DNA of 64,000 nt, from the IMG/VR virus record IMGVR_UViG_3300049460_000123, positions 1-64,000 of that record; one strand, written 5' to 3'. The translations under genes were made by a program, and so were the position numbers. Shown piece after piece: positions 1 to 64,000 of the stretch. The stretch is from a virus. Below the pieces are notes generated by a model. It worked only from the letters and a program-made list of their open reading frames with translations. It ran no database searches and was not told where the DNA came from. Position 1 is the first letter of the stretch, and every line of letters begins with the position of its first letter.

Positions 1-331
1 ACGACCGGATGATCGTACGGCGAGCCTGCTCGAGCTCATCGTCAGCCATCACATACGACTGCACGAATTCGGCTCGTGCGAATGGCGTCAGCTCGAGTGC
101 CTGCACTAACTCCTCGCCGCGCGTCCGGAGAACCCGAAACAGCGATACGATCTCGCCGTCCAGATCGTTATAGACGTCCTGATACGATCTGGACTTGCGC
201 AGAAGCACGGACCCCGCGCCACCGAATGCTTCTACATAGATCTGATGACGCGGGAAAAAGCTCATGATCCACTCGGCAAGTTTCCACTTGCCGCCGTGGT
301 ACCTCATCAATGGGCGCGTTGGCGCCTTCAC
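1..331 (-). CDS. Dam-type (D12 class) adenine DNA methyltransferase, C-terminus beyond window
   Basis: Reading leftward from a GTG at 331, the frame stays open to the window edge, so only the N-terminal ~110 residues are visible. They contain RYHGGKWKLAEWI, then YVEAFGGAGSVLL (the FxGxG S-adenosylmethionine motif) and YNDLDGE, the order typical of D12/Dam-family N6-adenine methyltransferases. The GTG overlaps the TGA of the upstream gene (GTGA), and a GGAGG lies 7 nt before it; ATG 307 is a shorter alternative start. It probably methylates adenine in phage DNA, for protection from host restriction or for timing, but the target site cannot be read from this fragment. Confidence 0.9.
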   Translation of the reverse strand, partial: MKAPTRPLMRYHGGKWKLAEWIMSFFPRHQIYVEAFGGAGSVLLRKSRSYQDVYNDLDGEIVSLFRVLRTRGEELVQALELTPFARAEFVQSYVMADDELEQARRTIIRS

Positions 332-543
332 CCAACGACCTCCACCTCGATAGCCTCGATATGCTCGACCGTGATTGCCTTGATGACTGCAGCCAGGTAG
401 ATCAGCTTCGCTTCTTCTGCGTCCGTCGCCTCAATCTCGAGACCCGGGATCTCGTCGCAGATGGAACAGTCGAACAGTTTTTTGCCTTTTGCCGGTGCCG
501 GCGCCTTGCCGATCGGGAAAGCCGGATACATTGATGCGCTCAT
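328..543 (-). CDS. small hypothetical protein with one CxxC pair
   Basis: A 71-residue acidic protein with one CSIC pair near residue 27 and an isoleucine/valine-rich, glutamate-rich second half. A single CxxC is not enough for a zinc site unless the protein dimerises. It is translationally coupled to the Dam-like gene downstream (GTGA overlap) and probably belongs to the same leftward early operon. I do not recognise the family. Confidence 0.7.
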   Translation of the reverse strand: MSASMYPAFPIGKAPAPAKGKKLFDCSICDEIPGLEIEATDAEEAKLIYLAAVIKAITVEHIEAIEVEVVG

Positions 544-659
544 TTTTTGCTATACCTTGTTTCTACTGCGCCCGACTTGCGCCCGGCTTTGTTGGTTGAA
601 CCCCGCGAAGGCCCGCCGGATAAGGCCCGACGGGTTCTAAACATCACATCTTGAATCTG

Positions 660-1067
660 TTACTTGATCAAGCGCATCTTGCGCGCAGGGATTGCGGCCG
701 GCTTTTTCTCCGATGCCGGACGCGGCGCCTTGGTCGGTGCTTTGCCGGGCAGCGGACGCGGCGCCTTTTGCGCTTCACGCAGCGCCTCAGCCTCTTGCGC
801 AGCCTTGGCGGATTGCGCCTGCTCAACCGATGCGCCGATCGCCAGCAGCTCGAGCGGCGATTGACGCTGAACCACCAGCGCGACGCGCGCCTGGTATTGC
901 GACTTCAACTGCTCGAGCGCACCGAACACAGCGGCGTAGCCAATCGCATAGTCTTGCGCCGAGATGTCGATCGTCGCCGAAATGCGCTCGCAGAGCTCCT
1001 CCGCCTGGATGAACGGCTTACCGTTCGCATCCGTCAAAGTCTGAGTCTTTACTTGGTCCGTCATCAC
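660..1067 (-). CDS. hypothetical protein with proline/alanine/lysine tail
   Basis: A 135-residue protein. The first ~75 residues look folded and helical; from about residue 85 the chain is rich in Ala, Pro and Lys and ends in a basic RKMRLIK. The basic low-complexity tail suggests contact with nucleic acid or another phage protein, but no family is recognised. The start sits about 30 bp downstream of an 18-bp operator-like palindrome (1098-1115), so the gene is probably under the same control as other early genes. The 116 bp between its stop and the next gene hold no gene that I can see. Confidence 0.7.
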   Translation of the reverse strand: MMTDQVKTQTLTDANGKPFIQAEELCERISATIDISAQDYAIGYAAVFGALEQLKSQYQARVALVVQRQSPLELLAIGASVEQAQSAKAAQEAEALREAQKAPRPLPGKAPTKAPRPASEKKPAAIPARKMRLIK

Positions 1068-1097
1068 ATCTCCGTTAGGTGTACTACGCGTCTAAAT

Positions 1098-1115
1098 TTG
1101 ATCGAAAATGATCAT
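1098..1115. promoter_or_regulatory. 18-bp operator-like palindrome
   Basis: TTGATCGAAAATGATCAT fits the 7-4-7 dyad pattern TTRMTCA-N4-TGAKYAA found about 17 times in the window. It lies upstream of the leftward gene starting at 1067. Confidence 0.6.
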
Positions 1116-1145
1116 ACAGTATCCGGCAAACCCACGCCAGTTCTA

Positions 1146-1424
1146 TCAAATGACTTTTTCCTGTTCCGCCATTACTTCGCTTGTGAACTCGCTCGAGCGG
1201 TCGTCGTTGACTTTGCAGCGCACGCCCGCGTCCTTGCCGCCCTTCAGCTTGATACCGCAGCAGCAGAAGACCGTTTCATTCTTTCCGGCCCGCTCAGGGA
1301 TGCCGCATTGCGCGCAGCGATAGATGCGGCGATGGTCGAACGTCTCGCGCATCAGCACGCGGCCGAAGCAGCCACGGCAAACGTGGTCTGTTAGCTGATA
1401 GAAAGGCTTGGATTCTTCCGTCAT
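1146..1424 (-). CDS. small zinc-ribbon protein
   Basis: A 92-residue protein counted from ATG 1424. An in-frame TTG at 1436 would add four residues but overlaps the upstream stop. It has two cysteine pairs, CRGC near residue 16 and CAQC near residue 38, followed by a CCC cluster and another cysteine, a pattern typical of a treble-clef or zinc-ribbon fold. Such small proteins often bind nucleic acid or act as adaptors. It follows another cysteine-rich gene by 5 bp, so the two are likely co-expressed. Confidence 0.7.
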   Translation of the reverse strand: MTEESKPFYQLTDHVCRGCFGRVLMRETFDHRRIYRCAQCGIPERAGKNETVFCCCGIKLKGGKDAGVRCKVNDDRSSEFTSEVMAEQEKVI

Positions 1425-1429
1425 GGTTC

Positions 1430-1954
1430 TCACCAAAGCCTCAGTTGTGCCGGCGCACCGCGCATCTCGCCAGAGAAGCCGAATCGGACCGTGTCCTTGC
1501 TGTCGCGCAGCGCGGCGATGATCAGCTCCTCAGTGTCGACCGTCAGAGGCATGTAGAGCGATTTAGGGGCATTGCCGGACATGAATCGGATCTTGCGCGG
1601 CTCGAGCGGCGCCAGCTTGACCGGCTTTGTGCCCTTCGCATTCCGGCCCTTCAGATATTCGTACTGGCGATTCGCGCACGACACGCACAGATGCTTGCCG
1701 ATCAGCCGCGTCGTTCCCGTATGGCAGCGCCCGCAGATCGTCATGCCCTTGAGCGGCGACATACTCGCGGCCGTTTCTCCGGCATGCAGTGCGCCCGTCG
1801 GACACACCTTGCACCGATAGCGCGACTCGTTGCCCTCATGGTTGCCAGAGCGCCACATACCCGCGCACGCATCCATGCTCAACGTCGCCCGGTAACGATC
1901 GCACGTGAAGTGCTTCACACCCGGCAACTCGACGATCTCGAAGTAGACTGTCAT
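1430..1954 (-). CDS. zinc-finger phage protein, unknown role
   Basis: A 174-residue protein with several cysteine pairs: single Cys residues near 18 and 30, then CKVC near 47, CGRC near 74 and CVSC near 90, so at least two zinc-binding units can be formed. The C-terminal 70 residues lack cysteines and may form a separate domain. It is the first gene of the short leftward block and is preceded by both an 18-bp operator (1966-1983) and a GTCGTGAC promoter motif (1989-1996). This suggests tight regulation; a transcription-factor role is possible but not shown by the sequence. Confidence 0.7.
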   Translation of the reverse strand: MTVYFEIVELPGVKHFTCDRYRATLSMDACAGMWRSGNHEGNESRYRCKVCPTGALHAGETAASMSPLKGMTICGRCHTGTTRLIGKHLCVSCANRQYEYLKGRNAKGTKPVKLAPLEPRKIRFMSGNAPKSLYMPLTVDTEELIIAALRDSKDTVRFGFSGEMRGAPAQLRLW

Positions 1955-1965
1955 CGAGCCCTCGC

Positions 1966-1996
1966 TTGCTCATAAAAGAGTAACCATTGTCACGAC
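1966..1996 (-). promoter_or_regulatory. GTCGTGAC motif overlapped by an 18-bp operator
   Basis: On the minus strand GTCGTGAC (1996-1989) is followed by 15 nt and ATG 1973, which opens a short out-of-frame ORF; the CDS start at 1954 lies 19 nt further. The palindrome TTGCTCATAAAAGAGTAA (1966-1983) covers the predicted transcription start, so here the two regulatory systems overlap. This is the one copy whose -10-like box (TGGTTA) does not fit xAxxxT. From here to about 2220 I see no gene or further signal. Confidence 0.55.
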
Positions 1997-2222
1997 TTTT
2001 CATTCCTCAGTCAAGTCCGCAAGGGGGTAAGTTGCAAACAATACCAATTACTCACCACGAGGACATTTGTACCGAGACGGGCACTATGCCAGGAAGAACT
2101 ACCCTCCAATCCAAAGAATAGGCACCTCAGCAAGCGTCAATTCATCGAACTGCCCGCTCAGCCATACTGGATAGGGATCCCGTCTGGGTACTTACATCAT
2201 GTAATTGCGTTGAAAACGAATA

Positions 2223-2614
2223 GTTACCATTTAGTGCCCTAGTTACCATCCAGATACCATGCGTGGTATCCGTTGAAAACCACGCCCATCAACGGTTTCA
2301 GCCCCCTAGATACCAAGATACCTATATCTGAATAAATATATATATATAGAGGGGGGTGGGGGGTATGTGTGTCTTGTAATGTGTATGTAATGTGTGAGGG
2401 GTGTATGTATATATATATATTCCCGGAAAAAATGGTATCTGCGGTATCTTGGTAACTTCCCTTTAAAATCAATGACTTGCAAGATACCGTCAGTTACCAA
2501 TGGTATCGGCTACTCCGCACGGATACCAGTCAGATACCACCAAGATACCACGCTTGGTATCGGCTAGATCGTTGATTACAAAGAGAAAAGCAGACGCAGA
2601 TACCAAGATACCAA
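2223..2614. repeat. GATACC/GGTATC repeat cluster with AT-rich and G-rich core (copy 1)
   Basis: A noncoding stretch with about 14 copies of GATACC or its complement GGTATC, several paired as inverted repeats (for example GATACCATGCGTGGTATC at 2253-2270). GTTACC variants are interspersed. Between the repeat groups is an alternating TA tract (about 2325-2350), two G6 runs (about 2351-2363) and a second TA tract near 2407-2420. Multiple short iterons next to an easily melted AT tract are the hallmark of replication origins and partition sites. A second copy with the same order lies at 54930-55180. Open frames here are low-complexity and not credible genes. Confidence 0.75.
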
Positions 2615-2682
2615 GAATCCCGCGTAGGGACACGCATGCGCGAGAATGTCCTAAATAGTGACAGACCGGGATCGATTGGTAC

Positions 2683-2753
2683 TAACTCAAAAAAGATTAT
2701 GCGCCACGGCGAATAACTGATAGACTCCGTCTCACTTGCTCATTTCTGAGTAA
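2683..2753 (+). promoter_or_regulatory. two 18-bp operator-like palindromes before the first rightward early gene
   Basis: TAACTCAAAAAAGATTAT at 2683-2700 and TTGCTCATTTCTGAGTAA at 2736-2753. The second ends 16 bp before ATG 2770, just ahead of the GGGAG ribosome-binding sequence, a position that would block transcription or initiation if bound. Confidence 0.6.
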
Positions 2754-2769
2754 TTCACGGGAGTCTGAC

Positions 2770-3147
2770 ATGACCGAAAACCAGGTAGTGGCCCGCTTCG
2801 AAGTGGTTGGCGTGAATGACGAGCGCGACACATGCGAGTGCTGCGGCCGCAAAAACCTGAAGCGGGTTGTGTGGATTCGCGACACGGAGACCGACGAGGT
2901 GAAGCACTTCGGCACCGTATGCGCGACGGCGCCCGCGAAAGGGTTTGACCTGGTCGTCGAGATCAAGGCCGCGATCGCCAAATTCGACAGCCTGAACAAG
3001 ATGCGTGTCTACCTGGCCGCAGCTCAATACCGCCGCGAAGGCGGGAAGTACGTACCGAACGGCCCGGGATCCTGGACCGCCGCAGACCGCCCGCATCTCG
3101 ATCGCTGCATCGCCGAATGGGCAAACCGCTCCGACTTCAACTATTGA
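2770..3147 (+). CDS. early protein with CxxC zinc-binding motif
   Basis: A 125-residue protein with CECCGRKNLKR near residue 18 and a second cysteine near residue 51 in HFGTVCA, resembling the small treble-clef proteins common in proteobacterial phages and plasmids. The C-terminal half is helical and basic. ATG 2770 has a GGGAGTC ribosome-binding sequence 6 nt upstream. It is the first gene of the rightward early block and is directly downstream of two operator palindromes. No catalytic function is evident. Confidence 0.75.
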   Translation: MTENQVVARFEVVGVNDERDTCECCGRKNLKRVVWIRDTETDEVKHFGTVCATAPAKGFDLVVEIKAAIAKFDSLNKMRVYLAAAQYRREGGKYVPNGPGSWTAADRPHLDRCIAEWANRSDFNY

Positions 3148-3158
3148 GCGCCCATCCA

Positions 3159-3338
3159 ATGACCGCCCTCCGCCTGCAGCAACAGATCGCCCGCGCCCTG
3201 CTCGCCCGTGGCGTTTCTGGCGAGCTCATCCCCGTGCGCGCCGGCGAACTGCTCCTGGTTGTGGCGGACGTCACCCAGCTAGAGAAGGCGCACGCCGCGA
3301 TCGCCGCTTACCCCGAAGTCACCCTTATCACTGCCTGA
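3159..3338 (+). CDS. small hypothetical protein
   Basis: A 59-residue protein from ATG 3159. The chain shows a beta-alpha-beta pattern (helix near residues 4-15, strands near 20-33) and no cysteines. Its TGA overlaps the ATG of the next gene (TGATG). An upstream in-frame extension would overlap the previous gene and is not needed. No family recognised. Confidence 0.55.
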   Translation: MTALRLQQQIARALLARGVSGELIPVRAGELLLVVADVTQLEKAHAAIAAYPEVTLITA

Positions 3339-3631
3339 TGAACACGAACAGCATCCTCATCCGCGCCGACAAGAAAGCGATCGGCCCGGCACCCGGCCGC
3401 CGCCCGCGCCTCAGCAAGGGTTACAAGCTCCGCGACGAGGCGCCCCGCGCCCCCAGCGTGCACGTGCTACTGACCGATGCGCAGGTGCTCGAGTGCCGCA
3501 CGCGATTCGAACACGAGCGCGGATGGACGATGCAAACCCTCGCGATCGAGTACGGCACCTCGCGCGAATACATGCGCCGGCTGCTCGAGTACCAGACGCG
3601 ATCGAAACTGATCCCGAAACACCCGAAGTAA
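3338..3631 (+). CDS. small helix-turn-helix-like protein
   Basis: A 97-residue basic protein from ATG 3338, which overlaps the stop of the previous gene. Residues ~48-85 (LTDAQVLECRTRF ... MQTLAIEYGTSREYMRRLL) have the spacing of a helix-turn-helix, as in sigma-factor region 4 or resolvase-type DNA-binding domains. It is likely a DNA-binding early regulator; the target is unknown. Confidence 0.65.
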   Translation: MNTNSILIRADKKAIGPAPGRRPRLSKGYKLRDEAPRAPSVHVLLTDAQVLECRTRFEHERGWTMQTLAIEYGTSREYMRRLLEYQTRSKLIPKHPK

Positions 3632-3652
3632 TCCACCACCAGGAGCACCGCA

Positions 3653-3745
3653 ATGTTTTCTACCGCAATTACCATCGGCCTCATCATCGGCACGTGTTTC
3701 GGAGCCGTCATCTCCGCCCTCCTCCGCGCCGGCGCCGGCAAGTGA
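3653..3745 (+). CDS. 30-residue single-span membrane peptide
   Basis: ATG 3653 with an AGGAG ribosome-binding sequence 7 nt upstream opens a 30-codon frame ending at TGA 3745. The product is almost entirely a hydrophobic helix (TAITIGLIIGTCFGAVISALL) with a short basic C-terminus. Short membrane peptides of this kind occur in phage early regions, where some alter the host membrane or exclude other phages. The role here is not known. Confidence 0.5.
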   Translation: MFSTAITIGLIIGTCFGAVISALLRAGAGK

Positions 3746-3775
3746 GCGTGTGCGCGATCGGCACCACCGCTCACT

Positions 3776-3793
3776 AACCTCATTTTCGAGTAG
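3776..3793. promoter_or_regulatory. 18-bp operator-like palindrome (weaker match)
   Basis: AACCTCATTTTCGAGTAG fits the 7-4-7 dyad with several mismatches and lies 54 bp upstream of the secreted-protein gene. A possible -10 box, TAGCAT (3791-3796), overlaps its right end. Confidence 0.45.
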
Positions 3794-3846
3794 CATTTGA
3801 CCCGACCCGCCACCGCGCGGGCGATAACCAATTCTCGAGAACAACC

Positions 3847-4434
3847 ATGAAAAAGACCGCCCTTATCCTCGTCGCCGCACTCATCGCCGCCCTGCCACTG
3901 TCCGCCAGCGCCGGCTACTACTACGACCCGCACCCGACGGAGACGCCCGACGGCGTGCTGTCGCCACAAGCGATGCAGCAAGCCCCCTCGATCAGAGCGA
4001 AGATCATCGCGCAGTACGGCGGAGCGGCAAAGCCCGTCTACACCGCACCGGCGAGCTCCGCCGACATCGCGGCAGCAGAAGCAGCGCAACGCGCGCACCA
4101 GGACGAGGAAGCGGCCGCGCCGCTCCGCACGCAATCCCTGCAGGATGCAATGGCCGAACGCGCGGCCGCCGCCGAGCACCGCCTCGACGGCTCGAAGCAG
4201 CAGATCCGCTATTGCGTCGCCCGGATCAACCAGGCCCGCGATGCGCTCAAGCGTGAGGACGAGATCGAGCGCGAGTCAGGCGTGCAGAATCTCAGGCTTC
4301 GCTATGACGCCGGCTCGCAAATTGCCTACTGCAATGGACAGATCGACGTCGCATTCCGCGAGTACCGCCAGCTCGGAGGCACCGCCCCGACCCGCGCCGC
4401 GCTCATAAAGCAACTGATTGCCGAGGCACAATGA
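3847..4434 (+). CDS. secreted or periplasmic protein with signal peptide
   Basis: A 195-residue protein starting MKKTALILVAALIAALPLSASA, a classic Sec signal peptide with a probable cleavage after ASA (residue 22). The mature part begins with GYYYDP and is alanine-rich and helical, with two cysteines near residues 121 and 157 that could form a disulfide in the periplasm. An exported protein in an early operon is unusual and suggests an envelope role such as superinfection exclusion or lysogenic conversion, but no family is recognised. It overlaps the next gene by ATGA. Confidence 0.75.
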   Translation: MKKTALILVAALIAALPLSASAGYYYDPHPTETPDGVLSPQAMQQAPSIRAKIIAQYGGAAKPVYTAPASSADIAAAEAAQRAHQDEEAAAPLRTQSLQDAMAERAAAAEHRLDGSKQQIRYCVARINQARDALKREDEIERESGVQNLRLRYDAGSQIAYCNGQIDVAFREYRQLGGTAPTRAALIKQLIAEAQ

Positions 4435-4646
4435 ACAACTGCGTAACCTGCGAACACGCGATCTGGCAGAAGACGCCGAGCGGCCGCATCAACTGGAAGA
4501 AAGCCGGCAAGTGCCGCGCCCCGATACCGGATCTGGCCGCCGTGCTACCCGCTTGCGTTCCGCCGCCGCCGGCAAGCAAGAATAGTATCTGGTCCGACAC
4601 CTGCACCAACTGCCCGACCTGGATCGAGAAGGAGACTACGCAATGA
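4431..4646 (+). CDS. small cysteine-rich protein
   Basis: A 71-residue protein with CVTC at residues 4-7, single cysteines near 28 and 42, and a CTNC near residue 58, giving six cysteines that could bind one or two zinc ions. It is tightly packed between its neighbours (ATGA overlaps on both sides), so it is co-translated with them. Function unknown. Confidence 0.65.
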   Translation: MNNCVTCEHAIWQKTPSGRINWKKAGKCRAPIPDLAAVLPACVPPPPASKNSIWSDTCTNCPTWIEKETTQ

Positions 4647-5077
4647 CGCCACAGCAACGCGCGCAACTGCAGAACGAGGCGATCGACCGCGCCAACGCCT
4701 ATCTGTCGGCTGTCGGACTGCCTTCCTACACCGAGGCAATCACCACGCTATCCGATCTGCTCACATGGAGCGGCAACGCCCCCGACGTGCCGCCCGCGAC
4801 GATCGCAGCAGCTCACGAACTGATCGACCGCGCGAGTGGCTCGAGCCCTCCTCCGCTTTGGATGCAACGATTAGACCGCGTGTATCGCCCGGATCGCGAC
4901 CCGAAAGCCGTAGCGCTTGCGATCTCACCGATCTGCAAAATGGAAGACGTCACACCGGGCACGCACAGCCGCATCAAAGTGCCCGCCGACAAACTAGAAG
5001 CCGTGCGCAAAGCCGTCGAGCTCGTGCGCAGTCCCATTCACTACATCGAATACCTGCCCCTGGAGACCGACAAGTGA
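4643..5077 (+). CDS. hypothetical early protein
   Basis: A 144-residue protein, probably all-helical in the first 65 residues, with a PPPLWMQRLDRVYRP linker and a C-terminal segment that could be an alpha/beta fold. No catalytic motif is visible. It is translationally coupled to both neighbours by ATGA and GTGA overlaps. Confidence 0.6.
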   Translation: MTPQQRAQLQNEAIDRANAYLSAVGLPSYTEAITTLSDLLTWSGNAPDVPPATIAAAHELIDRASGSSPPPLWMQRLDRVYRPDRDPKAVALAISPICKMEDVTPGTHSRIKVPADKLEAVRKAVELVRSPIHYIEYLPLETDK

Positions 5078-5502
5078 CCCCGCACGTACAACGCGCGTGG
5101 GCTCGCCTCACCGCCGACATGAAAGACGGCGCGCACCAGTACGACCACTGGCAAGACGTGCCCAGGCGCGTGCAAGTCGCATACCTCGAGCTCATCGCGA
5201 AAGATGACGGCCAACTCACCGAACTCGCCGCGCGGGCCGCCGGCATCGACCTCATGCCAGATGGAGACGGCGCCGACGGATCCCGCTGGGTCGCGCAGCA
5301 CGTGCGCCTGCCCGACGGCCAATGCGTATGGAACCCGCTTCACAATGATGCGCACGCTTTCCGCCTGGCGGTGCAGCTTTCCCTACTCGATGGACTCGAG
5401 CGCCATGCCAGCGCGCTCGCCGCAGAATTCGACTACGACATGGACCCATACGCCGCGACCCGCCGCGCGATCGTCCGCGTGGCCGCAGCACTCGCCAGCT
5501 AA
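5074..5502 (+). CDS. hypothetical early protein, last gene before a terminator
   Basis: A 142-residue acidic protein from GTG 5074, which overlaps the previous stop (GTGA). It is largely helical, with a C-terminal segment rich in Ala and Leu. The upstream in-frame extension would lie inside the previous gene and is not needed. The gene ends 19 bp before a strong terminator. Confidence 0.6.
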   Translation: MTPHVQRAWARLTADMKDGAHQYDHWQDVPRRVQVAYLELIAKDDGQLTELAARAAGIDLMPDGDGADGSRWVAQHVRLPDGQCVWNPLHNDAHAFRLAVQLSLLDGLERHASALAAEFDYDMDPYAATRRAIVRVAAALAS

Positions 5503-5521
5503 CCCCGCCCCGCCCCATCCA

Positions 5522-5546
5522 ACCCGGCCGCGTGCCGGGTTTTTTT
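5522..5546 (+). terminator. rho-independent terminator
   Basis: ACCCGGC stem (5522-5528), CGCGT loop, GCCGGGT (5534-5540), then a run of seven T. It closes the first rightward early operon. Confidence 0.85.
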
Positions 5547-5558
5547 ACGCCCCGCGAC

Positions 5559-5624
5559 TTGCTCAAAAAAGATTAAAAAACCTTGCCACTTTGTACGCCT
5601 ACGCGCATAATCGTTTTTGAGTAA
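5559..5624 (+). promoter_or_regulatory. sigma70-like promoter flanked by two 18-bp operators
   Basis: TTGCCA (5583-5588), 17 nt, CATAAT (5606-5611) is a good sigma70-type promoter. One operator palindrome lies upstream (TTGCTCAAAAAAGATTAA, 5559-5576) and a second covers the -10 box and start point (ATAATCGTTTTTGAGTAA, 5607-5624). This is the clearest case in the window for repressor control of an early promoter, here that of the DEAD/DEAH helicase operon. Confidence 0.7.
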
Positions 5625-5643
5625 CAACCCCGAGGCGTCCACC

Positions 5644-5781
5644 ATGTTGTTCCGCACGATCGAATACTTCGAAGCACGCGCATTCAGCCTGCGTCCCTTC
5701 TACCGATTCGACGTGCGTAGCCGCACGGGCCGCCTCATCGAATCGCATTGCGTCCGCCTCGACGACGTCGTCTGGTGCTAA
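5644..5781 (+). CDS. 45-residue hypothetical protein
   Basis: A small basic/aromatic protein (MLFRTIEYFEAR start) directly downstream of the 5583 promoter. The TAA is followed at once by AGGAG, the ribosome-binding sequence of the next small gene, supporting a real coding unit. No family recognised. Confidence 0.5.
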   Translation: MLFRTIEYFEARAFSLRPFYRFDVRSRTGRLIESHCVRLDDVVWC

Positions 5782-5791
5782 GGAGACCTGC

Positions 5792-5923
5792 ATGTACACC
5801 GTGAAATACCGCGAAGGTAAGCGTTTCATCATCGAGCACTACGACTTCGCCGCATGGCGCGACCACCGCGCCGCGCGCCTCATCATGCGTGGCATCGCCG
5901 TAACCCTTTCCAAAATCAAGTAA
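5792..5923 (+). CDS. 43-residue hypothetical basic protein
   Basis: ATG 5792 follows AGGAG by 7 nt. The peptide is basic and aromatic (MYTVKYREGKRF start) and ends with TAA immediately before the helicase ATG (TAATG), implying translational coupling. Function unknown. Confidence 0.5.
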   Translation: MYTVKYREGKRFIIEHYDFAAWRDHRAARLIMRGIAVTLSKIK

Positions 5924-8226
5924 TGAGCAAAGATATTCCAGGCAGCACAGTACCGAGACTCGTCGCGCGCCCGCACCAGGCCGAAGCAGTCGCCGCCGTC
6001 AAAGCCGAATTTGAGATTGCCGACCGCGCCACGCTCGTGATGTCGGTCGCATCCGGAAAGACTGCGACTGGCGTATGGACTGCAGAGGCAGTGATCGGCA
6101 CGCAGAAGCGTGCGGTCATTGTTTGCCTGTTCCCGTCGCTCACCCTGATCCGACAGACTATCCCGGTATGGATCCAGCAACAGAGCTGGGGAAAGCGTTT
6201 CCGGTTCATGGCCGTCTGCTCTGACACGTCAGTCATCGACGACGATATGAGCGCCGCCGACATGCCCTACCCGACCACGACGAGCATCGACGACATCGCG
6301 CGATTCATCGACAGCGGAGGGATCCGCGTTGTCTTCGCCACTTACCATTCGTCGGAAGCCGTCGCGGCCGCGCTGCGTGAAACTGGTATCACGTGCGCGC
6401 TGGCACTGTTCGACGAAGCACACAAAACTGCAGGATCGCCCGGCCGCACCTTTTCTGCCGCACTCGACGACGATGAATTCCCGTGCAGCAAGCGCCTTTT
6501 CATGACCGCGACGCCGCGCGTGACCAACCGCAAGAAGCGCGACAAGAACGGCGACGCACAGATCATCTCTATGGACGACGAGTCGATCTACGGTCGCGTC
6601 GCCTATCGCTTTTCGTTCCGCCAGGCCAAAGATAGCGGGATCATCTGCGGATACAAGGTGATCGTCTCGACCGTGACGACTGCCGAGCTCGGCGCAGCCC
6701 CCGGCGACGTGACAGTCAACGTCTCCGGCGAACAGCTCACGCTCGAGGACGCCGCCAGCCGCGTCGCACTGGCGCGCGCTATCGAGATGGTCGACGCTCG
6801 CAAAGCGATCACGTTTCACTCGACCGTCGCCGACGCGGCCCGTTTCGTTGGCAAGAACGGTATCGGCGCAATGCTCCCCGCATTCGAGACCTACCACGTC
6901 AACGGCAAGCAGACGACACAAGAGCGAGACGCCGCTATCGACAGCTTCGCAGCGTCCGAGCGTGGACTCGTCAGCAACGCCCGATGCCTCACCGAAGGCG
7001 TCGACATCCCGGCCGTCGACCTGGTCGGATTTATCAGCCGCAAGAAGTCGAAGGTAGACATCATCCAGGCGATCGGCCGGGCGATGCGCAAGCCGTACGG
7101 ATCCGATAAGGAAGTCGGTTATGTGCTCCTGCCGATCCTGCTCGACAGCGAGAAGGACGTCAAAGACGCAATGGCCGATGCAGACCTGTCCGTTATGTTC
7201 GACGTGCTCGCAGCACTGAAGGACGAGGACGAGGTTCTGTCCGAGGCGATCAAGAGCAGCGCCACCAAGAAGTCATCCAGCAAGCCTGCCGACCTTGGCG
7301 AATTCGTCGAGGTGCTCGGAGCATCAGTCGATATGGAGGCCGTGCACCGCGCCGTCGAGGTATCGATCGTGGATGAATTGGCGGAGTCGTTTGACTTCAA
7401 TATCGGAGTGTTGCGAAGTTTTGCGGAAAGAGAGGGACATGCGCGAGTTCCCACATTTCATGAGGAAAACGGAATTAATCTTGGAAGATGGATCAGCAAT
7501 CAACGAACTGCAAGAGACTGTCTTTCTACGGCTCGAATAAAATCACTTGAGGCCATTCCAGGCTGGTCTTGGAATGCATTTGATGGAAAATGGGAAGATG
7601 GATTCTATGCCCTTAAGTCATTTGCAGATCGAGAGGGACACGCAGTAGTGCCACAAAAACATATTGAGAATGGCATACAACTTGGAGTATGGGTCAGCAC
7701 TCAACGCGAAACAAATGAGAGCCTTCCTTTGTCACGTCGGCAAGCACTCGATACACTTCCGAAATGGACGTGGAATGCACTCGAAAGCAAATGGATGGAC
7801 GGATTCAATAATTTGAAGTTGTTTGTCGAGCGCGAAGGACACGCACGGGTGCCCGCAAAACATGTCGAGGGAAATATCAAGCTGGGGAGCTGGGTATCAC
7901 AAAACCGACAACGCCGCGCCAAATTAGGTCAAGATAAAAAATCGGCTCTGGAACAGCTTCCGGGGTGGACGTGGAGCCCTATAGATGATTTGTTTAACGT
8001 CGGATTAGATCACCTAAAGCGGTTTGTCAGTAGGAATGGTCACGCTAGAGTCCCGGAGCTGCATATTGAAGATAAATACAAGCTAGGAACTTGGGTATCA
8101 AACAGACGACATAACGTAGAAAAATTAACCCCAAAAAATCGCGCCGATCTGGAAGCGCTCCCGGGATGGGCTTGGACCATTGGCCGAGGCAATAACAATC
8201 CTACCCGTAAAAAGAAAACATCATGA
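5924..8226 (+). CDS. DEAD/DEAH-box helicase with four C-terminal helicase-associated repeats
   Basis: A 767-residue superfamily-2 helicase. Visible motifs are SVASGKT (Walker A, ~res 41), FDEAHKT (DEAH, ~res 166), MTATPR and, for motif VI, AIGRAMRKP (~res 385). From about residue 485 to the end are four repeats of ~68 residues, each with FxxREGHxxVPxxH ... LGxWVSxxR ... LPGWxW, matching the helicase-associated domain (Pfam HA). The repeat part (from about 7370) is clearly less GC-rich and uses different codons from the helicase core, as if acquired separately. Start ATG 5924 is fixed by coupling to the preceding stop. The protein likely translocates on or remodels DNA or RNA in the early stage; the specific role is unknown. 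Confidence 0.88.
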
Positions 8227-8777
8227 GCATGACAGTCACAAAAGAAACTCCGATGGAGCATTACAGCCTGCGCGGCGATCATAGCGTGTGGGCCACGATC
8301 GCCATGCGCGACTATGTGCGCGCCAACAATGCCGGCAACGAGCTGCACGGCGGCGAGATCCTGATCAACTCCGATTTTGGCGAGTACGCCTATTCGTGGG
8401 GAAACATGGGCTCCCCGCTGAAGCAGTTCCTTTGCCGCATCAGCCGCGACTACGTGATTGACAAACTCACGAACGGCAACGACACCGAATTCGACTTTGA
8501 CGCGTCGCTCGCGGCAGCGAAGAAGGAGATCCGGCGCATGCGAAAGTCCGGCGAGATCACCCGCGCCGCTGCACAGGATGCGATGGACGATCTCCCGTCC
8601 GACAACACGGACCAAGACAATTTCATCCGGCGCCTATGGGATAACGAGCTATTCGCCGACGGCGACCCGCCGACCTGGTTCGTATGCACCCGCGATCGCC
8701 CGCAGATCACCGGCTTTTACAAGTACGTCTGGACGCCGTTCGTCGAGCACCTGCGCACGGAGATTGCCAATGGCTAG
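8223..8777 (+). CDS. conserved-type phage protein of unknown function
   Basis: A 184-residue acidic protein overlapping the helicase stop by ATGA. It contains aromatic-rich N-terminal segments (YSLRGDHSVWATIAMRDYV) and resembles phage and prophage hypothetical proteins found beside helicase and HTH genes. No catalytic motif is visible. Confidence 0.65.
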   Translation: MSMTVTKETPMEHYSLRGDHSVWATIAMRDYVRANNAGNELHGGEILINSDFGEYAYSWGNMGSPLKQFLCRISRDYVIDKLTNGNDTEFDFDASLAAAKKEIRRMRKSGEITRAAAQDAMDDLPSDNTDQDNFIRRLWDNELFADGDPPTWFVCTRDRPQITGFYKYVWTPFVEHLRTEIANG

Positions 8778-9174
8778 GCCACCAGTAGCGCGCCTCGCAA
8801 TCCTCGATCTCCTGAAAGACGCTGGCAAGATGACACGCGACCAGATCGCCGAGGAGCTTTCCATGTCTATGTCTACGGTAAAGACCGCGCTGCGGGCCGC
8901 TCGCAAGGACAAGCAGATATACATCGCCGACTGGTTGACACCGCCGCTCGACGTGCACGGCAAGCAGCAGGCAATGCACGCGATCGGAAACCGTCGCGAC
9001 GTGCCGATGCGGATCAAGCCTTGGAGCGAGTACTATCGCCGGTACCGCGCCAAGAATTACGCTAAAGTTCTCATCAAAGAGGAGATCCGCCGACGCGGAC
9101 CCGATAACCCTTTCACTCAACTAATCACCCAATGCCGATCAGCACCGAAGAAGCAGCAAAGCGCCACGGCGTAA
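8770..9174 (+). CDS. winged-helix DNA-binding protein
   Basis: A 134-residue protein from ATG 8770, overlapping the previous gene by 8 bp. Residues ~8-45 (ILDLLKDAGKMTRDQIAEELSMSMSTVKTAL) form a textbook helix-turn-helix/winged-helix, and the C-terminal half is strongly basic. It is probably a local transcription regulator or a DNA-packaging or replication accessory protein. Confidence 0.7.
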   Translation: MARPPVARLAILDLLKDAGKMTRDQIAEELSMSMSTVKTALRAARKDKQIYIADWLTPPLDVHGKQQAMHAIGNRRDVPMRIKPWSEYYRRYRAKNYAKVLIKEEIRRRGPDNPFTQLITQCRSAPKKQQSATA

Positions 9175-9335
9175 GCAAACGTCGAATTCAGCGCCTCATC
9201 CAGCAGGACCGGATCCCCGGCGCCGAGCGCATAGGCCGCGACTGGATGGTCCCCGACGACTTCATCATTTTGCCGCCGGACAATCCGACGTCGCACTCCG
9301 GCCAGAAGATCCGCACTAAGACGCTGAAGGATTGA
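9132..9335 (+). CDS. small MerR/excisionase-type HTH protein
   Basis: A 67-residue protein: ISTEEAAKRHGVSKRRIQRLI ... IGRDWMVP is the pattern of an excisionase-family (MerR-like winged) DNA-binding domain. It overlaps the preceding gene by 43 bp in another frame. The integrase lies 14 kb away, so it could be the recombination directionality factor or simply a regulator. Confidence 0.7.
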   Translation: MPISTEEAAKRHGVSKRRIQRLIQQDRIPGAERIGRDWMVPDDFIILPPDNPTSHSGQKIRTKTLKD

Positions 9336-9377
9336 GTCGTGACTACAGCATAGCCCGTGTACAACACACAGGCTATG
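9336..9377 (+). promoter_or_regulatory. GTCGTGAC promoter motif followed by a stem-loop
   Basis: GTCGTGAC (9336-9343) follows the TGA of the HTH gene directly, then TA and CAGCAT as the -10-like box. Just downstream CATAGCCCGTGT (9349-9360) can pair with ACACAGGCTATG (9366-9377) with one mismatch and a 5-nt loop. The hairpin ends 2 nt before ATG 9380, so it could mask the start codon of the phosphoesterase message. This is the only plus-strand copy of the octamer I found. Confidence 0.5.
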
Positions 9378-9379
9378 CA

Positions 9380-10693
9380 ATGGCTACCAAAGTACCTCAA
9401 GACCAGTTTGAGCGCACCGCGCGCAAGCACCAATTCAACGCGTATGCGACCGCAAAAGAGCTCGGACTCGATCACTCGAACGTACTCAAACGGATTCGCA
9501 AACTCAAAGAGCGGATCGGCGAGCAGCCGGCACACGAGCTCGAGCCTGCACCACCCGGCGCATATCGCGACCCCGCGAACCCGAAGCGCCTTATTCCACT
9601 GTCAGAAGATCAGCGCAAGTACCGCGCCGACTGGTCTGGCGAGGATTGCATCAACGAGCTGCGCCGCGTCGCGATGCTCGACGAATCGCGATCGGTCACG
9701 CGTAACTATTTTCGTGTGCACTCGGATATTTCAGAGGCTACGTGGTCAAAGCACTTCGGGTCGTTCCTCGAGTTTAAGCGTCAGGCAGCGCTGATTCTCT
9801 CACGCCATGCACACGGCCTCGAGCGCCACATCGCAAAGCACGCGAGCAAGGACAAGCAGCGCGAGATCAACGTCGAGAAGCGCCAATTCGAGGACGCATA
9901 CCTCCGCCCCAGCTCAAAGCGGTTTCAAACCGTGCTCGTCGGATCCGACATTCACGACATCGAGTGCGACCCATTCTGGCGCCGATGCTTCATGGACACC
10001 GCCAAGCGCGTGCAGCCGGAGAAGATCGTAATTAATGGAGACGCCCTGGACCTGCCAGAATTTTCGCGCTACTCGCAGGATCCGCGCGACTGGGACGTGC
10101 TGGGCCGAATCAAATGGCTCCATGAATTCCTTGGTGATCTGCGCACGACATCTCCCGAGTCGGAGATAGTCTACATCGCCGGCAACCATGAGGAGCGCCT
10201 CCTGATTCACCTCAGCGAAGCTACGCCCGCGCTCAAAGTCGTGCTGTCGGATCTGCACGGGTTCACGGTATCGAAGTTGCTCGGACTCGATCAATTCGAG
10301 GTGAATTTCATCTCGCGATGCGACTTGTCGACGTTCACGTCGGCAGACATCAAGCGCGAGCTGAAGAAGAACCACCACATCATGTATGACTGCCTTCTGG
10401 CGCACCACTTCCCTGAAGGCCGCGCAATGGCATACCCAGGGTTCAACGGCCATCACCACCGGCACGTTTCCTGGTCTAGCTACTCGCCGCAATTCGGCGC
10501 GTTCGAATGGCACCAGCTCGGCGCCGGCCACCGTCAAGCCGCGACGTATTGCGCCGGCGAGAAATGGGGCACCGGGTTTCTGCTCGCACACGTCGACACG
10601 CACACGAAGCAGACACAATTCGAATACATCGACGTGCGCGACTTCACCATGATAGGAGGCCGCTTCTACCAGCGGAAAGACGGCGAGATCTGA
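9380..10693 (+). CDS. calcineurin-like metallophosphoesterase with N-terminal HTH
   Basis: A 437-residue protein. The N-terminal ~45 residues form a helix-turn-helix (AYATAKELGLDHSNVLKRIRKL). The C-terminal part carries the metallophosphoesterase signature in order: GSDIHD, INGDALD, AGNHEERL, then HHFPEG and GHHHRH, all metal ligands of the calcineurin fold. I chose ATG 9380 because upstream codons run through the promoter motif and hairpin. The DNA-binding domain suggests action on nucleic acid (a nuclease or phosphatase at DNA ends), but the substrate cannot be deduced. Confidence 0.85.
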   Translation: MATKVPQDQFERTARKHQFNAYATAKELGLDHSNVLKRIRKLKERIGEQPAHELEPAPPGAYRDPANPKRLIPLSEDQRKYRADWSGEDCINELRRVAMLDESRSVTRNYFRVHSDISEATWSKHFGSFLEFKRQAALILSRHAHGLERHIAKHASKDKQREINVEKRQFEDAYLRPSSKRFQTVLVGSDIHDIECDPFWRRCFMDTAKRVQPEKIVINGDALDLPEFSRYSQDPRDWDVLGRIKWLHEFLGDLRTTSPESEIVYIAGNHEERLLIHLSEATPALKVVLSDLHGFTVSKLLGLDQFEVNFISRCDLSTFTSADIKRELKKNHHIMYDCLLAHHFPEGRAMAYPGFNGHHHRHVSWSSYSPQFGAFEWHQLGAGHRQAATYCAGEKWGTGFLLAHVDTHTKQTQFEYIDVRDFTMIGGRFYQRKDGEI

Positions 10694-10695
10694 TA

Positions 10696-11385
10696 GTGGG
10701 CGCGATCTATCGGATCCGGAACCTGGTCGACGGGAAGGTGTACGTCGGCCAGGCCGTCAACGTCAAAAAGCGCATGTATCGCCACTTGTGGGAGTTGCGA
10801 TCCGATCGGCACACGAACACCCACCTGCAGCGAGCATGGAACGCCCGAGGCGAGCACAGTTTCGTGTTTGAGATCGTCGACGATGACGTCGACCTCGCCG
10901 AGATCACGCAGCGCGAGCAGTATCACATCGATGCGCACCGCTCAGCCGATCCGGAATTCGGCTACAACAAGTCGCCAGCGGCTGGCAGCAATCTAGGCGT
11001 GAAATACAGCGCAGAGTCGCGCAGGAAAATGAGCGAGGCACAGAAGGGGCGAACGTTCACGGACGACGCGCGCCGGCGCATTGCGCAGTCGCTAACCGGC
11101 AGAGTAATTTCTCCAGAGACGATCGCCAAACGCGTTGCTAAGACGAAAGGAATGAAGCGGACCGAAGAAACGCGACGCCTAATGACGGAAATTCATTGCG
11201 CCAAGAATGGCACGCAACCGCTCGAGGCATTCGGCCGGACGCAGCACATCAACGATTGGGCAAGAGAATACGGGATAAACACCGGCACATTGCGCAACCG
11301 GTTGAAACGATCAGGCATGCCGCTCGAACAGGCATTGACGGCGCCCAACCACAAAGGGCGCCGAAAAGACTTGATAGCAGCCTAA
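10696..11385 (+). CDS. GIY-YIG homing endonuclease
   Basis: A 229-residue protein from GTG 10696. GAIYRIRNLVDGKVYVGQA is the GIY-YIG motif with spacing typical of phage homing nucleases; the catalytic Arg (KKRMYRH) and the downstream E of the nuclease fold follow. Residues ~100-165 contain repeated NUMOD3-like DNA-binding units (SAESRRKMSEAQKGR and relatives), and the C-terminus has a putative HTH. It stands between the phosphoesterase and the convergent leftward operon with no intron visible, so it is a free-standing mobile endonuclease. Confidence 0.88.
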   Translation: MGAIYRIRNLVDGKVYVGQAVNVKKRMYRHLWELRSDRHTNTHLQRAWNARGEHSFVFEIVDDDVDLAEITQREQYHIDAHRSADPEFGYNKSPAAGSNLGVKYSAESRRKMSEAQKGRTFTDDARRRIAQSLTGRVISPETIAKRVAKTKGMKRTEETRRLMTEIHCAKNGTQPLEAFGRTQHINDWAREYGINTGTLRNRLKRSGMPLEQALTAPNHKGRRKDLIAA

Positions 11386-11753
11386 GCAGCTTTCTCGATC
11401 GCGGCCGCTTCAGCAGCATGATCGGCCGCGACATCCATGCAGATCCCGAAGATCAACAACTGGCCGCACCGCTCGAACATCTCCGGATCCGCCGGAAACC
11501 AGCCGAGCCCGGCTAGAAAGCCCTCCGCATACCGCACCGGCGGAAAATCCACATACCGCACCGTCGAGCGCCAGCAATCATCGACAAACCGATAGATAGC
11601 CGCCGTGCGCGAGATCACTGGACCCCACTCCGCAAAGTCTGCGCGCACCTTGTCGCGCAGCGCGCCCTTTTCCCATTCCGTCATCCGCGAGCGCTCGCAG
11701 TAGAGATCGAACGCCTCGCGGAAACCGGCCGGAACCGATATTTGCGCTGTCAC
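11382..11753 (-). CDS. hypothetical protein, end of leftward replication operon
   Basis: A 123-residue protein from GTG 11753, which overlaps the TGA of the upstream gene. It is rich in aromatic residues, with helices near residues 10-40 (FREAFDLYCERSRMTEWEKGAL). Its stop codon overlaps that of the convergent homing endonuclease. No family recognised. Confidence 0.6.
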   Translation of the reverse strand: MTAQISVPAGFREAFDLYCERSRMTEWEKGALRDKVRADFAEWGPVISRTAAIYRFVDDCWRSTVRYVDFPPVRYAEGFLAGLGWFPADPEMFERCGQLLIFGICMDVAADHAAEAAAIEKAA

Positions 11754-12082
11754 TGCGATACCGCCGGCGGCGCACCGATCGTCAGCGCCGCGACGCCCGC
11801 ACCGAACAGCGACTCCTGGCAATGCTGGCACGCGTACGTGTGCCCCTCGACATACGCGTGCGCGCCGCGCGCCAACTCGCCGGCCAGCTTGAGCGCGACT
11901 CTCTCAGCATGCCCCTCCTGCTGGCACACCGAGACGCACAAATCGTAACCTACGCCCGTCGGCAGACCCGCGCGCGGGCAGACGGCCTGCGGATTGTGGC
12001 ACCAGTTTTCGCCGACGATGCGATCGCCGCTCGCGGTTACCAGAGTGCAGCGCACGGTCGTTTTCACGCAAGGACCAATCAT
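11750..12082 (-). CDS. nucleotide deaminase-like protein
   Basis: A 110-residue protein from ATG 12082, coupled to the upstream methylase stop by ATGA. It has GHAERVAL (HAE motif, ~res 65) and ACQHCQ (CxxC, ~res 91), the zinc-binding and proton-shuttle layout of the cytidine/dCMP deaminase fold, preceded by an extra CP and C..C that could hold a second zinc. It probably deaminates a cytosine nucleotide in the dNTP pool; its linkage to a C5-cytosine methylase is suggestive. The protein is short for the family, so activity should be treated as likely, not certain. Confidence 0.7.
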   Translation of the reverse strand: MIGPCVKTTVRCTLVTASGDRIVGENWCHNPQAVCPRAGLPTGVGYDLCVSVCQQEGHAERVALKLAGELARGAHAYVEGHTYACQHCQESLFGAGVAALTIGAPPAVSQ

Positions 12083-13467
12083 TTTCCAATCTCCGCGTCG
12101 ATGCGCCGCCCGAGCCATTTCATGCCGGGCACCGCCATTGAGTTACCAATCGCCTTGTAGCGCGGACCATCTTTCGCCGGCTTGCCGCGCACCAAGACAT
12201 CTGTGTGGCCATCCCTGAAGCCCTGCAGGCGCTCGCACTCAACCGGCATGAGTCTGCGCACGCGCATTCCGACCAACGCGCCGTTGTGGCGCCGTGGCCC
12301 ATTGTTTGCATCTAGCGTTGCATGTACGTCTGAAAGCCGCACCCCAGACTGACTGACCTGAAATGCCAACACTGGTGGCTCAGCTTTCGCCGGTAGCGTG
12401 TGGCACAGATCCGGACCGGGGCGGCTGCGATTAGTCGCACTCGTTATCTGGTTTGGATCAAACACGCAAACCGCCTGCGCCTGCGGGCTCGAGCATCCCA
12501 GCGCGCCAAACACTTCCGTGCTGCTCACCGGATCTTGTCGCGCATCAAACGCGATCGCTTGCAGCGCAAACGTCTCCACCTCAAAATCAATGCGTTGGCC
12601 TTTCGCCGTGAGGCAGGCGGCGACGTCGATGCTTCCGGACGTGTTCCCTCCGCCGTATCCGACAGGCTGAAGGAGCCCGGGAGTACTTCCGCAATCAGGT
12701 TGCCCGCGACGGCGGCCAAGGCTTGACGTAATGGTTCCGGCAACGTCTTCTTGCGCTTCTCGGCGCGGCGGAGAATCCCGGCGCACGCCTTCGGACTCAA
12801 AAAGTACTGCGGCGGGATCGAATCCGTCTCGAGCACTTGCGATAACGAACACACGACGGCGTCGTTGGGCCACTCCGAAATATTGGGCATCCAAGACCCG
12901 CCACGCGATTGCTCTTTGGGGTCCAAGCACATAACCAGCGTTCGACCATCTTTTCCCTGCCGGCTTGAGCGGGCAATCTTCTCCGGCCAGCGCTCCCAAA
13001 AAGCATCCAAAGGCGTTGTCGTCGGTGGACAGGACTCCTGGGACGTTTTCCCAAACGATGACTGCGGGAGGCTTTCCTCGAAAAGATCGGGCTGTGTCGA
13101 TTGCATTGGCGAGCTGGACAAATGAAAGTGTGAGTTGACCGCGCTGATCGGATAGGCCGCCGCGCAGGCCTGCAATACTGAACGCCTGGCACGGCGTGCC
13201 GCCTACCAGAACATCGGGTGCAGGCAGGGAACCGGAAATGATTGCCGCCGCGATCGCTGTCATGTCGCCGACATTCTCGACGTCTGGCCAGCGCTGCTTG
13301 AGCACCGTCGACGGGAATTTCTCGATCTCAGCGAACCACGCCGCTCGCCAGCCGAGATCCTCCCAAGCGACTGTCGCGGCCTCGATGCCGCTGCATACAG
13401 ATCCGTACGTCAGTTTTGAGGAGTCCTCAGCGCCTTGCGGCGCCGCGTTGTTTTGCGAGCGTTCCAT
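12079..13467 (-). CDS. C5-cytosine DNA methyltransferase
   Basis: A 462-residue enzyme from ATG 13467. Motifs in order are SGIEAATVAWEDLGW (I), GGTPCQAFSIAG (IV, catalytic Cys in PCQ), VWENVPGVLS (VI, ENV), QRRRRVFVIA (VIII) and AIGNSMAVP (X). A long variable region (~res 240-400) should be the target-recognition domain. It adds a methyl to C5 of cytosine in a specific site, most likely protecting phage DNA against restriction. It sits in the replication operon between the primase and the deaminase-like gene. Confidence 0.93.
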   Translation of the reverse strand: MERSQNNAAPQGAEDSSKLTYGSVCSGIEAATVAWEDLGWRAAWFAEIEKFPSTVLKQRWPDVENVGDMTAIAAAIISGSLPAPDVLVGGTPCQAFSIAGLRGGLSDQRGQLTLSFVQLANAIDTARSFRGKPPAVIVWENVPGVLSTDDNAFGCFLGALAGEDCPLKPAGKRWSNAGYVLGPQRAIAWRVLDAQYFGVAQRRRRVFVIASARDGFDPAAVLFESEGVRRDSPPRREAQEDVAGTITSSLGRRRGQPDCGSTPGLLQPVGYGGGNTSGSIDVAACLTAKGQRIDFEVETFALQAIAFDARQDPVSSTEVFGALGCSSPQAQAVCVFDPNQITSATNRSRPGPDLCHTLPAKAEPPVLAFQVSQSGVRLSDVHATLDANNGPRRHNGALVGMRVRRLMPVECERLQGFRDGHTDVLVRGKPAKDGPRYKAIGNSMAVPGMKWLGRRIDAEIGK

Positions 13468-13469
13468 TT

Positions 13470-16322
13470 TTAGAATTGCCCTTCCGTTTCCGAGTCGTCC
13501 GCCAGGATCGGCCCGAGCGGAATCGTGATGCACTTCGCCTGAATGCCGGCGAACTTCGCGGGTTTGTGCTCGTTGCGCGTGGCGCCCTTGATACGCAGCA
13601 GCGCGCCGCGCAGATCCGCCTCGAACGGTGTGCCGGACACCAGCGAGCGCAACTGTTCGGACTTGTTCGCGATCAGCAGCACCGTCTCACGTACCTTCAT
13701 GCCGTGACGACCGAGCAGCGCGTCGGCATCGCTTTTCGTGACTACGCCGACCTCCGGGCCGGCCGAAGCCTTGACGAGCTCGCCGACCGAGTAGCGTGCG
13801 CCCTGGTGTTGGATCAGCGCGGACATGAGCGTGCCGAGCGCACCTTGCGCCTCGTCCGTCTCGTTGTTCTCGCGATGCTCCGACCAGTCGAAACCCTCGA
13901 TCATCTCGTCAGCCTGCTCCGGCGTCGCCTCATCGCTGCACATCAGCGACCAGCAGCCGGCCAGCAGCGTGCCGTACTGATCGCCCTCGCGTTGCGATCC
14001 GAAACGCTTGGCCGCCACCGATGCGAACACCTCGATATTTTTCTGGATCACTGGCAGCATGTTGAGCGCACGGCGCATGAGGCGCGCGGCGATCGTCTCG
14101 TCGCTCTTGATCGTCACATACAGATCGTCCTTGAGCTTTTTCCAGCCGTCGGCCGCGTTATCATCCTCGCGCTTCGGACGCAGAGACATGACCGTCAGAC
14201 GCTCGACGTCGGCTTGATGCTTGATCGCGACCTGGATCGACGCCAGGCAGAACATTGAGCGGATATGGAACGACATGGCCTCACCGCCGGCCGTGCCCTT
14301 GAGCGTGCGCGCTTCAGATTCCGTCGACGCCTGGCGGATCAGAGACAGCACGTTCTGGATCCGGCGGATGTCGCCCTCCTCATTCGATTCAGACTCGTCG
14401 AACAGCACCGGACGCGCGTCGTTCTTGAGCCACTGGCGCACACCCGCCTCCGAGCTATTACCCTGAGCGAACAGCGACGAGCCATTCATCAACGGGAAAA
14501 CGTACTCGTTCAAGATACTGCTCTTGCCGCAGCCGGCGCCACCAGTCAACCAAATGTGCGGGCGCCAGCGCAGCGCGCCACAGATCGGCGCTAGCATCGC
14601 AAACCCGGCGAGCAGCGCGGCAGAACCCGGCATCGTCCAACGGAATTGCGTGGCGAGTTGGAACAGCTTGACGCCGTCCTCATCGCTCAGCGGATCCGCC
14701 GACGGCTCCGGCATCGCGATATCGATCCCGTAAGCGAAACGCGACTTGATGTCTTCCAGCTCCACAGATGCGCCGTCGACCGTCAGCCGGCCGCCGTGAT
14801 GGAACACGACGCGGCCCTCGTCGAGCCATGCGCCGCGTCCGCGCCGGCGGCTATTGTCGTAGACACCTTCGGCATAGCATGCGCGCATCATGAAATTCAG
14901 CGCCGCTTTGCCGTTGATCCCGCCCTGCTTGCCGTTATTGAAATGGGTTTCCCACCACATCAGCGGCGCAATGCCGAGCATGAACTTTTCGGTCAGCTCG
15001 CGCTCGTTGCGCTCCTTGACCTGCTTCGATTCGTTGTGGAAGAAGAAATATTTGTCTTCCTTGTAGCCGAGGCAGCGGAAATAACGATTGTCCGTCGGCA
15101 TGTCGACCTCGTCGTCGACGTGCGAGCTCGCCGGCGGATTCGAATCAACGGGCAGCATTCCCGGCAAGTAGTCCGGAGCGTCGAGCACATCCGCGCCCGG
15201 CATGTCTTCCCACGGCGGAACGTCGGCCGCGTTGACGGGCTCGCGCACCTCGACCGGCTCGACCACCGGCGCCGGCGGATTCAGCGTGTCAGCGATCGCG
15301 CTGCGCACCGCATCGGCACCCCCGAGCGTCATCAAGTCGTTAAAGTCGTTCGGCCCGCGAATCTTGCCATCAGGATTGGCGACACCCAGCGCCGCGTCGA
15401 ACGCCGGCAGCGCGATCAGCGCGCCGACCGCCTCGCGCACCTCGCGCGCACGCGTCAGACCGGGATTCTCGACCGGCTTGAGTGTCCACTGATCGTTGTC
15501 CGCGCACACGATAATCGTCGCGTCAGGAAATGCGCCGCGCATGAACTCTGCCACCGGAAGCAGGTTCGGCGCATCGAATGCGACGATTACGGCGTGCCCG
15601 GTTGCCTCGTGCAGCGTCGCGCCGGTCGCGTAGCCTTCACAGATCAGAATGACTGACTTGCCCTCGTGCTCGAGGGGTTTGCCGAACGAGAAGTAATGCC
15701 CGTGCTTGTTCGCGCCGCTCAGATAGTCCTTGTCGCGGCCGAGCTTCTTGCTGTCCGGCAGGATTGCCTGCAGCGAGTGAATGACCTTGCGCGACCAGAT
15801 CGGAATCAGCAGCGCATTATTCGAGATGAGCGACACCTCGCCCGTATCCTGATCGACCTTTTCCCACGTGCCGACGCGCAGACCATACGACTGAATGCCC
15901 TTGCGCTTCAGGTACGGATGATCGTCGCCCTCGATCGGCGCCGCCGCGTCCCAAATGCGATTCGCCAGCGCGGCGGCCTTCGCGTGCCGTTCTGCCGTCT
16001 CCGCCTCGCGCCGCGCGCGGTCCGCTTCCATCTTTTCGCGATAAGCGCGCTTTTCCTCCGCCGTCATCTGAGGACGGTCGACCTTCATCGCCCACGAGAA
16101 CGACGCGTCATGCCCATACTTGCCGTTGTGGCCGTACTTGCCGGCCGGGCGGTCGTCGACGTGCAGGACGTACCAGGCGTCTTTTACATTCTTGCCGTCG
16201 CCATCCGCATGAATTCGGTGCAGCTTTCCATCGGCGACAATATCCGCCGGATCGACGCGGATGTCCTGATTGAACATCGCATCGACGAATTCCTCGATTG
16301 CCTGCGTTTCATGCACCACCAC
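13470..16322 (-). CDS. TOPRIM primase with DUF927-type helicase domain
   Basis: A 950-residue protein. The N-terminal half carries a TOPRIM core: VILICEGYATGATLHEATG (~res 225-243, catalytic Glu) and ADNDQW (~res 275, DxD-like). The C-terminal half has Walker A GGAGCGKSSIL (~res 602) and FDESESNE (~res 641, Walker B-like) as in DUF927/superfamily-3-like ATPases of phage primase-helicases. It synthesises primers and unwinds DNA at the fork. The start lies in a run of three GTG codons at 16322-16314 behind a G-rich sequence; I kept the outermost. An operator palindrome lies 57 bp upstream. Confidence 0.88.
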   Translation of the reverse strand: MVVHETQAIEEFVDAMFNQDIRVDPADIVADGKLHRIHADGDGKNVKDAWYVLHVDDRPAGKYGHNGKYGHDASFSWAMKVDRPQMTAEEKRAYREKMEADRARREAETAERHAKAAALANRIWDAAAPIEGDDHPYLKRKGIQSYGLRVGTWEKVDQDTGEVSLISNNALLIPIWSRKVIHSLQAILPDSKKLGRDKDYLSGANKHGHYFSFGKPLEHEGKSVILICEGYATGATLHEATGHAVIVAFDAPNLLPVAEFMRGAFPDATIIVCADNDQWTLKPVENPGLTRAREVREAVGALIALPAFDAALGVANPDGKIRGPNDFNDLMTLGGADAVRSAIADTLNPPAPVVEPVEVREPVNAADVPPWEDMPGADVLDAPDYLPGMLPVDSNPPASSHVDDEVDMPTDNRYFRCLGYKEDKYFFFHNESKQVKERNERELTEKFMLGIAPLMWWETHFNNGKQGGINGKAALNFMMRACYAEGVYDNSRRRGRGAWLDEGRVVFHHGGRLTVDGASVELEDIKSRFAYGIDIAMPEPSADPLSDEDGVKLFQLATQFRWTMPGSAALLAGFAMLAPICGALRWRPHIWLTGGAGCGKSSILNEYVFPLMNGSSLFAQGNSSEAGVRQWLKNDARPVLFDESESNEEGDIRRIQNVLSLIRQASTESEARTLKGTAGGEAMSFHIRSMFCLASIQVAIKHQADVERLTVMSLRPKREDDNAADGWKKLKDDLYVTIKSDETIAARLMRRALNMLPVIQKNIEVFASVAAKRFGSQREGDQYGTLLAGCWSLMCSDEATPEQADEMIEGFDWSEHRENNETDEAQGALGTLMSALIQHQGARYSVGELVKASAGPEVGVVTKSDADALLGRHGMKVRETVLLIANKSEQLRSLVSGTPFEADLRGALLRIKGATRNEHKPAKFAGIQAKCITIPLGPILADDSETEGQF

Positions 16323-16378
16323 TCAACCCCCGTAACTCAAAACCTAGGGCGCAATTGTACGCCAACGCGCGCCCGCCG

Positions 16379-16396
16379 ATACTCTTTTTTGATTAA
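16379..16396. promoter_or_regulatory. 18-bp operator-like palindrome
   Basis: ATACTCTTTTTTGATTAA in the 76-bp gap between the primase start and the stop of the nuclease gene. It lies where an internal promoter for the primase would be expected. Confidence 0.55.
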
Positions 16397-16397
16397 G

Positions 16398-16847
16398 TCA
16401 CAGGAGGTTTTGACGCGCCGGCTTTTGCGGCCGGTAGTCGGCGACGATCTTACGCGCGGCCTCTGCTGAATTCGCGAAACCAGCGATTCCACCGGCATTT
16501 TTGACGACCTGCGTGAAATTTATCTGGCCCTTGCGCTTGTTGCCGCCGCCGGACTCCTTCATCTCGATTGCCGTGAAGACCGCGACCTCGCATCCGACCA
16601 TCTCCTCAGTAATGATCAAGCGAGTCCATCCGAGTGTATCGCTCGTGCCCTCGATCGGATCGCCCTTCGGATCCGCCAGGCCCAGCGCGACCGGCCGCGC
16701 GTTCGGCACCAGCACGGATCCGTCTACCAGGCGTTGCGGTTTGCCGCCGCTCGACAGCCATGCCTTGCCCGTGTTGACGCGGAACAGTGTCGTTCCGAGC
16801 GACGAGACGGCGAGCCACGCGCTGCGCAGTACGTTGGACTCTTTCAT
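16398..16847 (-). CDS. VRR-NUC-type nuclease
   Basis: A 149-residue protein with FRVNTGKAWL near residue 22, GWTRLIIT, then VAVFTAIEMKES (~res 88-99, the ExK-like catalytic strand) and KGQINFTQVVKNAGGIAGF, the conserved C-terminal helix of VRR-NUC/PD-(D/E)XK Holliday-junction-resolvase-like nucleases. It is placed between SSB-associated genes and the primase, as in many phages, where it may cleave branched DNA. Confidence 0.8.
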   Translation of the reverse strand: MKESNVLRSAWLAVSSLGTTLFRVNTGKAWLSSGGKPQRLVDGSVLVPNARPVALGLADPKGDPIEGTSDTLGWTRLIITEEMVGCEVAVFTAIEMKESGGGNKRKGQINFTQVVKNAGGIAGFANSAEAARKIVADYRPQKPARQNLL

Positions 16848-17440
16848 GCGGCCGCCGCGTTCGATTCAGCGATCAGGCGCGCGTCGAGCTCGAGCGCGGC
16901 GTGATGCTCCATCGCCGCATCCGGCGCCGGCGCGAGCCACTTCGACGGACGATCGTCGCCCTCCAGATAGGTGCGCACGAACGTGAGCAGCATGACGATA
17001 TTGCAAAGGAAGTGCCCACGGTGCGGCAGATGCGACTCGCCGTCGTTCGGCTCGCCGGCCATCATGCCGAACAGAACATGACGCGCGGCGCACGCGATCG
17101 GCACGCTCCACTGCATCCCTTTGGCCCAGTTCCATTCGGCGTATTTTTTCCGGCCGTAGTCGAAGACCGCAGCGCACTCGCCCCATGCCGGGCCGATCGC
17201 GGCGATCGCCTCGAGCAAGTCGGCCTCAGTTCCGCCCTCCTGGAAGGCCGCCAGCGCGTACAGAGCATCGATCTCCGCGCCGTACCGCGCGCGGCCGCGT
17301 ACGTGCTCGCTATGCTGTGCAATGGTCCGCAGAGGGATCAGTTCAAGTGGGATTTTGCCGGCGTTGTATCGGGCGCCGGCGCCCTTCGTTTCGGCGTTGA
17401 CGTCGCCGATTCCGTGCTGATGATTCGCGATGGTCTGCAT
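16844..17440 (-). CDS. MazG-like dNTP diphosphohydrolase family protein (DUF5664-type)
   Basis: A 198-residue protein with GARYNAGKIPLELIP, YGRKKYAEWNW and SHLPHRGHFLCNIVML. This order of conserved blocks is that of the phage family annotated as dATP/dGTP diphosphohydrolase N-terminal domain. The KYxxxNW and H...E...D/H residues are candidate metal ligands. It would hydrolyse dNTPs to dNMP, shaping the nucleotide pool during replication. It overlaps the nuclease gene by ATGA. Confidence 0.75.
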   Translation of the reverse strand: MQTIANHQHGIGDVNAETKGAGARYNAGKIPLELIPLRTIAQHSEHVRGRARYGAEIDALYALAAFQEGGTEADLLEAIAAIGPAWGECAAVFDYGRKKYAEWNWAKGMQWSVPIACAARHVLFGMMAGEPNDGESHLPHRGHFLCNIVMLLTFVRTYLEGDDRPSKWLAPAPDAAMEHHAALELDARLIAESNAAAA

Positions 17441-17488
17441 AGTCTCTCGAGGCGTGAGGGTTGACGAACACGCCCCGAGATCAGACCG

Positions 17489-17935
17489 TCAGAACGGGAC
17501 GTCGTCATCCTTTTCAGGTGCGGCAGTCCGATTCGATGCGGCTGGTGCGGGGCGTTGCTGGCGAGTGGACGAATTATTCGTGTCACGACCGCCGCCCGAA
17601 CCGTCCGGTTTTGCGCCGAGCATCTTCATCTCCGACCCCTTCACCTCAGTCACATACTTTTCGACGCCCTGATTGTCTGTGTACTTGCGAGTTTTGATCG
17701 AGCCCTCGACGTACACCAGCGATCCCTTGACGAGATACTCAGCGGCGACCTCAGCCAGCCGGCCAAAGAACGCGACGCTGTGCCAGGTAGTCTCCTCTTT
17801 CATCTCGCCAGATTCTTTGTCTTTCCACCTTTCCGACGTCGCGACCTTGATGTTAGTCACGGCATCGCCCGACGGCAGGTGACGCTTTTCAGGATCCGCG
17901 CCGAGGCGACCAATGATTTGCAGCTTGTTCAACAT
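17489..17935 (-). CDS. ssb: single-stranded DNA-binding protein
   Basis: A 148-residue [19 protein letters not shown] and [23 protein letters not shown] are standard OB-fold blocks, followed by a disordered Gly/Ser/Ala/Pro linker and the acidic tip DDDVPF that binds partner proteins. It coats single-stranded DNA at the fork. The neighbouring RadD-like helicase is a plausible partner, since bacterial RadD is known to bind the SSB tail. Confidence 0.95.
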
Positions 17936-17964
17936 GGTGTTTCCCTTCTATTGACTGTGGACGC

Positions 17965-19677
17965 TCAAACGAGCGCCGGTTTTTCTTCGGCGACAGGCGC
18001 CAGCGTGCGCTGCATGAATTCTTTGAACTTCGCATACTCAGCCTCAGCCGGCGAGTTGAAAACGTCGTATGCGATCTGTTCTTTCTCGACGAGATCCAGC
18101 AGCTTTTCGCGCCACTCCTTCATCTCCTTCGGCTTCATCGACTTGACTGCATGGAACGGCTTGCCGAACTCAGCAAGGACCGTCTTGCCGGACCGCGCGC
18201 GCCACGCGTCGAGACCCATCTCGAGACTGGCGATCATCGACGCCTTTTCCTCGCGTGCCTTGACGATCTTTTCGGCGCGGCCCCGCGAATACCCGAGTTT
18301 CTCGACCATCTCGTCGACGGACTGCGCGCGCCCCTGATCCTCACGATTCTTTTTGCTCAGCGCGGCCGCCATCTCCGGCGTGATCTTTCCGAGCTTGCCC
18401 TCGACCTGCTCGAGCACGCGCGGGCCGATGATCGGATACTCGAACTTGCAGACCGGGCAGACCGGCGCCGGCTCGTGCACGTGGAAGCACTTCGGGCACT
18501 GCTTGACGGGAACGGTTTCCTCCTCCTCCTTCGCCTTGCCCTTGCCCTTCTTGCGGCCGTCGAGCGTCCACTCGCGATCCTCGTTCGGCATGCCGTGCTT
18601 ACGCTTGAATTCCCCGTCGACCATGCGGCCGACGTTGCCGACGTGATCGAGTAGCCACGCCTCAGTCTTGCCATCCTCCGGACGCTCGACGCGGCCAACC
18701 TGCTGCAGGAACAGCGATTCCGACGCTGTCGGCCGGAGCATGATGCAGCACTGCAGCGCCGGCAAGTCATACCCTTCGGACACCAGATCCACCGTGCACG
18801 CGCCCTGGAGATCGCCGGACTTCAGGCGCTTGTTCACCGCCGTGCGCTCTGCATCAGTCATATGCGGCTCGCCAACGAGAAGCGCGAACCGATAGCCCGC
18901 CGCGTTGAACTCGTCGGCGACGTGCTGCGCGTGCTTGACGCTGGCACAGAACACGATCGCGCGCGCGCCCGGGCAGATCTCGGTGTAGTGCGCGACGGCC
19001 GAGCCAGTGATGTGCGGTTTGTCGACACGATCCGCGACCTCCGCCGCGTTGTATTCGCCGTCCTTGTTTTTGCCGACCCCCTGCAGATCCGGTTGATCGA
19101 ACGACGAATAGACCGTCGACGCGATCAGATTCTTGCGCTCGATCAGCTCCGGCTTGGACGGCCCGAGCACCATCGACTTGAAGACGCCGCCGGCATGCTC
19201 GCCTAGCCCCTTGCCATCGGTGCGCACCGGCGTCGCCGTGACGCCCAGCATAGGCGGACGTCCGAGCATGTTGAATGCACGCCCCCACTTGTTATCCGCG
19301 ATGACGTGATGCGCCTCATCAAAAATGACCAAGCCGAATTTCATCGGGGTTTTTTTGAGACGGATCAGGAGCGTGTCGATACTGGCGACCTGGATCAACT
19401 GCGTCGCATCCGGCGTGAAGTGCGGCGAAATCATCCCGTGCTTGATCCCAAGCGAACGCAGCGACGCGGACGCCTGCAGGAGGAGCTCCTTACGATGGAC
19501 GATGATGCAGACAGGAGTGCCGCGCGCGGCAGCGCTGGATGCGATGTAGCTGAAGGTGTATGTCTTGCCGCCGCCAGCGGGCAGCACGAAAAGGACTGGA
19601 TGCTGGCCAGCACGGAATTCCGCACGGACCTCGTCGACAGCGGACTGTTGGTAGTCCCGAAGTGCAATGCTCGTCAT
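17965..19677 (-). CDS. RadD-like superfamily-2 DNA helicase
   Basis: A 570-residue protein with LRDYQQSAV (Q-like motif), LPAGGGKTYTF (Walker A, ~res 35), FDEAHH (~res 120), VTATPVR, FLQQVGRVERP (motif VI, ~res 327) and a zinc ribbon CPKC ... CPVC (~res 402-423). This helicase-plus-zinc-ribbon layout matches RadD/YejH. Bacterial RadD works in recombinational repair with SSB, and SSB is encoded next to it here. The C-terminal 130 residues are lysine-rich and helical. Confidence 0.87.
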   Translation of the reverse strand: MTSIALRDYQQSAVDEVRAEFRAGQHPVLFVLPAGGGKTYTFSYIASSAAARGTPVCIIVHRKELLLQASASLRSLGIKHGMISPHFTPDATQLIQVASIDTLLIRLKKTPMKFGLVIFDEAHHVIADNKWGRAFNMLGRPPMLGVTATPVRTDGKGLGEHAGGVFKSMVLGPSKPELIERKNLIASTVYSSFDQPDLQGVGKNKDGEYNAAEVADRVDKPHITGSAVAHYTEICPGARAIVFCASVKHAQHVADEFNAAGYRFALLVGEPHMTDAERTAVNKRLKSGDLQGACTVDLVSEGYDLPALQCCIMLRPTASESLFLQQVGRVERPEDGKTEAWLLDHVGNVGRMVDGEFKRKHGMPNEDREWTLDGRKKGKGKAKEEEETVPVKQCPKCFHVHEPAPVCPVCKFEYPIIGPRVLEQVEGKLGKITPEMAAALSKKNREDQGRAQSVDEMVEKLGYSRGRAEKIVKAREEKASMIASLEMGLDAWRARSGKTVLAEFGKPFHAVKSMKPKEMKEWREKLLDLVEKEQIAYDVFNSPAEAEYAKFKEFMQRTLAPVAEEKPALV

Positions 19678-19748
19678 AGATATAAAAATGAAGGCACAGA
19701 GATAAAAGGAAGGGTCTGCGCCCCGGTTAATGGAATTCTAATGCTGCA

Positions 19749-19756
19749 GTCACGAC
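19749..19756 (-). promoter_or_regulatory. GTCGTGAC promoter motif
   Basis: GTCGTGAC on the minus strand begins on the last base of the HTH gene's TAG stop. Its -10-like box is CAGCAT. The predicted start is about 57 nt before the RadD-like gene, so it would drive the leftward replication operon. Confidence 0.5.
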
Positions 19757-20010
19757 TATTCGTCGTTGGCTAGCTTCCGTGCGTTGCGTGCGGCCGCGAT
19801 CTCAGCCTTTCGATCCGCGATGATCTGCTCCATCTGGTCGACGAGCTGGATTGTCTTCGGCACTTCGCCCTTACGCCAACGGTCCGGCGTGGCGCGCGAT
19901 ATGCCGCCGATCTCACAGATCGAAGTGAAGTTGAGCCCCACCTTTCGCGCGTCTTCTTCAATCTTTGCGACGCGTTCCCGGAAAACCTCACCAAAAGACT
20001 TGCTAGACAT
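19756..20010 (-). CDS. small HTH regulator, candidate repressor of the operator network
   Basis: An 84-residue protein. Residues ~28-58 (NFTSICEIGGISRATPDRWRKGEVPK) form a Cro/XRE-like helix-turn-helix and the C-terminus is a charged helix. Its own promoter (TTACGC, 17 nt, TACAAT, minus strand 20068-20040) contains one of the 18-bp palindromes, and the divergent recombination operon starts with two more. It is therefore the best candidate in the window for the protein that reads these operators. It lacks the peptidase domain of LexA/CI-type repressors, so induction would need another route. Confidence 0.65.
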   Translation of the reverse strand: MSSKSFGEVFRERVAKIEEDARKVGLNFTSICEIGGISRATPDRWRKGEVPKTIQLVDQMEQIIADRKAEIAAARNARKLANDE

Positions 20011-20039
20011 TGCTTTCTTCCTTTTATGTTATCGAAACG

Positions 20040-20068
20040 ATTGTATCAAAAATGAGTAAGTGGCGTAA
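20040..20068 (-). promoter_or_regulatory. sigma70-like promoter of the HTH gene with embedded operator
   Basis: On the minus strand TTACGC (20068-20063), 17 nt, TACAAT (20045-20040). The palindrome TGTATCAAAAATGAGTAA (plus-strand 20042-20059) fills the spacer and covers the -10 box, so a bound repressor would exclude RNA polymerase. Confidence 0.65.
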
Positions 20069-20146
20069 GATTGCCACGACATCTTGCGCGCCGCAATAGC
20101 TCCGTCCCTATATTACGTTTGGTAACGAACAAAACATTTGACCCTG

Positions 20147-20204
20147 TTGCAACTTACTCAAAAATAGAGCAGAATCCCGCCGCGACTTAACTATTTTTGA
20201 GGAA
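20147..20204 (+). promoter_or_regulatory. promoter of the recombination operon with two operators
   Basis: TTGCAA (20147-20152), 17 nt, CAGAAT (20170-20175). One palindrome (TTACTCAAAAATAGAGCA, 20154-20171) fills the spacer; a second (TTAACTATTTTTGAGGAA, 20187-20204) lies just before ATG 20213. Together with 20040-20068 this makes a divergent control region between the HTH gene and the recombination/integration genes. Confidence 0.6.
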
Positions 20205-20212
20205 GTTACCAG

Positions 20213-21058
20213 ATGCGAACCCGCCCCCCCATTGACCCGGCGCGCCTCATCGGCCATGTCGATATCTCAAACGACGACTACCACGCCGGCCCGGGCATTT
20301 CAAAGTCGCACCTGGACGTCGTAGCAGAGCAATCAATGCTCCATTACTGGCAGCAGTACGTGAACCCGAACCGGCCGCCGGCGGAAACTACAGACGCCCT
20401 TGTGATCGGCAGTGCGACGCACTCCGCGATCCTCGAACCCGACCTGTTCACGTCCGAATATGTCGAGTCCCCCTCGTTCAACATGCGCACGAAGGACGGC
20501 AAACAGATGTTCGCCAACTTCGTCGAGGAGAACCCGGGTAAGCAAATCCTGCATCCCGAGGACTACAAAACGTGTCTCGACATCCGCGACGCCGTTTATC
20601 GCCATCCGGTTGCCCCCGGACTGCTCAAAAATGGCAAAACTGAACAATCCTTTTATGTCGTCGACCAGGAAACCGGCGAACTGATCAAGTGCCGATTCGA
20701 TTTCCTGCAGGACGGCGGCGCCATCTCGCTCGACGTGAAGACTGCAAGGGACGCGAGCCCGCGCGGATTCGCCAAGGACGCGGCGAATTTCCGGTACGAC
20801 ATCGCACCCGCCTGGTACTTCGACGTCCTCCGCCAACTCTACGGCGAAGTCCCGAAGCACTGGGTTTGGCTCGTCGTCGAGAAGGTTGCGCCGTTTGCCA
20901 TAGGCATTTACTACGCCCGTCCGGCCGACATCATCCGCGCGCACGAATGCGCCCGGCGCGATTTTAACCGCATTGTCTTAGCTAAAAAAGAGAATCACTG
21001 GCCCGACTACGGCTATGAAGCCCAACCCCTCGAATTCCCCGGCTGGATGAAGCGCTAG
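20213..21058 (+). CDS. RecE/exonuclease VIII-like PD-(D/E)XK nuclease
   Basis: A 281-residue protein of the DUF3799 kind: GISKSHLDVVAEQS at the start, VIGSATHSAILEP (~res 62-74), CRFDFLQDGGAISLDVKTA (~res 160-178; the D and DxK of the nuclease core) and a C-terminal aromatic helix. It should degrade one strand of double-stranded DNA ends to expose ssDNA for annealing. The ATPase and probable annealing protein downstream complete a phage recombination module. Confidence 0.85.
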   Translation: MRTRPPIDPARLIGHVDISNDDYHAGPGISKSHLDVVAEQSMLHYWQQYVNPNRPPAETTDALVIGSATHSAILEPDLFTSEYVESPSFNMRTKDGKQMFANFVEENPGKQILHPEDYKTCLDIRDAVYRHPVAPGLLKNGKTEQSFYVVDQETGELIKCRFDFLQDGGAISLDVKTARDASPRGFAKDAANFRYDIAPAWYFDVLRQLYGEVPKHWVWLVVEKVAPFAIGIYYARPADIIRAHECARRDFNRIVLAKKENHWPDYGYEAQPLEFPGWMKR

Positions 21059-21090
21059 AGCCCCACTTCTAATACAGGACATACAGAAAA

Positions 21091-22413
21091 ATGAAGATCG
21101 AACACGTAAAAATTTCCTCAATATTGGGTATTGACCACCTGGAATTCTCTCCGGCTGGCTTCACCGAGATCTCCGGCCGCAACGGCAGCGGCAAGACGTC
21201 CGTGCTCGAGGCGATCAAGGCCACGATCAAAGGCGGCCACGATGCGACCCTTCTGCGCAACGGCTCGGACAAGGGTGAAGTCGTTTTCGTGCTCGACGAC
21301 GGCACCAGCATCAAGCGCCGCGTCGGGCCGAACACCAGCACGACCGACGTGACGCGCGACGGCAAGAAAGTGCCGCGCCCGCAGGAAGCTATCCAAGCGC
21401 TTACAGACATGCTTTCGGTCAATCCCGTTGACTTTCTCCGCGCGGCGAAGAAGGACCGCGTTCGCGTGCTGCTCGAGGCAATGCCGATCGAGCTCGACAT
21501 CGCGAAACTCAGCGAACTCTCCGGAATCGAGGTGAGCGCACAGCCGGGCCTGCACGCGCTGCACGTGATCGAGGCGATCGCCAAGCAGGTGTACGACTTG
21601 CGCACCGGCTCGAACCGCGCGATCAAAGAGAAAGAGGCGACGATCAACCAACTCCGCCAGGCGATCCCGGCAGCGCCCGCCGGCCTCGACGGCAACGAGG
21701 ATGCGCTCGCGGCGAAACTCACCGAGATCGACACCGCCAAGCAGGCCGAGATGGACCGCATCTCAACGAAACTCGTCGGGATCCGCGAGGAAACGCAGAA
21801 GAAGATCGACACCCTGCGCGCCGACCTGCAGACGCAGATTGACAAGTTGAAGGCAGATGCACAGGCTGAAGCGGACAAGATCAAAGACGCACTGAACGCA
21901 ACCGAGGCCGCCGCCGCCACACAGCGCGAGCGCTCGACACAGCGATTCGCCGACGAGCGCGCGCCAGTCGCGCAGCACCTCGCCATGATCCGCGAGAACC
22001 GCGACCTGCACGCACGCCGCGCGCAAACGCTAGATACGATCGAAATCCTTTCGACGGAACTCGGCGAGCTGCAGGAGGAAACCGCCGGGCACACGGCCGC
22101 GCTCGAGGGCATGGCGCAATACAAGTCGGATCTGCTGGCAAACCTGCCGATCCCGGGCGTCGAGGTGAAAGACGGCGAGATCTACCGCAACGGCGTGCCG
22201 CTCGACCGCCTCAACACGGCACAGCAGGTGGACATCGCTGTCGAAGTCGCGATGCTCCGCGCCGGCTCGCTTGGAGTCTTATGTGTCGACGGAATCGAAC
22301 TGCTCGACACCGGCGCATACGAGGCATTCCGCGACCGCGCGATCGATAGTGGACTGCAAATGTTCGTCACCAAAGTGACCGACGACGCATTCGCCATCAC
22401 TTCGCAATCCTGA
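21091..22413 (+). CDS. SMC/RecF-like ATPase of the recombination operon
   Basis: A 440-residue protein. ISGRNGSGKTSVLEAI (~res 28-43) is the Walker A of ABC-type DNA-repair ATPases. The middle (~res 165-345) is a long coiled coil rich in Ala, Glu and Lys, and LGVLCVDGIELLDTGAYEAF (~res 391-410) is the Walker B/D-loop region. This layout is like a short RecF/SbcC/SMC protein. Placed between the exonuclease and the annealing protein, it probably assists DNA-end processing. Confidence 0.8.
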   Translation: MKIEHVKISSILGIDHLEFSPAGFTEISGRNGSGKTSVLEAIKATIKGGHDATLLRNGSDKGEVVFVLDDGTSIKRRVGPNTSTTDVTRDGKKVPRPQEAIQALTDMLSVNPVDFLRAAKKDRVRVLLEAMPIELDIAKLSELSGIEVSAQPGLHALHVIEAIAKQVYDLRTGSNRAIKEKEATINQLRQAIPAAPAGLDGNEDALAAKLTEIDTAKQAEMDRISTKLVGIREETQKKIDTLRADLQTQIDKLKADAQAEADKIKDALNATEAAAATQRERSTQRFADERAPVAQHLAMIRENRDLHARRAQTLDTIEILSTELGELQEETAGHTAALEGMAQYKSDLLANLPIPGVEVKDGEIYRNGVPLDRLNTAQQVDIAVEVAMLRAGSLGVLCVDGIELLDTGAYEAFRDRAIDSGLQMFVTKVTDDAFAITSQS

Positions 22414-22437
22414 TCCAAACAAATTTCCAACACAAAC

Positions 22438-22463
22438 GGACTTGATCAAATATAATCAAGTCC
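22438..22463 (+). promoter_or_regulatory. 26-bp perfect palindrome over a TATAAT box
   Basis: Nine-base arms GGACTTGAT and ATCAAGTCC flank an 8-nt centre; the inner 18 bp (22442-22459) match the operator pattern. A consensus TATAAT (22451-22456) lies inside. No good -35 is visible. It is centred about 34 bp upstream of the annealing-protein ATG, so this gene may have its own repressible promoter. Confidence 0.65.
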
Positions 22464-22484
22464 GATTTCAACCCCGGAGTAAAA

Positions 22485-23549
22485 ATGTCGTCAGAAATTC
22501 AACGTGCCGAGCAGAGCAACCCGTTCCAACGCATGATGCAAACCGCCACCGGCGGCAACGTCGGCGCCGTCTCGATCGAATCGGAACGCGCGATCGCCGA
22601 AGCACGCGGGCAGATGCAGCTTGCCAAGATGTTCCCCCGCGACCTGAACGCGGCGTATGCCGAAATGATGGATGCCTGCAAGCTCCAGGCACTCGCCAAA
22701 GTGGCGTTCTATTCGGTACCGCAAGGCGGACAGAAAGTGACCGGCCCGTCGATCCGCCTCGCCGAGGAGATCGCGCGCATTTACGGCAACTTCGAATTCG
22801 GCCACCGCGAACTGTCGCGCATCGATGCGACGCCCGACTCGTTCGGCAAGAGCGAAATCGAGGTGTACGCCTGGGACAAGGAGAAGAACAACCGCTCGAT
22901 CCGTCAGATCACCGTCCTGCACGTGCTCGACACCAAGGACGGCCCGCGCAAACTGCGCGACCAGAAGGACGTCGACAACAAGATTGCGAACGTCGCCAGC
23001 AAGCAGGCACGCGGCCGGATCCTCGCATTGTTGCCGAAGTGGCTGATCGAAGCCGCGCAGGACGAATGCCGCAAGACGCTCGCCGGCGACAACACCGAGC
23101 CGCTCGCCGTGCGCGTGCGCAAGATGACGCAGGCGTTTGCCGCATACGGCGTTACACCGGCTCACCTCGAGGCATACCTCAAAACGAAGCTCGACGCCGT
23201 CCTGGTCGACCAGCTCATCGACCTCACCGGCGTGTACAACGCGCTGCGCGAAGGCACCCCGGCATCGGATTTCTTCGGCGATAGCGCCGCCGGCACGACG
23301 GACGCAGCCGCATCCGAACTCACGGCACAAGCCAAGGGAGCACTGGCCGAGGCGACGAAGGCCGCACCGAAGGCAGCGCGCGCACCGAAGGCAGCCGCCG
23401 CCGCGCCCGCAGCAGAAGAACCGAAGGCCGAGGCGCCGCAGGCAGCGCAAGAGCAACCGAAGGAAGAAGCACCGGCGGCAGCAGAAGCACCCGCAGAGCA
23501 AGCAGCAGCCGCAGCACCCGCAGCAGCAGCACCCGCCGACGTTTTCTAA
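22485..23549 (+). CDS. probable single-strand annealing/recombination protein
   Basis: A 354-residue protein. The conserved-looking core has FPRDLNAAYAEMMDACKLQ, GPSIRLAEEIARIYGNFEFG and VASKQARGRILALLPKWLIE, followed from about residue 265 by a disordered Ala/Pro/Glu-rich tail ending in ADVF. Members of this family occur beside phage exonucleases, where an annealing protein is expected. I infer that role from position, since the core lacks an obvious RecT, Erf or Sak signature by eye. Confidence 0.6.
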   Translation: MSSEIQRAEQSNPFQRMMQTATGGNVGAVSIESERAIAEARGQMQLAKMFPRDLNAAYAEMMDACKLQALAKVAFYSVPQGGQKVTGPSIRLAEEIARIYGNFEFGHRELSRIDATPDSFGKSEIEVYAWDKEKNNRSIRQITVLHVLDTKDGPRKLRDQKDVDNKIANVASKQARGRILALLPKWLIEAAQDECRKTLAGDNTEPLAVRVRKMTQAFAAYGVTPAHLEAYLKTKLDAVLVDQLIDLTGVYNALREGTPASDFFGDSAAGTTDAAASELTAQAKGALAEATKAAPKAARAPKAAAAAPAAEEPKAEAPQAAQEQPKEEAPAAAEAPAEQAAAAAPAAAAPADVF

Positions 23550-23578
23550 TCGGCACGCAGCATAGCTAGACCACGAGG

Positions 23579-23603
23579 CGCCCGGATCCCCCGGGCGTCT
23601 TTT
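23579..23603 (+). terminator. rho-independent terminator
   Basis: CGCCCGG (23579-23585), 5-nt loop, CCGGGCG (23591-23597), then TCTTTT. It separates the recombination genes from the integrase. Confidence 0.7.
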
Positions 23604-23630
23604 ACAAGGTTTCACGCGAAAGAGACCAAC

Positions 23631-24803
23631 ATGCCGAAACTCACAAAAAAAATCGTTGAAGACACCCAAACCACCGACAAAGACGTCTGGATCTGGTGCA
23701 GCGAATTGCCAGGATTCGGCATGCGAGTCCAGCCGAGCGGCCGCAAGACGTTCGTGACGCGTTACCGCACCGCCACCGGCACGCAGCGCAAGACGACGAT
23801 CGCCCGCTGCAGCGACGTCACCGCCGACAAGGCGCGCGAGCTCGCACGCAAGACGTTCTCCGCCGTCGCCGAGGGAAAGGATCCAGCCGCTGAAAAGCAC
23901 GCGCTGAAGAACGCGCCCACCGTCGACGAGCTGCGCGCGCGTTACATGCGCGAGCACGCCGCGCCGTTCAAGAAGTCCGGCAGCATTACGAACGACGAAA
24001 TGCTTTGGCGCCTGCACGTGATCCCGGCGCTTGGCAAGAAGCGCGTCGACGCCGTCACGCGCGCCGACATCCTCGCGATGCACGGCAGTCTCGCAGTCAA
24101 GCCCGCGACCGCAAACGCGTGCGTCGCCCTGCTCAGCAAAGCATTCAACCTCGCCGAATTGTGGGAGTGGCGCACCACCGCAAACCCATGCCGCCAGGTG
24201 AAGAAATTCAAGATCCGAGAGCGCGAGACCATCCTCACGCACGAGCAGATCGGCCGCCTCAATGAAACGCTCAACGACATGGCGGCAAAGGACGAGATCC
24301 CGCAATCAATGGCCGACCTCGTGCGCCTGCTCCTCATCACCGGATGCCGCCTGAACGAGATCATGAGCGCGCGCCAGTCCTGGGTCGATCGCAGCCGCAG
24401 CCTCCTCCTGCTTCCGGACAGCAAAGTCGGACAGCGCCGCATCGCCCTTTCCGCCGCCGCGATGGAGATCATCGACTCGATCCCGGCCGGCGAGTGGCTG
24501 ATCCCGGGCCGCAACGACCTCGAGCACCTGAAGCACCCGCACGGCATGTTCACGCGGATCAAGGCGCGCGCACAGCTCCCCGCCGATCTGCGGCCGCACG
24601 ACCTCCGCCACACAGCCGGATCACTGGCGCATATGGCGGGCCTCACGCAGAAGCAAGTCGCGACCATGCTGGGCCATCGCCAGATCGCCACGACGGCGCG
24701 CTACCTGCACGGATTCGCCGGCGACGACGCCCGATCAGTCAACATTGTCGGCAACGTCATATCGGCCAATTTCAAGCGGCCGCCGCAGCAAGTCGCAGCC
24801 TGA
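23631..24803 (+). CDS. int: tyrosine integrase
   Basis: A 390-residue P4-type integrase. The N-terminal arm-binding domain has LPGFGMRVQPSGRKTFVTRYR. Catalytic residues are the Arg of TGCRLNEI (~res 240), HDLRHTAGS (HxxR, ~res 323), the His of MLGHRQIATT (~res 345) and the Tyr of ARYLHG (~res 355). It would insert the phage into, and excise it from, the host chromosome, which makes the phage temperate. No attP core could be identified without the host sequence. Confidence 0.93.
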   Translation: MPKLTKKIVEDTQTTDKDVWIWCSELPGFGMRVQPSGRKTFVTRYRTATGTQRKTTIARCSDVTADKARELARKTFSAVAEGKDPAAEKHALKNAPTVDELRARYMREHAAPFKKSGSITNDEMLWRLHVIPALGKKRVDAVTRADILAMHGSLAVKPATANACVALLSKAFNLAELWEWRTTANPCRQVKKFKIRERETILTHEQIGRLNETLNDMAAKDEIPQSMADLVRLLLITGCRLNEIMSARQSWVDRSRSLLLLPDSKVGQRRIALSAAAMEIIDSIPAGEWLIPGRNDLEHLKHPHGMFTRIKARAQLPADLRPHDLRHTAGSLAHMAGLTQKQVATMLGHRQIATTARYLHGFAGDDARSVNIVGNVISANFKRPPQQVAA

Positions 24804-24810
24804 AAACGAG

Positions 24811-24834
24811 CCCGGTTCCGACCGGGTTTTTTTT
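24811..24834 (+). terminator. rho-independent terminator after the integrase
   Basis: CCCGGT, TCCG loop, ACCGGG (24821-24826) and eight T. Confidence 0.9.
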
Positions 24835-24852
24835 CATCTCAGGCTAGACCTA

Positions 24853-24895
24853 TTACTCATTTTTGAGTAAGATTCGCTTACTCAAAAACGAGGAG
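24853..24895 (+). promoter_or_regulatory. tandem 18-bp operators, the first a perfect palindrome
   Basis: TTACTCATTTTTGAGTAA (24853-24870) is a perfect dyad and best defines the consensus. TTACTCAAAAACGAGGAG (24878-24895) is a half-degenerate copy whose right end is also the ribosome-binding sequence of the gene starting at 24902. Confidence 0.65.
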
Positions 24896-24901
24896 GACAC
24901 C

Positions 24902-25093
24902 ATGAAGTCGGGACAGCAAAATAACCATCACGCGCAGCGCCTCGCGAACACGTCCGGCGCCGTCCATCACATGATCCTAATCGGTACCGCAGATAGCCTG
25001 ATCGAACTGCGCGCCCGCAATGAACAACGCCTGGCGATCGCCAAGCAACAGCGCCAGGGACAGCAAGTCTACCGGCATGAACAGAACGATTAA
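24902..25093 (+). CDS. small hypothetical early protein
   Basis: A 63-residue basic protein from ATG 24902, with GAGGAGG 6 nt upstream. It is rich in Gln, His and Arg and probably helical in its second half. Being directly under two operators, it is a candidate early or immune-state-controlled gene. Function unknown. Confidence 0.6.
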   Translation: MKSGQQNNHHAQRLANTSGAVHHMILIGTADSLIELRARNEQRLAIAKQQRQGQQVYRHEQND

Positions 25094-25105
25094 GAGGGTA
25101 AGGGA

Positions 25106-25333
25106 ATGTCAGTAGAAGATTTGGCGCAGGTTGTTGAGGCGCAAGAGTGGGCTCGAAATAACCGTGTGCGGCCGCCAGCGCCAGTCTATGCACCGGGCGA
25201 CGAGAAGTACGGCCCGGCGGAGTGTGAGGAGTGTGAGATCGAGCTCCCGGAGCTTCGCCGCGCAATGGGCCGATGCATGTGCGTCGACTGCACCGATCGA
25301 GATGCACTCCGCAAAAAGATACGAGGCGCCTAA
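25106..25333 (+). CDS. DksA/TraR-type zinc-finger protein
   Basis: A 75-residue protein with CEECEIELPELRRA ... CMCVDC (CxxC-x17-CxxC), the DksA/TraR C4 zinc finger. TraR-type proteins bind RNA polymerase through the secondary channel and change promoter choice, so this could favour phage promoters. The GAGGGTAAGGG ribosome-binding region precedes ATG 25106, and a terminator follows. Confidence 0.82.
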   Translation: MSVEDLAQVVEAQEWARNNRVRPPAPVYAPGDEKYGPAECEECEIELPELRRAMGRCMCVDCTDRDALRKKIRGA

Positions 25334-25355
25334 GCGCCCCGTTCAGATCCAGACC

Positions 25356-25379
25356 AGCCCGCTTATTGCGGGCTTTTTT
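25356..25379. terminator. terminator at the meeting point of rightward and leftward transcription
   Basis: AGCCCGC (25356-25362), TTATT, GCGGGCT (25368-25374), then T6. The T-run is on the plus strand, so it clearly ends the rightward transcript; the leftward Rz gene stops inside it. Confidence 0.85.
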
Positions 25380-25983
25380 GCGCCTGCTCAGTCGGGTTCT
25401 GCACGTGCCAGTCGATCAGCGCGTTGAGTTGGTTGCGGCAATCAGCATACTGCCCTGAGTTTTGGACGGAGTTGCCGAGGACGTCTTGAGTTGAAACGGT
25501 TGACCTAACAAGATCGGCTTCGGCGGCCGAACCAGCAGGGACGCCGGCGGCGCCGGACACGTCATGTTTGACGGTAGGATCGAGGGCGTCGTCCCACAGC
25601 CGGACAAAACCCCAAGTGTAAATAGCATCAGGAATAGCGATAGACGGCGCACCGGCAGTCTCCTTATAAACGGTAGTCACTTTCGGGATTTCCTTCACAA
25701 CCGTCACCGTGACCGTCTTGACGTTTGCTTTCTCGAGCTCGAGATCCGCCGCCAGCTTGTTACCGCGCGAATTGGCGACGTCGATCTTTCCTTGCCAGGC
25801 GTCATCCGCCTTTTTCTGTGCGGCCGCATACGTCGCCGCGTCGCGCGCGCCGCGCGTGCTATCACCTTCGTAATAGCCGAATGCGCCGGCCGCGCCGATC
25901 GCGAGCACTACGCCCAGCAGCGCCCACGGAAGGAAGGAGCCTCCGCCGGCGACCTTTGCCACATCTGCCACGACATCACTCAT
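25363..25983 (-). CDS. Rz: Rz-like inner-membrane spanin subunit
   Basis: A 206-residue protein with an N-terminal transmembrane helix (WALLGVVLAIGAAGAFGYY, ~res 20-38), then a long helical, Lys/Ala-rich periplasmic part (~res 45-105). This is the i-spanin layout. Together with the nested lipoprotein it would bridge and fuse inner and outer membranes in the last step of lysis, which places the host among Gram-negatives. The gene overlaps the holin candidate upstream by 8 bp. Confidence 0.82.
   Translation of the reverse strand: MSDVVADVAKVAGGGSFLPWALLGVVLAIGAAGAFGYYEGDSTRGARDAATYAAAQKKADDAWQGKIDVANSRGNKLAADLELEKANVKTVTVTVVKEIPKVTTVYKETAGAPSIAIPDAIYTWGFVRLWDDALDPTVKHDVSGAAGVPAGSAAEADLVRSTVSTQDVLGNSVQNSGQYADCRNQLNALIDWHVQNPTEQAQKSPQ
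25416..25652 (-). CDS. Rz1: Rz1-like outer-membrane lipoprotein, nested inside Rz
   Basis: A 78-residue protein from GTG 25652, wholly inside the Rz gene in another frame. It begins with a signal sequence ending in the lipobox LSGC (cysteine at residue 19) and is then proline-rich (PAPPASLLVRPPKP), as o-spanins are. The nested arrangement is the same as in lambda Rz/Rz1. Confidence 0.82.
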   Translation of the reverse strand: MRRLSLFLMLFTLGVLSGCGTTPSILPSNMTCPAPPASLLVRPPKPILLGQPFQLKTSSATPSKTQGSMLIAATNSTR

Positions 25984-26245
25984 GATTGCCCCTCAAATCG
26001 TCCGTACGCGCCTTGAATGCCACGCCACCGGCGAGCATCGCCATACCGCCGAACATCGCCGCGAACCCGGTACCGAACGCCATCGGATCCCAGTGACCAT
26101 GAAACGCCGCCCATACGGAATTGCCGATGAATGCCGGAATACCCGTCACCGACAGCGCGGCGCCGCCGCATCGGAACGGGCAGAAACTCGTCCCGTCGTT
26201 TTCCGTCAGACAGTCATGAATCAGCTTTTTGATCTGTGCCAGCAC
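25976..26245 (-). CDS. membrane protein, holin candidate
   Basis: An 89-residue protein from GTG 26245, just 1 bp after the endolysin stop, with GGGAG upstream. It has two hydrophobic stretches (ALSVTGIPAFIGNSVWAAF and FGTGFAAMFGGMAMLAGGVAF) joined by a short GHWDP turn and ends in a charged tail, the layout of a two-span class II holin. Position between endolysin and spanins supports this. Cysteines near residues 12 and 23 are atypical. Confidence 0.6.
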   Translation of the reverse strand: MLAQIKKLIHDCLTENDGTSFCPFRCGGAALSVTGIPAFIGNSVWAAFHGHWDPMAFGTGFAAMFGGMAMLAGGVAFKARTDDLRGNHE

Positions 26246-26246
26246 G

Positions 26247-26906
26247 TCACACTCCCAAGGTTTTTTGAGCCCGCGCATAAGCCGCGAGGCGATCGGCTTG
26301 GCCGATAGGCGTCGCCGGCGAATTCGGATTGCCCAGGTTGATCGCCTTGCTGATAGCCGTGATCTGGCCGGCATCGGCGAACTTGTTCAGGTGATTCACG
26401 GACCAGAACCACGCGGCCGACAGCGCACCCGCCTGCGGTTGCTCGAGCAGCTCCGGATGCGAGACCAGGTCCATGCCGATCGCGGCCGCACATGCCGCGT
26501 AATTGGCGCGCCCCGTGATCTGTATCGGGCCGCGCCCACGGAACGCCCAGCCGTCGCCGCTCGACTCCGGACCGTTTCCGTTTCGGTCCGCGTAGCAGTT
26601 GTTCGCGATCGCCTGCGGATTGCGATTCAGGCGCAGCGCCAGCGCGTTCGGAGCGCCGCCGCGCTTGCCAGTTACCGAGTAACGATCCCAGGTGTTGGCG
26701 AGACCCTGCGCGCCGTAGTTCAGATTTTCAACGTGAGCATTCAGGCCGGCGCTTTCGACGCCAATCTCAGCGAGGAACGCAGCGACGCGCAGAGGCGTAT
26801 TGATCTCGAAGCGATCGCAAGCAGCTTGCAGCGGGACGAGCCAGAGCGCTGCATTCGACGCGGACGCGCCGCATACTACCTGGATGAGAGGAGCAGTCAG
26901 GTTCAT
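26247..26906 (-). CDS. GH19 (chitinase-like) endolysin
   Basis: A 219-residue protein: RVAAFLAEIGVESAGLNAHVENLNYGAQGL, followed by YADRNGNGPESSGDGWAFRGRGPIQITGRANYA. The first Glu of IGVESAG and the GRGPIQITGRANY block are diagnostic of the GH19/lysozyme-like fold used by many phage endolysins. It cleaves peptidoglycan glycan strands. There is no signal peptide, so release depends on a holin. Confidence 0.92.
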   Translation of the reverse strand: MNLTAPLIQVVCGASASNAALWLVPLQAACDRFEINTPLRVAAFLAEIGVESAGLNAHVENLNYGAQGLANTWDRYSVTGKRGGAPNALALRLNRNPQAIANNCYADRNGNGPESSGDGWAFRGRGPIQITGRANYAACAAAIGMDLVSHPELLEQPQAGALSAAWFWSVNHLNKFADAGQITAISKAINLGNPNSPATPIGQADRLAAYARAQKTLGV

Positions 26907-27271
26907 GGCTTATCGGCCTTCCCATCAAGACGGCGATGCAGACTATCGAGCTTGTTAGAGAAGTCACGATTCATATCGCGGATGCCTTCCGTGAGACTTT
27001 TGATCGCCTGATTCAGCCCTTCAATCGCCTGCGTGAGCGCGCCTTGAGTCACGTAGTGCTCAGCCACGTAGAGCTTGTAGTCCGAGAGCTCGCGCGAGAT
27101 TGCATCGCTTTTCTGGTCTGCATCTTTAGCCGCCTTCTCCGCCGCCCTATTGCCCTCATCCGCTTTCTTGCGAACATCGAGATACAAGAACCAGAGCACT
27201 GTGCCTATACCTGCCAATAGCAGCCCGCACGCCGTCACTGCTACCGTCGTCCAATCCATTTCCTTCCCCAT
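26903..27271 (-). CDS. membrane-anchored coiled-coil protein in the lysis cassette
   Basis: A 122-residue protein with one transmembrane helix (VAVTACGLLLAGIGTVLWFLYL, ~res 10-31), then a charged coiled coil. It overlaps the endolysin by ATGA, so it is part of the lysis cassette and may be a holin, pinholin or antiholin. ATG 27259 is an alternative start, with a GGGGAAGG just before it. Confidence 0.65.
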   Translation of the reverse strand: MGKEMDWTTVAVTACGLLLAGIGTVLWFLYLDVRKKADEGNRAAEKAAKDADQKSDAISRELSDYKLYVAEHYVTQGALTQAIEGLNQAIKSLTEGIRDMNRDFSNKLDSLHRRLDGKADKP

Positions 27272-27302
27272 TCAAAACAAGCCGTCATGAACCGATTCTC
27301 GT

Positions 27303-27310
27303 GTCACGAC
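27303..27310 (-). promoter_or_regulatory. GTCGTGAC promoter motif before the lysis cassette
   Basis: GTCGTGAC, then AC and GAGAAT as the -10-like box; 14 nt after the octamer is ATG 27288, which opens a 15-codon out-of-frame ORF running past the lysis gene start at 27271. Confidence 0.55.
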
Positions 27311-27315
27311 ACCGC

Positions 27316-27579
27316 TTAATCAGCCTCGCTGCCCTCAGTCGGTTGAATGCTGTTGGTGCAGTGATTCGTGTTGAGCCAGTTCAGGACGACGCACATGAGG
27401 CGACAGCCCGCGCACTTGCCGAGCTTCACGTTTTTTCCGAAGACAGACGACAGCCGTTCGCGCGGATCGCCAAAGCGCGCCGAGGGATCGGGGCAAAGGA
27501 GGAGATTCAGGAGAGGACCGGCGACAGCGTTTGCCGCTTGGTCGAGGATGAGGAGAAGATTCCAGAAATACCGAGCCAT
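27316..27579 (-). CDS. small cysteine-containing lysis-region protein
   Basis: An 87-residue protein starting MARYFWNLLLILDQAANAV, with CAGC near residue 56, a further cysteine near 63 and HC near 74. The pattern is recognisable as a small family found in lysis or tail regions of proteobacterial phages, with the same N-terminal YxWNLLLxLDQxAN and C-terminal HCxxSI. The function of the family is not known to me. Confidence 0.7.
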   Translation of the reverse strand: MARYFWNLLLILDQAANAVAGPLLNLLLCPDPSARFGDPRERLSSVFGKNVKLGKCAGCRLMCVVLNWLNTNHCTNSIQPTEGSEAD

Positions 27580-27617
27580 TCGATCCGCCTATGCCGAGGA
27601 CATGGTCAGATGATGTC

Positions 27618-27625
27618 GTCACGAC
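27618..27625 (-). promoter_or_regulatory. GTCGTGAC promoter motif
   Basis: Octamer, GA, CATCAT box, and ATG 27603 exactly 14 nt downstream. That ATG opens a four-residue ORF (MSSA, then TAG), and the gene starts at 27579. Confidence 0.55.
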
Positions 27626-27700
27626 TACCAGGTGCAGTTCTGACTGTTTTCCGCTCCTGTGGCAAAATGCGATCTCCGCCACAGGGATACAGAGGGAAAA

Positions 27701-27892
27701 ATGGAATGGATTGATGCGAATGAGAATCCACCGACCGCATACGATGACTATGTATGCTTGGTGCGAGGAAAAATGGCCGTAGCGACACTTCGCGAATATC
27801 TCTATGACGTGAAGCGGCCGAATTGGAGCGTCGAGGGCGTGACGCATTACCTGAAGGATGTGCCACTGCCCCCTTACGAAGGTTCTAGATAG
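27701..27892 (+). CDS. DUF551-like small protein, reversed in the late block (moron)
   Basis: A 63-residue protein: MEWIDANENPPTAYDDYVC at the start and VTHYLKDVPLPP near the end match the short DUF551 family often carried by phages. It has AGAGGGA 6 nt before ATG 27701 and a possible promoter of its own (CTGACT, 17 nt, CAAAAT ending near 27668). It runs against all neighbours and is flanked by a GTCGTGAC motif, as expected of an independently transcribed added gene. Confidence 0.72.
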   Translation: MEWIDANENPPTAYDDYVCLVRGKMAVATLREYLYDVKRPNWSVEGVTHYLKDVPLPPYEGSR

Positions 27893-27907
27893 TGTGCAAG
27901 TTGGCGA

Positions 27908-28102
27908 TTACAGCGGGGCAGGAGGAGCAGGAGATAGCGCCTGAACCTCCGGAATCATTGCGGCGTAATACGACACATACCGGCTATCGGAAAGGGGTAC
28001 TTGCTCCTGATGCGGCCAGGTATCGGTAGATTGTTCCCACCACGACCAGCCGCAGACCTGCGTAAGCGCCCCGTCTGAAAACTGCAACCAGATTTTTTCC
28101 AT
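27908..28102 (-). CDS. small tail-fibre-associated protein
   Basis: A 64-residue protein, aromatic-rich (VCGWSWWEQSTDTWPHQEQ), with a proline-rich C-terminus. It begins 2 bp after the fibre stop, so it is probably a fibre assembly or tip protein. The family was not recognised. Confidence 0.55.
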   Translation of the reverse strand: MEKIWLQFSDGALTQVCGWSWWEQSTDTWPHQEQVPLSDSRYVSYYAAMIPEVQALSPAPPAPL

Positions 28103-28104
28103 TC

Positions 28105-29616
28105 TTAAATCTCGTAAGAGTTGACAACAACCGTGTATGTGGGCGTCCCGGTGTTGACGGTCGAACTGTAGAACATGCGCTGCGACGTGCTGAGTTTCAT
28201 TCGGGTAATCAGCACCTTGTTTGAAGCGGCGCCAGTGGTGGCGATACCAACATCTTGCGCGCCAGTGCCGGCTATGCTCGAATAAACCGTCAAAGTAACT
28301 GTGCCTGCGGCAGAGTTGGCCGCAGTAATCGAGCCAGAAAAACTCTTGGCATTCAGCGGCACGGCCAAATTGTTCACCATCGTCGGCGTCGCCGCGACGG
28401 TATTCGTCGACATAGCGGTGACGCCGACGATGTCAACTGAGCGATCCGTCACCGTGCAAGGCACAATCAGCCCGGACGCATTCGTGGGAAGTACCGTCAG
28501 CAACGCGCTCATTGTGTAACCGGACGGCATATTGGCGCCCGTGTACGTTTCATTCAGCAGCGATGATGCATTTACGCCCAACACCGCTTCGGTCGAAGTT
28601 GTCGGGTTATAAATGGCATAAATACCGACAAATCCAGATACGGGAAGGCTACCCGTATCCATCCCGTTTGCGCCAGTATGGGTGCCGTCGAAAGTGACGT
28701 TTAGCCCGGCGATCGTCGCTTTCAGGCCGCCAATCAATATGGATTCAACTTGAACTTCGGCCGCCGCAACAACAATCGCAGAACCCGCCGAAGTCAGGCG
28801 CATCGAAAGATTGCGCACTAAACCAACAACGCCAGTAAGTTGCCCAAACTGAACGGCCTGATTGCTTGCAGTAGCAGGGGCGACCGCAAAGACCTGTGAT
28901 GCGCTTCCGTTTAACGCTGCAAAGCCACTCGTAATGGCATTAACTGCAGCCGTGACGAATGCGGTGTTTGAGACCTTGGTCGAGTTGTCGCCTGCCGTCG
29001 GCGTCGGCGTCGTAGGCGTTCCGGTCAGCGCGACGTTGACGAAGTCATTAGTCTGCAACTGCACGTTAGTCCCGTCCGAGAACACCTCGACGGACTTGCC
29101 CTGTGTGACAGCGACGCCGGATCCGGCCGCCGTCTTGATCGTCAGCGTGAACGCGCCAGTCGTGGCGTTCCAAACCGTCCACTGACCAGTCGGCGCCGGC
29201 ACGATAACGGAAATGTTCGCCGTGAGCGCGCCCGTGAACTTCAGGGTGCCTCGCCCGGCCTCGATCGCCGTGAGCGTCACGTTTGCGCCGCCGGCGACGC
29301 TCTTGGTCGTGATCCCATTGACCGTGCCTTGCACGAACGCAGTCGTCGGGACATTCGTCGAATTGTCGCCGATCGCCGGTGACGATTGCAGCGTCGGCGT
29401 GCCCGTGAAACTCGGCGAGTCGAGCGGCGCCACCGTCGGCGGAATGAACGTCCCAGCCTCGAGAGCGTCGACGTGTTGCTTCAGATACGCGGTACGATTC
29501 GCCAGGCTAAGCAGCGGTTTATTCGACACCGCACCGACGCCGCCGTCTACCGGATCGATAATCTCGAGCTGGTAAATCCCCGCGTCATATACTGGCAGTT
29601 CAGGTTGATTCGCCAT
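28105..29616 (-). CDS. tail fibre protein
   Basis: A 503-residue protein with a conserved-type N-terminus (PVYDAGIYQLEIIDPVDGG ... LANRTAYLKQHVDALE) that should attach to the baseplate. It is followed by repeats containing AxGDNSTxVxxTAFVxxxVNxI (residues ~80-100 and ~205-230), typical of collar fibres, and a Thr/Ser/Ala-rich beta C-terminal half. It likely binds the host surface receptor. Codon use in the distal part is more AT-rich than in the N-terminus, consistent with exchange of receptor domains. Confidence 0.85.
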   Translation of the reverse strand: MANQPELPVYDAGIYQLEIIDPVDGGVGAVSNKPLLSLANRTAYLKQHVDALEAGTFIPPTVAPLDSPSFTGTPTLQSSPAIGDNSTNVPTTAFVQGTVNGITTKSVAGGANVTLTAIEAGRGTLKFTGALTANISVIVPAPTGQWTVWNATTGAFTLTIKTAAGSGVAVTQGKSVEVFSDGTNVQLQTNDFVNVALTGTPTTPTPTAGDNSTKVSNTAFVTAAVNAITSGFAALNGSASQVFAVAPATASNQAVQFGQLTGVVGLVRNLSMRLTSAGSAIVVAAAEVQVESILIGGLKATIAGLNVTFDGTHTGANGMDTGSLPVSGFVGIYAIYNPTTSTEAVLGVNASSLLNETYTGANMPSGYTMSALLTVLPTNASGLIVPCTVTDRSVDIVGVTAMSTNTVAATPTMVNNLAVPLNAKSFSGSITAANSAAGTVTLTVYSSIAGTGAQDVGIATTGAASNKVLITRMKLSTSQRMFYSSTVNTGTPTYTVVVNSYEI

Positions 29617-29626
29617 CCCTCAGTCC

Positions 29627-30079
29627 TTAGAACGAAATCGTCCACGTACCCGAGAACGTCAGGTCCGTGTCTTTGTTGAGCGGCGCCGTCCGCGTTTTCC
29701 GCGCATACAGCGCGCCACTGGCAGTAAGCAGTCCGAATTCAGAAATAGCCTTTCCGTTCGCCTCGCCAGTGCCGAGCGAGAACGCATACTGGACTTGGTT
29801 CGTCTGCGGATAGGAGTGGCCGTCTACAGCCTTGATATACGCGCTGGTGAGCACCGAGTTGCTGAACACAGGTGCAACCGCGCTCGTGCCGAACCCGATC
29901 TGCGTAACGCTCTGCCCCGTCACGTCGCCGCCGAGCAGCCTGGCGTGCGCCTGTTGCGAGCCGATTACGACCAGGTTCTTTTCTTCGAATACTTCGATGA
30001 GCTTGCCGGCGCGGCGAACTTCCAGGTAGAAGTCGCCGCGCGGCTTACGCTCAAAATCATCCCGTAGGGAAAGGTTCAT
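29627..30079 (-). CDS. tail/fibre-associated structural protein
   Basis: A 150-residue protein from ATG 30079, with GGAGG 5 nt upstream. It has FYLEVRRAGKLIEVFEEKNLVV near the start, a GFGTSAVAP loop and a C-terminal TDLTFSGTWTISF beta-segment. It lies between the baseplate gene and the fibre and probably links the two. Longer in-frame extensions overlap the upstream gene and the promoter motif. Confidence 0.65.
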   Translation of the reverse strand: MNLSLRDDFERKPRGDFYLEVRRAGKLIEVFEEKNLVVIGSQQAHARLLGGDVTGQSVTQIGFGTSAVAPVFSNSVLTSAYIKAVDGHSYPQTNQVQYAFSLGTGEANGKAISEFGLLTASGALYARKTRTAPLNKDTDLTFSGTWTISF

Positions 30080-30110
30080 CCACGCCTCCATTCTATTAAT
30101 GGAGTGTGCT

Positions 30111-30118
30111 GTCACGAC
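30111..30118 (-). promoter_or_regulatory. GTCGTGAC promoter motif before the fibre genes
   Basis: Octamer, AG, CACACT box; 14 nt downstream is ATA rather than ATG. The gene that follows (start 30079) does have a Shine-Dalgarno sequence, so a normal short leader is expected here. Confidence 0.55.
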
Positions 30119-30122
30119 CGAA

Positions 30123-31226
30123 TTACAAGGACTCCACGACAGTAGTTCCGCCCACTCTGAATATCGAACCGTCGTACCGTCGAACTCCGTTGTAGCGGTA
30201 GTCGTAGACGATCGTGATCGACTCGTCATCCGAGGGAGCCGTCAGCGTATCGGCGAAAGGCGCGAGCGCCGCCGCGCCGGCGAGCGCGTCCGTCGGCGCC
30301 GTGAGCGTGTCAGCGAATGCCATGCTGGCTTGCAGCAGCGTGAATGCATCCGTCGGCGGCGTCAGCGCGTCGGTCAGCGCCGAGCCCGTCAGCGACAGAG
30401 AGCGCATCTGAGTGCCCGCGTCGCGCAGCTTGTTGACCAGATCCTTCACGATCTGCGTGAACGCCGCGACGTCACCGCCGTTGATCAGGTCATAGGCATA
30501 TGTGACGTCAAACAGACCGTACAGAGGCTTGGCCGAGGCGCTATATGTGTGCGAGCCGTCGCGCGTGATAACGCCGTTGTAAAGCGGAAACGTCGGCCCG
30601 TACAGAGTCACGTCTGTCACGGTCGAGACCTGGCCGGTATATGCCTGGATCGCCAGCTCGATCGCGACGTTGTTTCCGCGTGGCCGCAGCACTTCGGCGA
30701 TGATGCGCGGCCCGTAGCTCGCATCCAGCTCGCCCGGCAAGCGCGGCACGCCATAGTAGGAGCCCAGCAAGTCGAGCCACTCGTTGGACGCCGTAGTCGT
30801 GCTCATCTGCTTGAGCATCTCGCCGATCTGCGTTTGCGCCTGCTCGAGCTCGTTCGACTGCGAATCCATGTACGACCACAGCACGTTCGTGTAGCCGTAC
30901 AGGTGATCGCCGTTCGACGTGTTGATGTCGTTCGAACCGTCCATCAGGACGAGCGCCTTCAGCGTCGACAATTGCGACGTGTCCGCATACACGACTGAAT
31001 AGCCGTCCTGCATCGACAGGAACACGACGAGTTGACCGACCGTGTATTGCGAGAGATCGATCGTCAGGTTTTGGCCCGACCCGCCCGTGACCGTCGTACT
31101 CAGGAACCCGTCCGCGATCGCCCATGTCATGCCGCCGTCGTACTTCAGGCGAATGGCGAGGAACTCATGCGGATCCTTGTCGAATACCTTGTGCAGGTAT
31201 CCGAGCAGCTTTTTAGTGAATTTCAT
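30123..31226 (-). CDS. baseplate protein (P2 gpI-type position)
   Basis: A 367-residue protein following the J-like gene (ATGA overlap). It has LELxQ-like helical segments (SQSNELEQAQTQIGEMLKQM, ~res 122-141) and EWLDLLGSYYGVPRLPGELDASYGPRI, which resembles the tail-protein I family that caps the baseplate wedge, and a beta-rich C-terminus. The proteins immediately downstream are fibres, as in P2. Confidence 0.7.
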   Translation of the reverse strand: MKFTKKLLGYLHKVFDKDPHEFLAIRLKYDGGMTWAIADGFLSTTVTGGSGQNLTIDLSQYTVGQLVVFLSMQDGYSVVYADTSQLSTLKALVLMDGSNDINTSNGDHLYGYTNVLWSYMDSQSNELEQAQTQIGEMLKQMSTTTASNEWLDLLGSYYGVPRLPGELDASYGPRIIAEVLRPRGNNVAIELAIQAYTGQVSTVTDVTLYGPTFPLYNGVITRDGSHTYSASAKPLYGLFDVTYAYDLINGGDVAAFTQIVKDLVNKLRDAGTQMRSLSLTGSALTDALTPPTDAFTLLQASMAFADTLTAPTDALAGAAALAPFADTLTAPSDDESITIVYDYRYNGVRRYDGSIFRVGGTTVVESL

Positions 31227-32668
31227 CAGGCGATCGCCACCGTGCCGGGCATCAGTTTTTGAGTTTTCGACGTCGTCACGTCCGCGAGGCGCGCGGTCGA
31301 CACCGCCGGCGGCACTTCGCCAGCGACAAGTCCAGACACCGGCTCGACATATCCGCTACCGATACCCAGCAGCGCGGAATTCTGCTTTTGCAGATTTGCC
31401 GGCGTCGTGCCGACATAGACATTCCATCCGGACACGCCCGCGAGCACCGGCGGAGACGCAACCGTGAGGACGTTGTTCGCCAGCACGGCGAGAGACTGCA
31501 CCGAAGACGGCAGCGTCTCGCCGGCGGCCGTGATGTACGTCGTCTGTACGTAATAGGTCTGTGCGGCAAGCGAGCCGCTCACGATCTGGCCGAGCACCGG
31601 CGCCACCGGCACCGATACGTCGGCAGGCACGAAATTGTCCACGCCCGTGATCGACTTGATAATTGCAATCAGATCCGCAACCTGGAACGGTTGACCGATA
31701 CCAATGCCGACGATATAGGCCGCCGCCGCCGCATTCGCCGCAGTGTCGAGCGTAGCCAGGTCGAAGCCCGGTAGCGGCGTAATGGCGCCCGCGATGTTGA
31801 GCGGGATCTCCGTCGCGGCGAAAATGTCCACGTGCACGCCGGCCGCTTTCCATCCCGGCACCTTGTTGCCGTTTGCGTCGGTATAGCCATAGACGACTTT
31901 TTGCGCCTGCGTTACCAGTGCGCTCGAGGTGTTGCCTACACCGTTGTGGATGTAGCACTGCACCAGGCCGACCGGCTGAGTGTTGTCCGTCTCGTATGGT
32001 TCGACCACCGAAGCCGATACGACTTTCTCCGTCACGTTGCCGAGCGCATCAACAATCTGCGTCGTCGTCAGTCCGTACTGGATCGCGAGCGGCGTGCCGC
32101 GCGGCAGGGACGCAATAAACGCATTGAACCGGATCTGACGTGCTGCGGGCGTCTCCGCGTCGAGACCATTGATAAACGGCGAAAGGTTTGCAGCCGATAC
32201 AAAGCCATTCGGCGCCGGCACGGGCGTGAAGGCAACGACCGATGCGAGATTACCCACCGAGCCCGCGACGTTGGCCGCGACAAGGACGTCCCCGAACGTG
32301 CTACCGGCCGGGATCGTCACGTCGGACTGCGACGTGTAGGAAACGGATCCACCAGGAAACGAAAACGTCGTCCCGGCCGCGATCACCTGCGGAGACGGAC
32401 TGCTCGTGATCACGACACGCACCAGGCCGCCCGCATCGTTTGCCGGCAGAGCGGCGAACTGGAACGAGTTGTAGGTCGCGACTTGCACCGCCTCGATCAG
32501 ACCGTTGAGCATCTGCTGATAGAGCTCGTCGAGCTCCATCGCCGGCGCCTCGACGATTGTCCGCCCGATCGCACCCTCGTTGAAGTCCGTAATCGTCGAC
32601 TGCGTCCCCTTCATCCAATTGATCATTGAGATGACGATCGACGCGAAGTCCTTGACCTGAAATGCCAT
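31226..32668 (-). CDS. baseplate J-like wedge protein with FN3-like insert
   Basis: A 480-residue protein with the J-family N-terminus (DFNEGAIGRTIVEAPAMELDELYQQ), then GLVRVVITSSPSPQVIAAGTTF, LSPFINGLDAETPAARQIRFNAFI and VHVDIFAATEIPLNI. Residues ~370-455 (SLAAQTYYVQTTYITAAGE ... VSGWNVYVG) look like a fibronectin-III-type domain added at the C-terminus. J proteins form the periphery of the contractile baseplate. Confidence 0.87.
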   Translation of the reverse strand: MAFQVKDFASIVISMINWMKGTQSTITDFNEGAIGRTIVEAPAMELDELYQQMLNGLIEAVQVATYNSFQFAALPANDAGGLVRVVITSSPSPQVIAAGTTFSFPGGSVSYTSQSDVTIPAGSTFGDVLVAANVAGSVGNLASVVAFTPVPAPNGFVSAANLSPFINGLDAETPAARQIRFNAFIASLPRGTPLAIQYGLTTTQIVDALGNVTEKVVSASVVEPYETDNTQPVGLVQCYIHNGVGNTSSALVTQAQKVVYGYTDANGNKVPGWKAAGVHVDIFAATEIPLNIAGAITPLPGFDLATLDTAANAAAAAYIVGIGIGQPFQVADLIAIIKSITGVDNFVPADVSVPVAPVLGQIVSGSLAAQTYYVQTTYITAAGETLPSSVQSLAVLANNVLTVASPPVLAGVSGWNVYVGTTPANLQKQNSALLGIGSGYVEPVSGLVAGEVPPAVSTARLADVTTSKTQKLMPGTVAIA

Positions 32669-32676
32669 TTTTATCC

Positions 32677-33294
32677 CTACGAACTTGCAACTACCTGGAT
32701 TGATTGACCGGCGACAGGAATCGCCTCGACGCTCACCTCGAGCACATCACCGTTCACAGTCGCGACCGCCTGCGAGACACTCGCGATGCGCGGATCCGCC
32801 AGCACAGCGCCCTTAGCGGTCGACGCGGCGAGCAGTCGCGATGCCGAGGTGCTAACCCGGCCGATCAGCGTCTTGAGGAGCGATCCATAGCGAGGGTGAA
32901 ACATGAGATCGCCCTGCTGAGTCTCGATGCGATTCTTCAGCGCTTGGCGCAGATTCGCGCGCCCCGTCACTGATGCGAAGTCGCCATTCGAATTCGCGGC
33001 GAGCAGTCCATTGGTGAGCGCGATGTCGGTCCCGAAAACCTGGCTTGGATCCGTCGTCGACGCGACCGCCGTCGGCGCCGGAATGAGGATCTGTGCGCCC
33101 GTGAGAAGCACGCCCGGCCCAGCCTGATTCGGATCATCCGTGAGGTACGGATAAACCAGGTTGTTCGGGTAAATGAGCAGCGTCCACTTCGACGCGTCGC
33201 CCATCGCGCGCGCCGCGACCTTTTGCAGTGTGTCGCCGCGCTGCGTCAGAACGAACGTGAATCCGTTCAGCGGGGTATCGAATGGCGTCGTCAT
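32677..33294 (-). CDS. LysM-containing gp25-like baseplate wedge protein
   Basis: A 205-residue protein fusing a LysM-like N-terminus (FTFVLTQRGDTLQKVAARAMGD) to a gp25/W-like wedge domain with GRANLRQALKNRIETQQGDLMFHPRYGSLL. LysM units in baseplate proteins help the tube contact peptidoglycan or act as assembly modules. Overlap with the upstream gene is 4 bp. Confidence 0.8.
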   Translation of the reverse strand: MTTPFDTPLNGFTFVLTQRGDTLQKVAARAMGDASKWTLLIYPNNLVYPYLTDDPNQAGPGVLLTGAQILIPAPTAVASTTDPSQVFGTDIALTNGLLAANSNGDFASVTGRANLRQALKNRIETQQGDLMFHPRYGSLLKTLIGRVSTSASRLLAASTAKGAVLADPRIASVSQAVATVNGDVLEVSVEAIPVAGQSIQVVASS

Positions 33295-34451
33295 ACGTTC
33301 ACCGTCATGCCGTCATTGGCCGCCTTGACCATCGCCGCGAGCTGAGCGGGCGTGTATGGCGCAAGCACAGGATCCATATGCGCCAGTGCCGACAGGGACA
33401 CCTGCGCGCCCGCCGTCAGCGCGACCGGACCCGGCGCCGCTGCGCTCATCGGTGCGATCGACTCGAATGCATTCTTGTTCGCGAAGGCAGAGATCGGCGA
33501 ACCGCCCGCCGTGCTCGAGCAATTTGAGGAGCCGAACAGCGGCGTATAGTCCTGATACGTGTTCTGTCCAGTCAGCGCGTTTTTCAGCAGACAGCCGATG
33601 TTCGTGAATGCGCTCGCGATCCCCATGATCTGACCCATGAGTTGGCCCGGCAGGTTCATCACCGCCGCGATCGTCTGGAAGACCTTCGTCGCGCACTGGA
33701 CGAGCGTCGTCGCCACACTCATGAGCGCCTTGCCGATGCCAAGCACCGAATTCACCGCGCCCATGACCGCGTTACAGACCTTCGTCACAGCGCCGACGAA
33801 CGCCTTTACCGGCGCGAGAATGTTAGACGTGATCCACGACGAGATGCCGTTCATGAACGTCGTGATCGAGGTGATCGAGTCGATCAGCGATGTCAGGCCG
33901 AGCGCGCCGAGCACTTCGGATGCGATCGACGACGCCGGCGTGCTGTAGGCTCCGAGCTGGTCACTAATGACCGTCATCGGGATTTGATACTGAGCGAGCA
34001 GCGGCCGCGAGCGCGAGCGCCGCAGCACGAATTGCCCCGGAATAACCTGGCTCGTAAACTGGTCGAGCGCGTCGACGTACATGAGCTGGACGAAATCCGG
34101 ATTGCCGCCGCTCTGATAGGCCGCCAGGCGCCGCGCGTGCCACTGGTCGAACACCGTCGACTTGAGATCGATAAGGCGCTGGATACCGTCCTTGGCCGAC
34201 GAGTCGGACCGCCATCCGGTATTGCCCGAGATGTTGATCGTCGCTATGCCCGCCCCGAACTCATCGCCCCAGGCGCCCCCGAGTGTTTGCTGAACCGTCG
34301 TGCGCGATGGATCCGTGCGCGTCATCTCCTCCGGACGCACATACAGCTTCACCTCTGTCGGCGCATCGCTGGCGTTCAGATCGAACAAAAGGAAACTGAT
34401 CGGCGTGTCGCCGGCCTTCTGGGACGAGGGAGGAGTAGCGGATAAGCTCAT
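33291..34451 (-). CDS. baseplate/tail protein, probable hub or wedge component
   Basis: A 386-residue protein whose start LYVRPEEMTRTDPSRTTVQQ and NISGNTGWRSD (res ~36-85) resemble tail proteins encoded before gp25-like genes in contractile phages. The middle (~res 175-300) is hydrophobic and Ala/Gly-rich. There is no Shine-Dalgarno in front of ATG 34451; instead GTCGTGAC lies 14 nt upstream. Confidence 0.65.
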   Translation of the reverse strand: MSLSATPPSSQKAGDTPISFLLFDLNASDAPTEVKLYVRPEEMTRTDPSRTTVQQTLGGAWGDEFGAGIATINISGNTGWRSDSSAKDGIQRLIDLKSTVFDQWHARRLAAYQSGGNPDFVQLMYVDALDQFTSQVIPGQFVLRRSRSRPLLAQYQIPMTVISDQLGAYSTPASSIASEVLGALGLTSLIDSITSITTFMNGISSWITSNILAPVKAFVGAVTKVCNAVMGAVNSVLGIGKALMSVATTLVQCATKVFQTIAAVMNLPGQLMGQIMGIASAFTNIGCLLKNALTGQNTYQDYTPLFGSSNCSSTAGGSPISAFANKNAFESIAPMSAAAPGPVALTAGAQVSLSALAHMDPVLAPYTPAQLAAMVKAANDGMTVNV

Positions 34452-34465
34452 TACACCATCGTAGT

Positions 34466-34473
34466 GTCACGAC
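34466..34473 (-). promoter_or_regulatory. GTCGTGAC promoter motif 14 nt before a start codon
   Basis: Octamer, AC, TACGAT box, 6 nt, ATG 34451. A start of transcription 7 nt after the box would coincide with the A of the ATG. Confidence 0.65.
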
Positions 34474-34496
34474 GCTGAGCCTATTCGCTCTCCTTA

Positions 34497-35372
34497 TTAC
34501 GCCTGCGCGTCCGTTGTCGGAGCGTTGGCACCCTGCGCGGTATGGTGATGCGACTTGACGCCAATGCCGTCGACCGTGACATCGCCGCCGAGCACGTTCA
34601 CGCTACCCGTGAGCTGCATCGTCGCGCCGGATCCGCCCGAGCCATTCATACCGCCCTTGAACGTCAGCGCACCGTCGACCGTCATCGCGCCCGTGACGTG
34701 CGTCATCGGCGAATCGATCGTCACGCTAGGCGATTTGATCGTCGCCGCGCCCGTGACCGTCACGTTCGCCGCGCCCGTCGTGTTGACCGAGAGATTGCCG
34801 TTATGCGTGAGCGTCACATTGCCGGACGGATCGATATCGAACGTCGCCACCACCGCGCCGGCGTTCGCAACCTGCAGGTGAGCGTGCACGGCCGCGCCCG
34901 TGTTTTTCTTGATCGCCCACTGCTTATCGAAGTCGCGCCCCGTCAGATCCTCGTGTGCCGGCGAGGTGCCGACGCGGAAATACGTGCCACTCGGATGCGC
35001 GAACTCGAAATTCCCGGCGCCGTCCGTCGTCGTGTAGACATCGCTCGGAGTGCGGTTCACGACGCGATCGAGATCCGCGAAAAGCATCTGGCAGATCTGC
35101 GGAAAACGGAAGCCGATCACGACGCTCGAATTGCCGAACGTGAGCACGGCCGCCGTCACGTCACGGTCCGTTTGCTGCGTCAGATCCCACTTGTTTCCGC
35201 TCGCCGGCAGAGCCGGATTCGGCAATTGCGCCGACCCGGTATTCGTGCTCGCGTGCGGCGTAAGCACCTGCACACCGACCATCTGCTCACCGTTGTCGAC
35301 CATTACGAGATCGACGCTATAGTCTTCCGGATGGACTGCCGCCACCCGCCCCCAACGGATGCTGTTACCCAT
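34497..35372 (-). CDS. baseplate spike protein (gpV-like)
   Basis: A 291-residue protein from ATG 35372, overlapping the hub gene by 8 bp. After an OB-like N-terminus (RWGRVAAVHPEDYSVDL) come many short beta repeats rich in Val/Thr/Gly (~res 180-260), the triple beta-helix of a membrane-piercing spike. The C-terminal GVKSHHHTAQG carries the HxH motif that binds iron at the spike tip in P2 gpV-type proteins. Confidence 0.82.
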   Translation of the reverse strand: MGNSIRWGRVAAVHPEDYSVDLVMVDNGEQMVGVQVLTPHASTNTGSAQLPNPALPASGNKWDLTQQTDRDVTAAVLTFGNSSVVIGFRFPQICQMLFADLDRVVNRTPSDVYTTTDGAGNFEFAHPSGTYFRVGTSPAHEDLTGRDFDKQWAIKKNTGAAVHAHLQVANAGAVVATFDIDPSGNVTLTHNGNLSVNTTGAANVTVTGAATIKSPSVTIDSPMTHVTGAMTVDGALTFKGGMNGSGGSGATMQLTGSVNVLGGDVTVDGIGVKSHHHTAQGANAPTTDAQA

Positions 35373-36843
35373 TCGCAAGCCCCGACAATTCAGCGTTATA
35401 GGGACTCTGCACGCCGGCGCCCGCCGTGACACGCTTCACAAAGCCGTTTCCGCGCTCGAGCTTAAGCGTCTGGAAAAGACCTTGATACGGTACATAGTCA
35501 GTATCGACACTCACAACATAGAACGTCGACTCGAACGAACCGCGCACAATGCGCACGTACTTGCCGGGCCGAATCAGTTCGTTCGCGCGAATCCGCGCCA
35601 TGCCGCTTTCGAACAGGACATTGTCCTTGTTCTGCGCGACCAGGATCGCACGCCGATCGTTGATCCAATTCGCCATGCTGGTGTCGCGCGTCCCCTGTTG
35701 ATCCGCCGGCAAGCCGCTATTCATCGTTGTGACGTCGTCGCCGCCCATCTGCGTTTCGGACTCCATCATCCGCAGACCGTAGAACTGTTCGGCGGAATTG
35801 ACGTAGTTGCCGAGATCGACCGTTTGCGCCGTCGCGCCCTGGATCGCGTACTGCTGGCGATAGATATCGCTCACGAGCTCGAATCGCGGCGCGCGCACCC
35901 AGTAATAGTTCGAAACGCCCGCGTCACTGCGCGAAACGCTCAGACTGATCACATCCTTGTCGAGCACATCGATCGTTTCGACGTCCGGCGCGTCTTCCTG
36001 AATCAGGCCGCCATTGATGTCCTTGAACGGCGTAGGCCGGTAGACGACATACTCGCCGTCCTCGCGCGACTCCGTATAGAGCTCGTTGAACGCGCCCACG
36101 TCACCAAAGTACGAGAGTAGGTAATAAATAGTGCCCTGCTGGTTTTGCGCACCGCCCACGTCCACGACGCCATGCACGACCGTGTTATCGATCTTGAACG
36201 CCGTCGGGTTCGATGTGTTCGCCGGCATCAGCGACGTCAGGAACGGATTGACGATTTTGTTCACCACTTCCGACAGGAACGTCGGAGCCGTCATCGACGT
36301 ATCAAAGCCAACGCCGAAGCGCTCGAACAGCTTGAAACTCGAGAGGTAGTTTTCGCCGATCACGTAGCCTGGCAGATACTTGATCTGCATCATTTGCCAG
36401 ATCTTGCCGAAGTCCTGCCCGGCGACCGTGATCGTGCGCTGCGGCTTGCCGTCTGGACTCATCGACTCCGTGCGCGAGATCTCCGACACGAACCCGCGCA
36501 TCAGGATAGGAGGCTTCGGCAGCAGATCCGTCGCGCTGCGCTGATTGTGGCGCATACGGATCTCGATCATATCCATCGGCTCGATCAGTCCGTAAAGCGA
36601 TTCGCGAGAGCCCTTTACAACGTATGGCTTGTCCGGCAGCGTGAGAGAAAATCCGCCGGCCGCCGACCGAACCGACTTCGTCACGCGCAGACTGCCCGAC
36701 TCGCCGATGAACGGCGTCAGGTCGATCGTCTGGTTCGTGTCGAGCACGCGCTGCGATACAGGCGTCTTACCATCGACCGTTTGCCGGCCGATGGTTTTGT
36801 ATAGCGTCAGAGTGAGCGCCGGCGTGTAGATGGAGATGTTCAT
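35365..36843 (-). CDS. baseplate hub protein (gpD-like)
   Basis: A 492-residue protein at the position of the hub, between tape measure and spike. Recognisable features are a beta-rich N-terminus (SGSLRVTKSVRSAAGGFSLTLPD), RTITVAGQDFGKIW (~res 132-145) and a C-terminal domain with IRPGKYVRIVRGSFESTFYVVSV, as in late-control-D-like hubs. It has no Shine-Dalgarno; GTCGTGAC lies 14 nt upstream. Confidence 0.75.
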   Translation of the reverse strand: MNISIYTPALTLTLYKTIGRQTVDGKTPVSQRVLDTNQTIDLTPFIGESGSLRVTKSVRSAAGGFSLTLPDKPYVVKGSRESLYGLIEPMDMIEIRMRHNQRSATDLLPKPPILMRGFVSEISRTESMSPDGKPQRTITVAGQDFGKIWQMMQIKYLPGYVIGENYLSSFKLFERFGVGFDTSMTAPTFLSEVVNKIVNPFLTSLMPANTSNPTAFKIDNTVVHGVVDVGGAQNQQGTIYYLLSYFGDVGAFNELYTESREDGEYVVYRPTPFKDINGGLIQEDAPDVETIDVLDKDVISLSVSRSDAGVSNYYWVRAPRFELVSDIYRQQYAIQGATAQTVDLGNYVNSAEQFYGLRMMESETQMGGDDVTTMNSGLPADQQGTRDTSMANWINDRRAILVAQNKDNVLFESGMARIRANELIRPGKYVRIVRGSFESTFYVVSVDTDYVPYQGLFQTLKLERGNGFVKRVTAGAGVQSPYNAELSGLANG

Positions 36844-36857
36844 GACGACAGAATGCC

Positions 36858-36865
36858 GTCACGAC
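36858..36865 (-). promoter_or_regulatory. GTCGTGAC promoter motif 14 nt before the hub start codon
   Basis: Octamer, GG, CATTCT box, 6 nt, ATG 36843. Confidence 0.65.
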
Positions 36866-36869
36866 ATAC

Positions 36870-39653
36870 TCACCCGCGCGCGCCCGCCGGCTTAGGTGCG
36901 CTGTACGTCGTCGACACCGTGTTAACATTCGGCGCGGCGCCGCCCGGCATGCTGAACGTGTGATGGTTGTCGACCGCCACATGCACCTGCACCGGATTGC
37001 CGCCGCCACTGGCCGCCTCCGCAGCGGCCGCTTTTGTGTCTGCATCGCTCGGCACCGGGTTGCCCGCGAACTCACTCGCACGCCCCATGATCGCCGGCGC
37101 GTAGGCGCGCGTCTCCGAGTTGTTCCACTTACTCTTATCCCACCCCTTGTTATAGCCGCTCAGCGAATCCGCGATGTTCCCGAAATGCCCCTTGTTCTCG
37201 CGCATCACCTCGCGCTGCATAAGAACAGCGTCGTGCGGATCATACGGATTCAGCTTCCGACCAAGCCGCTTCTCGAGCGACTTGAGCGTGTCCGGCATGA
37301 TCTGAGCAAGTCCCATCGCACCCGCATCGCTGGTGGCTGCAGGATCAAACTTACTCTCCTGATAGAGCTGAGACATCGACGTGCCGGGATCGGCGCCGAT
37401 CATCTTGTCCGTCTGTGCCTCGTAGTCCTTCAGCCATTGCTGATCCCTAAGACTCTGCGTGCCCGGCGAACCGTACTTGTTTTTCGCAGCGAGGCGCTCG
37501 TCCTGATACTCCGTCGCGGCCTTCTGATCCGCGTCGACGCCCGACGTGTCCGCCGCCGCTTTCAGCCGGTCGTATTCCTTCTGTGCGGCCGCACGCTCCG
37601 CCGGCGACAGGCGCATGTCGGTCGTCTTGTTGTAGAGCTCCGCGCCCTTGGCGTTGAATTCCTGCTTAGCCTGGCGGGCCGCTTTGCGCTTCTCGTCGGC
37701 CGCCGCGTTGATCTGATCGACGGCGTCGTTCCGCTCCGCCTTGTTGTTCGCGTCCGCAATCTGGCGTTGCGACTTCGTGCCGCCGCCGGCCATATACACC
37801 ACGGAATTCATGATCGTCGTCGTCAGCGGGACCATCTTGTCCGCCATGTCCGTGATCACCTTCTGCACGCCCGACAGTCCGTCCCGAACTTCAGTCCCCT
37901 CCGTCTTCTCCTGATTCTTCTGATAGGCGTCCCTGAACTGGCGATCCTTCTCCTCACTGCTCAGCGACTTGTCGGCCTCGATGCTGGTCAGCCGTTGGAT
38001 CCCGGTCGCATTCACCTTCGACATATCGAGACCGAGGCGCGAGAGGCGCGACACGGATCCGCCGATGCTGGCCGGGTTGTCTTTCTGTGCAGCCGCAAGC
38101 GCAGCCGACTGATTGATGCTGGTCCCGAACAGGTTCGACATCGCCGAGAGCATGAGCTCCGGATTGTTCCGGTACTGACGCTGAAGGCTGTCCATGAGAG
38201 ACGCGAAATTGGTCTGCCCGGATCCAGCTCCCATCGTCGGCATGCGCACGCCATACGCACGGCCAAAGCGCGCCATAGCGGACTTTTCGCCGAATGCCCC
38301 CTCCGCCGTGCCGAACATGCCCTGCTCCTGCAGAGCAGTCGTCATGATCGGGTCCAGTCCGTTGCGCCGGCCCAGCGCCGCGAACATGAAATTCTTTCCT
38401 GCCTCGCCCGCGTTGCCGCCGCGCTGGATCGAGCCGCTCACAGTGCCGAGCAGGTTTGCGATCGACTGCGCGTCAGTGCCGGGCGTGCCCGTGTTGGCAA
38501 GCGTCGCAAACTCACTGAGGTAGCCGCCGACATTGGCAGTCGCCATGCCCATGCGCGACTGTTGCTGCGTGAAGCCCGCTATCGCCGCGAGCACTTCATC
38601 CATCTTTGCGGATGCGCCCGACTTTGTAACCGTCTCGCCGATCAACAGCGCGAGCCGCTTGGATCCGTTTTCATCGGTCGTCACGCCGGTTTGACGCATC
38701 TGGCCGAAGAACGCACCGGCGCGCGATGGATCGATGCCGTAAGAGCGGGCAAAGCCGCCAGCGATCGCTACCTCGTTCGCGAGCGTCTTCGCATCCTTGC
38801 CGAACGTGCCGGCGGCCTGCGAGAAAGCGGACGCTACTTTTTGCGTCTCCTCATAGGTCGCACCGAAACTCCACGACGCGTTTTCGAGGGACGTCTTGAG
38901 CTCGCGGAAACCCACGCCGACGTCGCCGAGCTGGCGCTTGAGCGTGTCGTAGCCGACGTCGAGCTGCTGCGCGGCGCCGATCTTTGCTTTCACAGCGCCC
39001 ACGACTGCACTCACCCCTTGCGCGACGAGGTTCGCCAGGATCATCGGGCCACCGATCCCAGCCATGCCACCCTCGAGCGCACCCGCCGCAGCGCCGCCGG
39101 CGCCGCCAGTCGCACGGAGACCCGAGCTAAGGATCCGGCGCCCAGCGCTACCCCACGACGAAGCCGGCGTTCCATTGCCCCCATCGCCGTTACCGCCACC
39201 GCCCGCCCCGGCACGCTGGCGCCGCTCCCACTCGCGTTTGCCAGCAATGTCGTCCCAGCCGATACGCTCGTCGAAGCCCGGCGCCGGATGCGCCGTGAAC
39301 CCGGCGCCCGTGCCGGCCGTCACGTAGTCGTACGCCTTTCGCATCTGACGCGAACGACTATTCTGGTCCGGATACATCTTGGCCCAGTCGATATTGAAGA
39401 AGTCCGTCCCGTTTTGGCCGGTATCCTTCATCCGCTTCCGGAAGTCGCCCGAGATTTTGAGGAGGCTGTCGAATTGCGCCTGCACGCGCTGCAGGTCCGC
39501 CATCGTCGACTTGTCGACCGGGTTGAATTTGACCTTATTCGCGCCCGCGACAGTGTTGCCGAGCCGGTTGATCTCCTGCGTCAACTGGCTCAGAACCTTG
39601 TCGATGTCGCCGGTATTAAAGTCGGCACTGATCGGAATCGTTACGCCTGCCAT
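36870..39653 (-). CDS. tape measure protein with C-terminal lytic transglycosylase domain
   Basis: A 927-residue protein from ATG 39653, with GGGAAGAA upstream; its ATG overlaps the TGA of the frameshifted chaperone. The N-terminal half is helical. A Gly/Ala hydrophobic segment (~res 180-240) is typical of tape measures. Residues ~760-865 (LYQESKFDPAATSDAGAMGLAQIMPDT) match the SLT-type lytic transglycosylase, with the catalytic Glu in QES. The protein sets tail length and helps open peptidoglycan during injection. Confidence 0.92.
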   Translation of the reverse strand: MAGVTIPISADFNTGDIDKVLSQLTQEINRLGNTVAGANKVKFNPVDKSTMADLQRVQAQFDSLLKISGDFRKRMKDTGQNGTDFFNIDWAKMYPDQNSRSRQMRKAYDYVTAGTGAGFTAHPAPGFDERIGWDDIAGKREWERRQRAGAGGGGNGDGGNGTPASSWGSAGRRILSSGLRATGGAGGAAAGALEGGMAGIGGPMILANLVAQGVSAVVGAVKAKIGAAQQLDVGYDTLKRQLGDVGVGFRELKTSLENASWSFGATYEETQKVASAFSQAAGTFGKDAKTLANEVAIAGGFARSYGIDPSRAGAFFGQMRQTGVTTDENGSKRLALLIGETVTKSGASAKMDEVLAAIAGFTQQQSRMGMATANVGGYLSEFATLANTGTPGTDAQSIANLLGTVSGSIQRGGNAGEAGKNFMFAALGRRNGLDPIMTTALQEQGMFGTAEGAFGEKSAMARFGRAYGVRMPTMGAGSGQTNFASLMDSLQRQYRNNPELMLSAMSNLFGTSINQSAALAAAQKDNPASIGGSVSRLSRLGLDMSKVNATGIQRLTSIEADKSLSSEEKDRQFRDAYQKNQEKTEGTEVRDGLSGVQKVITDMADKMVPLTTTIMNSVVYMAGGGTKSQRQIADANNKAERNDAVDQINAAADEKRKAARQAKQEFNAKGAELYNKTTDMRLSPAERAAAQKEYDRLKAAADTSGVDADQKAATEYQDERLAAKNKYGSPGTQSLRDQQWLKDYEAQTDKMIGADPGTSMSQLYQESKFDPAATSDAGAMGLAQIMPDTLKSLEKRLGRKLNPYDPHDAVLMQREVMRENKGHFGNIADSLSGYNKGWDKSKWNNSETRAYAPAIMGRASEFAGNPVPSDADTKAAAAEAASGGGNPVQVHVAVDNHHTFSMPGGAAPNVNTVSTTYSAPKPAGARG

Positions 39654-40235
39654 CAAATTTCTTCCCAATCGTTAGGGTCAGGACGCGCGACTATCGCGTT
39701 AGCGTCTCTCAATTCAGCTTCCAGATCGAAATCGTCGTCTTCAGCTTCTTCCTTCGCCGGGTTTTCATAATAGAAGTGCGCCCAGTAGTCAGCACTCATA
39801 TCCTCGATCGTCGCCTCGAGGTAGCGCGGATCAGTCGGCGGAAGGTTGTATTTCCGGCGAAACCAGAACTCGATCGTTTTCGCCGCTTCGCGCCCGTTTA
39901 TCTTCGAGTCCCGTTCCAGGTACTCGACGAAAAGAGTCCTCCTTAGCGCGGAGCGCAGCGTGCACGTTCATCAGGTGCGCGTAACTCGCGTCGTCCAGCG
40001 GATCGAGCTCGTCGAGATCCCATCCGTCCGGCGCTTTCAGCGTCAGCACCTTCAGCGTCGCGATCCAGCCGCCGACCGTCTCGAGGAATGCAGTCGGCGA
40101 TGCGATACCCTCGCTCAGCCGCGAGAACTCAGCGGCGATCGCCAGCTCAGTGCGCATGTTGCGACGCGCGAACGTGAAGACTCCGACGCCATCGACGTCG
40201 ACCACAAATTGTTTCGAACCAGGTGCGTTTGACAT
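39653..40235 (-). CDS. tape-measure chaperone with programmed frameshift extension
   Basis: The zero-frame product is 134 residues (39831-40235) starting MSNAPGSKQFVVDVDG. A second frame without its own start begins upstream of the TCTTTTC at 39935-39929 and ends at TGA 39655-39653, encoding LFVEYLERDSKINGRE ... ARPDPNDWEEI. A +1 or -2 shift near 39930 would give a ~193-residue fusion. This is the conserved layout of tail-assembly chaperones (G/GT), in which a minority of ribosomes shift. The fusion stop overlaps the tape-measure ATG. The zero-frame tail after the shift site is low-complexity, supporting the extension as the conserved part. Confidence 0.75.
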
Positions 40236-40255
40236 GCTCTCTCCGGATTTTAAAA

Positions 40256-40280
40256 AAGGCCGCCGGTTTAGGGCGGCCTT
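40256..40280 (-). terminator. terminator between tail tube and chaperone genes
   Basis: AAGGCCGCC (40256-40264), 7-nt loop, GGCGGCCTT (40272-40280). Read leftward it is followed by a T-run. It would lower expression of chaperone and tape measure relative to sheath and tube. Confidence 0.8.
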
Positions 40281-40298
40281 TTACTTACTGCGCGGCTC

Positions 40299-40724
40299 TT
40301 AGATCTGCGTGCCCGAGGTGTCGAGTGCATTGAACTGGCCGCTCGATACCACGACCGCATTCGCGCTCACTTCAACGTCGCCGGACGCATACGACACGCC
40401 CATGTACTTCTTCAGCAGCGTGCCGTCGTCCTTGTCGAACACTTCGACGTCGAACACCAGGCCCTGCAGGACGGCGTCGCCGTTCTCCGCAGTGATGCCG
40501 GCCGAGCGCATCGATCCGCTTTTCAGCACGACTTGCTGGCACGTGAGCGTGTGACGCGCGACTGTCGGCACGTACTCGATCACGTGAATGTCGCCGATAC
40601 CGCTCACCGGCTCCGGCGCATAATCGTCGTTCATGCGAACGCTGCGCATTGCGCCGATCACGTTGCCGTCGTACGTGATCACGATCCGGTTACCACTCCG
40701 GGCTTTGACGTTTTTGGTTGCCAT
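40299..40724 (-). CDS. tail tube protein
   Basis: A 141-residue protein directly after the sheath gene: RIVITYDGNVIGAMRSVRMNDD at the start and a beta-rich body. Size, position and predicted beta-barrel fit the major tube protein through which DNA passes. ATG 40724 has a GGAGGCC Shine-Dalgarno. Confidence 0.85.
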   Translation of the reverse strand: MATKNVKARSGNRIVITYDGNVIGAMRSVRMNDDYAPEPVSGIGDIHVIEYVPTVARHTLTCQQVVLKSGSMRSAGITAENGDAVLQGLVFDVEVFDKDDGTLLKKYMGVSYASGDVEVSANAVVVSSGQFNALDTSGTQI

Positions 40725-40737
40725 TTATCGGGCCTCC

Positions 40738-42450
40738 TTATGCCGACGCCGAGCCGCTGAACGGCACAGCGAACACGGACACGGGGATGTAGTTGATCGG
40801 CAGAACCGGCGAGCACTGGAACTGGACGCCAATCACGTCACCCTCCAGGGTTGCCTGAATGTTCTTGAACGCCGGGTTTTTTGCATCGCCCACGAGCACG
40901 CCAGGGCCGACCGGTTCAGCAACCGCCAGTGCGCGCAAAGCCGTATCCGCGATCGACACAGCGCGAGCCATGTTTTGCGGCGTTGCCTTTGCACCGCGCA
41001 GCACGTCGAGCGCATTGCGGACGTTGCGCACCGTGAAGTCGAGCGCCACGCCGACCGACTGCTCGACGCGGTTGTAGTTCGCATTCACGAGCCACGTGCT
41101 GATCGACTTGACGATCATGAAGCCCGTCGATTCGTTGTCCACGCACAGCACACCGCCCTTGATCAGCGCATCCGTATCGGTCGGGTTGATCAGGTTCCGC
41201 TCGAGCCCCTGCACCGAAACGCTCTTGTTCGTCAGCGGAGTGCCCGGGTTCACACCCGAGAACGCGCCGGCGATCATTGCCGCCATCAGGTACGGAGGGA
41301 ACAGTACGAGCGCGCCGGTCGCGTCGAAGTCGTAATACCCGAGGTGCGTCAGCGAGGTGCGATCGCTATTGATCGACTTCGCGGCCGCGATCGCCTGGAT
41401 ATCGGTCGTGCCGAGCGCGGTACCGCAGATTGCGCGGCGCTCCTTGCGGCCGGTCGTGCTCATGAACTGCACGTGCGCGTCGGTCATCGCGTGAATCGAC
41501 GGATCCGAGGTGATCGGCGTGATCCACTGCACGTCAGCCGATTGCAGCGCCGTGAACGCGGCCGACCATTGCGCATTGGTCGTCACGCCATCCGAGCCAC
41601 CCGTCAGGAACGTGAACGGGATCGCAGCCGGAATTGCGCCGGCGTTCGTCGCGCGCGTCGCCACGACATAGCCTTGTGCCGTGCTGTTGAACCAGTCGAC
41701 CAGCGCTTGCAGGTTTGCCGCCGCCGTGACTACCGCAGTCTTGACGTCGACGCTCGTCACGTAGTCCAGACCATTCAACGCCGCCTGCTGGCCGTTGCCG
41801 TCGAGCACAGTCGCGAGGAAGCCCGGCACCACGTCGATTGCGTCGACGAGTTGCTGGATCGTCTTCATCTGCGTCAGATCGATCGTTGCCACCGGCGAGC
41901 CGCCAGCTTGCAGAACGACGGTCGTGCCCGTGATGGACATCGTTGCGCTTGCGGCCGCGCCCGTGTACTGGATCGAGAACGCATTGCGCGCGATGTTGTC
42001 CTGGGTGTAAAAGCTCGTGCCGAACTGCGTAGTTGCCTGCAGGCCCGTCACGCTACCCGGCTGAACCTTGACCTTGATCTGGTTCGTCCATGCGCCCCAG
42101 TCTGCGGACAGCAGATTGATCGCCGGCGCGCTGGCAGCGTCGAGCAGCGTCAATGCCGACTGAAGTGCCGGGTTCACGCGGATCACGACCACCGACGCGG
42201 CGCCGCCAACTTCGGTCGACGGAGCGAACGCGTTTTGAACTGCCGTCAGCAGCTCGCCACTTTGCAGCACAGCCGCAGCCGTCGACGGATCGCCGAACGT
42301 CAGGGGCACATTCGGTTGACCACCAACCGATTGACCAATCAGCGCAACGACGTTGCCAACCGACAGGTTTTGATTCGCCATCGCGGAATCGTCGACCGCC
42401 GACATGGTCGCGGGCGAAATCCAAAGGCGGCCGTTGAAAAATACGGGCAT
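40738..42450 (-). CDS. contractile tail sheath protein
   Basis: A 570-residue protein. The C-terminal domain, with DLGYYDFDATGALVLFPPYLMAAMIAG-type strands (~res 365-395) and ERNLINPTDTDALIKGG, is the conserved sheath core; the middle ~150 residues form variable surface domains. The sheath shortens to drive the tube through the envelope, which makes this phage a myovirus. AAGGA precedes ATG 42450. Confidence 0.92.
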   Translation of the reverse strand: MPVFFNGRLWISPATMSAVDDSAMANQNLSVGNVVALIGQSVGGQPNVPLTFGDPSTAAAVLQSGELLTAVQNAFAPSTEVGGAASVVVIRVNPALQSALTLLDAASAPAINLLSADWGAWTNQIKVKVQPGSVTGLQATTQFGTSFYTQDNIARNAFSIQYTGAAASATMSITGTTVVLQAGGSPVATIDLTQMKTIQQLVDAIDVVPGFLATVLDGNGQQAALNGLDYVTSVDVKTAVVTAAANLQALVDWFNSTAQGYVVATRATNAGAIPAAIPFTFLTGGSDGVTTNAQWSAAFTALQSADVQWITPITSDPSIHAMTDAHVQFMSTTGRKERRAICGTALGTTDIQAIAAAKSINSDRTSLTHLGYYDFDATGALVLFPPYLMAAMIAGAFSGVNPGTPLTNKSVSVQGLERNLINPTDTDALIKGGVLCVDNESTGFMIVKSISTWLVNANYNRVEQSVGVALDFTVRNVRNALDVLRGAKATPQNMARAVSIADTALRALAVAEPVGPGVLVGDAKNPAFKNIQATLEGDVIGVQFQCSPVLPINYIPVSVFAVPFSGSASA

Positions 42451-42459
42451 GTTTTTTCC

Positions 42460-42687
42460 TTAAACGACAGGCTTGTTGAGGAAAGCCGTGTATCGAGCCT
42501 GATAGTTCGATTCGGCATCTTTCTGGCGCCCGGCCTGGCTTTCCGTGAAGTGGAAAGCGCTAATGAGCTCGACGCGGCGATCGGTCATCGACAGCCGCGT
42601 GCAAAACTCGTTAAGCGCTACCAGCGGCACCGCCGTGACAGCGGGAGCCCCGCCACCGACGATCGCTACGTCTTGATCCATACTCAT
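42460..42687 (-). CDS. small tail structural protein
   Basis: A 75-residue protein between the tail-completion gene and the sheath. The N-terminal 28 residues are hydrophobic (VAIVGGGAPAVTAVPLVAL); the rest is helical. Its function is unknown, though the place is conserved for small tail proteins. Confidence 0.6.
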   Translation of the reverse strand: MSMDQDVAIVGGGAPAVTAVPLVALNEFCTRLSMTDRRVELISAFHFTESQAGRQKDAESNYQARYTAFLNKPVV

Positions 42688-42692
42688 TTCCT

Positions 42693-43526
42693 TTAGTTAG
42701 GATATACAACGGTTACATCAACATCGACGATCGGATCGACTTGATCGCCAACCAAGACGGGCGCCATGCACGTGAAAGTGCCCGCAGCCTGGTAGACCGG
42801 CGCCGGATATTCCCCGCTCACCGCGTCAACGTCCTGAATTGAAAATTCGGGCTGCACAATGCCGTTGTCGTCGAACACCGGCAGGTTTCCGATCACGATC
42901 CGGCGGATTGCTTTGCGCAGCGAGATCCGCTCGTCCGGATTCATCGACCAGCCGATAACGGCGATCTGAACGTTTGCGAGCCACCCCTCCGCCTCAGTCC
43001 ATTGATTCGCCGTCTCGTCGAACGAGTCGGCGAGGAACTGCTCGCCGATCGCGCGCTCAGCAGGCGACTCGGACGTCAGGTGAACGCTCACCATCGGCCA
43101 GCGCGTGTCTTCGTACTGAGGCGGCGCAGTCAGCACCGGGATCGCACCGCTCGACGGCTTCAACGTGCCGCGCGTCACCTCGACGGCGAGTCCGGCTGCG
43201 ATGCGATCGCGAATGAGAGACAGGGAGTCGACGCTGTAATCGACATACGTCGCATTGGGAGTCGCCGAGACGACATTGCTTGCCGTCCACGTGGCGCCAT
43301 TCCAATAGAATGCGCAGTAGTACGTCTGAATGCCGTTCTGCAAGAACTGCACGTCGACGAGATAGTTGTCGGTCCCCTCGTATGCCACGAACGACGCCGG
43401 ATCTGTTTCGCCAGGAAACACGCCCGTGCCATTGCGCAGGATTCGCCAGTTAAGGGCGTCCGAAGGCGGCGCAAGGAAAACCTTTAGCGCGTTGCCGATC
43501 GGGAGAGGGACGACGAATGAAATCAT
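42693..43526 (-). CDS. tail completion/terminator-type structural protein
   Basis: A 277-residue protein. An N-terminal beta-rich domain (LNWRILRNGTGVFPG) resembles FN3/Ig-like modules; the C-terminal part (RWPMVSVHLTSESPAERAIG ... IAVIGWSMNPDERISLRKAIRRIV) looks like a tail-terminator fold. It sits immediately before the sheath. There is no Shine-Dalgarno; GTCGTGAC lies 14 nt upstream of ATG 43526. Confidence 0.65.
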   Translation of the reverse strand: MISFVVPLPIGNALKVFLAPPSDALNWRILRNGTGVFPGETDPASFVAYEGTDNYLVDVQFLQNGIQTYYCAFYWNGATWTASNVVSATPNATYVDYSVDSLSLIRDRIAAGLAVEVTRGTLKPSSGAIPVLTAPPQYEDTRWPMVSVHLTSESPAERAIGEQFLADSFDETANQWTEAEGWLANVQIAVIGWSMNPDERISLRKAIRRIVIGNLPVFDDNGIVQPEFSIQDVDAVSGEYPAPVYQAAGTFTCMAPVLVGDQVDPIVDVDVTVVYPN

Positions 43527-43540
43527 GAGAGTAGTGTGCT

Positions 43541-43548
43541 GTCACGAC
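43541..43548 (-). promoter_or_regulatory. GTCGTGAC promoter motif 14 nt before a start codon
   Basis: Octamer, AG, CACACT box, 6 nt, ATG 43526. It lies in the divergent gap opposite the reversed gene at 43595. Confidence 0.65.
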
Positions 43549-43594
43549 CACCCGCGAGACGTGACACTACACTCGAGTAAAGGAGGTGTTTCGC

Positions 43595-44449
43595 ATGGCT
43601 GAATTTCGAATCGCGGTAGATCTCTCGCAAGTGATGAACGCCGTGCCGATCATTACCCGGCAGGTTTTCCCACTGGTGAATCAGGCTGTGCGCGCGATCG
43701 CACAGCAGACGCAAGCGAACTGGATGGAGTCCGTCTACCGCGCGCACCTATGGAGTGGCGAGAAAGACGCCTATGCGAAGTCGATCGCCTGGGAAATGAC
43801 CGGCGACTTTTCCGCCGTCGTGAAGTCCGACTACAAGAACGCCGAGGAGATCGATCAGGGCCGCCCGCCGTACGACCTGAAACAGATGCTCAATACGTCG
43901 CCGAAGGTGCGGCGCACGAAGGACGGCCGGCGCTTCATGATCATTCCGTTTCGGCAGAACACCACCGGACAGGACGCGCTCACGCAAGGCATGCCGGAGG
44001 ACGTCTACACCGCCGCATCCGCGCTCAGCGCGAGCAAGATCGTCGCGCAGTCGAAACGCGCATCGGGGGAATTAACCTCGATCCATCCGAAATGGGGGAC
44101 GCAAGTCCTAAAGAAGCAGACGCCGTTCGCCTCGAACATCAAGACGCGCGGTCCGATGCTCGTCAACAAAAACATCTACAAGTGGGGAGGAAAGCTCGAC
44201 ACCAGCGGAATGGCGGGCCTCACCGACGCACAGAAGAAGCGCTATAACGGCATGGTGCGAATGACAGGCACCACGCCCGGAGGCGGGCGCTACAGTCAAT
44301 TCATGACGTTCCGCGTAATGATGGAAGGCAGCGCCGGCTGGATAATTCCGGCGCGCCCCGGCTTGAACCTGGCCCGCAACGTCGCCGCGAAGATTCAACC
44401 GCTCGCCGAGCGCGTGATCAACGAGGCGGTCGCACAGTCGTTCAAGTAG
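43595..44449 (+). CDS. virion structural protein (HK97 gp10-like position), reversed
   Basis: A 284-residue protein from ATG 43595, with AGGAGG 8 nt upstream. Features are MNAVPIITRQVFPLVNQAVRAIAQQTQANW (helix), then basic loops and GWIIPARPGLNLARNVAAK, consistent with a minor tail or head-completion protein. It is the only structural gene read rightward; its 3' end overlaps the converging connector gene by 8 bp. The function must need its own promoter, which I could not identify with confidence in the 46-bp divergent gap. Confidence 0.7.
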   Translation: MAEFRIAVDLSQVMNAVPIITRQVFPLVNQAVRAIAQQTQANWMESVYRAHLWSGEKDAYAKSIAWEMTGDFSAVVKSDYKNAEEIDQGRPPYDLKQMLNTSPKVRRTKDGRRFMIIPFRQNTTGQDALTQGMPEDVYTAASALSASKIVAQSKRASGELTSIHPKWGTQVLKKQTPFASNIKTRGPMLVNKNIYKWGGKLDTSGMAGLTDAQKKRYNGMVRMTGTTPGGGRYSQFMTFRVMMEGSAGWIIPARPGLNLARNVAAKIQPLAERVINEAVAQSFK

Positions 44450-45092
44450 TCGACGTCATATCCCGTCCGAACAGATCGAAGGAGCGCAGGACGACGCGCT
44501 TCGGCAGGCGGGCGCCTTGGTGCTCGCCGCGCATGCCCGGGAATTGACCGAAACAGAAATACTCCGAATAGCGCTTTCCCGACACGCTGTACTGCACGCC
44601 GAGAGGCGGAGCTCCGGACGTCCACGAGAGCGAGCCATCAGCCGCGACCGTCGGAATCGCGCCCTGCACGACGTTTTTATTTGCGTCGAGCCAGAACACC
44701 CGAAAAATACTGTTCACGTTGAAGAACAGTTTCTCCACCGGCGCGCCGCGCACCAGCACGAGCGAGAAGTCTTCGGTCGCATTCAGCATCGTCACGCGAT
44801 CGAACTGGCCCATCTCGTAGAGCGGAGTGTTTTCCGGGATGGACAGGACCGTGTCGCCGTCTTGCCACATGCCGAACTGTGCCCACGCTTGTTGCACCTT
44901 CTGGCTTGCGACGCCCGCGACGCCCTGCACCGGCGGATCCCACAGGCGCCCTTTTCCGCCGCATTGCGGACAGCCGGGCGTGGCCGCACCGGAGTACGGA
45001 TCCACGCACGGGCAATGGAACGCCTTGCGCCACGAGTAGCGCTGGCCGATGAAAGCCAAATGGCCGTTGAATGCTGCAGGGTTCAGTCTCAT
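44442..45092 (-). CDS. head-tail connector-region protein with zinc motif
   Basis: A 216-residue protein with a zinc cluster near the N-terminus (CPCVDPYSGAATPGCPQCGGKGR), then beta-rich sequence. It lies in the connector/neck gene block. The cysteine cluster looks structural. No enzyme motif is seen. Confidence 0.65.
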   Translation of the reverse strand: MRLNPAAFNGHLAFIGQRYSWRKAFHCPCVDPYSGAATPGCPQCGGKGRLWDPPVQGVAGVASQKVQQAWAQFGMWQDGDTVLSIPENTPLYEMGQFDRVTMLNATEDFSLVLVRGAPVEKLFFNVNSIFRVFWLDANKNVVQGAIPTVAADGSLSWTSGAPPLGVQYSVSGKRYSEYFCFGQFPGMRGEHQGARLPKRVVLRSFDLFGRDMTSTT

Positions 45093-46198
45093 CCGAGCAC
45101 CGTAGAGCGGATACCGTGAATCGCCGTCATCAGCCCACCATTCGAGCCCTTCGGACCATTCAGGATGTAGTCGATTGTGTCGCGGTACTTGTCCATGTCG
45201 ACCGACATCGACTGCGACAGACCGTCCGCGCTGATCGAGCCGGACTGAGGCAGGAACCCGTCCTCGATCGACTTGAGCACCGCCAGCTTTTTGATTGCGT
45301 CAATGAGCTCCGGATACTCCGCGCGCGCGTTCGCGATGCCGGCGACGTACTTTAGGTTCAGCATGAACGGGATCGTGCGACCGGCCGCGACCGCCTGCAT
45401 AATGAACGACGACAGCGGCACGGCGACGGCATACGTCGACGGTACGAGGCGGATCACGCCGTAATGCTGATCGAGGCGGATCCAGTCTTGCGGGATCTCG
45501 AACACCATCGCCGCCGGATCCGGATAGGCGAACTTCATCATCTGGATCGACTGGACAGGCTTTTGACGCGTCGCGATGTAGCCCCACGAATCGCCCTCAA
45601 AGAAGGCCGGGCCATAGTCGTAAGGCGGATCGATCGCCCACGGCATGCCGGGCGGAAGGCTCGCGAGATCGTCGGCAGTCGGATCGGACGGAAAGAACTG
45701 CGTCGGCACGAGCGGCACGCGCAGCGTATGCGCGATCGACGACTCAGCCGCGAGCAGCTTTCCCCACAGGTAGTCATCCGAGAGCACCTGGCCGGCGAAG
45801 AAGTTGGCCGATGCCATGAACAGGCTATCCGCGCGCAGCTCCTCGATCACAATGTCCTTGATGAACAATTGCGAGCGCGTTGCCGAACCGGCCGACTCGA
45901 CATGGATCAGGAAGCGCTTTGCGAGCGCCGGCGCCGAGCTCGTGACGACCAGCATACAGTCGCCCACCGGGACGACATCCATCGCCGCAGCGTCGAACGA
46001 CACCACGACGACGCCCGCCGACCAGTCCGCGCCCGGATCTGCAGCCGCAGACGTCGTCGCCGGACACAGCGCCGTATGGCCGTCCATCGCGACGAGTTGG
46101 GCCTGCACCGTCGAAGTGTCGGCGATCGCCACCGGCGCACCGTTGACTTGGACGGTAACGGGAAATTGTGCTGCAATCCCAGTGAGAATCGTTGTCAC
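45089..46198 (-). CDS. neck/connector structural protein
   Basis: A 369-residue protein from GTG 46198. The N-terminal ~100 residues form an Ig-like beta domain; the rest, with PWAIDPPYDYGPAFFEGDSWGYIATRQKPVQS, is a structural fold seen in myophages between capsid and tail genes. It overlaps the next gene by ATGA. The exact role (adaptor or collar) is uncertain. Confidence 0.65.
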   Translation of the reverse strand: MTTILTGIAAQFPVTVQVNGAPVAIADTSTVQAQLVAMDGHTALCPATTSAAADPGADWSAGVVVVSFDAAAMDVVPVGDCMLVVTSSAPALAKRFLIHVESAGSATRSQLFIKDIVIEELRADSLFMASANFFAGQVLSDDYLWGKLLAAESSIAHTLRVPLVPTQFFPSDPTADDLASLPPGMPWAIDPPYDYGPAFFEGDSWGYIATRQKPVQSIQMMKFAYPDPAAMVFEIPQDWIRLDQHYGVIRLVPSTYAVAVPLSSFIMQAVAAGRTIPFMLNLKYVAGIANARAEYPELIDAIKKLAVLKSIEDGFLPQSGSISADGLSQSMSVDMDKYRDTIDYILNGPKGSNGGLMTAIHGIRSTVLG

Positions 46199-46211
46199 GT
46201 TTATTCCAAAG

Positions 46212-46247
46212 AAAAAGGCCGCCGGCGGATCAGTCCGACGACGGCCT
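46212..46247 (-). terminator. terminator after the capsid block
   Basis: AGGCCG (46216-46221) pairs with CGGCCT (46242-46247), with an inner CGGA/TCCG stem. Read leftward it is followed by TTTTTC. It separates the capsid genes from the connector genes. Confidence 0.65.
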
Positions 46248-46267
46248 CGTGGCAGAAAGCGGCCGGG

Positions 46268-46465
46268 TTACTGACGCGCAGCCAGCGTCTTGACCGCACT
46301 CACAGTCGTCAGGTTCAGGCCGGCGAGCGCCGCCGCCGTCAGCGCTGCGAGCAGTGCGTTGTGCTGCGTGATCAGATCCTCGAGCACCGAACCGAGCTGC
46401 ACGTCGGCAGCAGCCGGCGCGAGCTTGTTCAAGCGTGCAACGAGGGTTTTTTCAGTCAGAGCCAT
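46268..46465 (-). CDS. small capsid-block protein
   Basis: A 65-residue Ala/Leu-rich helical protein (LVARLNKLAPAAADVQLGSVLEDLI), ending just before a terminator. It could be a head accessory protein. Family unknown. Confidence 0.55.
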   Translation of the reverse strand: MALTEKTLVARLNKLAPAAADVQLGSVLEDLITQHNALLAALTAAALAGLNLTTVSAVKTLAARQ

Positions 46466-46481
46466 GAATTACCCTTTTGGG

Positions 46482-46760
46482 TTATGCCGTCGGCTCAGTC
46501 GCATCAGCGGCAGGCTTCTGCGCGGGCGCAGCAGGTGCAGCAGGTGCGGCCGGGACTTCGGCCGGGATCAGCGGAGCTTGAGCAGCAGCGGCGTCCTTCG
46601 CCGCATTCTTGCCATGCAACACGTAGCCCTTGATTGTCAGAAGTACCGCAGCGACATCGTCCTCGATCTCCTCCGAGATCATGCCGAGTTTGTGCGAGAC
46701 GAACTTGATGCCGTTGACCAGCTCAGAACCGTTTTCGAGCGTCCAAATAACCTTTGCCAT
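46482..46760 (-). CDS. small capsid-block protein with Ala/Pro tail
   Basis: A 92-residue protein: a folded first half (AKVIWTLENGSELVNGIKF) and a disordered Ala/Pro/Glu tail from ~res 55. Position after the major capsid gene suggests a decoration or head protein. Confidence 0.55.
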   Translation of the reverse strand: MAKVIWTLENGSELVNGIKFVSHKLGMISEEIEDDVAAVLLTIKGYVLHGKNAAKDAAAAQAPLIPAEVPAAPAAPAAPAQKPAADATEPTA

Positions 46761-46832
46761 ACCACCTCCGAGAATTTTTTCAGAAGGCCGCGCACCTCAC
46801 GATACGCGGCCCGCCCTACTACCTACGAACGA

Positions 46833-48338
46833 TTACTCGTTCGCGAACGGCCGCCACACGGCATTGCTGGCGAGCACGTTCTTGATGTAGCCGTGATGCT
46901 TCGGCTTCGTCATCCGCAGATACCCGAACAGGAACTGGAACCACGAGATAACCGGAACGCCACCCACGCCGAACGGCAGCGGGATCTTGGTCATCGGCTG
47001 GAACTGGCGCCAGCCGATCGCGTCCGCCGATTGCTGCATGTTCAGCAGCGGCACGGTCGACGTACCCGGGATGTCGCGGTTCAGATCGGTGTACGTGGTC
47101 GACGCACCGGTCTTCTTGACGATCTTCACGAGGCGCAGATCGGCGATACCGTTCGTACCGTTCTGACGGCTGCGATAGATCGCGTAGCCGGATTCCAGAC
47201 CCGATGCCGACTGGGTGATCGTGATCACCGGAGCGGCGCCAGTCGCGACTGCTTGCTGCGTGCTGATCACTGCCTGGGTCATACCTTCACCGTTCGCGCC
47301 GATCGCCGCGACTGCCCAGTAGTAGTTGCCGGCACGCGTCGAGCTGAACTGCGAGGACGCGCTCGTCGGCGCCGGGTTGACGGCGATTGCGGCCGGCTTG
47401 AACGCGACGTTGGCGGCAGCGATCGCCGGATAGTTCACTTCAAACGGCGAGATCATGGGGTTGTTCTCGTCGTGCAGGAACGTGTCCATGTTCGTGCGCA
47501 GCACGCCGTTGGTCAGGCGGATGCCCTCAACGTGTCCGCCGATCTGCGGAGTGTTGCTACCCGTCGGCATCCAGCGATACGCCGGATCGAGGCCGCTGTT
47601 CAAGTCGTTCTGCAGCGAGACCGGCAGGAACACGTCGGTCGAACGGCCCCACGAACCATAACGGCTCACGGCGACGTTGATCTGCGAGAACGGCGTCACG
47701 CTGTCGAGCTTTGCGCCTTGCATGTCGATCACGTTGTCGCCGCTCATCGTGCCAGCCGCGATTTCCTTGTCGATCTGCGCGAAAATGCCGTCGAACTGCG
47801 TCGGCGATGCGTCAGCGTTGCCGTGGAACAGCAGGTATTCAGCGTCGGTCAGGAGCTGAAGCGCGCCGTTGCGTTCCTCGACTGCGGTCGATTCGACGAT
47901 GTTCTTGCCGATGTTCAGCACGTAGCCGACTTGACGCAGCGACATCAGGAACTTGACGAGACCCACTTCACGCGAGTAGTCGCCCTGCGCAGCGCGGACC
48001 GTGCCCATCTGCGAGTTGGTCGAGCCACCGAGGAAGCCGCCCACGCTATTCTGACGCGTGTATTCGTCGACGATGTTCGTCGCGTTCGTGCGAGCCAGGC
48101 GATTGAACAGCGTGAAGTGTTCGTTTTCCTGAATGGTCGACTTCATCGCCGTGTCGAGCGACTGCACGCCCAACGCACCGCCGCCCGTCAGGGTTGCGAC
48201 GTCGGTCTGATAGTTGCTCGCCTGAAGCGCCTTTTGCAGGTCATCAAATGCGCTCAACGAGCCACCCGACGAGCCACCCAGCGACGGAACTGCTCCGCCG
48301 GGCGCAACGCCGGAAAATTGGTTCAAAATGTTGCTCAT
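46833..48338 (-). CDS. major capsid protein with inserted FN3/Ig-like domain
   Basis: A 501-residue HK97-fold-type capsid protein at the usual place after protease and scaffold genes. Near the N-terminus is TDVATLTGGGALGVQSLD (res 43-60), a peptide almost repeated in the protease. Residues ~290-390 (NYYWAVAAIGANGEGMT ... GYAIYRSRQNGT ... TYTDLNRDIPG) look like an inserted fibronectin/Ig-like surface domain. ATG 48338 has GAGGTAAAT upstream. It forms the shell of the head. Confidence 0.87.
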   Translation of the reverse strand: MSNILNQFSGVAPGGAVPSLGGSSGGSLSAFDDLQKALQASNYQTDVATLTGGGALGVQSLDTAMKSTIQENEHFTLFNRLARTNATNIVDEYTRQNSVGGFLGGSTNSQMGTVRAAQGDYSREVGLVKFLMSLRQVGYVLNIGKNIVESTAVEERNGALQLLTDAEYLLFHGNADASPTQFDGIFAQIDKEIAAGTMSGDNVIDMQGAKLDSVTPFSQINVAVSRYGSWGRSTDVFLPVSLQNDLNSGLDPAYRWMPTGSNTPQIGGHVEGIRLTNGVLRTNMDTFLHDENNPMISPFEVNYPAIAAANVAFKPAAIAVNPAPTSASSQFSSTRAGNYYWAVAAIGANGEGMTQAVISTQQAVATGAAPVITITQSASGLESGYAIYRSRQNGTNGIADLRLVKIVKKTGASTTYTDLNRDIPGTSTVPLLNMQQSADAIGWRQFQPMTKIPLPFGVGGVPVISWFQFLFGYLRMTKPKHHGYIKNVLASNAVWRPFANE

Positions 48339-48362
48339 ATTTACCTCGAGTTGCGCCTGAAA

Positions 48363-49019
48363 TTAGGCAAGTACTTTGGAAACCAGCGCCGTGTCGATCG
48401 CGACGTTGGAACGCAGGGAGACGTCGATGGTCGTGAATTCGAGACCAGTGATACGGCCAGCGCTAAATGCCGCATCGGACTTCGCCAGGAACTCTTGCGC
48501 AGTCAAACCTTCTTCGGCTTGCGACTTCGCGAGCGGAGCAGCGCCGGCGGCGACCTTCTCACTCACGGCGAGCACCGTCTTGCGACCGCGACCCTTGCCG
48601 GCGAGCTCGTCGACACGTGCGGTCAACGACTTGATCAGCGCGGTCTGCGTCTTCACGAGGCCCAGCGTCGATTCGAGCGCCTTAGCCATCGTGCTTTCGT
48701 GCTCACCGACTTTGCCCTTGAGCGCGCCGATGTCTTCCATCAGGGACTTGACGAGCTCGGTACCGTCGATTGCATCGACCGCGTTACCTTCTGCGTCCGT
48801 CAGCGACAGCGACTTGCCGAACGGCGTTGCGTCTTCGCCCTCGCCTTCGCCTTCGCCTTCTTCGCCTTCGCCTTCACCCTCGCCATCACCTTCGCCGCCG
48901 CCTTCACCAGCGGCAGCTTGGATTTTTTTGTCATCCTTGCTGTCGTCCGCCGGGAGAGCCTTGGTCAATGCTTCGTTCTCGGCCTGCAGCTCGCCGAGCA
49001 ACTGTTCAAACTGACTCAT
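48363..49019 (-). CDS. scaffold-like capsid assembly protein
   Basis: A 218-residue acidic protein: a coiled-coil start (EQLLGELQAENEALTKAL), a striking Gly-Glu repeat (~res 38-62), a second coiled coil (~res 90-135) and a basic patch GKGRGRK. Position between protease and capsid, high charge and helices fit a scaffolding protein. It overlaps the protease gene by ATGA. Confidence 0.7.
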   Translation of the reverse strand: MSQFEQLLGELQAENEALTKALPADDSKDDKKIQAAAGEGGGEGDGEGEGEGEEGEGEGEGEDATPFGKSLSLTDAEGNAVDAIDGTELVKSLMEDIGALKGKVGEHESTMAKALESTLGLVKTQTALIKSLTARVDELAGKGRGRKTVLAVSEKVAAGAAPLAKSQAEEGLTAQEFLAKSDAAFSAGRITGLEFTTIDVSLRSNVAIDTALVSKVLA

Positions 49020-49924
49020 GACTTACTCCGTTTGTTGAGTCCTACTTTCAAATCGCGCATAAAGCGCTCCGTGTATTCAGCCGCCTCGTCGAGAGAGAGG
49101 CCGAAATGTCTTGCGCAGTGCTTGACGATGTCGCGCGCGTTCGGCTTGGCTAGAAGCCCGCTGCGCATATCACCGGCGAGCCTGTCGCGGAAGTCGAAAT
49201 AGTTGGCGGGCTTGCCCATGTCGAGCGATTGCTTACCGAGTGCGGCGCCGCCAGTGAGCGATGCGCTATCGGTGCCGTAGCCGGCCTCGAGCGCCTTCGC
49301 GAAATCCAGTCCGCTCGCGCCCCAGCACTTCGCCAGCGCGTCGAAAGGGATCGTCTGAGCCGTCGGCAGGTTCTGATTCACGGGCGTGCGACTCAGCGCG
49401 ACGTTCGTCCAGCGGACCTTTTCAACGACTCCAATCTTGTTTTTCGTCTCCGGATCGATCTGCACGCTCTTTGCCAGCACGGCGCCGCCAACGGACGGAT
49501 ACCAGCGCGCCGGCGGATTGAGATTCGTCATCGAGTCCCAAACCATATTTGCGTTCTTAGCCAGATCCGTATCGCCGCTATAGAGCTGCGACTTGACGAA
49601 CGTGCGGCGCCCCTCGATCCGAACCTGCGTCGGGCGGCCGATCTCGTACAACTCGTGATTCGGGAGTCCGACGTAACCCGTGCGCGGGTTCGGTTTGCCG
49701 AGCAGGCTGTAGTGATCCAGATCGACGTTGCCGAACTTGAGGTAGTGGTCAGCGCTATCCTCGAGCGCTTTAGCCATTACCCGTTCGTTCTGCTGATCGA
49801 CCTTTTCATTGCTCGCCTCGAAATAGATGAAGCGATCTCCGCCTTCTTCGGCAGGGATTGCTTTGAACATCGACTCGATCTTTAGAAAATCGGGGATGTC
49901 TGCGAGGAGTTGTGTGTCGTCCAT
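49016..49924 (-). CDS. prohead protease-like protein
   Basis: A 302-residue protein with VDLDHYSLLG (candidate catalytic His, ~res 71) and ARWYPSVGGAVL (candidate Ser, ~res 144), the order of the herpesvirus-type/HK97-like prohead protease fold. The C-terminal domain begins with GTDSASLTGGAALGKQSLD (~res 217-235), nearly identical to a peptide in the capsid protein and therefore a likely maturation cleavage site. It has no Shine-Dalgarno; GTCGTGAC lies 15 nt before ATG 49924. Confidence 0.75.
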   Translation of the reverse strand: MDDTQLLADIPDFLKIESMFKAIPAEEGGDRFIYFEASNEKVDQQNERVMAKALEDSADHYLKFGNVDLDHYSLLGKPNPRTGYVGLPNHELYEIGRPTQVRIEGRRTFVKSQLYSGDTDLAKNANMVWDSMTNLNPPARWYPSVGGAVLAKSVQIDPETKNKIGVVEKVRWTNVALSRTPVNQNLPTAQTIPFDALAKCWGASGLDFAKALEAGYGTDSASLTGGAALGKQSLDMGKPANYFDFRDRLAGDMRSGLLAKPNARDIVKHCARHFGLSLDEAAEYTERFMRDLKVGLNKRSKS

Positions 49925-49939
49925 GAGATAAATTCTCGT

Positions 49940-49983
49940 GTCACGACTTCAACCCACCGCATCACTTGATCGAAAAAAAGCAA
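49940..49983 (-). promoter_or_regulatory. GTCGTGAC promoter motif 15 nt before the protease start; weak operator upstream
   Basis: Octamer 49947-49940, AC, GAGAAT box, 7 nt, ATG 49924. TTGATCGAAAAAAAGCAA (49966-49983) upstream is a poor match to the operator dyad and may be chance. Confidence 0.6.
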
Positions 49984-49996
49984 GTCGGAAAAAGAA

Positions 49997-50018
49997 AAAG
50001 GCACCCGAAGGTGCCTTT
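49997..50018 (-). terminator. rho-independent terminator
   Basis: AAAGGCACC, CGAA loop, GGTGCCTTT; leftward reading gives a T-rich run. It closes the unit containing the gene at 50037. Confidence 0.85.
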
Positions 50019-50036
50019 CATTGGAGAGGATGCTAG

Positions 50037-50297
50037 TTAGGATTGCCCGAGGTTCTCTTTTGCCTTGGCGATTACCTGGTGCAGCGTGCCGCGCTCATTG
50101 ATCAAATCCTGATACTTCGCGACCTCCTTCTCGTCGCCGGCGAGCGCCGCCGTGCGCGCGGGTTCGAGCTGGGCCTCGACGGCCTCGAGCCGATCCGTCG
50201 CCATCTTCAGAATTTTCCGCTCCATCGCATCGGTTTGATTCGCCATCGCGGCGAGCTCGCCCAAGTCGCCACGGACTTTATCGGGATTCGGTTTCAT
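50037..50297 (-). CDS. small coiled-coil protein
   Basis: An 86-residue charged helical protein (ERKILKMATDRLEAVEAQLEPARTAAL). It has its own repressible sigma70-like promoter inside the end of the giant helicase gene and its own terminator, so it is probably expressed apart from the late genes. Function unknown. Confidence 0.6.
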   Translation of the reverse strand: MKPNPDKVRGDLGELAAMANQTDAMERKILKMATDRLEAVEAQLEPARTAALAGDEKEVAKYQDLINERGTLHQVIAKAKENLGQS

Positions 50298-50331
50298 TGC
50301 GCTCCTCCGCGCGGTCTAGGTTATGGCGGAC

Positions 50332-50361
50332 AGTATAATCAAAAAAGATCATGTGTGTCAG
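50332..50361 (-). promoter_or_regulatory. sigma70-like promoter with embedded operator
   Basis: On the minus strand CTGACA (50361-50356), 18 nt, TATACT (50337-50332). ATAATCAAAAAAGATCAT (50335-50352) fills the spacer. It overlaps the last codons of the giant helicase gene. Confidence 0.65.
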
Positions 50362-53300
50362 ATTGTTGCGCCGCTTGCCGCTGCTTCAGGAAGTACGCGA
50401 CGCCCGTGTCGTCGAGACCCTCGAGCGACGAGCTCATGAGATCCCGCATCCCGTATTTCTTTTCGAGGCGATCGCGCGCCCGCGTCTCCTCCGGATGGTT
50501 TGCCTGCATGTCGATCAGCTCGACATTGCGGGTTTGCCCGAGGCGATGGATCCGCGCATTACGCTGCGCATGCGTCTTCGCCGTCGCCGGGATGTCGTGC
50601 TGGATCAGGTACTCGCCTGATTGCAGGTTCATGCCGACGGCGCCGGCGTCCGACGCGATCAGGATGTCCGCTTGCGCTTCGCCCTTCTCAGGGTTGAACA
50701 TCGAACGCTTGCGATCCTTTTCCTTGGCGGTATCGCTACCCGTGATCGTCACCACGCGCTTACCCTGCTTTTCCAGCCGCTCACGGATAGCCTCGACCGC
50801 TGCGCGATTCCGCGCAAACACGACGCCCTGCTTGTTGCCGCGCGCCTGCACGAGATCCGCGATCCGGTTCACCTTGGCGTTATCCGGATGCGTATCAATG
50901 ATTCGCTGCATCGCGGACGACTTCATGATGCCGATGCTTTTTTGCAACGCCTCAGCGATTTTCTCGTGATCCGCCTCCGGCACGCCCTCGAACGACGACG
51001 GAGAGATAGCCTTGATCGCCGCGACGTCCACCTTGCCACGCATGCGCGCGATACGAGCGGCCGCCAGGTTCGACGACAGCGTGTCCATAGCCGTGCGCTG
51101 AGCCGGCGTCAGATCGACCGTCTCGCGCTTGCGCGACGCCTCGACGTCCGGCGTGATCTGTGCCGGAAACGTGTAGCGCGCCATCTCGCGTTTCAGGGCG
51201 TCTTTCGATGCCATCGTGTCAGCGCCATACCGGCGCATGAACGCGGCCCGGTCCTGATAGCGCTTAGGATCGAGCTTTTGCAGCATCGAATACACCTCCG
51301 ACGTGTCGTTCTTAAACCCCGACTCGCCCGACGCATAGGTGTAATACGGCGTGTGCGCGGACAGCGCGTCCGTCACGTTCGCCAACGTCGAATTCTCCTT
51401 GCCGGCGCGGTTGAGCGTGTCATGCGCCTCGTCGATGAACGACGCGTCGAAGTTGATCCCCTCCTTGTCCATGACGCCCTTGATCCACGCCTGGCGATCG
51501 TCCGGCGTCATCTTGCCGAGCTGCTCCGTCATCGCATTCTCATCGATGCCGGCGTGCGTGGCGCCGAGGTGCACCATGTCGCCCCGGAATGACTGGTGTG
51601 TCATCACGCAGATATGCGTGTCCGGATCCTTGTACGCCGCAATGCGCGACTCCTGCGACGCACCCGGCTCGATATGCCACTTGAATTTGCCGGGCTCGAG
51701 CAGGCGCAATGCCTCGCCGCTGAACTGCCCTTGCACGACGCTGGGCACCAGCATGACGCTGCGCTTGACCTTGCCGAGACCGTGCAGGTGCGCGAACCCG
51801 CCGAGCATGACGTTGGTCTTGCCGGATCCGGCGCCGAATGCCAGGCCGAGGCGCTTGTTCTCCGCCAGCATCTTGATCGCGCGCTGCTGATTCGCGTACT
51901 TGCCGTTCATCGACACGTTCCACATCTTTGTCGGCTTGCCGGGCTTGAAATTCTTTCCGACGATTCCCATCATGCCGGCGAGCTGGCGTTCCGCCTCGTG
52001 CCCGATCGTGTGCCGCTCGTCGCCGGCGAGCGCGCGCTCTTTCGGCTCCTCAGCGCCGCCGAACATATCCGGCTCGTCGCCCGCGAAGAATCCCATCTGG
52101 CTTTGTTCGAACGCCTCGCGCTGATCGCGCGCCGCGTCGAGCTTGTCGGAAACACTGCCCGACGCATACCGGCCGCCGGAGCGCTCGCGCAGACTATCCG
52201 TGAGCTCGCGCTCGCGTGCGCGGCGCGCGTCGCGCGCGGCATGGTCCGTCGCGTCCAGATGATTCAGATTGTTGCGCACGACTGCGCGGCCGATCTTGAG
52301 CGGGTTGCCCGGATTCAACTTGTTGTGCGCCTCCGCGAACGAGCGCGACACCTTCGACTTGATCAGATCCTGGACGGCCTCGTATGCCTTGGCATTGCCG
52401 CCCATCGTCTCGAGGTACTTGCCCCACGTCAGCGACGACGCATTGATCTTGCCCGCGAGCTCGTCGCGCTGCGACTTCCAATCCGTCCACTCAGGATTCT
52501 CCGTCGAGTCGCCGAACATATCGGTCGTCTCTTTCTCCGGCTCGTTCGCCGTCAGCCGCTCGAGATCCTGGCGCATCGCGCCGGCCTCCGGGCTTTCCTT
52601 GGCGACGTTCTTGTAGAAGTGCTCACGCAGCGCGGCCTGATCCTGATTCGTCAGATCGCCGATCTGCTTGTACGCCGCCGTCCCCTCCGGCGTCTCCGCC
52701 AGCGCGCGATGCAGCGCCTCGACGGACTTCTGGTCGACCGTGAACTTCTGCCGGTTCATCGGCGATCGCGTCGCGCCGTGCCGCGCCTCGACGAACTCGT
52801 CGGCATACTTGTCGAACGAGTCGCCCAGCTCCTCAGCGCGGCGCATGTTGCCGTCTTCGCCCTTGAGCGGCGCGACCGCGTCGAGCGCCGTGCGGTATTG
52901 CTCCGCGCTGGCCGCGCCGACCTGCTGGAAGAAGTCGCCCGACTGGATGTCCGCGACGATATCGCCCGGCGCATCGCCGTCAGCCGTGCGGCCGCCGATG
53001 TAGTCACGCAGCGATTGCTCGAGATCCTCGCCCGGCGCGAACGGTTCCGCAATGCGCGGCGCGACGCCCGGCTGAACGTTCATCGCGAGATCCGGCCGGT
53101 TTGCGACGCCCAGCGGGAGCCAGTCGTCCTCGTCCTGGCCGCCGGCGATGATGTCGAGGTTTCGCTTAACCTGCTCGATGTCCGCTCGATCGATCGGCTT
53201 TGCCAGCCGGTCCATGCCGGCGCCGTGCACCGTCAGGAACGTGTCGCCGCCGACATTCTCGATCTGGTAATCGCCGCGCTGCAGGCCAATGGCGCGCGCC

Positions 53301-54895
53301 TGGCGGATCGCATCCTCGACGCCAGTCTTGCCGAGCGACACCTCGAGCTTGTCCTTTTTGCCCTGCTTCAGCGCGACCGACAGCGCCGCGTTCGCCTCCA
53401 TCTCGCCGAGCGCCTGCCCGAGAATCTTTTGCGCCTCGCCGATCGCCTCGCGCCGCGTGCCGTTGAGCGCCTGCGCAGTTTGCATGTCCGCGCCGCTCGC
53501 CGCATCGCTGAGCTCGATCTCCTTCGCCGACTTCATCAGATCGCGCGCGCGGCCCATCGCGTCAGCGCTCGCCGTCATGTAGTGGTGCATGTGGAAATCC
53601 TGCACGCCCGCCTGAATCCGCTCGACGTCGTCCGGCATGTCGGTGTGGATCCGGCGCGCGAGCACCTGCGCAGCGCCGGCGATGCCGAGCACGTCGACGA
53701 CACTGCGATCGACCAACGCGGATCCGCTCACGGCCAGCGCCAGCGAATTCACGCTGTTGTACGCTCCCACGCCGATATGCTTGCCGAGCGTCTCGGACGG
53801 ATCGCCGCCGGCGACCTTGCCGACTTCGGACAGGAACGTCAGGGTTTGCGCCGTGCGCAAGTCCTGCTCGATATCCTTCGCGATTTTCTCGTCAGCGTCC
53901 GGATCTGCCGTGTACTCGAGCACGTAGGCTTTGGGCTCGACGGTCGACTTGTCGATCTCCGCCTTTGCCTGCTTCGCCTGCTCCTGGACCTTTTTGAGCG
54001 CCTTTTGCGCGCGCAGCAACTCGACCGCCTTTTGAGCGCTCGTCAGGGTTGCGTCCGGCACTGGCGCGACCGGCTCGCGAATGTTTTTGAGCTCCTCTCG
54101 CACCATGCGCGCAGTGTCGCCGCGCTTGATCGCCGCCTCGCGCTGGCTATCCGTCATCGTCGACAGTTTCGCCGCGCGCGCCTGATCTACCTCCGTGCGC
54201 AGTTCCTTTTCCGTCAGACCGGCTTTCTCGGCGCGGCCCTTGTAATCCTTCGCGTAGCCGAGTCCGTCGGACACCTGCGGCACCGGGTTCAAATCCTGAA
54301 CCGTGAGTGTGTCCGGATCATCCGTGTGCACCGGAATCTCGCCGATGCCGGCGTCCATGCGCGCCGCGCTATCCGTCACCAGCCGTTCACGCTGTAGCCC
54401 AACGGCGTCAGTCGCGCGTTTCAGGATCTCGCGATGATGCTGTGCCTCGAGCTTCTTGCGGGCCGCCGGAGACAGATCCTTATGCGCCTCCGCATCGAAC
54501 TCCGTTTCCTTCTTGTCCCAGCCGAGCGTGCTCGCGACCGTGTCGACGAACTCCTTCTCCGCTTTCTTCCGCTGCACCTGGATCGCCTCATGAGCCTTTT
54601 GCTTCGACTCATGGATCCCGGCCTCCTTGTCGGCCTTGACCTTGTCTTTGCGCGCCTTGGCCGCGTCAGCCTTCTTCGCCGCCGCTTCGGCCTTGTATTC
54701 CGACTCGTGCTTGACCGCGCGCAGGCGCAGGTGATTCATCGAGCCGCCAGCGCCGCCGATCACCGTCGAGCTTCCATCTGGATTCGGCTGGATCAGGATA
54801 GGCTGGCCCGTGCCGTCGCCGTGCGAGTGCACCGTGATCCATCTCGCGCCAGCGGGAATGGATGCTTTGAGGAGGAGAATTTTGCGCATGACCAT
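50339..54895 (-). CDS. giant polyvalent protein with SNF2-type helicase
   Basis: A protein of 1518 residues. The C-terminal third is a superfamily-2 helicase: GAGSGKTNV (Walker A, ~res 1020), FIDEAHD (~res 1153), then VFARNRAAVEAIRERL, AGAVGMNLQ and IHRLGQTRN (motif VI). The N-terminal two thirds consist of charged, partly coiled-coil domains as in phage polyvalent proteins. Known examples, such as P1 DarB, are packaged in the head and enter with DNA to counter host defence. Placement among head genes supports that here. ATG 54889 is an alternative start, 15 nt after a GTCGTGAC motif and without Shine-Dalgarno. Confidence 0.83.
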   Translation of the reverse strand: MVMRKILLLKASIPAGARWITVHSHGDGTGQPILIQPNPDGSSTVIGGAGGSMNHLRLRAVKHESEYKAEAAAKKADAAKARKDKVKADKEAGIHESKQKAHEAIQVQRKKAEKEFVDTVASTLGWDKKETEFDAEAHKDLSPAARKKLEAQHHREILKRATDAVGLQRERLVTDSAARMDAGIGEIPVHTDDPDTLTVQDLNPVPQVSDGLGYAKDYKGRAEKAGLTEKELRTEVDQARAAKLSTMTDSQREAAIKRGDTARMVREELKNIREPVAPVPDATLTSAQKAVELLRAQKALKKVQEQAKQAKAEIDKSTVEPKAYVLEYTADPDADEKIAKDIEQDLRTAQTLTFLSEVGKVAGGDPSETLGKHIGVGAYNSVNSLALAVSGSALVDRSVVDVLGIAGAAQVLARRIHTDMPDDVERIQAGVQDFHMHHYMTASADAMGRARDLMKSAKEIELSDAASGADMQTAQALNGTRREAIGEAQKILGQALGEMEANAALSVALKQGKKDKLEVSLGKTGVEDAIRQARAIGLQRGDYQIENVGGDTFLTVHGAGMDRLAKPIDRADIEQVKRNLDIIAGGQDEDDWLPLGVANRPDLAMNVQPGVAPRIAEPFAPGEDLEQSLRDYIGGRTADGDAPGDIVADIQSGDFFQQVGAASAEQYRTALDAVAPLKGEDGNMRRAEELGDSFDKYADEFVEARHGATRSPMNRQKFTVDQKSVEALHRALAETPEGTAAYKQIGDLTNQDQAALREHFYKNVAKESPEAGAMRQDLERLTANEPEKETTDMFGDSTENPEWTDWKSQRDELAGKINASSLTWGKYLETMGGNAKAYEAVQDLIKSKVSRSFAEAHNKLNPGNPLKIGRAVVRNNLNHLDATDHAARDARRARERELTDSLRERSGGRYASGSVSDKLDAARDQREAFEQSQMGFFAGDEPDMFGGAEEPKERALAGDERHTIGHEAERQLAGMMGIVGKNFKPGKPTKMWNVSMNGKYANQQRAIKMLAENKRLGLAFGAGSGKTNVMLGGFAHLHGLGKVKRSVMLVPSVVQGQFSGEALRLLEPGKFKWHIEPGASQESRIAAYKDPDTHICVMTHQSFRGDMVHLGATHAGIDENAMTEQLGKMTPDDRQAWIKGVMDKEGINFDASFIDEAHDTLNRAGKENSTLANVTDALSAHTPYYTYASGESGFKNDTSEVYSMLQKLDPKRYQDRAAFMRRYGADTMASKDALKREMARYTFPAQITPDVEASRKRETVDLTPAQRTAMDTLSSNLAAARIARMRGKVDVAAIKAISPSSFEGVPEADHEKIAEALQKSIGIMKSSAMQRIIDTHPDNAKVNRIADLVQARGNKQGVVFARNRAAVEAIRERLEKQGKRVVTITGSDTAKEKDRKRSMFNPEKGEAQADILIASDAGAVGMNLQSGEYLIQHDIPATAKTHAQRNARIHRLGQTRNVELIDMQANHPEETRARDRLEKKYGMRDLMSSSLEGLDDTGVAYFLKQRQAAQQSDTHDLF

Positions 54896-54904
54896 AATTT
54901 TCTG

Positions 54905-54912
54905 GTCACGAC
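54905..54912 (-). promoter_or_regulatory. GTCGTGAC promoter motif before the giant helicase gene
   Basis: Octamer, CA, GAAAAT box, 7 nt, ATG 54889; ATG 54895 lies 6 nt earlier in the same frame. Confidence 0.6.
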
Positions 54913-54929
54913 TTCCGGCCCGGCGCAGT

Positions 54930-55180
54930 GATACCTAGATACCACGCCGATACCATGCATGGTATCGGCTGGAATCCTTGCCTGATAAGGCTTTCAGCCC
55001 CCTAGATACTAAAATACCTATTTTTTAAGATAGATATATAGATAGAGAGGGGGGGATGTATAGGGGGGGATATGTGTATATATATCTGTATATGTCTTGC
55101 CGCAGGAATGGTATCTTGGTAAATTTGGTATCTTGCCTTTAGAATCAATTACTTAGCCGATACCACCGATACCATATGGT
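54930..55180. repeat. GATACC/GGTATC repeat cluster with AT-rich and G-rich core (copy 2)
   Basis: Eight GATACC/GGTATC copies, including the perfect palindrome GATACCATGCATGGTATC (54949-54966). The 18 bases TTTCAGCCCCCTAGATAC (54992-55009) are identical to 2296-2313 in copy 1, followed in both by a TA-rich tract, G6-G7 runs and TATGTGT. Same orientation and order as copy 1. No gene lies here. Confidence 0.75.
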
Positions 55181-55192
55181 AACCATAGGCGT

Positions 55193-55258
55193 AAAAAAAA
55201 CGCCCGGAGGCGCCTTTTAGGGGGGGTACCCCCCCCCACTTTGACAGGGGGGGAGGGG
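55193..55258 (-). terminator. terminator and G/C homopolymer tracts after the methyltransferase-type polyvalent gene
   Basis: Read leftward: CGCC (55212-55209), TCCG loop, GGCG (55204-55201) and eight T (55200-55193). Between it and the stop at 55259 are G7 (55220-55226), TA, C9 (55229-55237) and G7 (55247-55253), an unusual inverted homopolymer pair. Confidence 0.65.
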
Positions 55259-58200
55259 TCAGACTAGCTCGAGTGCCTTGGCGAGGGTGTCCGCCTTCTT
55301 CACCGCCGCCACGAACCGATCAAATGCCGCATTGATCTTTACCCGCTCGTCACCCTCCGGGTAAGGTTTCCACTGCACACCCGTCAGCGGATCGACATGG
55401 AATCGATTATCGGCGAGCGACGAAAGGTAGTCGTTCCGGCGGCCCTTGTCGGATAGACGATCCTCGACCCAGGACTGAAACGCGCGCGCGGCCATCTCGT
55501 GCGTAAGTTGCCAGTACTCTTTCGAACCCGTGTCGAGCTTGCTGGCCTCGAACGCGAACGACGACATGCCTTTGCCCTGCTTCACCTCGACGGCGCCGCC
55601 TTCCGGGTTGCCGCCGAAGTGCGCCGCCGCGATCAGGCGCCAGATCTCGCGCGTGCTCTTGCGCTTCTTCGTCAGCGTCTTATCGTCCGGATAGACGGCG
55701 TCGATCGCCTTGAACGCGTCGTGCACCGTGCCGGCGTCGCGGATCGAGCGCGCGACCGCGTTCGGATACGTGCCGTTGAGGTTGCGCTGTGCCATTTTCA
55801 CATCCGATGCCGTGTACGAGATCAGCTCCGTGTGTTGGTGCGTCCCGTCGAGCATCGCGCTACGCAGTGCGATCGTTGCGTCACGCAGCTCGCCCGGCGG
55901 CAGAAGGTGCGGATTCTCCGTGATGAAGTCGTCTTGCCCGGCCGCGCCCATCCCCTCCGCTTCCTTCGCCATGTTGTCGAGCGCATGGAACCATTCGTGA
56001 GCCAGCGATCCGCCGCCGCCCATCTTGGTAAGGTTGATAACGCGCTGGATCGGCTCGTAGTGGGCTTTGGCCGCCCCACCTCCTGCCGCGCCATTGCCGC
56101 GCGCACCGAACGCCATAGCGAGGCGCCCATTGAGCGACACGTGCGCATCGTCGGCGCCCATCAGATCCGCCAGGTCAGCGAACGCGCCGGCCGTATGCTC
56201 CGTGTGGAACTTGGCCGACGCCACGTCGCGCAGCACCCAGTTACCCGACTGGACGTCGCGCAGGCCGAACATGTCTTTGAGCGCCATCGTCGAATCAGGC
56301 ACGACGGACCGGCCGCCGACGCGCTCGAACGAGTCCGCGACCTTGAGCTGGAACCGTGCCGACTCTTTCGAGATGCGCGGCGCCCGCTTCTGCTCTTTCT
56401 CCATCCAGTCCCAACCGATTTTGCCGACCTTCGCCGCCGCGACGTGATTGGCGAACGCGTCCGAGCCCTTGTACGACCGGTACTTGATCACGCCGACGAA
56501 ACGATCGCCCATCAGGTTCCACGCGCGATGCAGCGGATTTTCGGTCTGATTGCGGACCTTCGCCATCAACTTGAGCACCTCGCGCTTGCGGCCGAGCTCG
56601 CTGCGCGCGTCGTCGATCTCGTCACGGCGCGGTTTGTTGCCCTGAAGCGTGTCGCCCCAAAGTTTCGTTGCGGCCGCATCGACTTTCTCGAGATCGGCGA
56701 GCTTCTCGTCCAACTCCGGCTTTGGCGCCCACCCGCGACGCTTGCGATTCTCGACCGCTTCCCGCGCGCGATACAACTCGACGCGGGTTTTCTGCATCTC
56801 GTTATAGAGCGCAGTGTTGCCGGCATCGATCTCCCGGCTTTCATTCGCCAACGCCAGCGATGCATTGCCGTGCACCTGGTATTGCTCCGACTCCTCAGCC
56901 GTCAGAATGGCGCCCTCGAACTCCTCTCGCAGATTGTCGAGCACGCCCGTCACTTCGGCCGGCGTCTTGCATCCCTCGAGGCGATCGCGTAACGATTGCA
57001 GGCCGATCGCGTAATCCTGGCGAGCGCTCGGATTGTCAGCGCTGGGCTCTTGCCCGATAGCCGCATAGATGCGATCGACGAGGAACCCGGCGCCCGGCTC
57101 CATGCCGCCGGCGCGCAGCGCATCCCAATCGACGGTGCCGAACAGGTTCGACTTCGTGATCAGGCTTTTCGCCTCGCGCGGGTTCTGCTCGAGCGCGTCC
57201 CAGTCGATCGCCGTCGCGAACACCCGGGCGCCCTCTTTCTTGGCCCGCGTGATCACCTCGAGCGCCGCGCGTTCCTTACGGGATCCGCCAATGTGCCCGG
57301 TATCAGCATAGCGATAATTTTCACTGGACGGACGGTCGACCTCGACCGGCTCCTCGCGCGCCGCGACGCGTTCGGCGATCTTCGAGACTAGATCCTTCGC
57401 TTTCTCGCTATGCGGATCGCGCGCCAGCTCGTCGGCGAGATCCTCGCGGTCTTCGGCGAGCTCGACGTCGGGATTGGCCTGCGTAGCTTCGGCGGCCGGC
57501 GCGGGCGCCACGTCCACCGGATTCCCGTGCGACGACTTCGCCGGATCCTTTACGATCTCAACCGGAACCATCTGGCCGCCATGCATCACTACACGGCCGT
57601 CCGGATAGTTGCCCTTGTAATCTCGATGGACCTTTTTCCATTCGTCCATCGTCATCCGGATCACCTTCTTAGGTGCCTTCGCAGCTTCGTCGGCAGCGCG
57701 CCGTGCATCATCGGCAGCTTGCGCCTGCTTACGCATGCGATCCGCCGTCAACCGATCCTGGAACTGACGATCAACCTCGACGATCTTTTGACGCAACCGA
57801 TCGACGGCAGATGCGTATTGCATCAGCTTGAAGTGATTGACCTGCTTTTCGATATCCTCCAGTAACCGACTTGCGTCGATGCCGTTGCCAGCGTCGAGAC
57901 GCTCCTCAAGCGTAGCAATACCCTTCTCGATATCCGCACGCGGCGCCGCGTATTCGTCGTAAGCCTGCTTGTAGATATAGCCGAAGTCATACCAGACGCC
58001 GTCGACCTTGGCCTCGCGCTTGTCGTGCGAGATACCATCGATCTTGCCGGCGCGCATCGGGAAAGTGCCGGCCACCTTGACCGACTCGCCGCGCTCGAAT
58101 TTCACAGGCGACAGCTTGTCGTCTATCACACGCTGCACAGTGAATGCATTCCGCGAGTTGTCATCCTCCTCGTTCGCACGATGCCAACGACCGTCGCGCA

Positions 58201-60241
58201 GCACATACTCGACGCCGTGCTCCGTCTTCGTATCGCCGTCTTTCGGCCCTTGCTCGACCGGCGCGGCCACAGCCTCCGCCGGTTTCGTTACCACCAGCAA
58301 GCGCGCGTTGGCGCCGGTTTGTGACGGCAGATCCGAACCCTTGAACGTGTTTTCCGGCAGCTTCTCGACGTCGGCGCCGTGCTCATCGAGCCACGAACGG
58401 AACGCCGTCGCGCGCTGATCGGATCCGAAGAAAACACCCTCGCCGGCGATCGCGACCAGCTTGCCGCCCGGCTTGAGCATGTCGTATGCGCGCATGATAT
58501 GCGCCGCGTCCTTGCGATCGGAGAACGGCGGATTCATGATCACCGCGTCGTACTGCTTGCCCGGCTCGAACGTGTCGAAGTCGTGCGCCGCGATGTTGTG
58601 CCCCTTCGCGCTCAGCACATTGCGCAGCGTGTCGGATATCTCGATCGCGTCGACCGTTGCGCCCGCATCGCGCGCCGCGTCCGCGAGGTGCCCATTGCCG
58701 GCTGACGGCTCGAGCACAGACATACCCGGCTTGACGCCCGCCATCTCCGCCATCTTGGCCGCGAGCGGCTTCGGAGTCGGGAAGAAATCGATGCCGACCT
58801 TTTTGCCGACCAGCGCGCGTTCAGCCGCCTTGATCGGATCCTCTTTTTTCACGCCGTCACGGAACACCAGGTATTCGGCGAGCGCGAGGCGCAACTCGTG
58901 ATCATTCGTGATACCGATGCGCGCCAGGCGGTCGACCTTCTTGATCTGCTCGTCATTCCACCAGCCGAGACCCGATCGAATGTCTTTCTCATCAAGGTAT
59001 TTTTTAAGATCTTTGACCATCGCGCCATCCGGGCCGCTCGACGCGCGCAGGCGTTCGATCAGCGGCTTGGCCCCGCGCTTGCCCTGCAGCTTCTCGATCA
59101 GACGCGGCTTGTCGGCGCCACCAGTGCCCCACGACGGCCGGTAGATTTTCGCGTTGCGGATATCGTCCGGCGTCGGCGCGCGGCCCTTGGCTCGTTGCTG
59201 ATCGACATAGGACAGGTCACGATCCGTCGCATACATTGCATTGCGCACGGACTCATCAAGCGATTCGACAGCCGCGCGCGTGCTGATGCCCTTCAGATGC
59301 TTCGCCTCGCCCGCCTCGATCGCGTCCGCAAGATTGATCATCGTGCCGGCGATCGCGAGCCGCTTGCTTGCATCCGCCTCCGCCCCGGCCGCCATGCGTG
59401 CACGGCGCGCGGTATTGGCGAGGCGATCGCGGCCGAGATTCTCGTTAGCCTGATCTGCCAACTTCGCACCAGCCGCGCGCAGCTTGGCCGCCTGCTCTTT
59501 CGACTTGTCGACGACGGGCGCCGGCGCCACTTCATCAGTCTTCTCAGCCGGCTTGGTGAACATGACGCGCGGAGCGGCCGCCGGCGTGGCGCCGTCGAGA
59601 TGCTTCTCGCGAATGAACCAGCCGCCGTCCTTTTTGAACGTGTACGCGTCGATCGCCTTCGCCTGGTCGTGCGTCAGATCCGTGCGCACGACGCCGCGCA
59701 GGACTTTGCCCTTGCCGGTCGTGTGCTCGACGATATCGTGCGCGGACGGAGCCGGCTTTTCCTCCGCCACCTGCGTCTCCGCCTCGACCGGCTCTTTCTC
59801 TGCCGGCGCGGCCGCTTCCTTCGCAGCTTCGATTACCGGCTCCGCTTCTTTCGCCGGCATGGGTTCCGGTTCTGGCGTGCGCAGATCGCCGACATGCATG
59901 CCCAGCCGCTCGACGACGGACGCCGCTGTAATGTCATCGATATGCGCCATCGCGTCGATCAGCTTCGCGCGCTGCTCCGGCCGCATCTCCATCAGCGTCG
60001 AGCGCATGCGTGCCGGGCCGCCGTGCTTGGCGAGGAACTTGTCCAGCTTGGGAGACTGCTTAGCGGCCTTTGGCGCTTCAGGAGCGGGGCCGAACAAGTG
60101 CCCCTGCTCGTGAGGCTTCATCGCAACGTGCGCAGTGCGCATGTGCGGTTTGACGTACGTGCCGTCCTTCCGGTACGAGCCGGCGACGTGCACCGGCATA
60201 CCGAACAGCGGGAGCTGCGACTTGCGAAGAATGAAGATCAT
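55259..60241 (-). CDS. giant polyvalent protein: DNA methyltransferase plus HExxH-type LPD1 domain
   Basis: A protein of 1660 residues. Domains in order: N-terminal segment with an Ala/Glu-rich linker (~res 1-170); conserved blocks to ~460; an N6-type methyltransferase with FFPTPKPLAAKM, VLEPSAGNGHL (SAM site, ~res 513) and VIMNPPFSD (catalytic NPPF, ~res 568); long helical linkers; and a C-terminal domain with NGRLAMAFGARG and SLAHEWFHALDN (HExxH-like, ~res 1415), which matches the large polyvalent protein domain LPD1. Such proteins enter the cell with phage DNA and act against restriction. It is paired with the helicase-type protein downstream; P1 DarB carries both functions in one chain. 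Confidence 0.85.
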   Translation of the reverse strand: MIFILRKSQLPLFGMPVHVAGSYRKDGTYVKPHMRTAHVAMKPHEQGHLFGPAPEAPKAAKQSPKLDKFLAKHGGPARMRSTLMEMRPEQRAKLIDAMAHIDDITAASVVERLGMHVGDLRTPEPEPMPAKEAEPVIEAAKEAAAPAEKEPVEAETQVAEEKPAPSAHDIVEHTTGKGKVLRGVVRTDLTHDQAKAIDAYTFKKDGGWFIREKHLDGATPAAAPRVMFTKPAEKTDEVAPAPVVDKSKEQAAKLRAAGAKLADQANENLGRDRLANTARRARMAAGAEADASKRLAIAGTMINLADAIEAGEAKHLKGISTRAAVESLDESVRNAMYATDRDLSYVDQQRAKGRAPTPDDIRNAKIYRPSWGTGGADKPRLIEKLQGKRGAKPLIERLRASSGPDGAMVKDLKKYLDEKDIRSGLGWWNDEQIKKVDRLARIGITNDHELRLALAEYLVFRDGVKKEDPIKAAERALVGKKVGIDFFPTPKPLAAKMAEMAGVKPGMSVLEPSAGNGHLADAARDAGATVDAIEISDTLRNVLSAKGHNIAAHDFDTFEPGKQYDAVIMNPPFSDRKDAAHIMRAYDMLKPGGKLVAIAGEGVFFGSDQRATAFRSWLDEHGADVEKLPENTFKGSDLPSQTGANARLLVVTKPAEAVAAPVEQGPKDGDTKTEHGVEYVLRDGRWHRANEEDDNSRNAFTVQRVIDDKLSPVKFERGESVKVAGTFPMRAGKIDGISHDKREAKVDGVWYDFGYIYKQAYDEYAAPRADIEKGIATLEERLDAGNGIDASRLLEDIEKQVNHFKLMQYASAVDRLRQKIVEVDRQFQDRLTADRMRKQAQAADDARRAADEAAKAPKKVIRMTMDEWKKVHRDYKGNYPDGRVVMHGGQMVPVEIVKDPAKSSHGNPVDVAPAPAAEATQANPDVELAEDREDLADELARDPHSEKAKDLVSKIAERVAAREEPVEVDRPSSENYRYADTGHIGGSRKERAALEVITRAKKEGARVFATAIDWDALEQNPREAKSLITKSNLFGTVDWDALRAGGMEPGAGFLVDRIYAAIGQEPSADNPSARQDYAIGLQSLRDRLEGCKTPAEVTGVLDNLREEFEGAILTAEESEQYQVHGNASLALANESREIDAGNTALYNEMQKTRVELYRAREAVENRKRRGWAPKPELDEKLADLEKVDAAATKLWGDTLQGNKPRRDEIDDARSELGRKREVLKLMAKVRNQTENPLHRAWNLMGDRFVGVIKYRSYKGSDAFANHVAAAKVGKIGWDWMEKEQKRAPRISKESARFQLKVADSFERVGGRSVVPDSTMALKDMFGLRDVQSGNWVLRDVASAKFHTEHTAGAFADLADLMGADDAHVSLNGRLAMAFGARGNGAAGGGAAKAHYEPIQRVINLTKMGGGGSLAHEWFHALDNMAKEAEGMGAAGQDDFITENPHLLPPGELRDATIALRSAMLDGTHQHTELISYTASDVKMAQRNLNGTYPNAVARSIRDAGTVHDAFKAIDAVYPDDKTLTKKRKSTREIWRLIAAAHFGGNPEGGAVEVKQGKGMSSFAFEASKLDTGSKEYWQLTHEMAARAFQSWVEDRLSDKGRRNDYLSSLADNRFHVDPLTGVQWKPYPEGDERVKINAAFDRFVAAVKKADTLAKALELV

Positions 60242-60271
60242 GGGGAGCCTATAAGGAGCATCCCCATATGA

Positions 60272-61051
60272 TCAAGTCACGACCAAAGCCTTATAGAATA
60301 GGACGCGCAGCGATTTGATCATCGCCGGCTTTTCCTTAGTAGCCCGAGCTTTTTTTATGAATTCCGCGACCGGCATTGCAACGATGCCACCGAAGAATCG
60401 CGGATCGTCGTAATGCGCGAGGTATGCCTTTTTTGCCGCTTCCATCGAGGCAAATCCGAGGAAACACTTGTCCTCGTCGTACTTGCTCCAATCCTTTCGC
60501 GTCATCTGGCGAACGATGTAGACCTCCGGCGCCGACTCGTCCGGACCCATGTAGACGTCGACCGGATCCCCATCGACGCCCTCAGTGCCGGCGATCTCGC
60601 CATAGGCGTACTCGAACACGGTCCGCCACTTCGCGCCGGTCTCGTCGACGCCCTCGCGTACGGTTCCCGCCGGATTCTCGATATTGATGTCGAGCCCGTT
60701 CCACTTCATGCGCAGTTTTTTGTAGTTGCCGGCCGCCGCCTGCGCGGGAGTCGGTTTTTTCCAGCCGTCAGCGCGCTCAGACTTGACCATCCATAAATCG
60801 CCGTCCTGGCGTGCAGTGCCGCGCAGATCATCCCATGAGAACGACTGCTGGCTGTCGGCAAACTGCACCGTGATATAGGCACCGTCGACCGTCGCCTTGA
60901 CGTTCGATATCTTGCCCGTCGCCGGACCTTTGTCCGTATGGCGATCGCTCTCGAATTCGATCCGTTGGCCGATATCGGGCCATCCATCCGGCGCACGCCG
61001 TTTTCGCAGCGCCTCGAGGCGCTTCGCGTAATCAGCTTTAATCAGCAGCAT
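60272..61051 (-). CDS. head-associated protein with inorganic-pyrophosphatase-like domain
   Basis: A 259-residue protein from ATG 61051, overlapping the MuF-like gene by 14 bp. After an N-terminal beta-barrel-like part (GQRIEFESDRHTDKG) comes NIENPAGTVRE ... FEYAYGEIAGTEGVDGDPVDVYMGPDE, matching the pyrophosphatase core (E...Y.Y..I...DGDPVDV) of the InPase domain found in phage head-gene neighbourhoods. The DGDPVDV metal-binding Asp residues are intact, so it may hydrolyse pyrophosphate or another phosphoanhydride. It may be injected like other polyvalent domains. Confidence 0.78.
   Translation of the reverse strand: MLLIKADYAKRLEALRKRRAPDGWPDIGQRIEFESDRHTDKGPATGKISNVKATVDGAYITVQFADSQQSFSWDDLRGTARQDGDLWMVKSERADGWKKPTPAQAAAGNYKKLRMKWNGLDINIENPAGTVREGVDETGAKWRTVFEYAYGEIAGTEGVDGDPVDVYMGPDESAPEVYIVRQMTRKDWSKYDEDKCFLGFASMEAAKKAYLAHYDDPRFFGGIVAMPVAEFIKKARATKEKPAMIKSLRVLFYKALVVT
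60276..60283 (-). promoter_or_regulatory. GTCGTGAC promoter motif before the giant methyltransferase gene
   Basis: The octamer forms part of the last codons of the upstream gene (VVT, stop). TT and GATCAT follow; ATG 60261 is 14 nt downstream and opens a 7-codon ORF (MLLIGSP) whose TGA overlaps the ATG at 60241. Confidence 0.6.
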
Positions 61052-62198
61052 TCGAATTTCCCAGTACGCTACGTAGGTAATCGCCGAACGCCTTGTCATC
61101 GCCCGGCTCGTCTTGAATGGTCGGAACCCATCGGCCCCGGCAATGCGGATGCTGCGCGCCGGCGGCAATCCAGTACATCTCCTCCGGCTCGCGATGCACG
61201 AGGATGGTCCCGACGCGCTTACGCGGCGCATTGGATCGCCCCATGTTCGTTTTGCCCGGCCAAATCTGCGTCATGCCGTCCTTGTCAGGCGCATCCGGCG
61301 AGACAACCTCGACGATCGTGCCATCGATCTTTCGGCACCACGAACACGCATTGCGGTATTGCTCGACGCGCCTCAGCTTGGATCCGACTGGCATGCTCGA
61401 GACATAGCCCTGATTCTGGTTCTCAGTCGTCTCCGTCTCAGCGATGCGCCGCCAGTCGCGATTGAGCGTCGCAAACTCGTCGTGCAACGTCGTTTGTAAC
61501 GAGTGGCGCGGGCCGGGCGTGCCGAGGAACGTCTGTCCCGTGTGCTCGAGCACCACCTGGCGCATGCGATGCCGCGCGTTATCGGCGAGGCGCTGGACGT
61601 TCTCCACGCCGCGCACGCGTGCATAGTCGAGAATGATCGACTGCACCGGCGACATGGTGAACGCCGCGCGCGCCGCGCTCACGGTCGACGGCAGCGCCTC
61701 GAGCAGCGTATCAGCCTGCTTGGCCGTCAGGCTTTCCATGTTCGCCTGCACGCGCCCCATGAACGTCGAGCGCACGGCGAGCCATTCCGCTTCGGTGCGC
61801 ATGTCACTGGCGGGCAAATAGCGTTGCGCCAGGTAGTCGACGACCATCATCCAGTCGTCGAGCGTGAATTCCGCCGGCGGAAGCGATTCGAGGTAGAGCT
61901 TGACGAGCGACAGCTCGGACGCCGACCAGCGCTGCATGTACCCATCCGGCCGCGCCACGCGCGAGCCTGCGTGATGCTTCTCGCCGGCGAGCCACTGCTC
62001 GAGCTCCTTGCGGAACCCGTCGAGGCGCATCAGTCCGCGACGCGTGAACAACTCCACTAGGCGGCGCACGAACGGATTTTCGTGCTCCGACCAGATCGAA
62101 TCGTCATCGTCATGGCTGTGGATCGCCTTGTAGATGGTGTTTAGGGCGCGGTCTGACTGTTGCTCCGTCAATTCGCCGATATCGAGTAGTAGGGTCAT
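61038..62198 (-). CDS. MuF-like phage head morphogenesis protein
   Basis: A 386-residue protein. The C-terminal domain has RNACSWCRKIDGTIVEV (CxxC) and HPHCRGRWVPTIQDE, the Mu gpF/SPP1 gp7 signature with conserved Cys/His. It is a minor head protein beside the portal and may travel with the DNA. A weak CAGGA is the only ribosome-binding signal; GTCGTGAC lies 14 nt before ATG 62198. Confidence 0.9.
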   Translation of the reverse strand: MTLLLDIGELTEQQSDRALNTIYKAIHSHDDDDSIWSEHENPFVRRLVELFTRRGLMRLDGFRKELEQWLAGEKHHAGSRVARPDGYMQRWSASELSLVKLYLESLPPAEFTLDDWMMVVDYLAQRYLPASDMRTEAEWLAVRSTFMGRVQANMESLTAKQADTLLEALPSTVSAARAAFTMSPVQSIILDYARVRGVENVQRLADNARHRMRQVVLEHTGQTFLGTPGPRHSLQTTLHDEFATLNRDWRRIAETETTENQNQGYVSSMPVGSKLRRVEQYRNACSWCRKIDGTIVEVVSPDAPDKDGMTQIWPGKTNMGRSNAPRKRVGTILVHREPEEMYWIAAGAQHPHCRGRWVPTIQDEPGDDKAFGDYLRSVLGNSNAAD

Positions 62199-62212
62199 TT
62201 CATCATCCTGCC

Positions 62213-62254
62213 GTCACGACAAAATCACGCACAGACTTACTCATTTTTGATACA
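62213..62254. promoter_or_regulatory. GTCGTGAC motif (leftward) and an 18-bp operator (rightward gene)
   Basis: Leftward: octamer 62220-62213, GG, CAGGAT box, 6 nt, ATG 62198. Rightward: TTACTCATTTTTGATACA (62237-62254), with a possible -10 TACACT at 62251-62256, in front of the gene at 62291. The same 18 bases occur at the HTH gene promoter (20042-20059, opposite strand). Confidence 0.6.
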
Positions 62255-62290
62255 CTCCGCTTTCTCGAAATTTCTCAAATACCGACGGTC

Positions 62291-62746
62291 ATGCAGAAAA
62301 CGCCAGTGCCCCGCGCGAAGAAAGTCACGAACGCCATGCAGCTAGCCGGAGCCCGTCCGGCATTGCGCGCGATCGAATCAATCATGGCGACATGGAATAG
62401 CCCGAGCGGCCCGGAGGCGGATCCGCAGGACATCGTCGGTCTGCAAGGGTTCTTTCTCGGATATGATCGAGTGTGCAAAAACTCCGGCGTGCCGTTTGAC
62501 GCGTCGATCGCCGACGAGATCCTCGATCGGATGCACCATGACAAGCCCGTATCGCGCGCCGACATTCACACGCTGCACGTCGAGGCGCACAAGCTACTGC
62601 GCGCCGCTCGATCGGTACGCAGCATCGACATCTGGCTTGAAAGCCTGCAGGACATGGAGATCTACTGTCACGTGCACGGCTGGCAATGGAAGGGAATCGG
62701 GAGAGCTCCGGCAGGTTTCTCCGCCGGAGTGCAGATCGCCGCGTAG
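62291..62746 (+). CDS. hypothetical protein, reversed in the head-gene block
   Basis: A 151-residue basic, helical protein (RAIESIMATWNSPSGPEADPQDIVGLQGF; SRADIHTLHVEAHKLLRAARSVRSIDIWL). It runs against the late operon and is preceded by a repressor-type operator. It may therefore be expressed in the lysogen or early, like a moron. I do not recognise the family. The 118 bp that follow hold no gene. Confidence 0.6.
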   Translation: MQKTPVPRAKKVTNAMQLAGARPALRAIESIMATWNSPSGPEADPQDIVGLQGFFLGYDRVCKNSGVPFDASIADEILDRMHHDKPVSRADIHTLHVEAHKLLRAARSVRSIDIWLESLQDMEIYCHVHGWQWKGIGRAPAGFSAGVQIAA

Positions 62747-62863
62747 CGTGCGGATACGGTCAGATCATCGCGGGAGATACGCTCACTCTGACTGCGGGTC
62801 GTTTTAGGCCGACGGTCCCGCGCACGGCGTCGCCCTCTCGCCAAGGAACACTTTCAGTATGCA

Positions 62864-62871
62864 ATCACGAC
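62864..62871 (-). promoter_or_regulatory. GTCGTGAT, one-mismatch copy of the promoter motif
   Basis: It overlaps the stop codon of the leftward gene (TCG TGA). TG and CATACT follow. No gene starts close downstream on this strand; the MuF-like gene is 670 bp away. It may be a relic that predates insertion of the reversed gene at 62291. Confidence 0.35.
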
Positions 62872-63449
62872 TCGTCTTTATGGCCGCCCTTTTCGTGCTT
62901 CGTGATCTCCGCCCAGTGAATTTGATGCACCCGCCCGCATGAGTCTTTCACGTGCGCGCCGGTTTTCCCCGTCTCGCCGACCACCTCGCCGGATCCAGTA
63001 AAGTCGCCCGCCTCAAAGTGCAGGCGATCGCCGGCCGCGACGTTGTGCGATCCGAATTCGCCCTTGGGTTCCTCCGGCTCGTCGCCCTTGGCCGCTTTGG
63101 CAAATAGCACGAGGCGATTGCCGCCGAACGCCTTTACGATCATCTTGTCCTCGCGCGCGTCCGGCGCCACAGTGATATAGCGCCGCATGCCGGCCGCGTC
63201 CTCGACGATCATCCCGTCTTCGCCCTGGTCGATCACGTTGTAATGCTGCGTCGCGCGCTTCTTGGCGCCCAGCACGTGTTTCCAGCCGACCTTATGCCGC
63301 TCGCCGTCACAATCCACCGTCGCACCGTGCTCGCCGTGCGCGACCACGCGGCCCGCGCGCGGCCCCTTCGCATGGTTGATGTAGACCTCGTCGCCAACGT
63401 CCACGCCCGGGTTCGTTACCGGCTTGTCCTTCTGCTTCGGTTCCATCAT
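62865..63449 (-). CDS. KOW/SH3-like protein beside the portal gene
   Basis: A 194-residue protein with two small beta-barrel-like segments: VGDEVYINHAKGPRAGRVVAHGEHGATV (KOW-like, ~res 18-45) and VAAGDRLHFEAGDFTGSGEVVGETGKTGAHV (~res 137-167). These repeats could bind RNA, DNA or protein. It overlaps the portal stop by ATGA, suggesting a head or packaging accessory role. Confidence 0.65.
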   Translation of the reverse strand: MMEPKQKDKPVTNPGVDVGDEVYINHAKGPRAGRVVAHGEHGATVDCDGERHKVGWKHVLGAKKRATQHYNVIDQGEDGMIVEDAAGMRRYITVAPDAREDKMIVKAFGGNRLVLFAKAAKGDEPEEPKGEFGSHNVAAGDRLHFEAGDFTGSGEVVGETGKTGAHVKDSCGRVHQIHWAEITKHEKGGHKDES

Positions 63450-64000
63450 GGCTCGATCGTGAAGATTGGAAGGCCGAACGACTTGGTGATCTGGTCCGCG
63501 TCGTCACCCTCAGCGCCGCCGCCGACCGCGTCCGGATCCGCCGCTGCATCGCCCGGCTTGCCGAAGTCGCCGCCCGCGTCGTTCTGTGCGTCCGGCTTGC
63601 CGAACGGCGCCGGCTTGCCGTCCTCGCCATCCTTCGGCGCCGCGCCCGGTTGCTCCTGGCCGGGTTGCCCGAAGTCCCCGTCAGGCTGTTGCTGCTGCTG
63701 GTTCTCCGCTTGCCACACCGGCAGGAGCGAAGGATTCAGCGGCGCCGCGCCGATGCCGCCCGGCACCTTCGGCAGATCGTCCTCCGCGCGCATCTCGTCC
63801 CACGTCAGGATCAGCTTTTTGCGCTCGAACGCAATCTGCGGATCCTCCTCGTCGAGCCCGGTCCAGCGGAAAACGTACTTGTCGCCGAACTCCTGCACGA
63901 TAAAGTCCGTGAACAGGTTTTCGAAGTACGCCAGAAGCGGCCGCAGACCCTTGTCTTTCGAGTTGGCGAGCTTTTCCTCCGTGTCGTTGCCGGCGAGCGA
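63446..64000 (-). CDS. portal protein, C-terminal part (N-terminus beyond window)
   Basis: The leftward frame is open to the window edge; about 184 residues are visible. SLAGNDTEEKLANSKDKGLR, then LLAYFENLFTDFIVQEFG and FRWTGLDEEDPQIAFERKK followed by LTWDEMR, match the clip/crown end of phage portal proteins, here followed by a Gln/Gly/Pro-rich disordered tail. The portal is the DNA channel of the head and the docking site of the terminase. Confidence 0.85.
   Translation of the reverse strand, partial: SLAGNDTEEKLANSKDKGLRPLLAYFENLFTDFIVQEFGDKYVFRWTGLDEEDPQIAFERKKLILTWDEMRAEDDLPKVPGGIGAAPLNPSLLPVWQAENQQQQQPDGDFGQPGQEQPGAAPKDGEDGKPAPFGKPDAQNDAGGDFGKPGDAAADPDAVGGGAEGDDADQITKSFGLPIFTIEP

Follow-up and report, generated by a model that had tools for sequence, protein, structure and literature searches.

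A putative octamer-and-hexamer promoter class with leaderless late transcripts in a family of ~90 kb phages

Octamer sites along the window

The window analysed here comprises the first 64,000 nucleotides of a 93.5-kb virus record (IMGVR_UViG_3300049460_000123). Along it recurs an octamer, GTCGTGAC, that is usually followed after two nucleotides by a hexamer of the form xAxxxT, resembling the -10 element of bacterial promoters. The sites are given below as octamer, spacer and hexamer, read as putative promoters and together with the gene that follows each; 'leaderless' is predicted from the spacing to the ATG.

1989..1996, minus strand: GTCGTGAC, hexamer TGGTTA in place of a canonical xAxxxT; upstream of the gene for a 174-aa candidate regulator, start 1954
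9336..9351, plus strand: GTCGTGAC-TA-CAGCAT; leader, then in-frame start 9380 of a conserved gene, a metallophosphoesterase homologue
19741..19756, minus strand: GTCGTGAC-TG-CAGCAT; upstream of helicase gene 17965-19677
27295..27310, minus strand: GTCGTGAC-AC-GAGAAT; 15-codon ORF from an ATG at 6 nt, overlapping gene 26903-27271
27610..27625, minus strand: GTCGTGAC-GA-CATCAT; 4-codon ORF from an ATG at 6 nt, ahead of gene 27316-27579
30103..30118, minus strand: GTCGTGAC-AG-CACACT; leader with Shine-Dalgarno (SD) sequence, conserved gene frame 29627-30091
34458..34473, minus strand: GTCGTGAC-AC-TACGAT; leaderless, ATG 34451, virion structural/baseplate protein
36850..36865, minus strand: GTCGTGAC-GG-CATTCT; leaderless, ATG 36843, tail protein
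43533..43548, minus strand: GTCGTGAC-AG-CACACT; leaderless, ATG 43526, conserved gene, head-to-tail adaptor by relatives' annotation
49932..49947, minus strand: GTCGTGAC-AC-GAGAAT; leaderless, ATG 49924, head maturation protease; footprint kept in 67 of 68 loci
54897..54912, minus strand: GTCGTGAC-CA-GAAAAT; leaderless, ATG 54889, 1516-aa helicase homologue
60268..60283, minus strand: GTCGTGAC-TT-GATCAT; 7-codon ORF from an ATG at 6 nt, before a 1660-aa gene
62205..62220, minus strand: GTCGTGAC-GG-CAGGAT; leaderless, ATG 62198, conserved 386-aa gene
62856..62871, minus strand: variant GTCGTGAT-TG-CATACT

The octamer has 14 exact copies in the window, where shuffled sequences lead one to expect 3.7 +/- 2.0 and none of 100 shuffles reaches 14; combined with the hexamer, as GTCGTGAYNNNANNNT (GTCGTGAY-N2-xAxxxT), the window total is 13 against an expectation of 0.22. 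Across the whole record there are 17 matches to GTCGTGACNNNANNNT and none to its reversed-pattern control, and the Y version (GTCGTGAY with the -10) has 20 matches. The first-pass annotation had listed 14 sites, 13 of which are exact copies; the one at 62864 is a one-mismatch octamer, GTCGTGAT, and an exact copy at 17582 (minus strand) had been missed. This copy lies within the gene for an ssDNA-binding protein and lacks the T of the -10, so the further claim, that octamers lie at gene boundaries and never inside genes, is not strictly true of the octamer. It stands for full sites: a scan of the record placed none of the 20 inside a conserved gene, after correction of one mis-annotated start, whereas 8 of 10 octamers without a -10 are intragenic (Fisher p = 8e-6). 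The only gene overlap of the 30111 site is with an over-long ORF call, 29627-30229, which begins too far upstream of the conserved frame 29627-30091. As had been reported, A at position 2 and T at position 6 are found after 13 of the 14 listed sites, with 1989 (TGGTTA) the sole exception. Specificity resides in the octamer together with xAxxxT; the octamer alone is unspecific. The one-mismatch octamers, which are no more frequent than chance, might suggest that the sites cluster by accident or reflect the composition of a GC-rich genome, but this reading is refuted by the shuffles, the reversed-pattern controls and the recurrence of the motif in fHe-Yen8-01, a relative with 47% GC, and its probability is negligible.

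Start-codon spacing and transcription from the motif

The hexamer stands 6 nt before the ATG at 34451, 36843, 43526 and 62198, and 7 nt before it at 49924 and 54889, which verifies the leaderless spacing proposed for these six genes; outside the window, the starts at 65215 (portal) and 82641 have the same spacing. At 27303, 27618 and 60276 the ATG in leaderless position opens an ORF of only 4-15 codons, before or overlapping the real gene; at 60276 this ORF has 7 codons, and its TGA shares an ATGA with the start codon of the 1660-aa gene (60241). Over 133 sites the distance to the ATG is bimodal, with 60 at 6-7 nt (about 45% of promoters), almost none at 8-14 nt and a broad class from 15 nt; most of the others have an ORF start some 16-70 nt downstream. 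ATGs in leaderless position open an ORF of at least 50 aa in 52 of 60 cases, compared with 44% of random ATGs. An SD sequence accompanies 4 of these 60 sites; among the non-leaderless sites followed by an ORF, it accompanies 28 of 68. A leaderless start is a property of part of the promoter class and not of all of it. Across the 133 sites, no information is present in the 35 nt that precede the octamer, and there is no conservation at -35. The capsid, sheath and tube genes had been described as having good SD sequences and no motif; the motif is indeed absent from all three, and the SD is strong at the tube gene but only moderate at sheath and capsid.

The motif is almost certainly a promoter, one that would drive the late genes and some early genes of this phage lineage. 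Host RNA polymerase with its housekeeping sigma factor would read xAxxxT as a -10, with A at -11 and T at -7, while a phage-encoded factor on GTCGTGAY, at about -22 to -15, would substitute for the missing -35 contact; the need for such a phage-encoded activator is very likely. Transcription would start about 7 nt past the hexamer, and therefore an ATG at 6-7 nt would give a leaderless or nearly leaderless mRNA, translated from its 5' AUG; the remaining genes would have a leader, in part with an SD sequence. The sequence features expected of leaderless mRNAs, a -10 that places +1 on the A of the ATG and no SD, are found here. The TG at -15/-14 of an extended -10 is not: position -15 is C or T, -14 is variable, and the TG of the octamer falls at -18/-17.

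Two other accounts of the element can be weighed against this one. The motif could be read by a phage-encoded RNA polymerase or an alternative sigma factor, since a compact signal near the start site with no -35 consensus is also seen in phage polymerase promoters. Sigma70 region 2, however, requires A-11 and T-7, the very bases conserved here, and no Sigma70_r2 domain was detected in the record by a search that did detect its positive controls. Among conserved ORFs of 400 codons or more, most have homologues in relatives, many with assigned roles, and an unassigned 809-codon frame is oxidoreductase-like by eye; a search of the record for a T7-type RNA polymerase gave no match, but neither did its controls. 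We consider a phage polymerase or sigma factor improbable. Still less probable is an element acting on RNA, or on DNA as something other than a promoter (a translation-initiation, packaging, partition or recombination site). Constant spacing to many ATGs and a near palindrome would suit such an element, but the xAxxxT register is kept in all 67 head-protease footprints found, leadered genes share the element with ATGs at scattered distances and in part with SDs, the strand bias of the motif tracks the direction of late transcription, and pac or partition sites would not be expected in many copies at gene starts.

Conservation and the candidate activator pair

The motif is present in five of six cultured relatives, whose hosts are Bordetella, Pseudomonas, Yersinia and Aeromonas; the Morganella phage Mecenats66 has A4 and A5 (described below) and only degenerate versions, with no exact full motif. 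It occurs in 45 of 50 environmental records, with about 400 matches against one for the reversed-pattern control, mostly on a single strand within each record. Among distinct head-protease upstream regions, 67 of 68 have the octamer with A and T in register, and in 60 of these 67 an ATG follows the hexamer at 6-7 nt. In seven bacterial genomes with prophages of this kind, the leaderless pattern is almost confined to the prophage contigs. The late genes of a widespread ~90 kb phage family of Gram-negative hosts appear, from sequence comparison, to share one promoter signal, GTCGTGAC or GTCGTGAT with a -10. The proposal of a promoter class that is specific to the phage and gives leaderless late transcripts draws support from head-protease conservation, bimodal ATG offsets, the absence of SDs in the leaderless group and the near-confinement to prophage contigs. 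Among published open-access papers, a search on the octamer, on leaderless late promoters and on the relatives turned up no prior description.

The strongest candidates for a factor reading the octamer are encoded by two adjacent genes, and two other proteins are rivals for this role:

1430..1954, minus strand: A4, candidate activator, Cys-rich, 174 aa; conserved in every relative compared
1146..1436, minus strand: A5, candidate co-activator, 96-aa Cys-rich (zinc-ribbon-like) protein; beside A4 in 49 of 50 loci
19756-20010: 84-aa helix-turn-helix (HTH)-like protein, conserved
25106-25333: DksA/TraR-like protein

We lean towards the Cys-rich pair A4 and A5 as this factor, with A4 probably its DNA-binding part; overall, a promoter class read by host sigma70 RNA polymerase and a phage factor, likely A4/A5, is the best explanation and a probable one. 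Homologues of A4 also occur in elements without A5 or the protease, which are unrelated bacterial chromosomal islands, some adjoining defence genes such as Avs2; one A4-only island is in Noviherbaspirillum. In the elements L176, L177 and L178 a full motif immediately precedes the A4 homologue, and in L173 and L175 the homologue follows a short first gene. Across genomes, the pair and the leaderless motif go together in 7 of 7 against 2 of 16, a comparison confounded with phage lineage because the whole phage is also present in each of the seven positive genomes. Autoregulation of A4 as a general rule in large phages was rejected, because most lack an octamer upstream of A4 (present in 3 of 50 loci).

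No Pfam family scores above its cut-off for A4, and AlphaFold models of A4 and A5 gave no significant match in a fold search against the PDB, which therefore offers no functional hint; by Pfam and fold search neither protein matches a known transcription factor family. Homology to P1 Lpa was rejected (hhalign probability <1% for both), and tblastn with Lpa in seven genomes found nothing better than E = 0.26. Also discarded were A5 as FlhC (a single member at 18 bits against a Pfam cut-off of 27), the pair as Ogr/Delta (no Pfam match) and a cytochrome c7 reading, attributed to Cys-pattern noise. The conserved opposite-strand 287-aa gene (43586-44449) was set aside as a regulator; it is more likely structural, because it has a PHROG of unknown function and is found within the tail block in each of the seven relatives.

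The same promoters might instead be read by another phage protein, such as the HTH-like or DksA/TraR-like one, with A4/A5 otherwise employed. The near palindrome GTCrtGAC would suit an HTH protein that binds as a dimer; members of the 84-aa family occur in PHB04, Pseudomonas phage Dolphis, fHe-Yen8-01, ST4 and Touem01, and the DksA-like family has a PHROG match. Yet the HTH-like family is undetected in 5 of 24 near-complete records, each with 9-18 motifs, and is for this reason retained only as a rival; no homologue of the DksA-like gene was detected in fHe-Yen8-01, although the motif is present there. A4 is linked to the motif outside the phage as well. A different reader is an unlikely, if not negligible, alternative to A4/A5. 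More tentatively, A4/A5 may form a new activator family that makes host sigma70 holoenzyme use GTCGTGAY promoters, with the unrelated islands, carrying their own A4 behind the same promoter, sensing or hijacking phage late transcription during infection.

If this reading of the motif is correct, a single readable signal would allow late promoters and the correct starts of genes to be predicted throughout a large phage family, most of it uncultured, whose hosts are Beta-, Gamma- and Alphaproteobacteria. For some genes the wrong start appears to have been deposited, owing to the lack of a ribosome-binding site at the true one. The general view is that Proteobacteria translate leaderless mRNAs poorly, and leaderless late transcription, systematic at such a scale, would be unexpected there. 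The candidate pair is small and unlike any family searched, and A4 in islands with defence genes would connect late-gene control to satellite or defence biology.

Comparison with known promoter systems

Leaderless promoters of Mycobacterium, Deinococcus and Thermus phages depend on the -10 alone or on an extended -10, and likewise have a -10 about 7 nt before the ATG and no SD; the promoters described here have a conserved octamer in addition, in phages whose known hosts are Proteobacteria. Ogr/Delta of P2/P4 are also small Cys-rich phage activators of late genes, and the satellite-borne P4 Delta is reminiscent of the A4-only elements, but the Ogr site lies near -55, and neither A4 nor A5 has an Ogr/Delta Pfam match. 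T4 middle promoters (MotA/AsiA sigma appropriation) likewise retain the sigma70 -10 and have a phage activator box in place of the -35 contact; the centre of the MotA box, however, is near -30, as against the predicted -22 to -15 of the octamer, and A4/A5 match no such Pfam family.

The architecture also invites comparison with the late promoters of P1, which depend on Lpa and host SspA. P1 is likewise a ~90-kb myovirus, and its promoters lack a -35 and have a short, nearly palindromic box just ahead of a sigma70-like -10, an arrangement found here too, with A and T in register and nothing conserved upstream of the octamer. The P1 box, AAGTGACTT-N4-TAnAAT (NC_005856 annotation), has GTGAC in common with the octamer. 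It is nevertheless a different palindrome: the P1 -22 box, AAGTGACTT with N4 and a -10, is replaced here by GTCGTGAY with N2 and a -10, and GTGAC stands 4 nt closer to the -10. No relative of Lpa was found in the record or its relatives, and many starts here are leaderless. As judged from sequence, the promoter architecture resembles that of P1 Lpa/SspA, while the box, its spacing and the putative activator differ.

Specificity of the motif and predicted leaderless starts

Against an expectation of 3.7, the window contains 14 copies of the octamer GTCGTGAC. The first-pass annotation arrived at the same number, having missed the copy at 17582 and counted one GTCGTGAT (62864); its statement that no octamer lies inside a gene fails at the missed copy, which is intragenic. 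One-mismatch octamers overall are not enriched, and the signal is therefore specific. When the octamer is combined with the proposed −10 hexamer (GTCGTGAYNNNANNNT), 13 matches are found in the window against 0.22 expected, with never more than one in shuffled sequences, and the extended form, in which an ATG follows the motif after six nucleotides, occurs 7 times versus 0 in shuffles. Across the whole 93,508-nt virus record, the full motif ending its octamer in C has 17 matches and its reversed-pattern control 0; allowing C or T at that base (Y-form) gives 20. None of these 20 sites lies inside a conserved gene, an over-long ORF call at 30111 being discounted, versus 8 of 10 octamers lacking a −10 hexamer (Fisher p = 8e-6). 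The octamer with its −10 hexamer therefore withstands the refutation first suggested for it, namely that octamers might be just as frequent within genes.

Start-codon positions were examined for a set of 133 distinct full sites. At 55 of them the first ATG comes 6–7 nt after the hexamer, and when any ATG is counted the number is 60 (45%). This spacing places the predicted mRNA start at the start codon; ATGs at 8–14 nt are almost never seen and the remainder are mostly at least 15 nt away. ORFs of at least 50 aa open from 52 of the 60 leaderless-position ATGs, compared with 44% of random ATGs, and a Shine–Dalgarno-like stretch precedes only 4 of the 60, versus 28 of the 68 remaining sites that have an ORF downstream. 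Environmental contigs supplied 68 distinct sequences upstream of the head maturation protease gene. Of these, 67 carry the octamer and the in-register A and T of the hexamer; the protease ATG falls 6 or 7 nt past the hexamer in 60 of the 67. ATG spacing, open frames and scarcity of Shine–Dalgarno sequences make the predicted leaderless transcription, as originally proposed, well supported at the sequence level.

Several short-ORF exceptions are leaderless ORFs of 7–9 codons that end within the start codon of the main gene (an ATGA or GTGA overlap), at the 60276 site of the window and in L073 and L068; they probably serve translational coupling from a leaderless start.

60241–60283: short leaderless ORF overlapping the main gene start
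70060–70172 (minus strand) of Aeromonas phage ST4 (OR261032): portal start, probably deposited 30 codons too late

The deposited ST4 start at 70060 is 30 codons inside the frame opened by a leaderless ATG, and homology extends upstream of it; the late placement is attributed to a leaderless start without a Shine–Dalgarno sequence. Similar annotation errors are likely in other relatives.

Spread of the motif and a candidate activator

The capsid protein relates this virus to Bordetella phage PHB04 (79%), Aeromonas ST4, Pseudomonas Jeremy and Dolphis, Yersinia fHe-Yen8-01 and Enterobacter phiT5282EW and, more remotely, to Pseudomonas Touem01 and Morganella Mecenats66. Six cultured relatives and phage P1 were compared. 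In PHB04, Dolphis, fHe-Yen8-01, ST4 and Touem01 the motif recurs, with many of its copies at homologous gene starts and C or T as the last octamer base; Mecenats66 has degenerate versions only. Composition does not explain the motif, since fHe-Yen8-01 has a GC content of 47%.

The six relatives also share the position and orientation of a 287-aa gene of unknown function (43586–44449, plus strand), which lies on the opposite strand within the late tail block. An 809-codon open frame at record positions 82784–85210 (minus strand; L009/L010) resembles an FAD-dependent oxidoreductase by eye, and no homologue was found in the compared phages.

Two adjoining genes are candidates for the activator and co-activator.

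1430–1954 (minus strand): A4, 174-aa Cys-rich protein
1146–1436 (minus strand): A5, 96-aa Cys-rich protein

Both are present in all six relatives, P1 has neither, and they adjoin in 49 of 50 loci. Among the genes conserved in the six, these two look like regulators and have no recognised role in replication or structure. Their AlphaFold models are confident (pLDDT 86 for A4, 93 for A5) and have no fold match in the PDB. A4/A5 are a candidate new activator family. The octamer might instead be read by an 84-aa HTH-like protein, but this is undetected in 5 of 24 near-complete records; A4 and A5 stay the preferred candidates.

Full motifs occur in 45 of 50 environmental records encoding A4, the other five being short fragments of 4–30 kb; the 50 hold about 400 full motifs, mostly on one strand per record, versus 1 reversed-pattern control. 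In bacterial genomes the leaderless form is found almost exclusively on prophage contigs. This is a genuine promoter class, both old and widely distributed.

A4 homologues also lie, around 9.5–10.6 kb, in bacterial loci with neither A5 nor the head protease (L163, L173, L175–L178, L182), in Paraburkholderia, Burkholderia, Noviherbaspirillum, Methylobacterium, Caballeronia and a proteobacterial MAG. A full motif stands immediately before A4 in three of the loci (L176, L177, L178); in L173 and L175 it precedes a small first gene that lies upstream of A4. Finding five or more of these arrangements among 18 loci has a probability of about 1e-5 even at the enriched local rate, for a 500-nt window picked after the hits were known. 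These islands offer independent, correlative support for A4 as the putative activator. L178 has an Avs2-like defence gene as well as an integrase gene next to the A4 homologue, L176 has a methyltransferase and a ZacB-like helicase, and L158 has an integrase and an IetA-like gene; the L158 element may be a satellite of the phage family studied here.

3637–4053 and 7131–11646 of L158: element in Cupriavidus that encodes an integrase, A4 and a 933-aa protein, with an A5-like ORF at a distance of about 6 kb

Proposed promoter mechanism and comparison with P1

No information content is found upstream of the octamer at the 133 full sites, and hence there is no −35 element. A−11 and T−7 are the bases captured by sigma70 region 2, and a search for a phage sigma domain found none. 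The octamer would occupy −22 to −15, a position that would put a bound activator within reach of sigma or the beta flap. The late promoters of P1, which depend on Lpa and SspA, have a similar activator-box layout with the sequence AAGTGACTT-N4-TAnAAT, but no relative of their activator Lpa was detected here. The motif promoters probably function like P1-type activator-box promoters, although, judged on the features tested, they are not members of the P1-type family.
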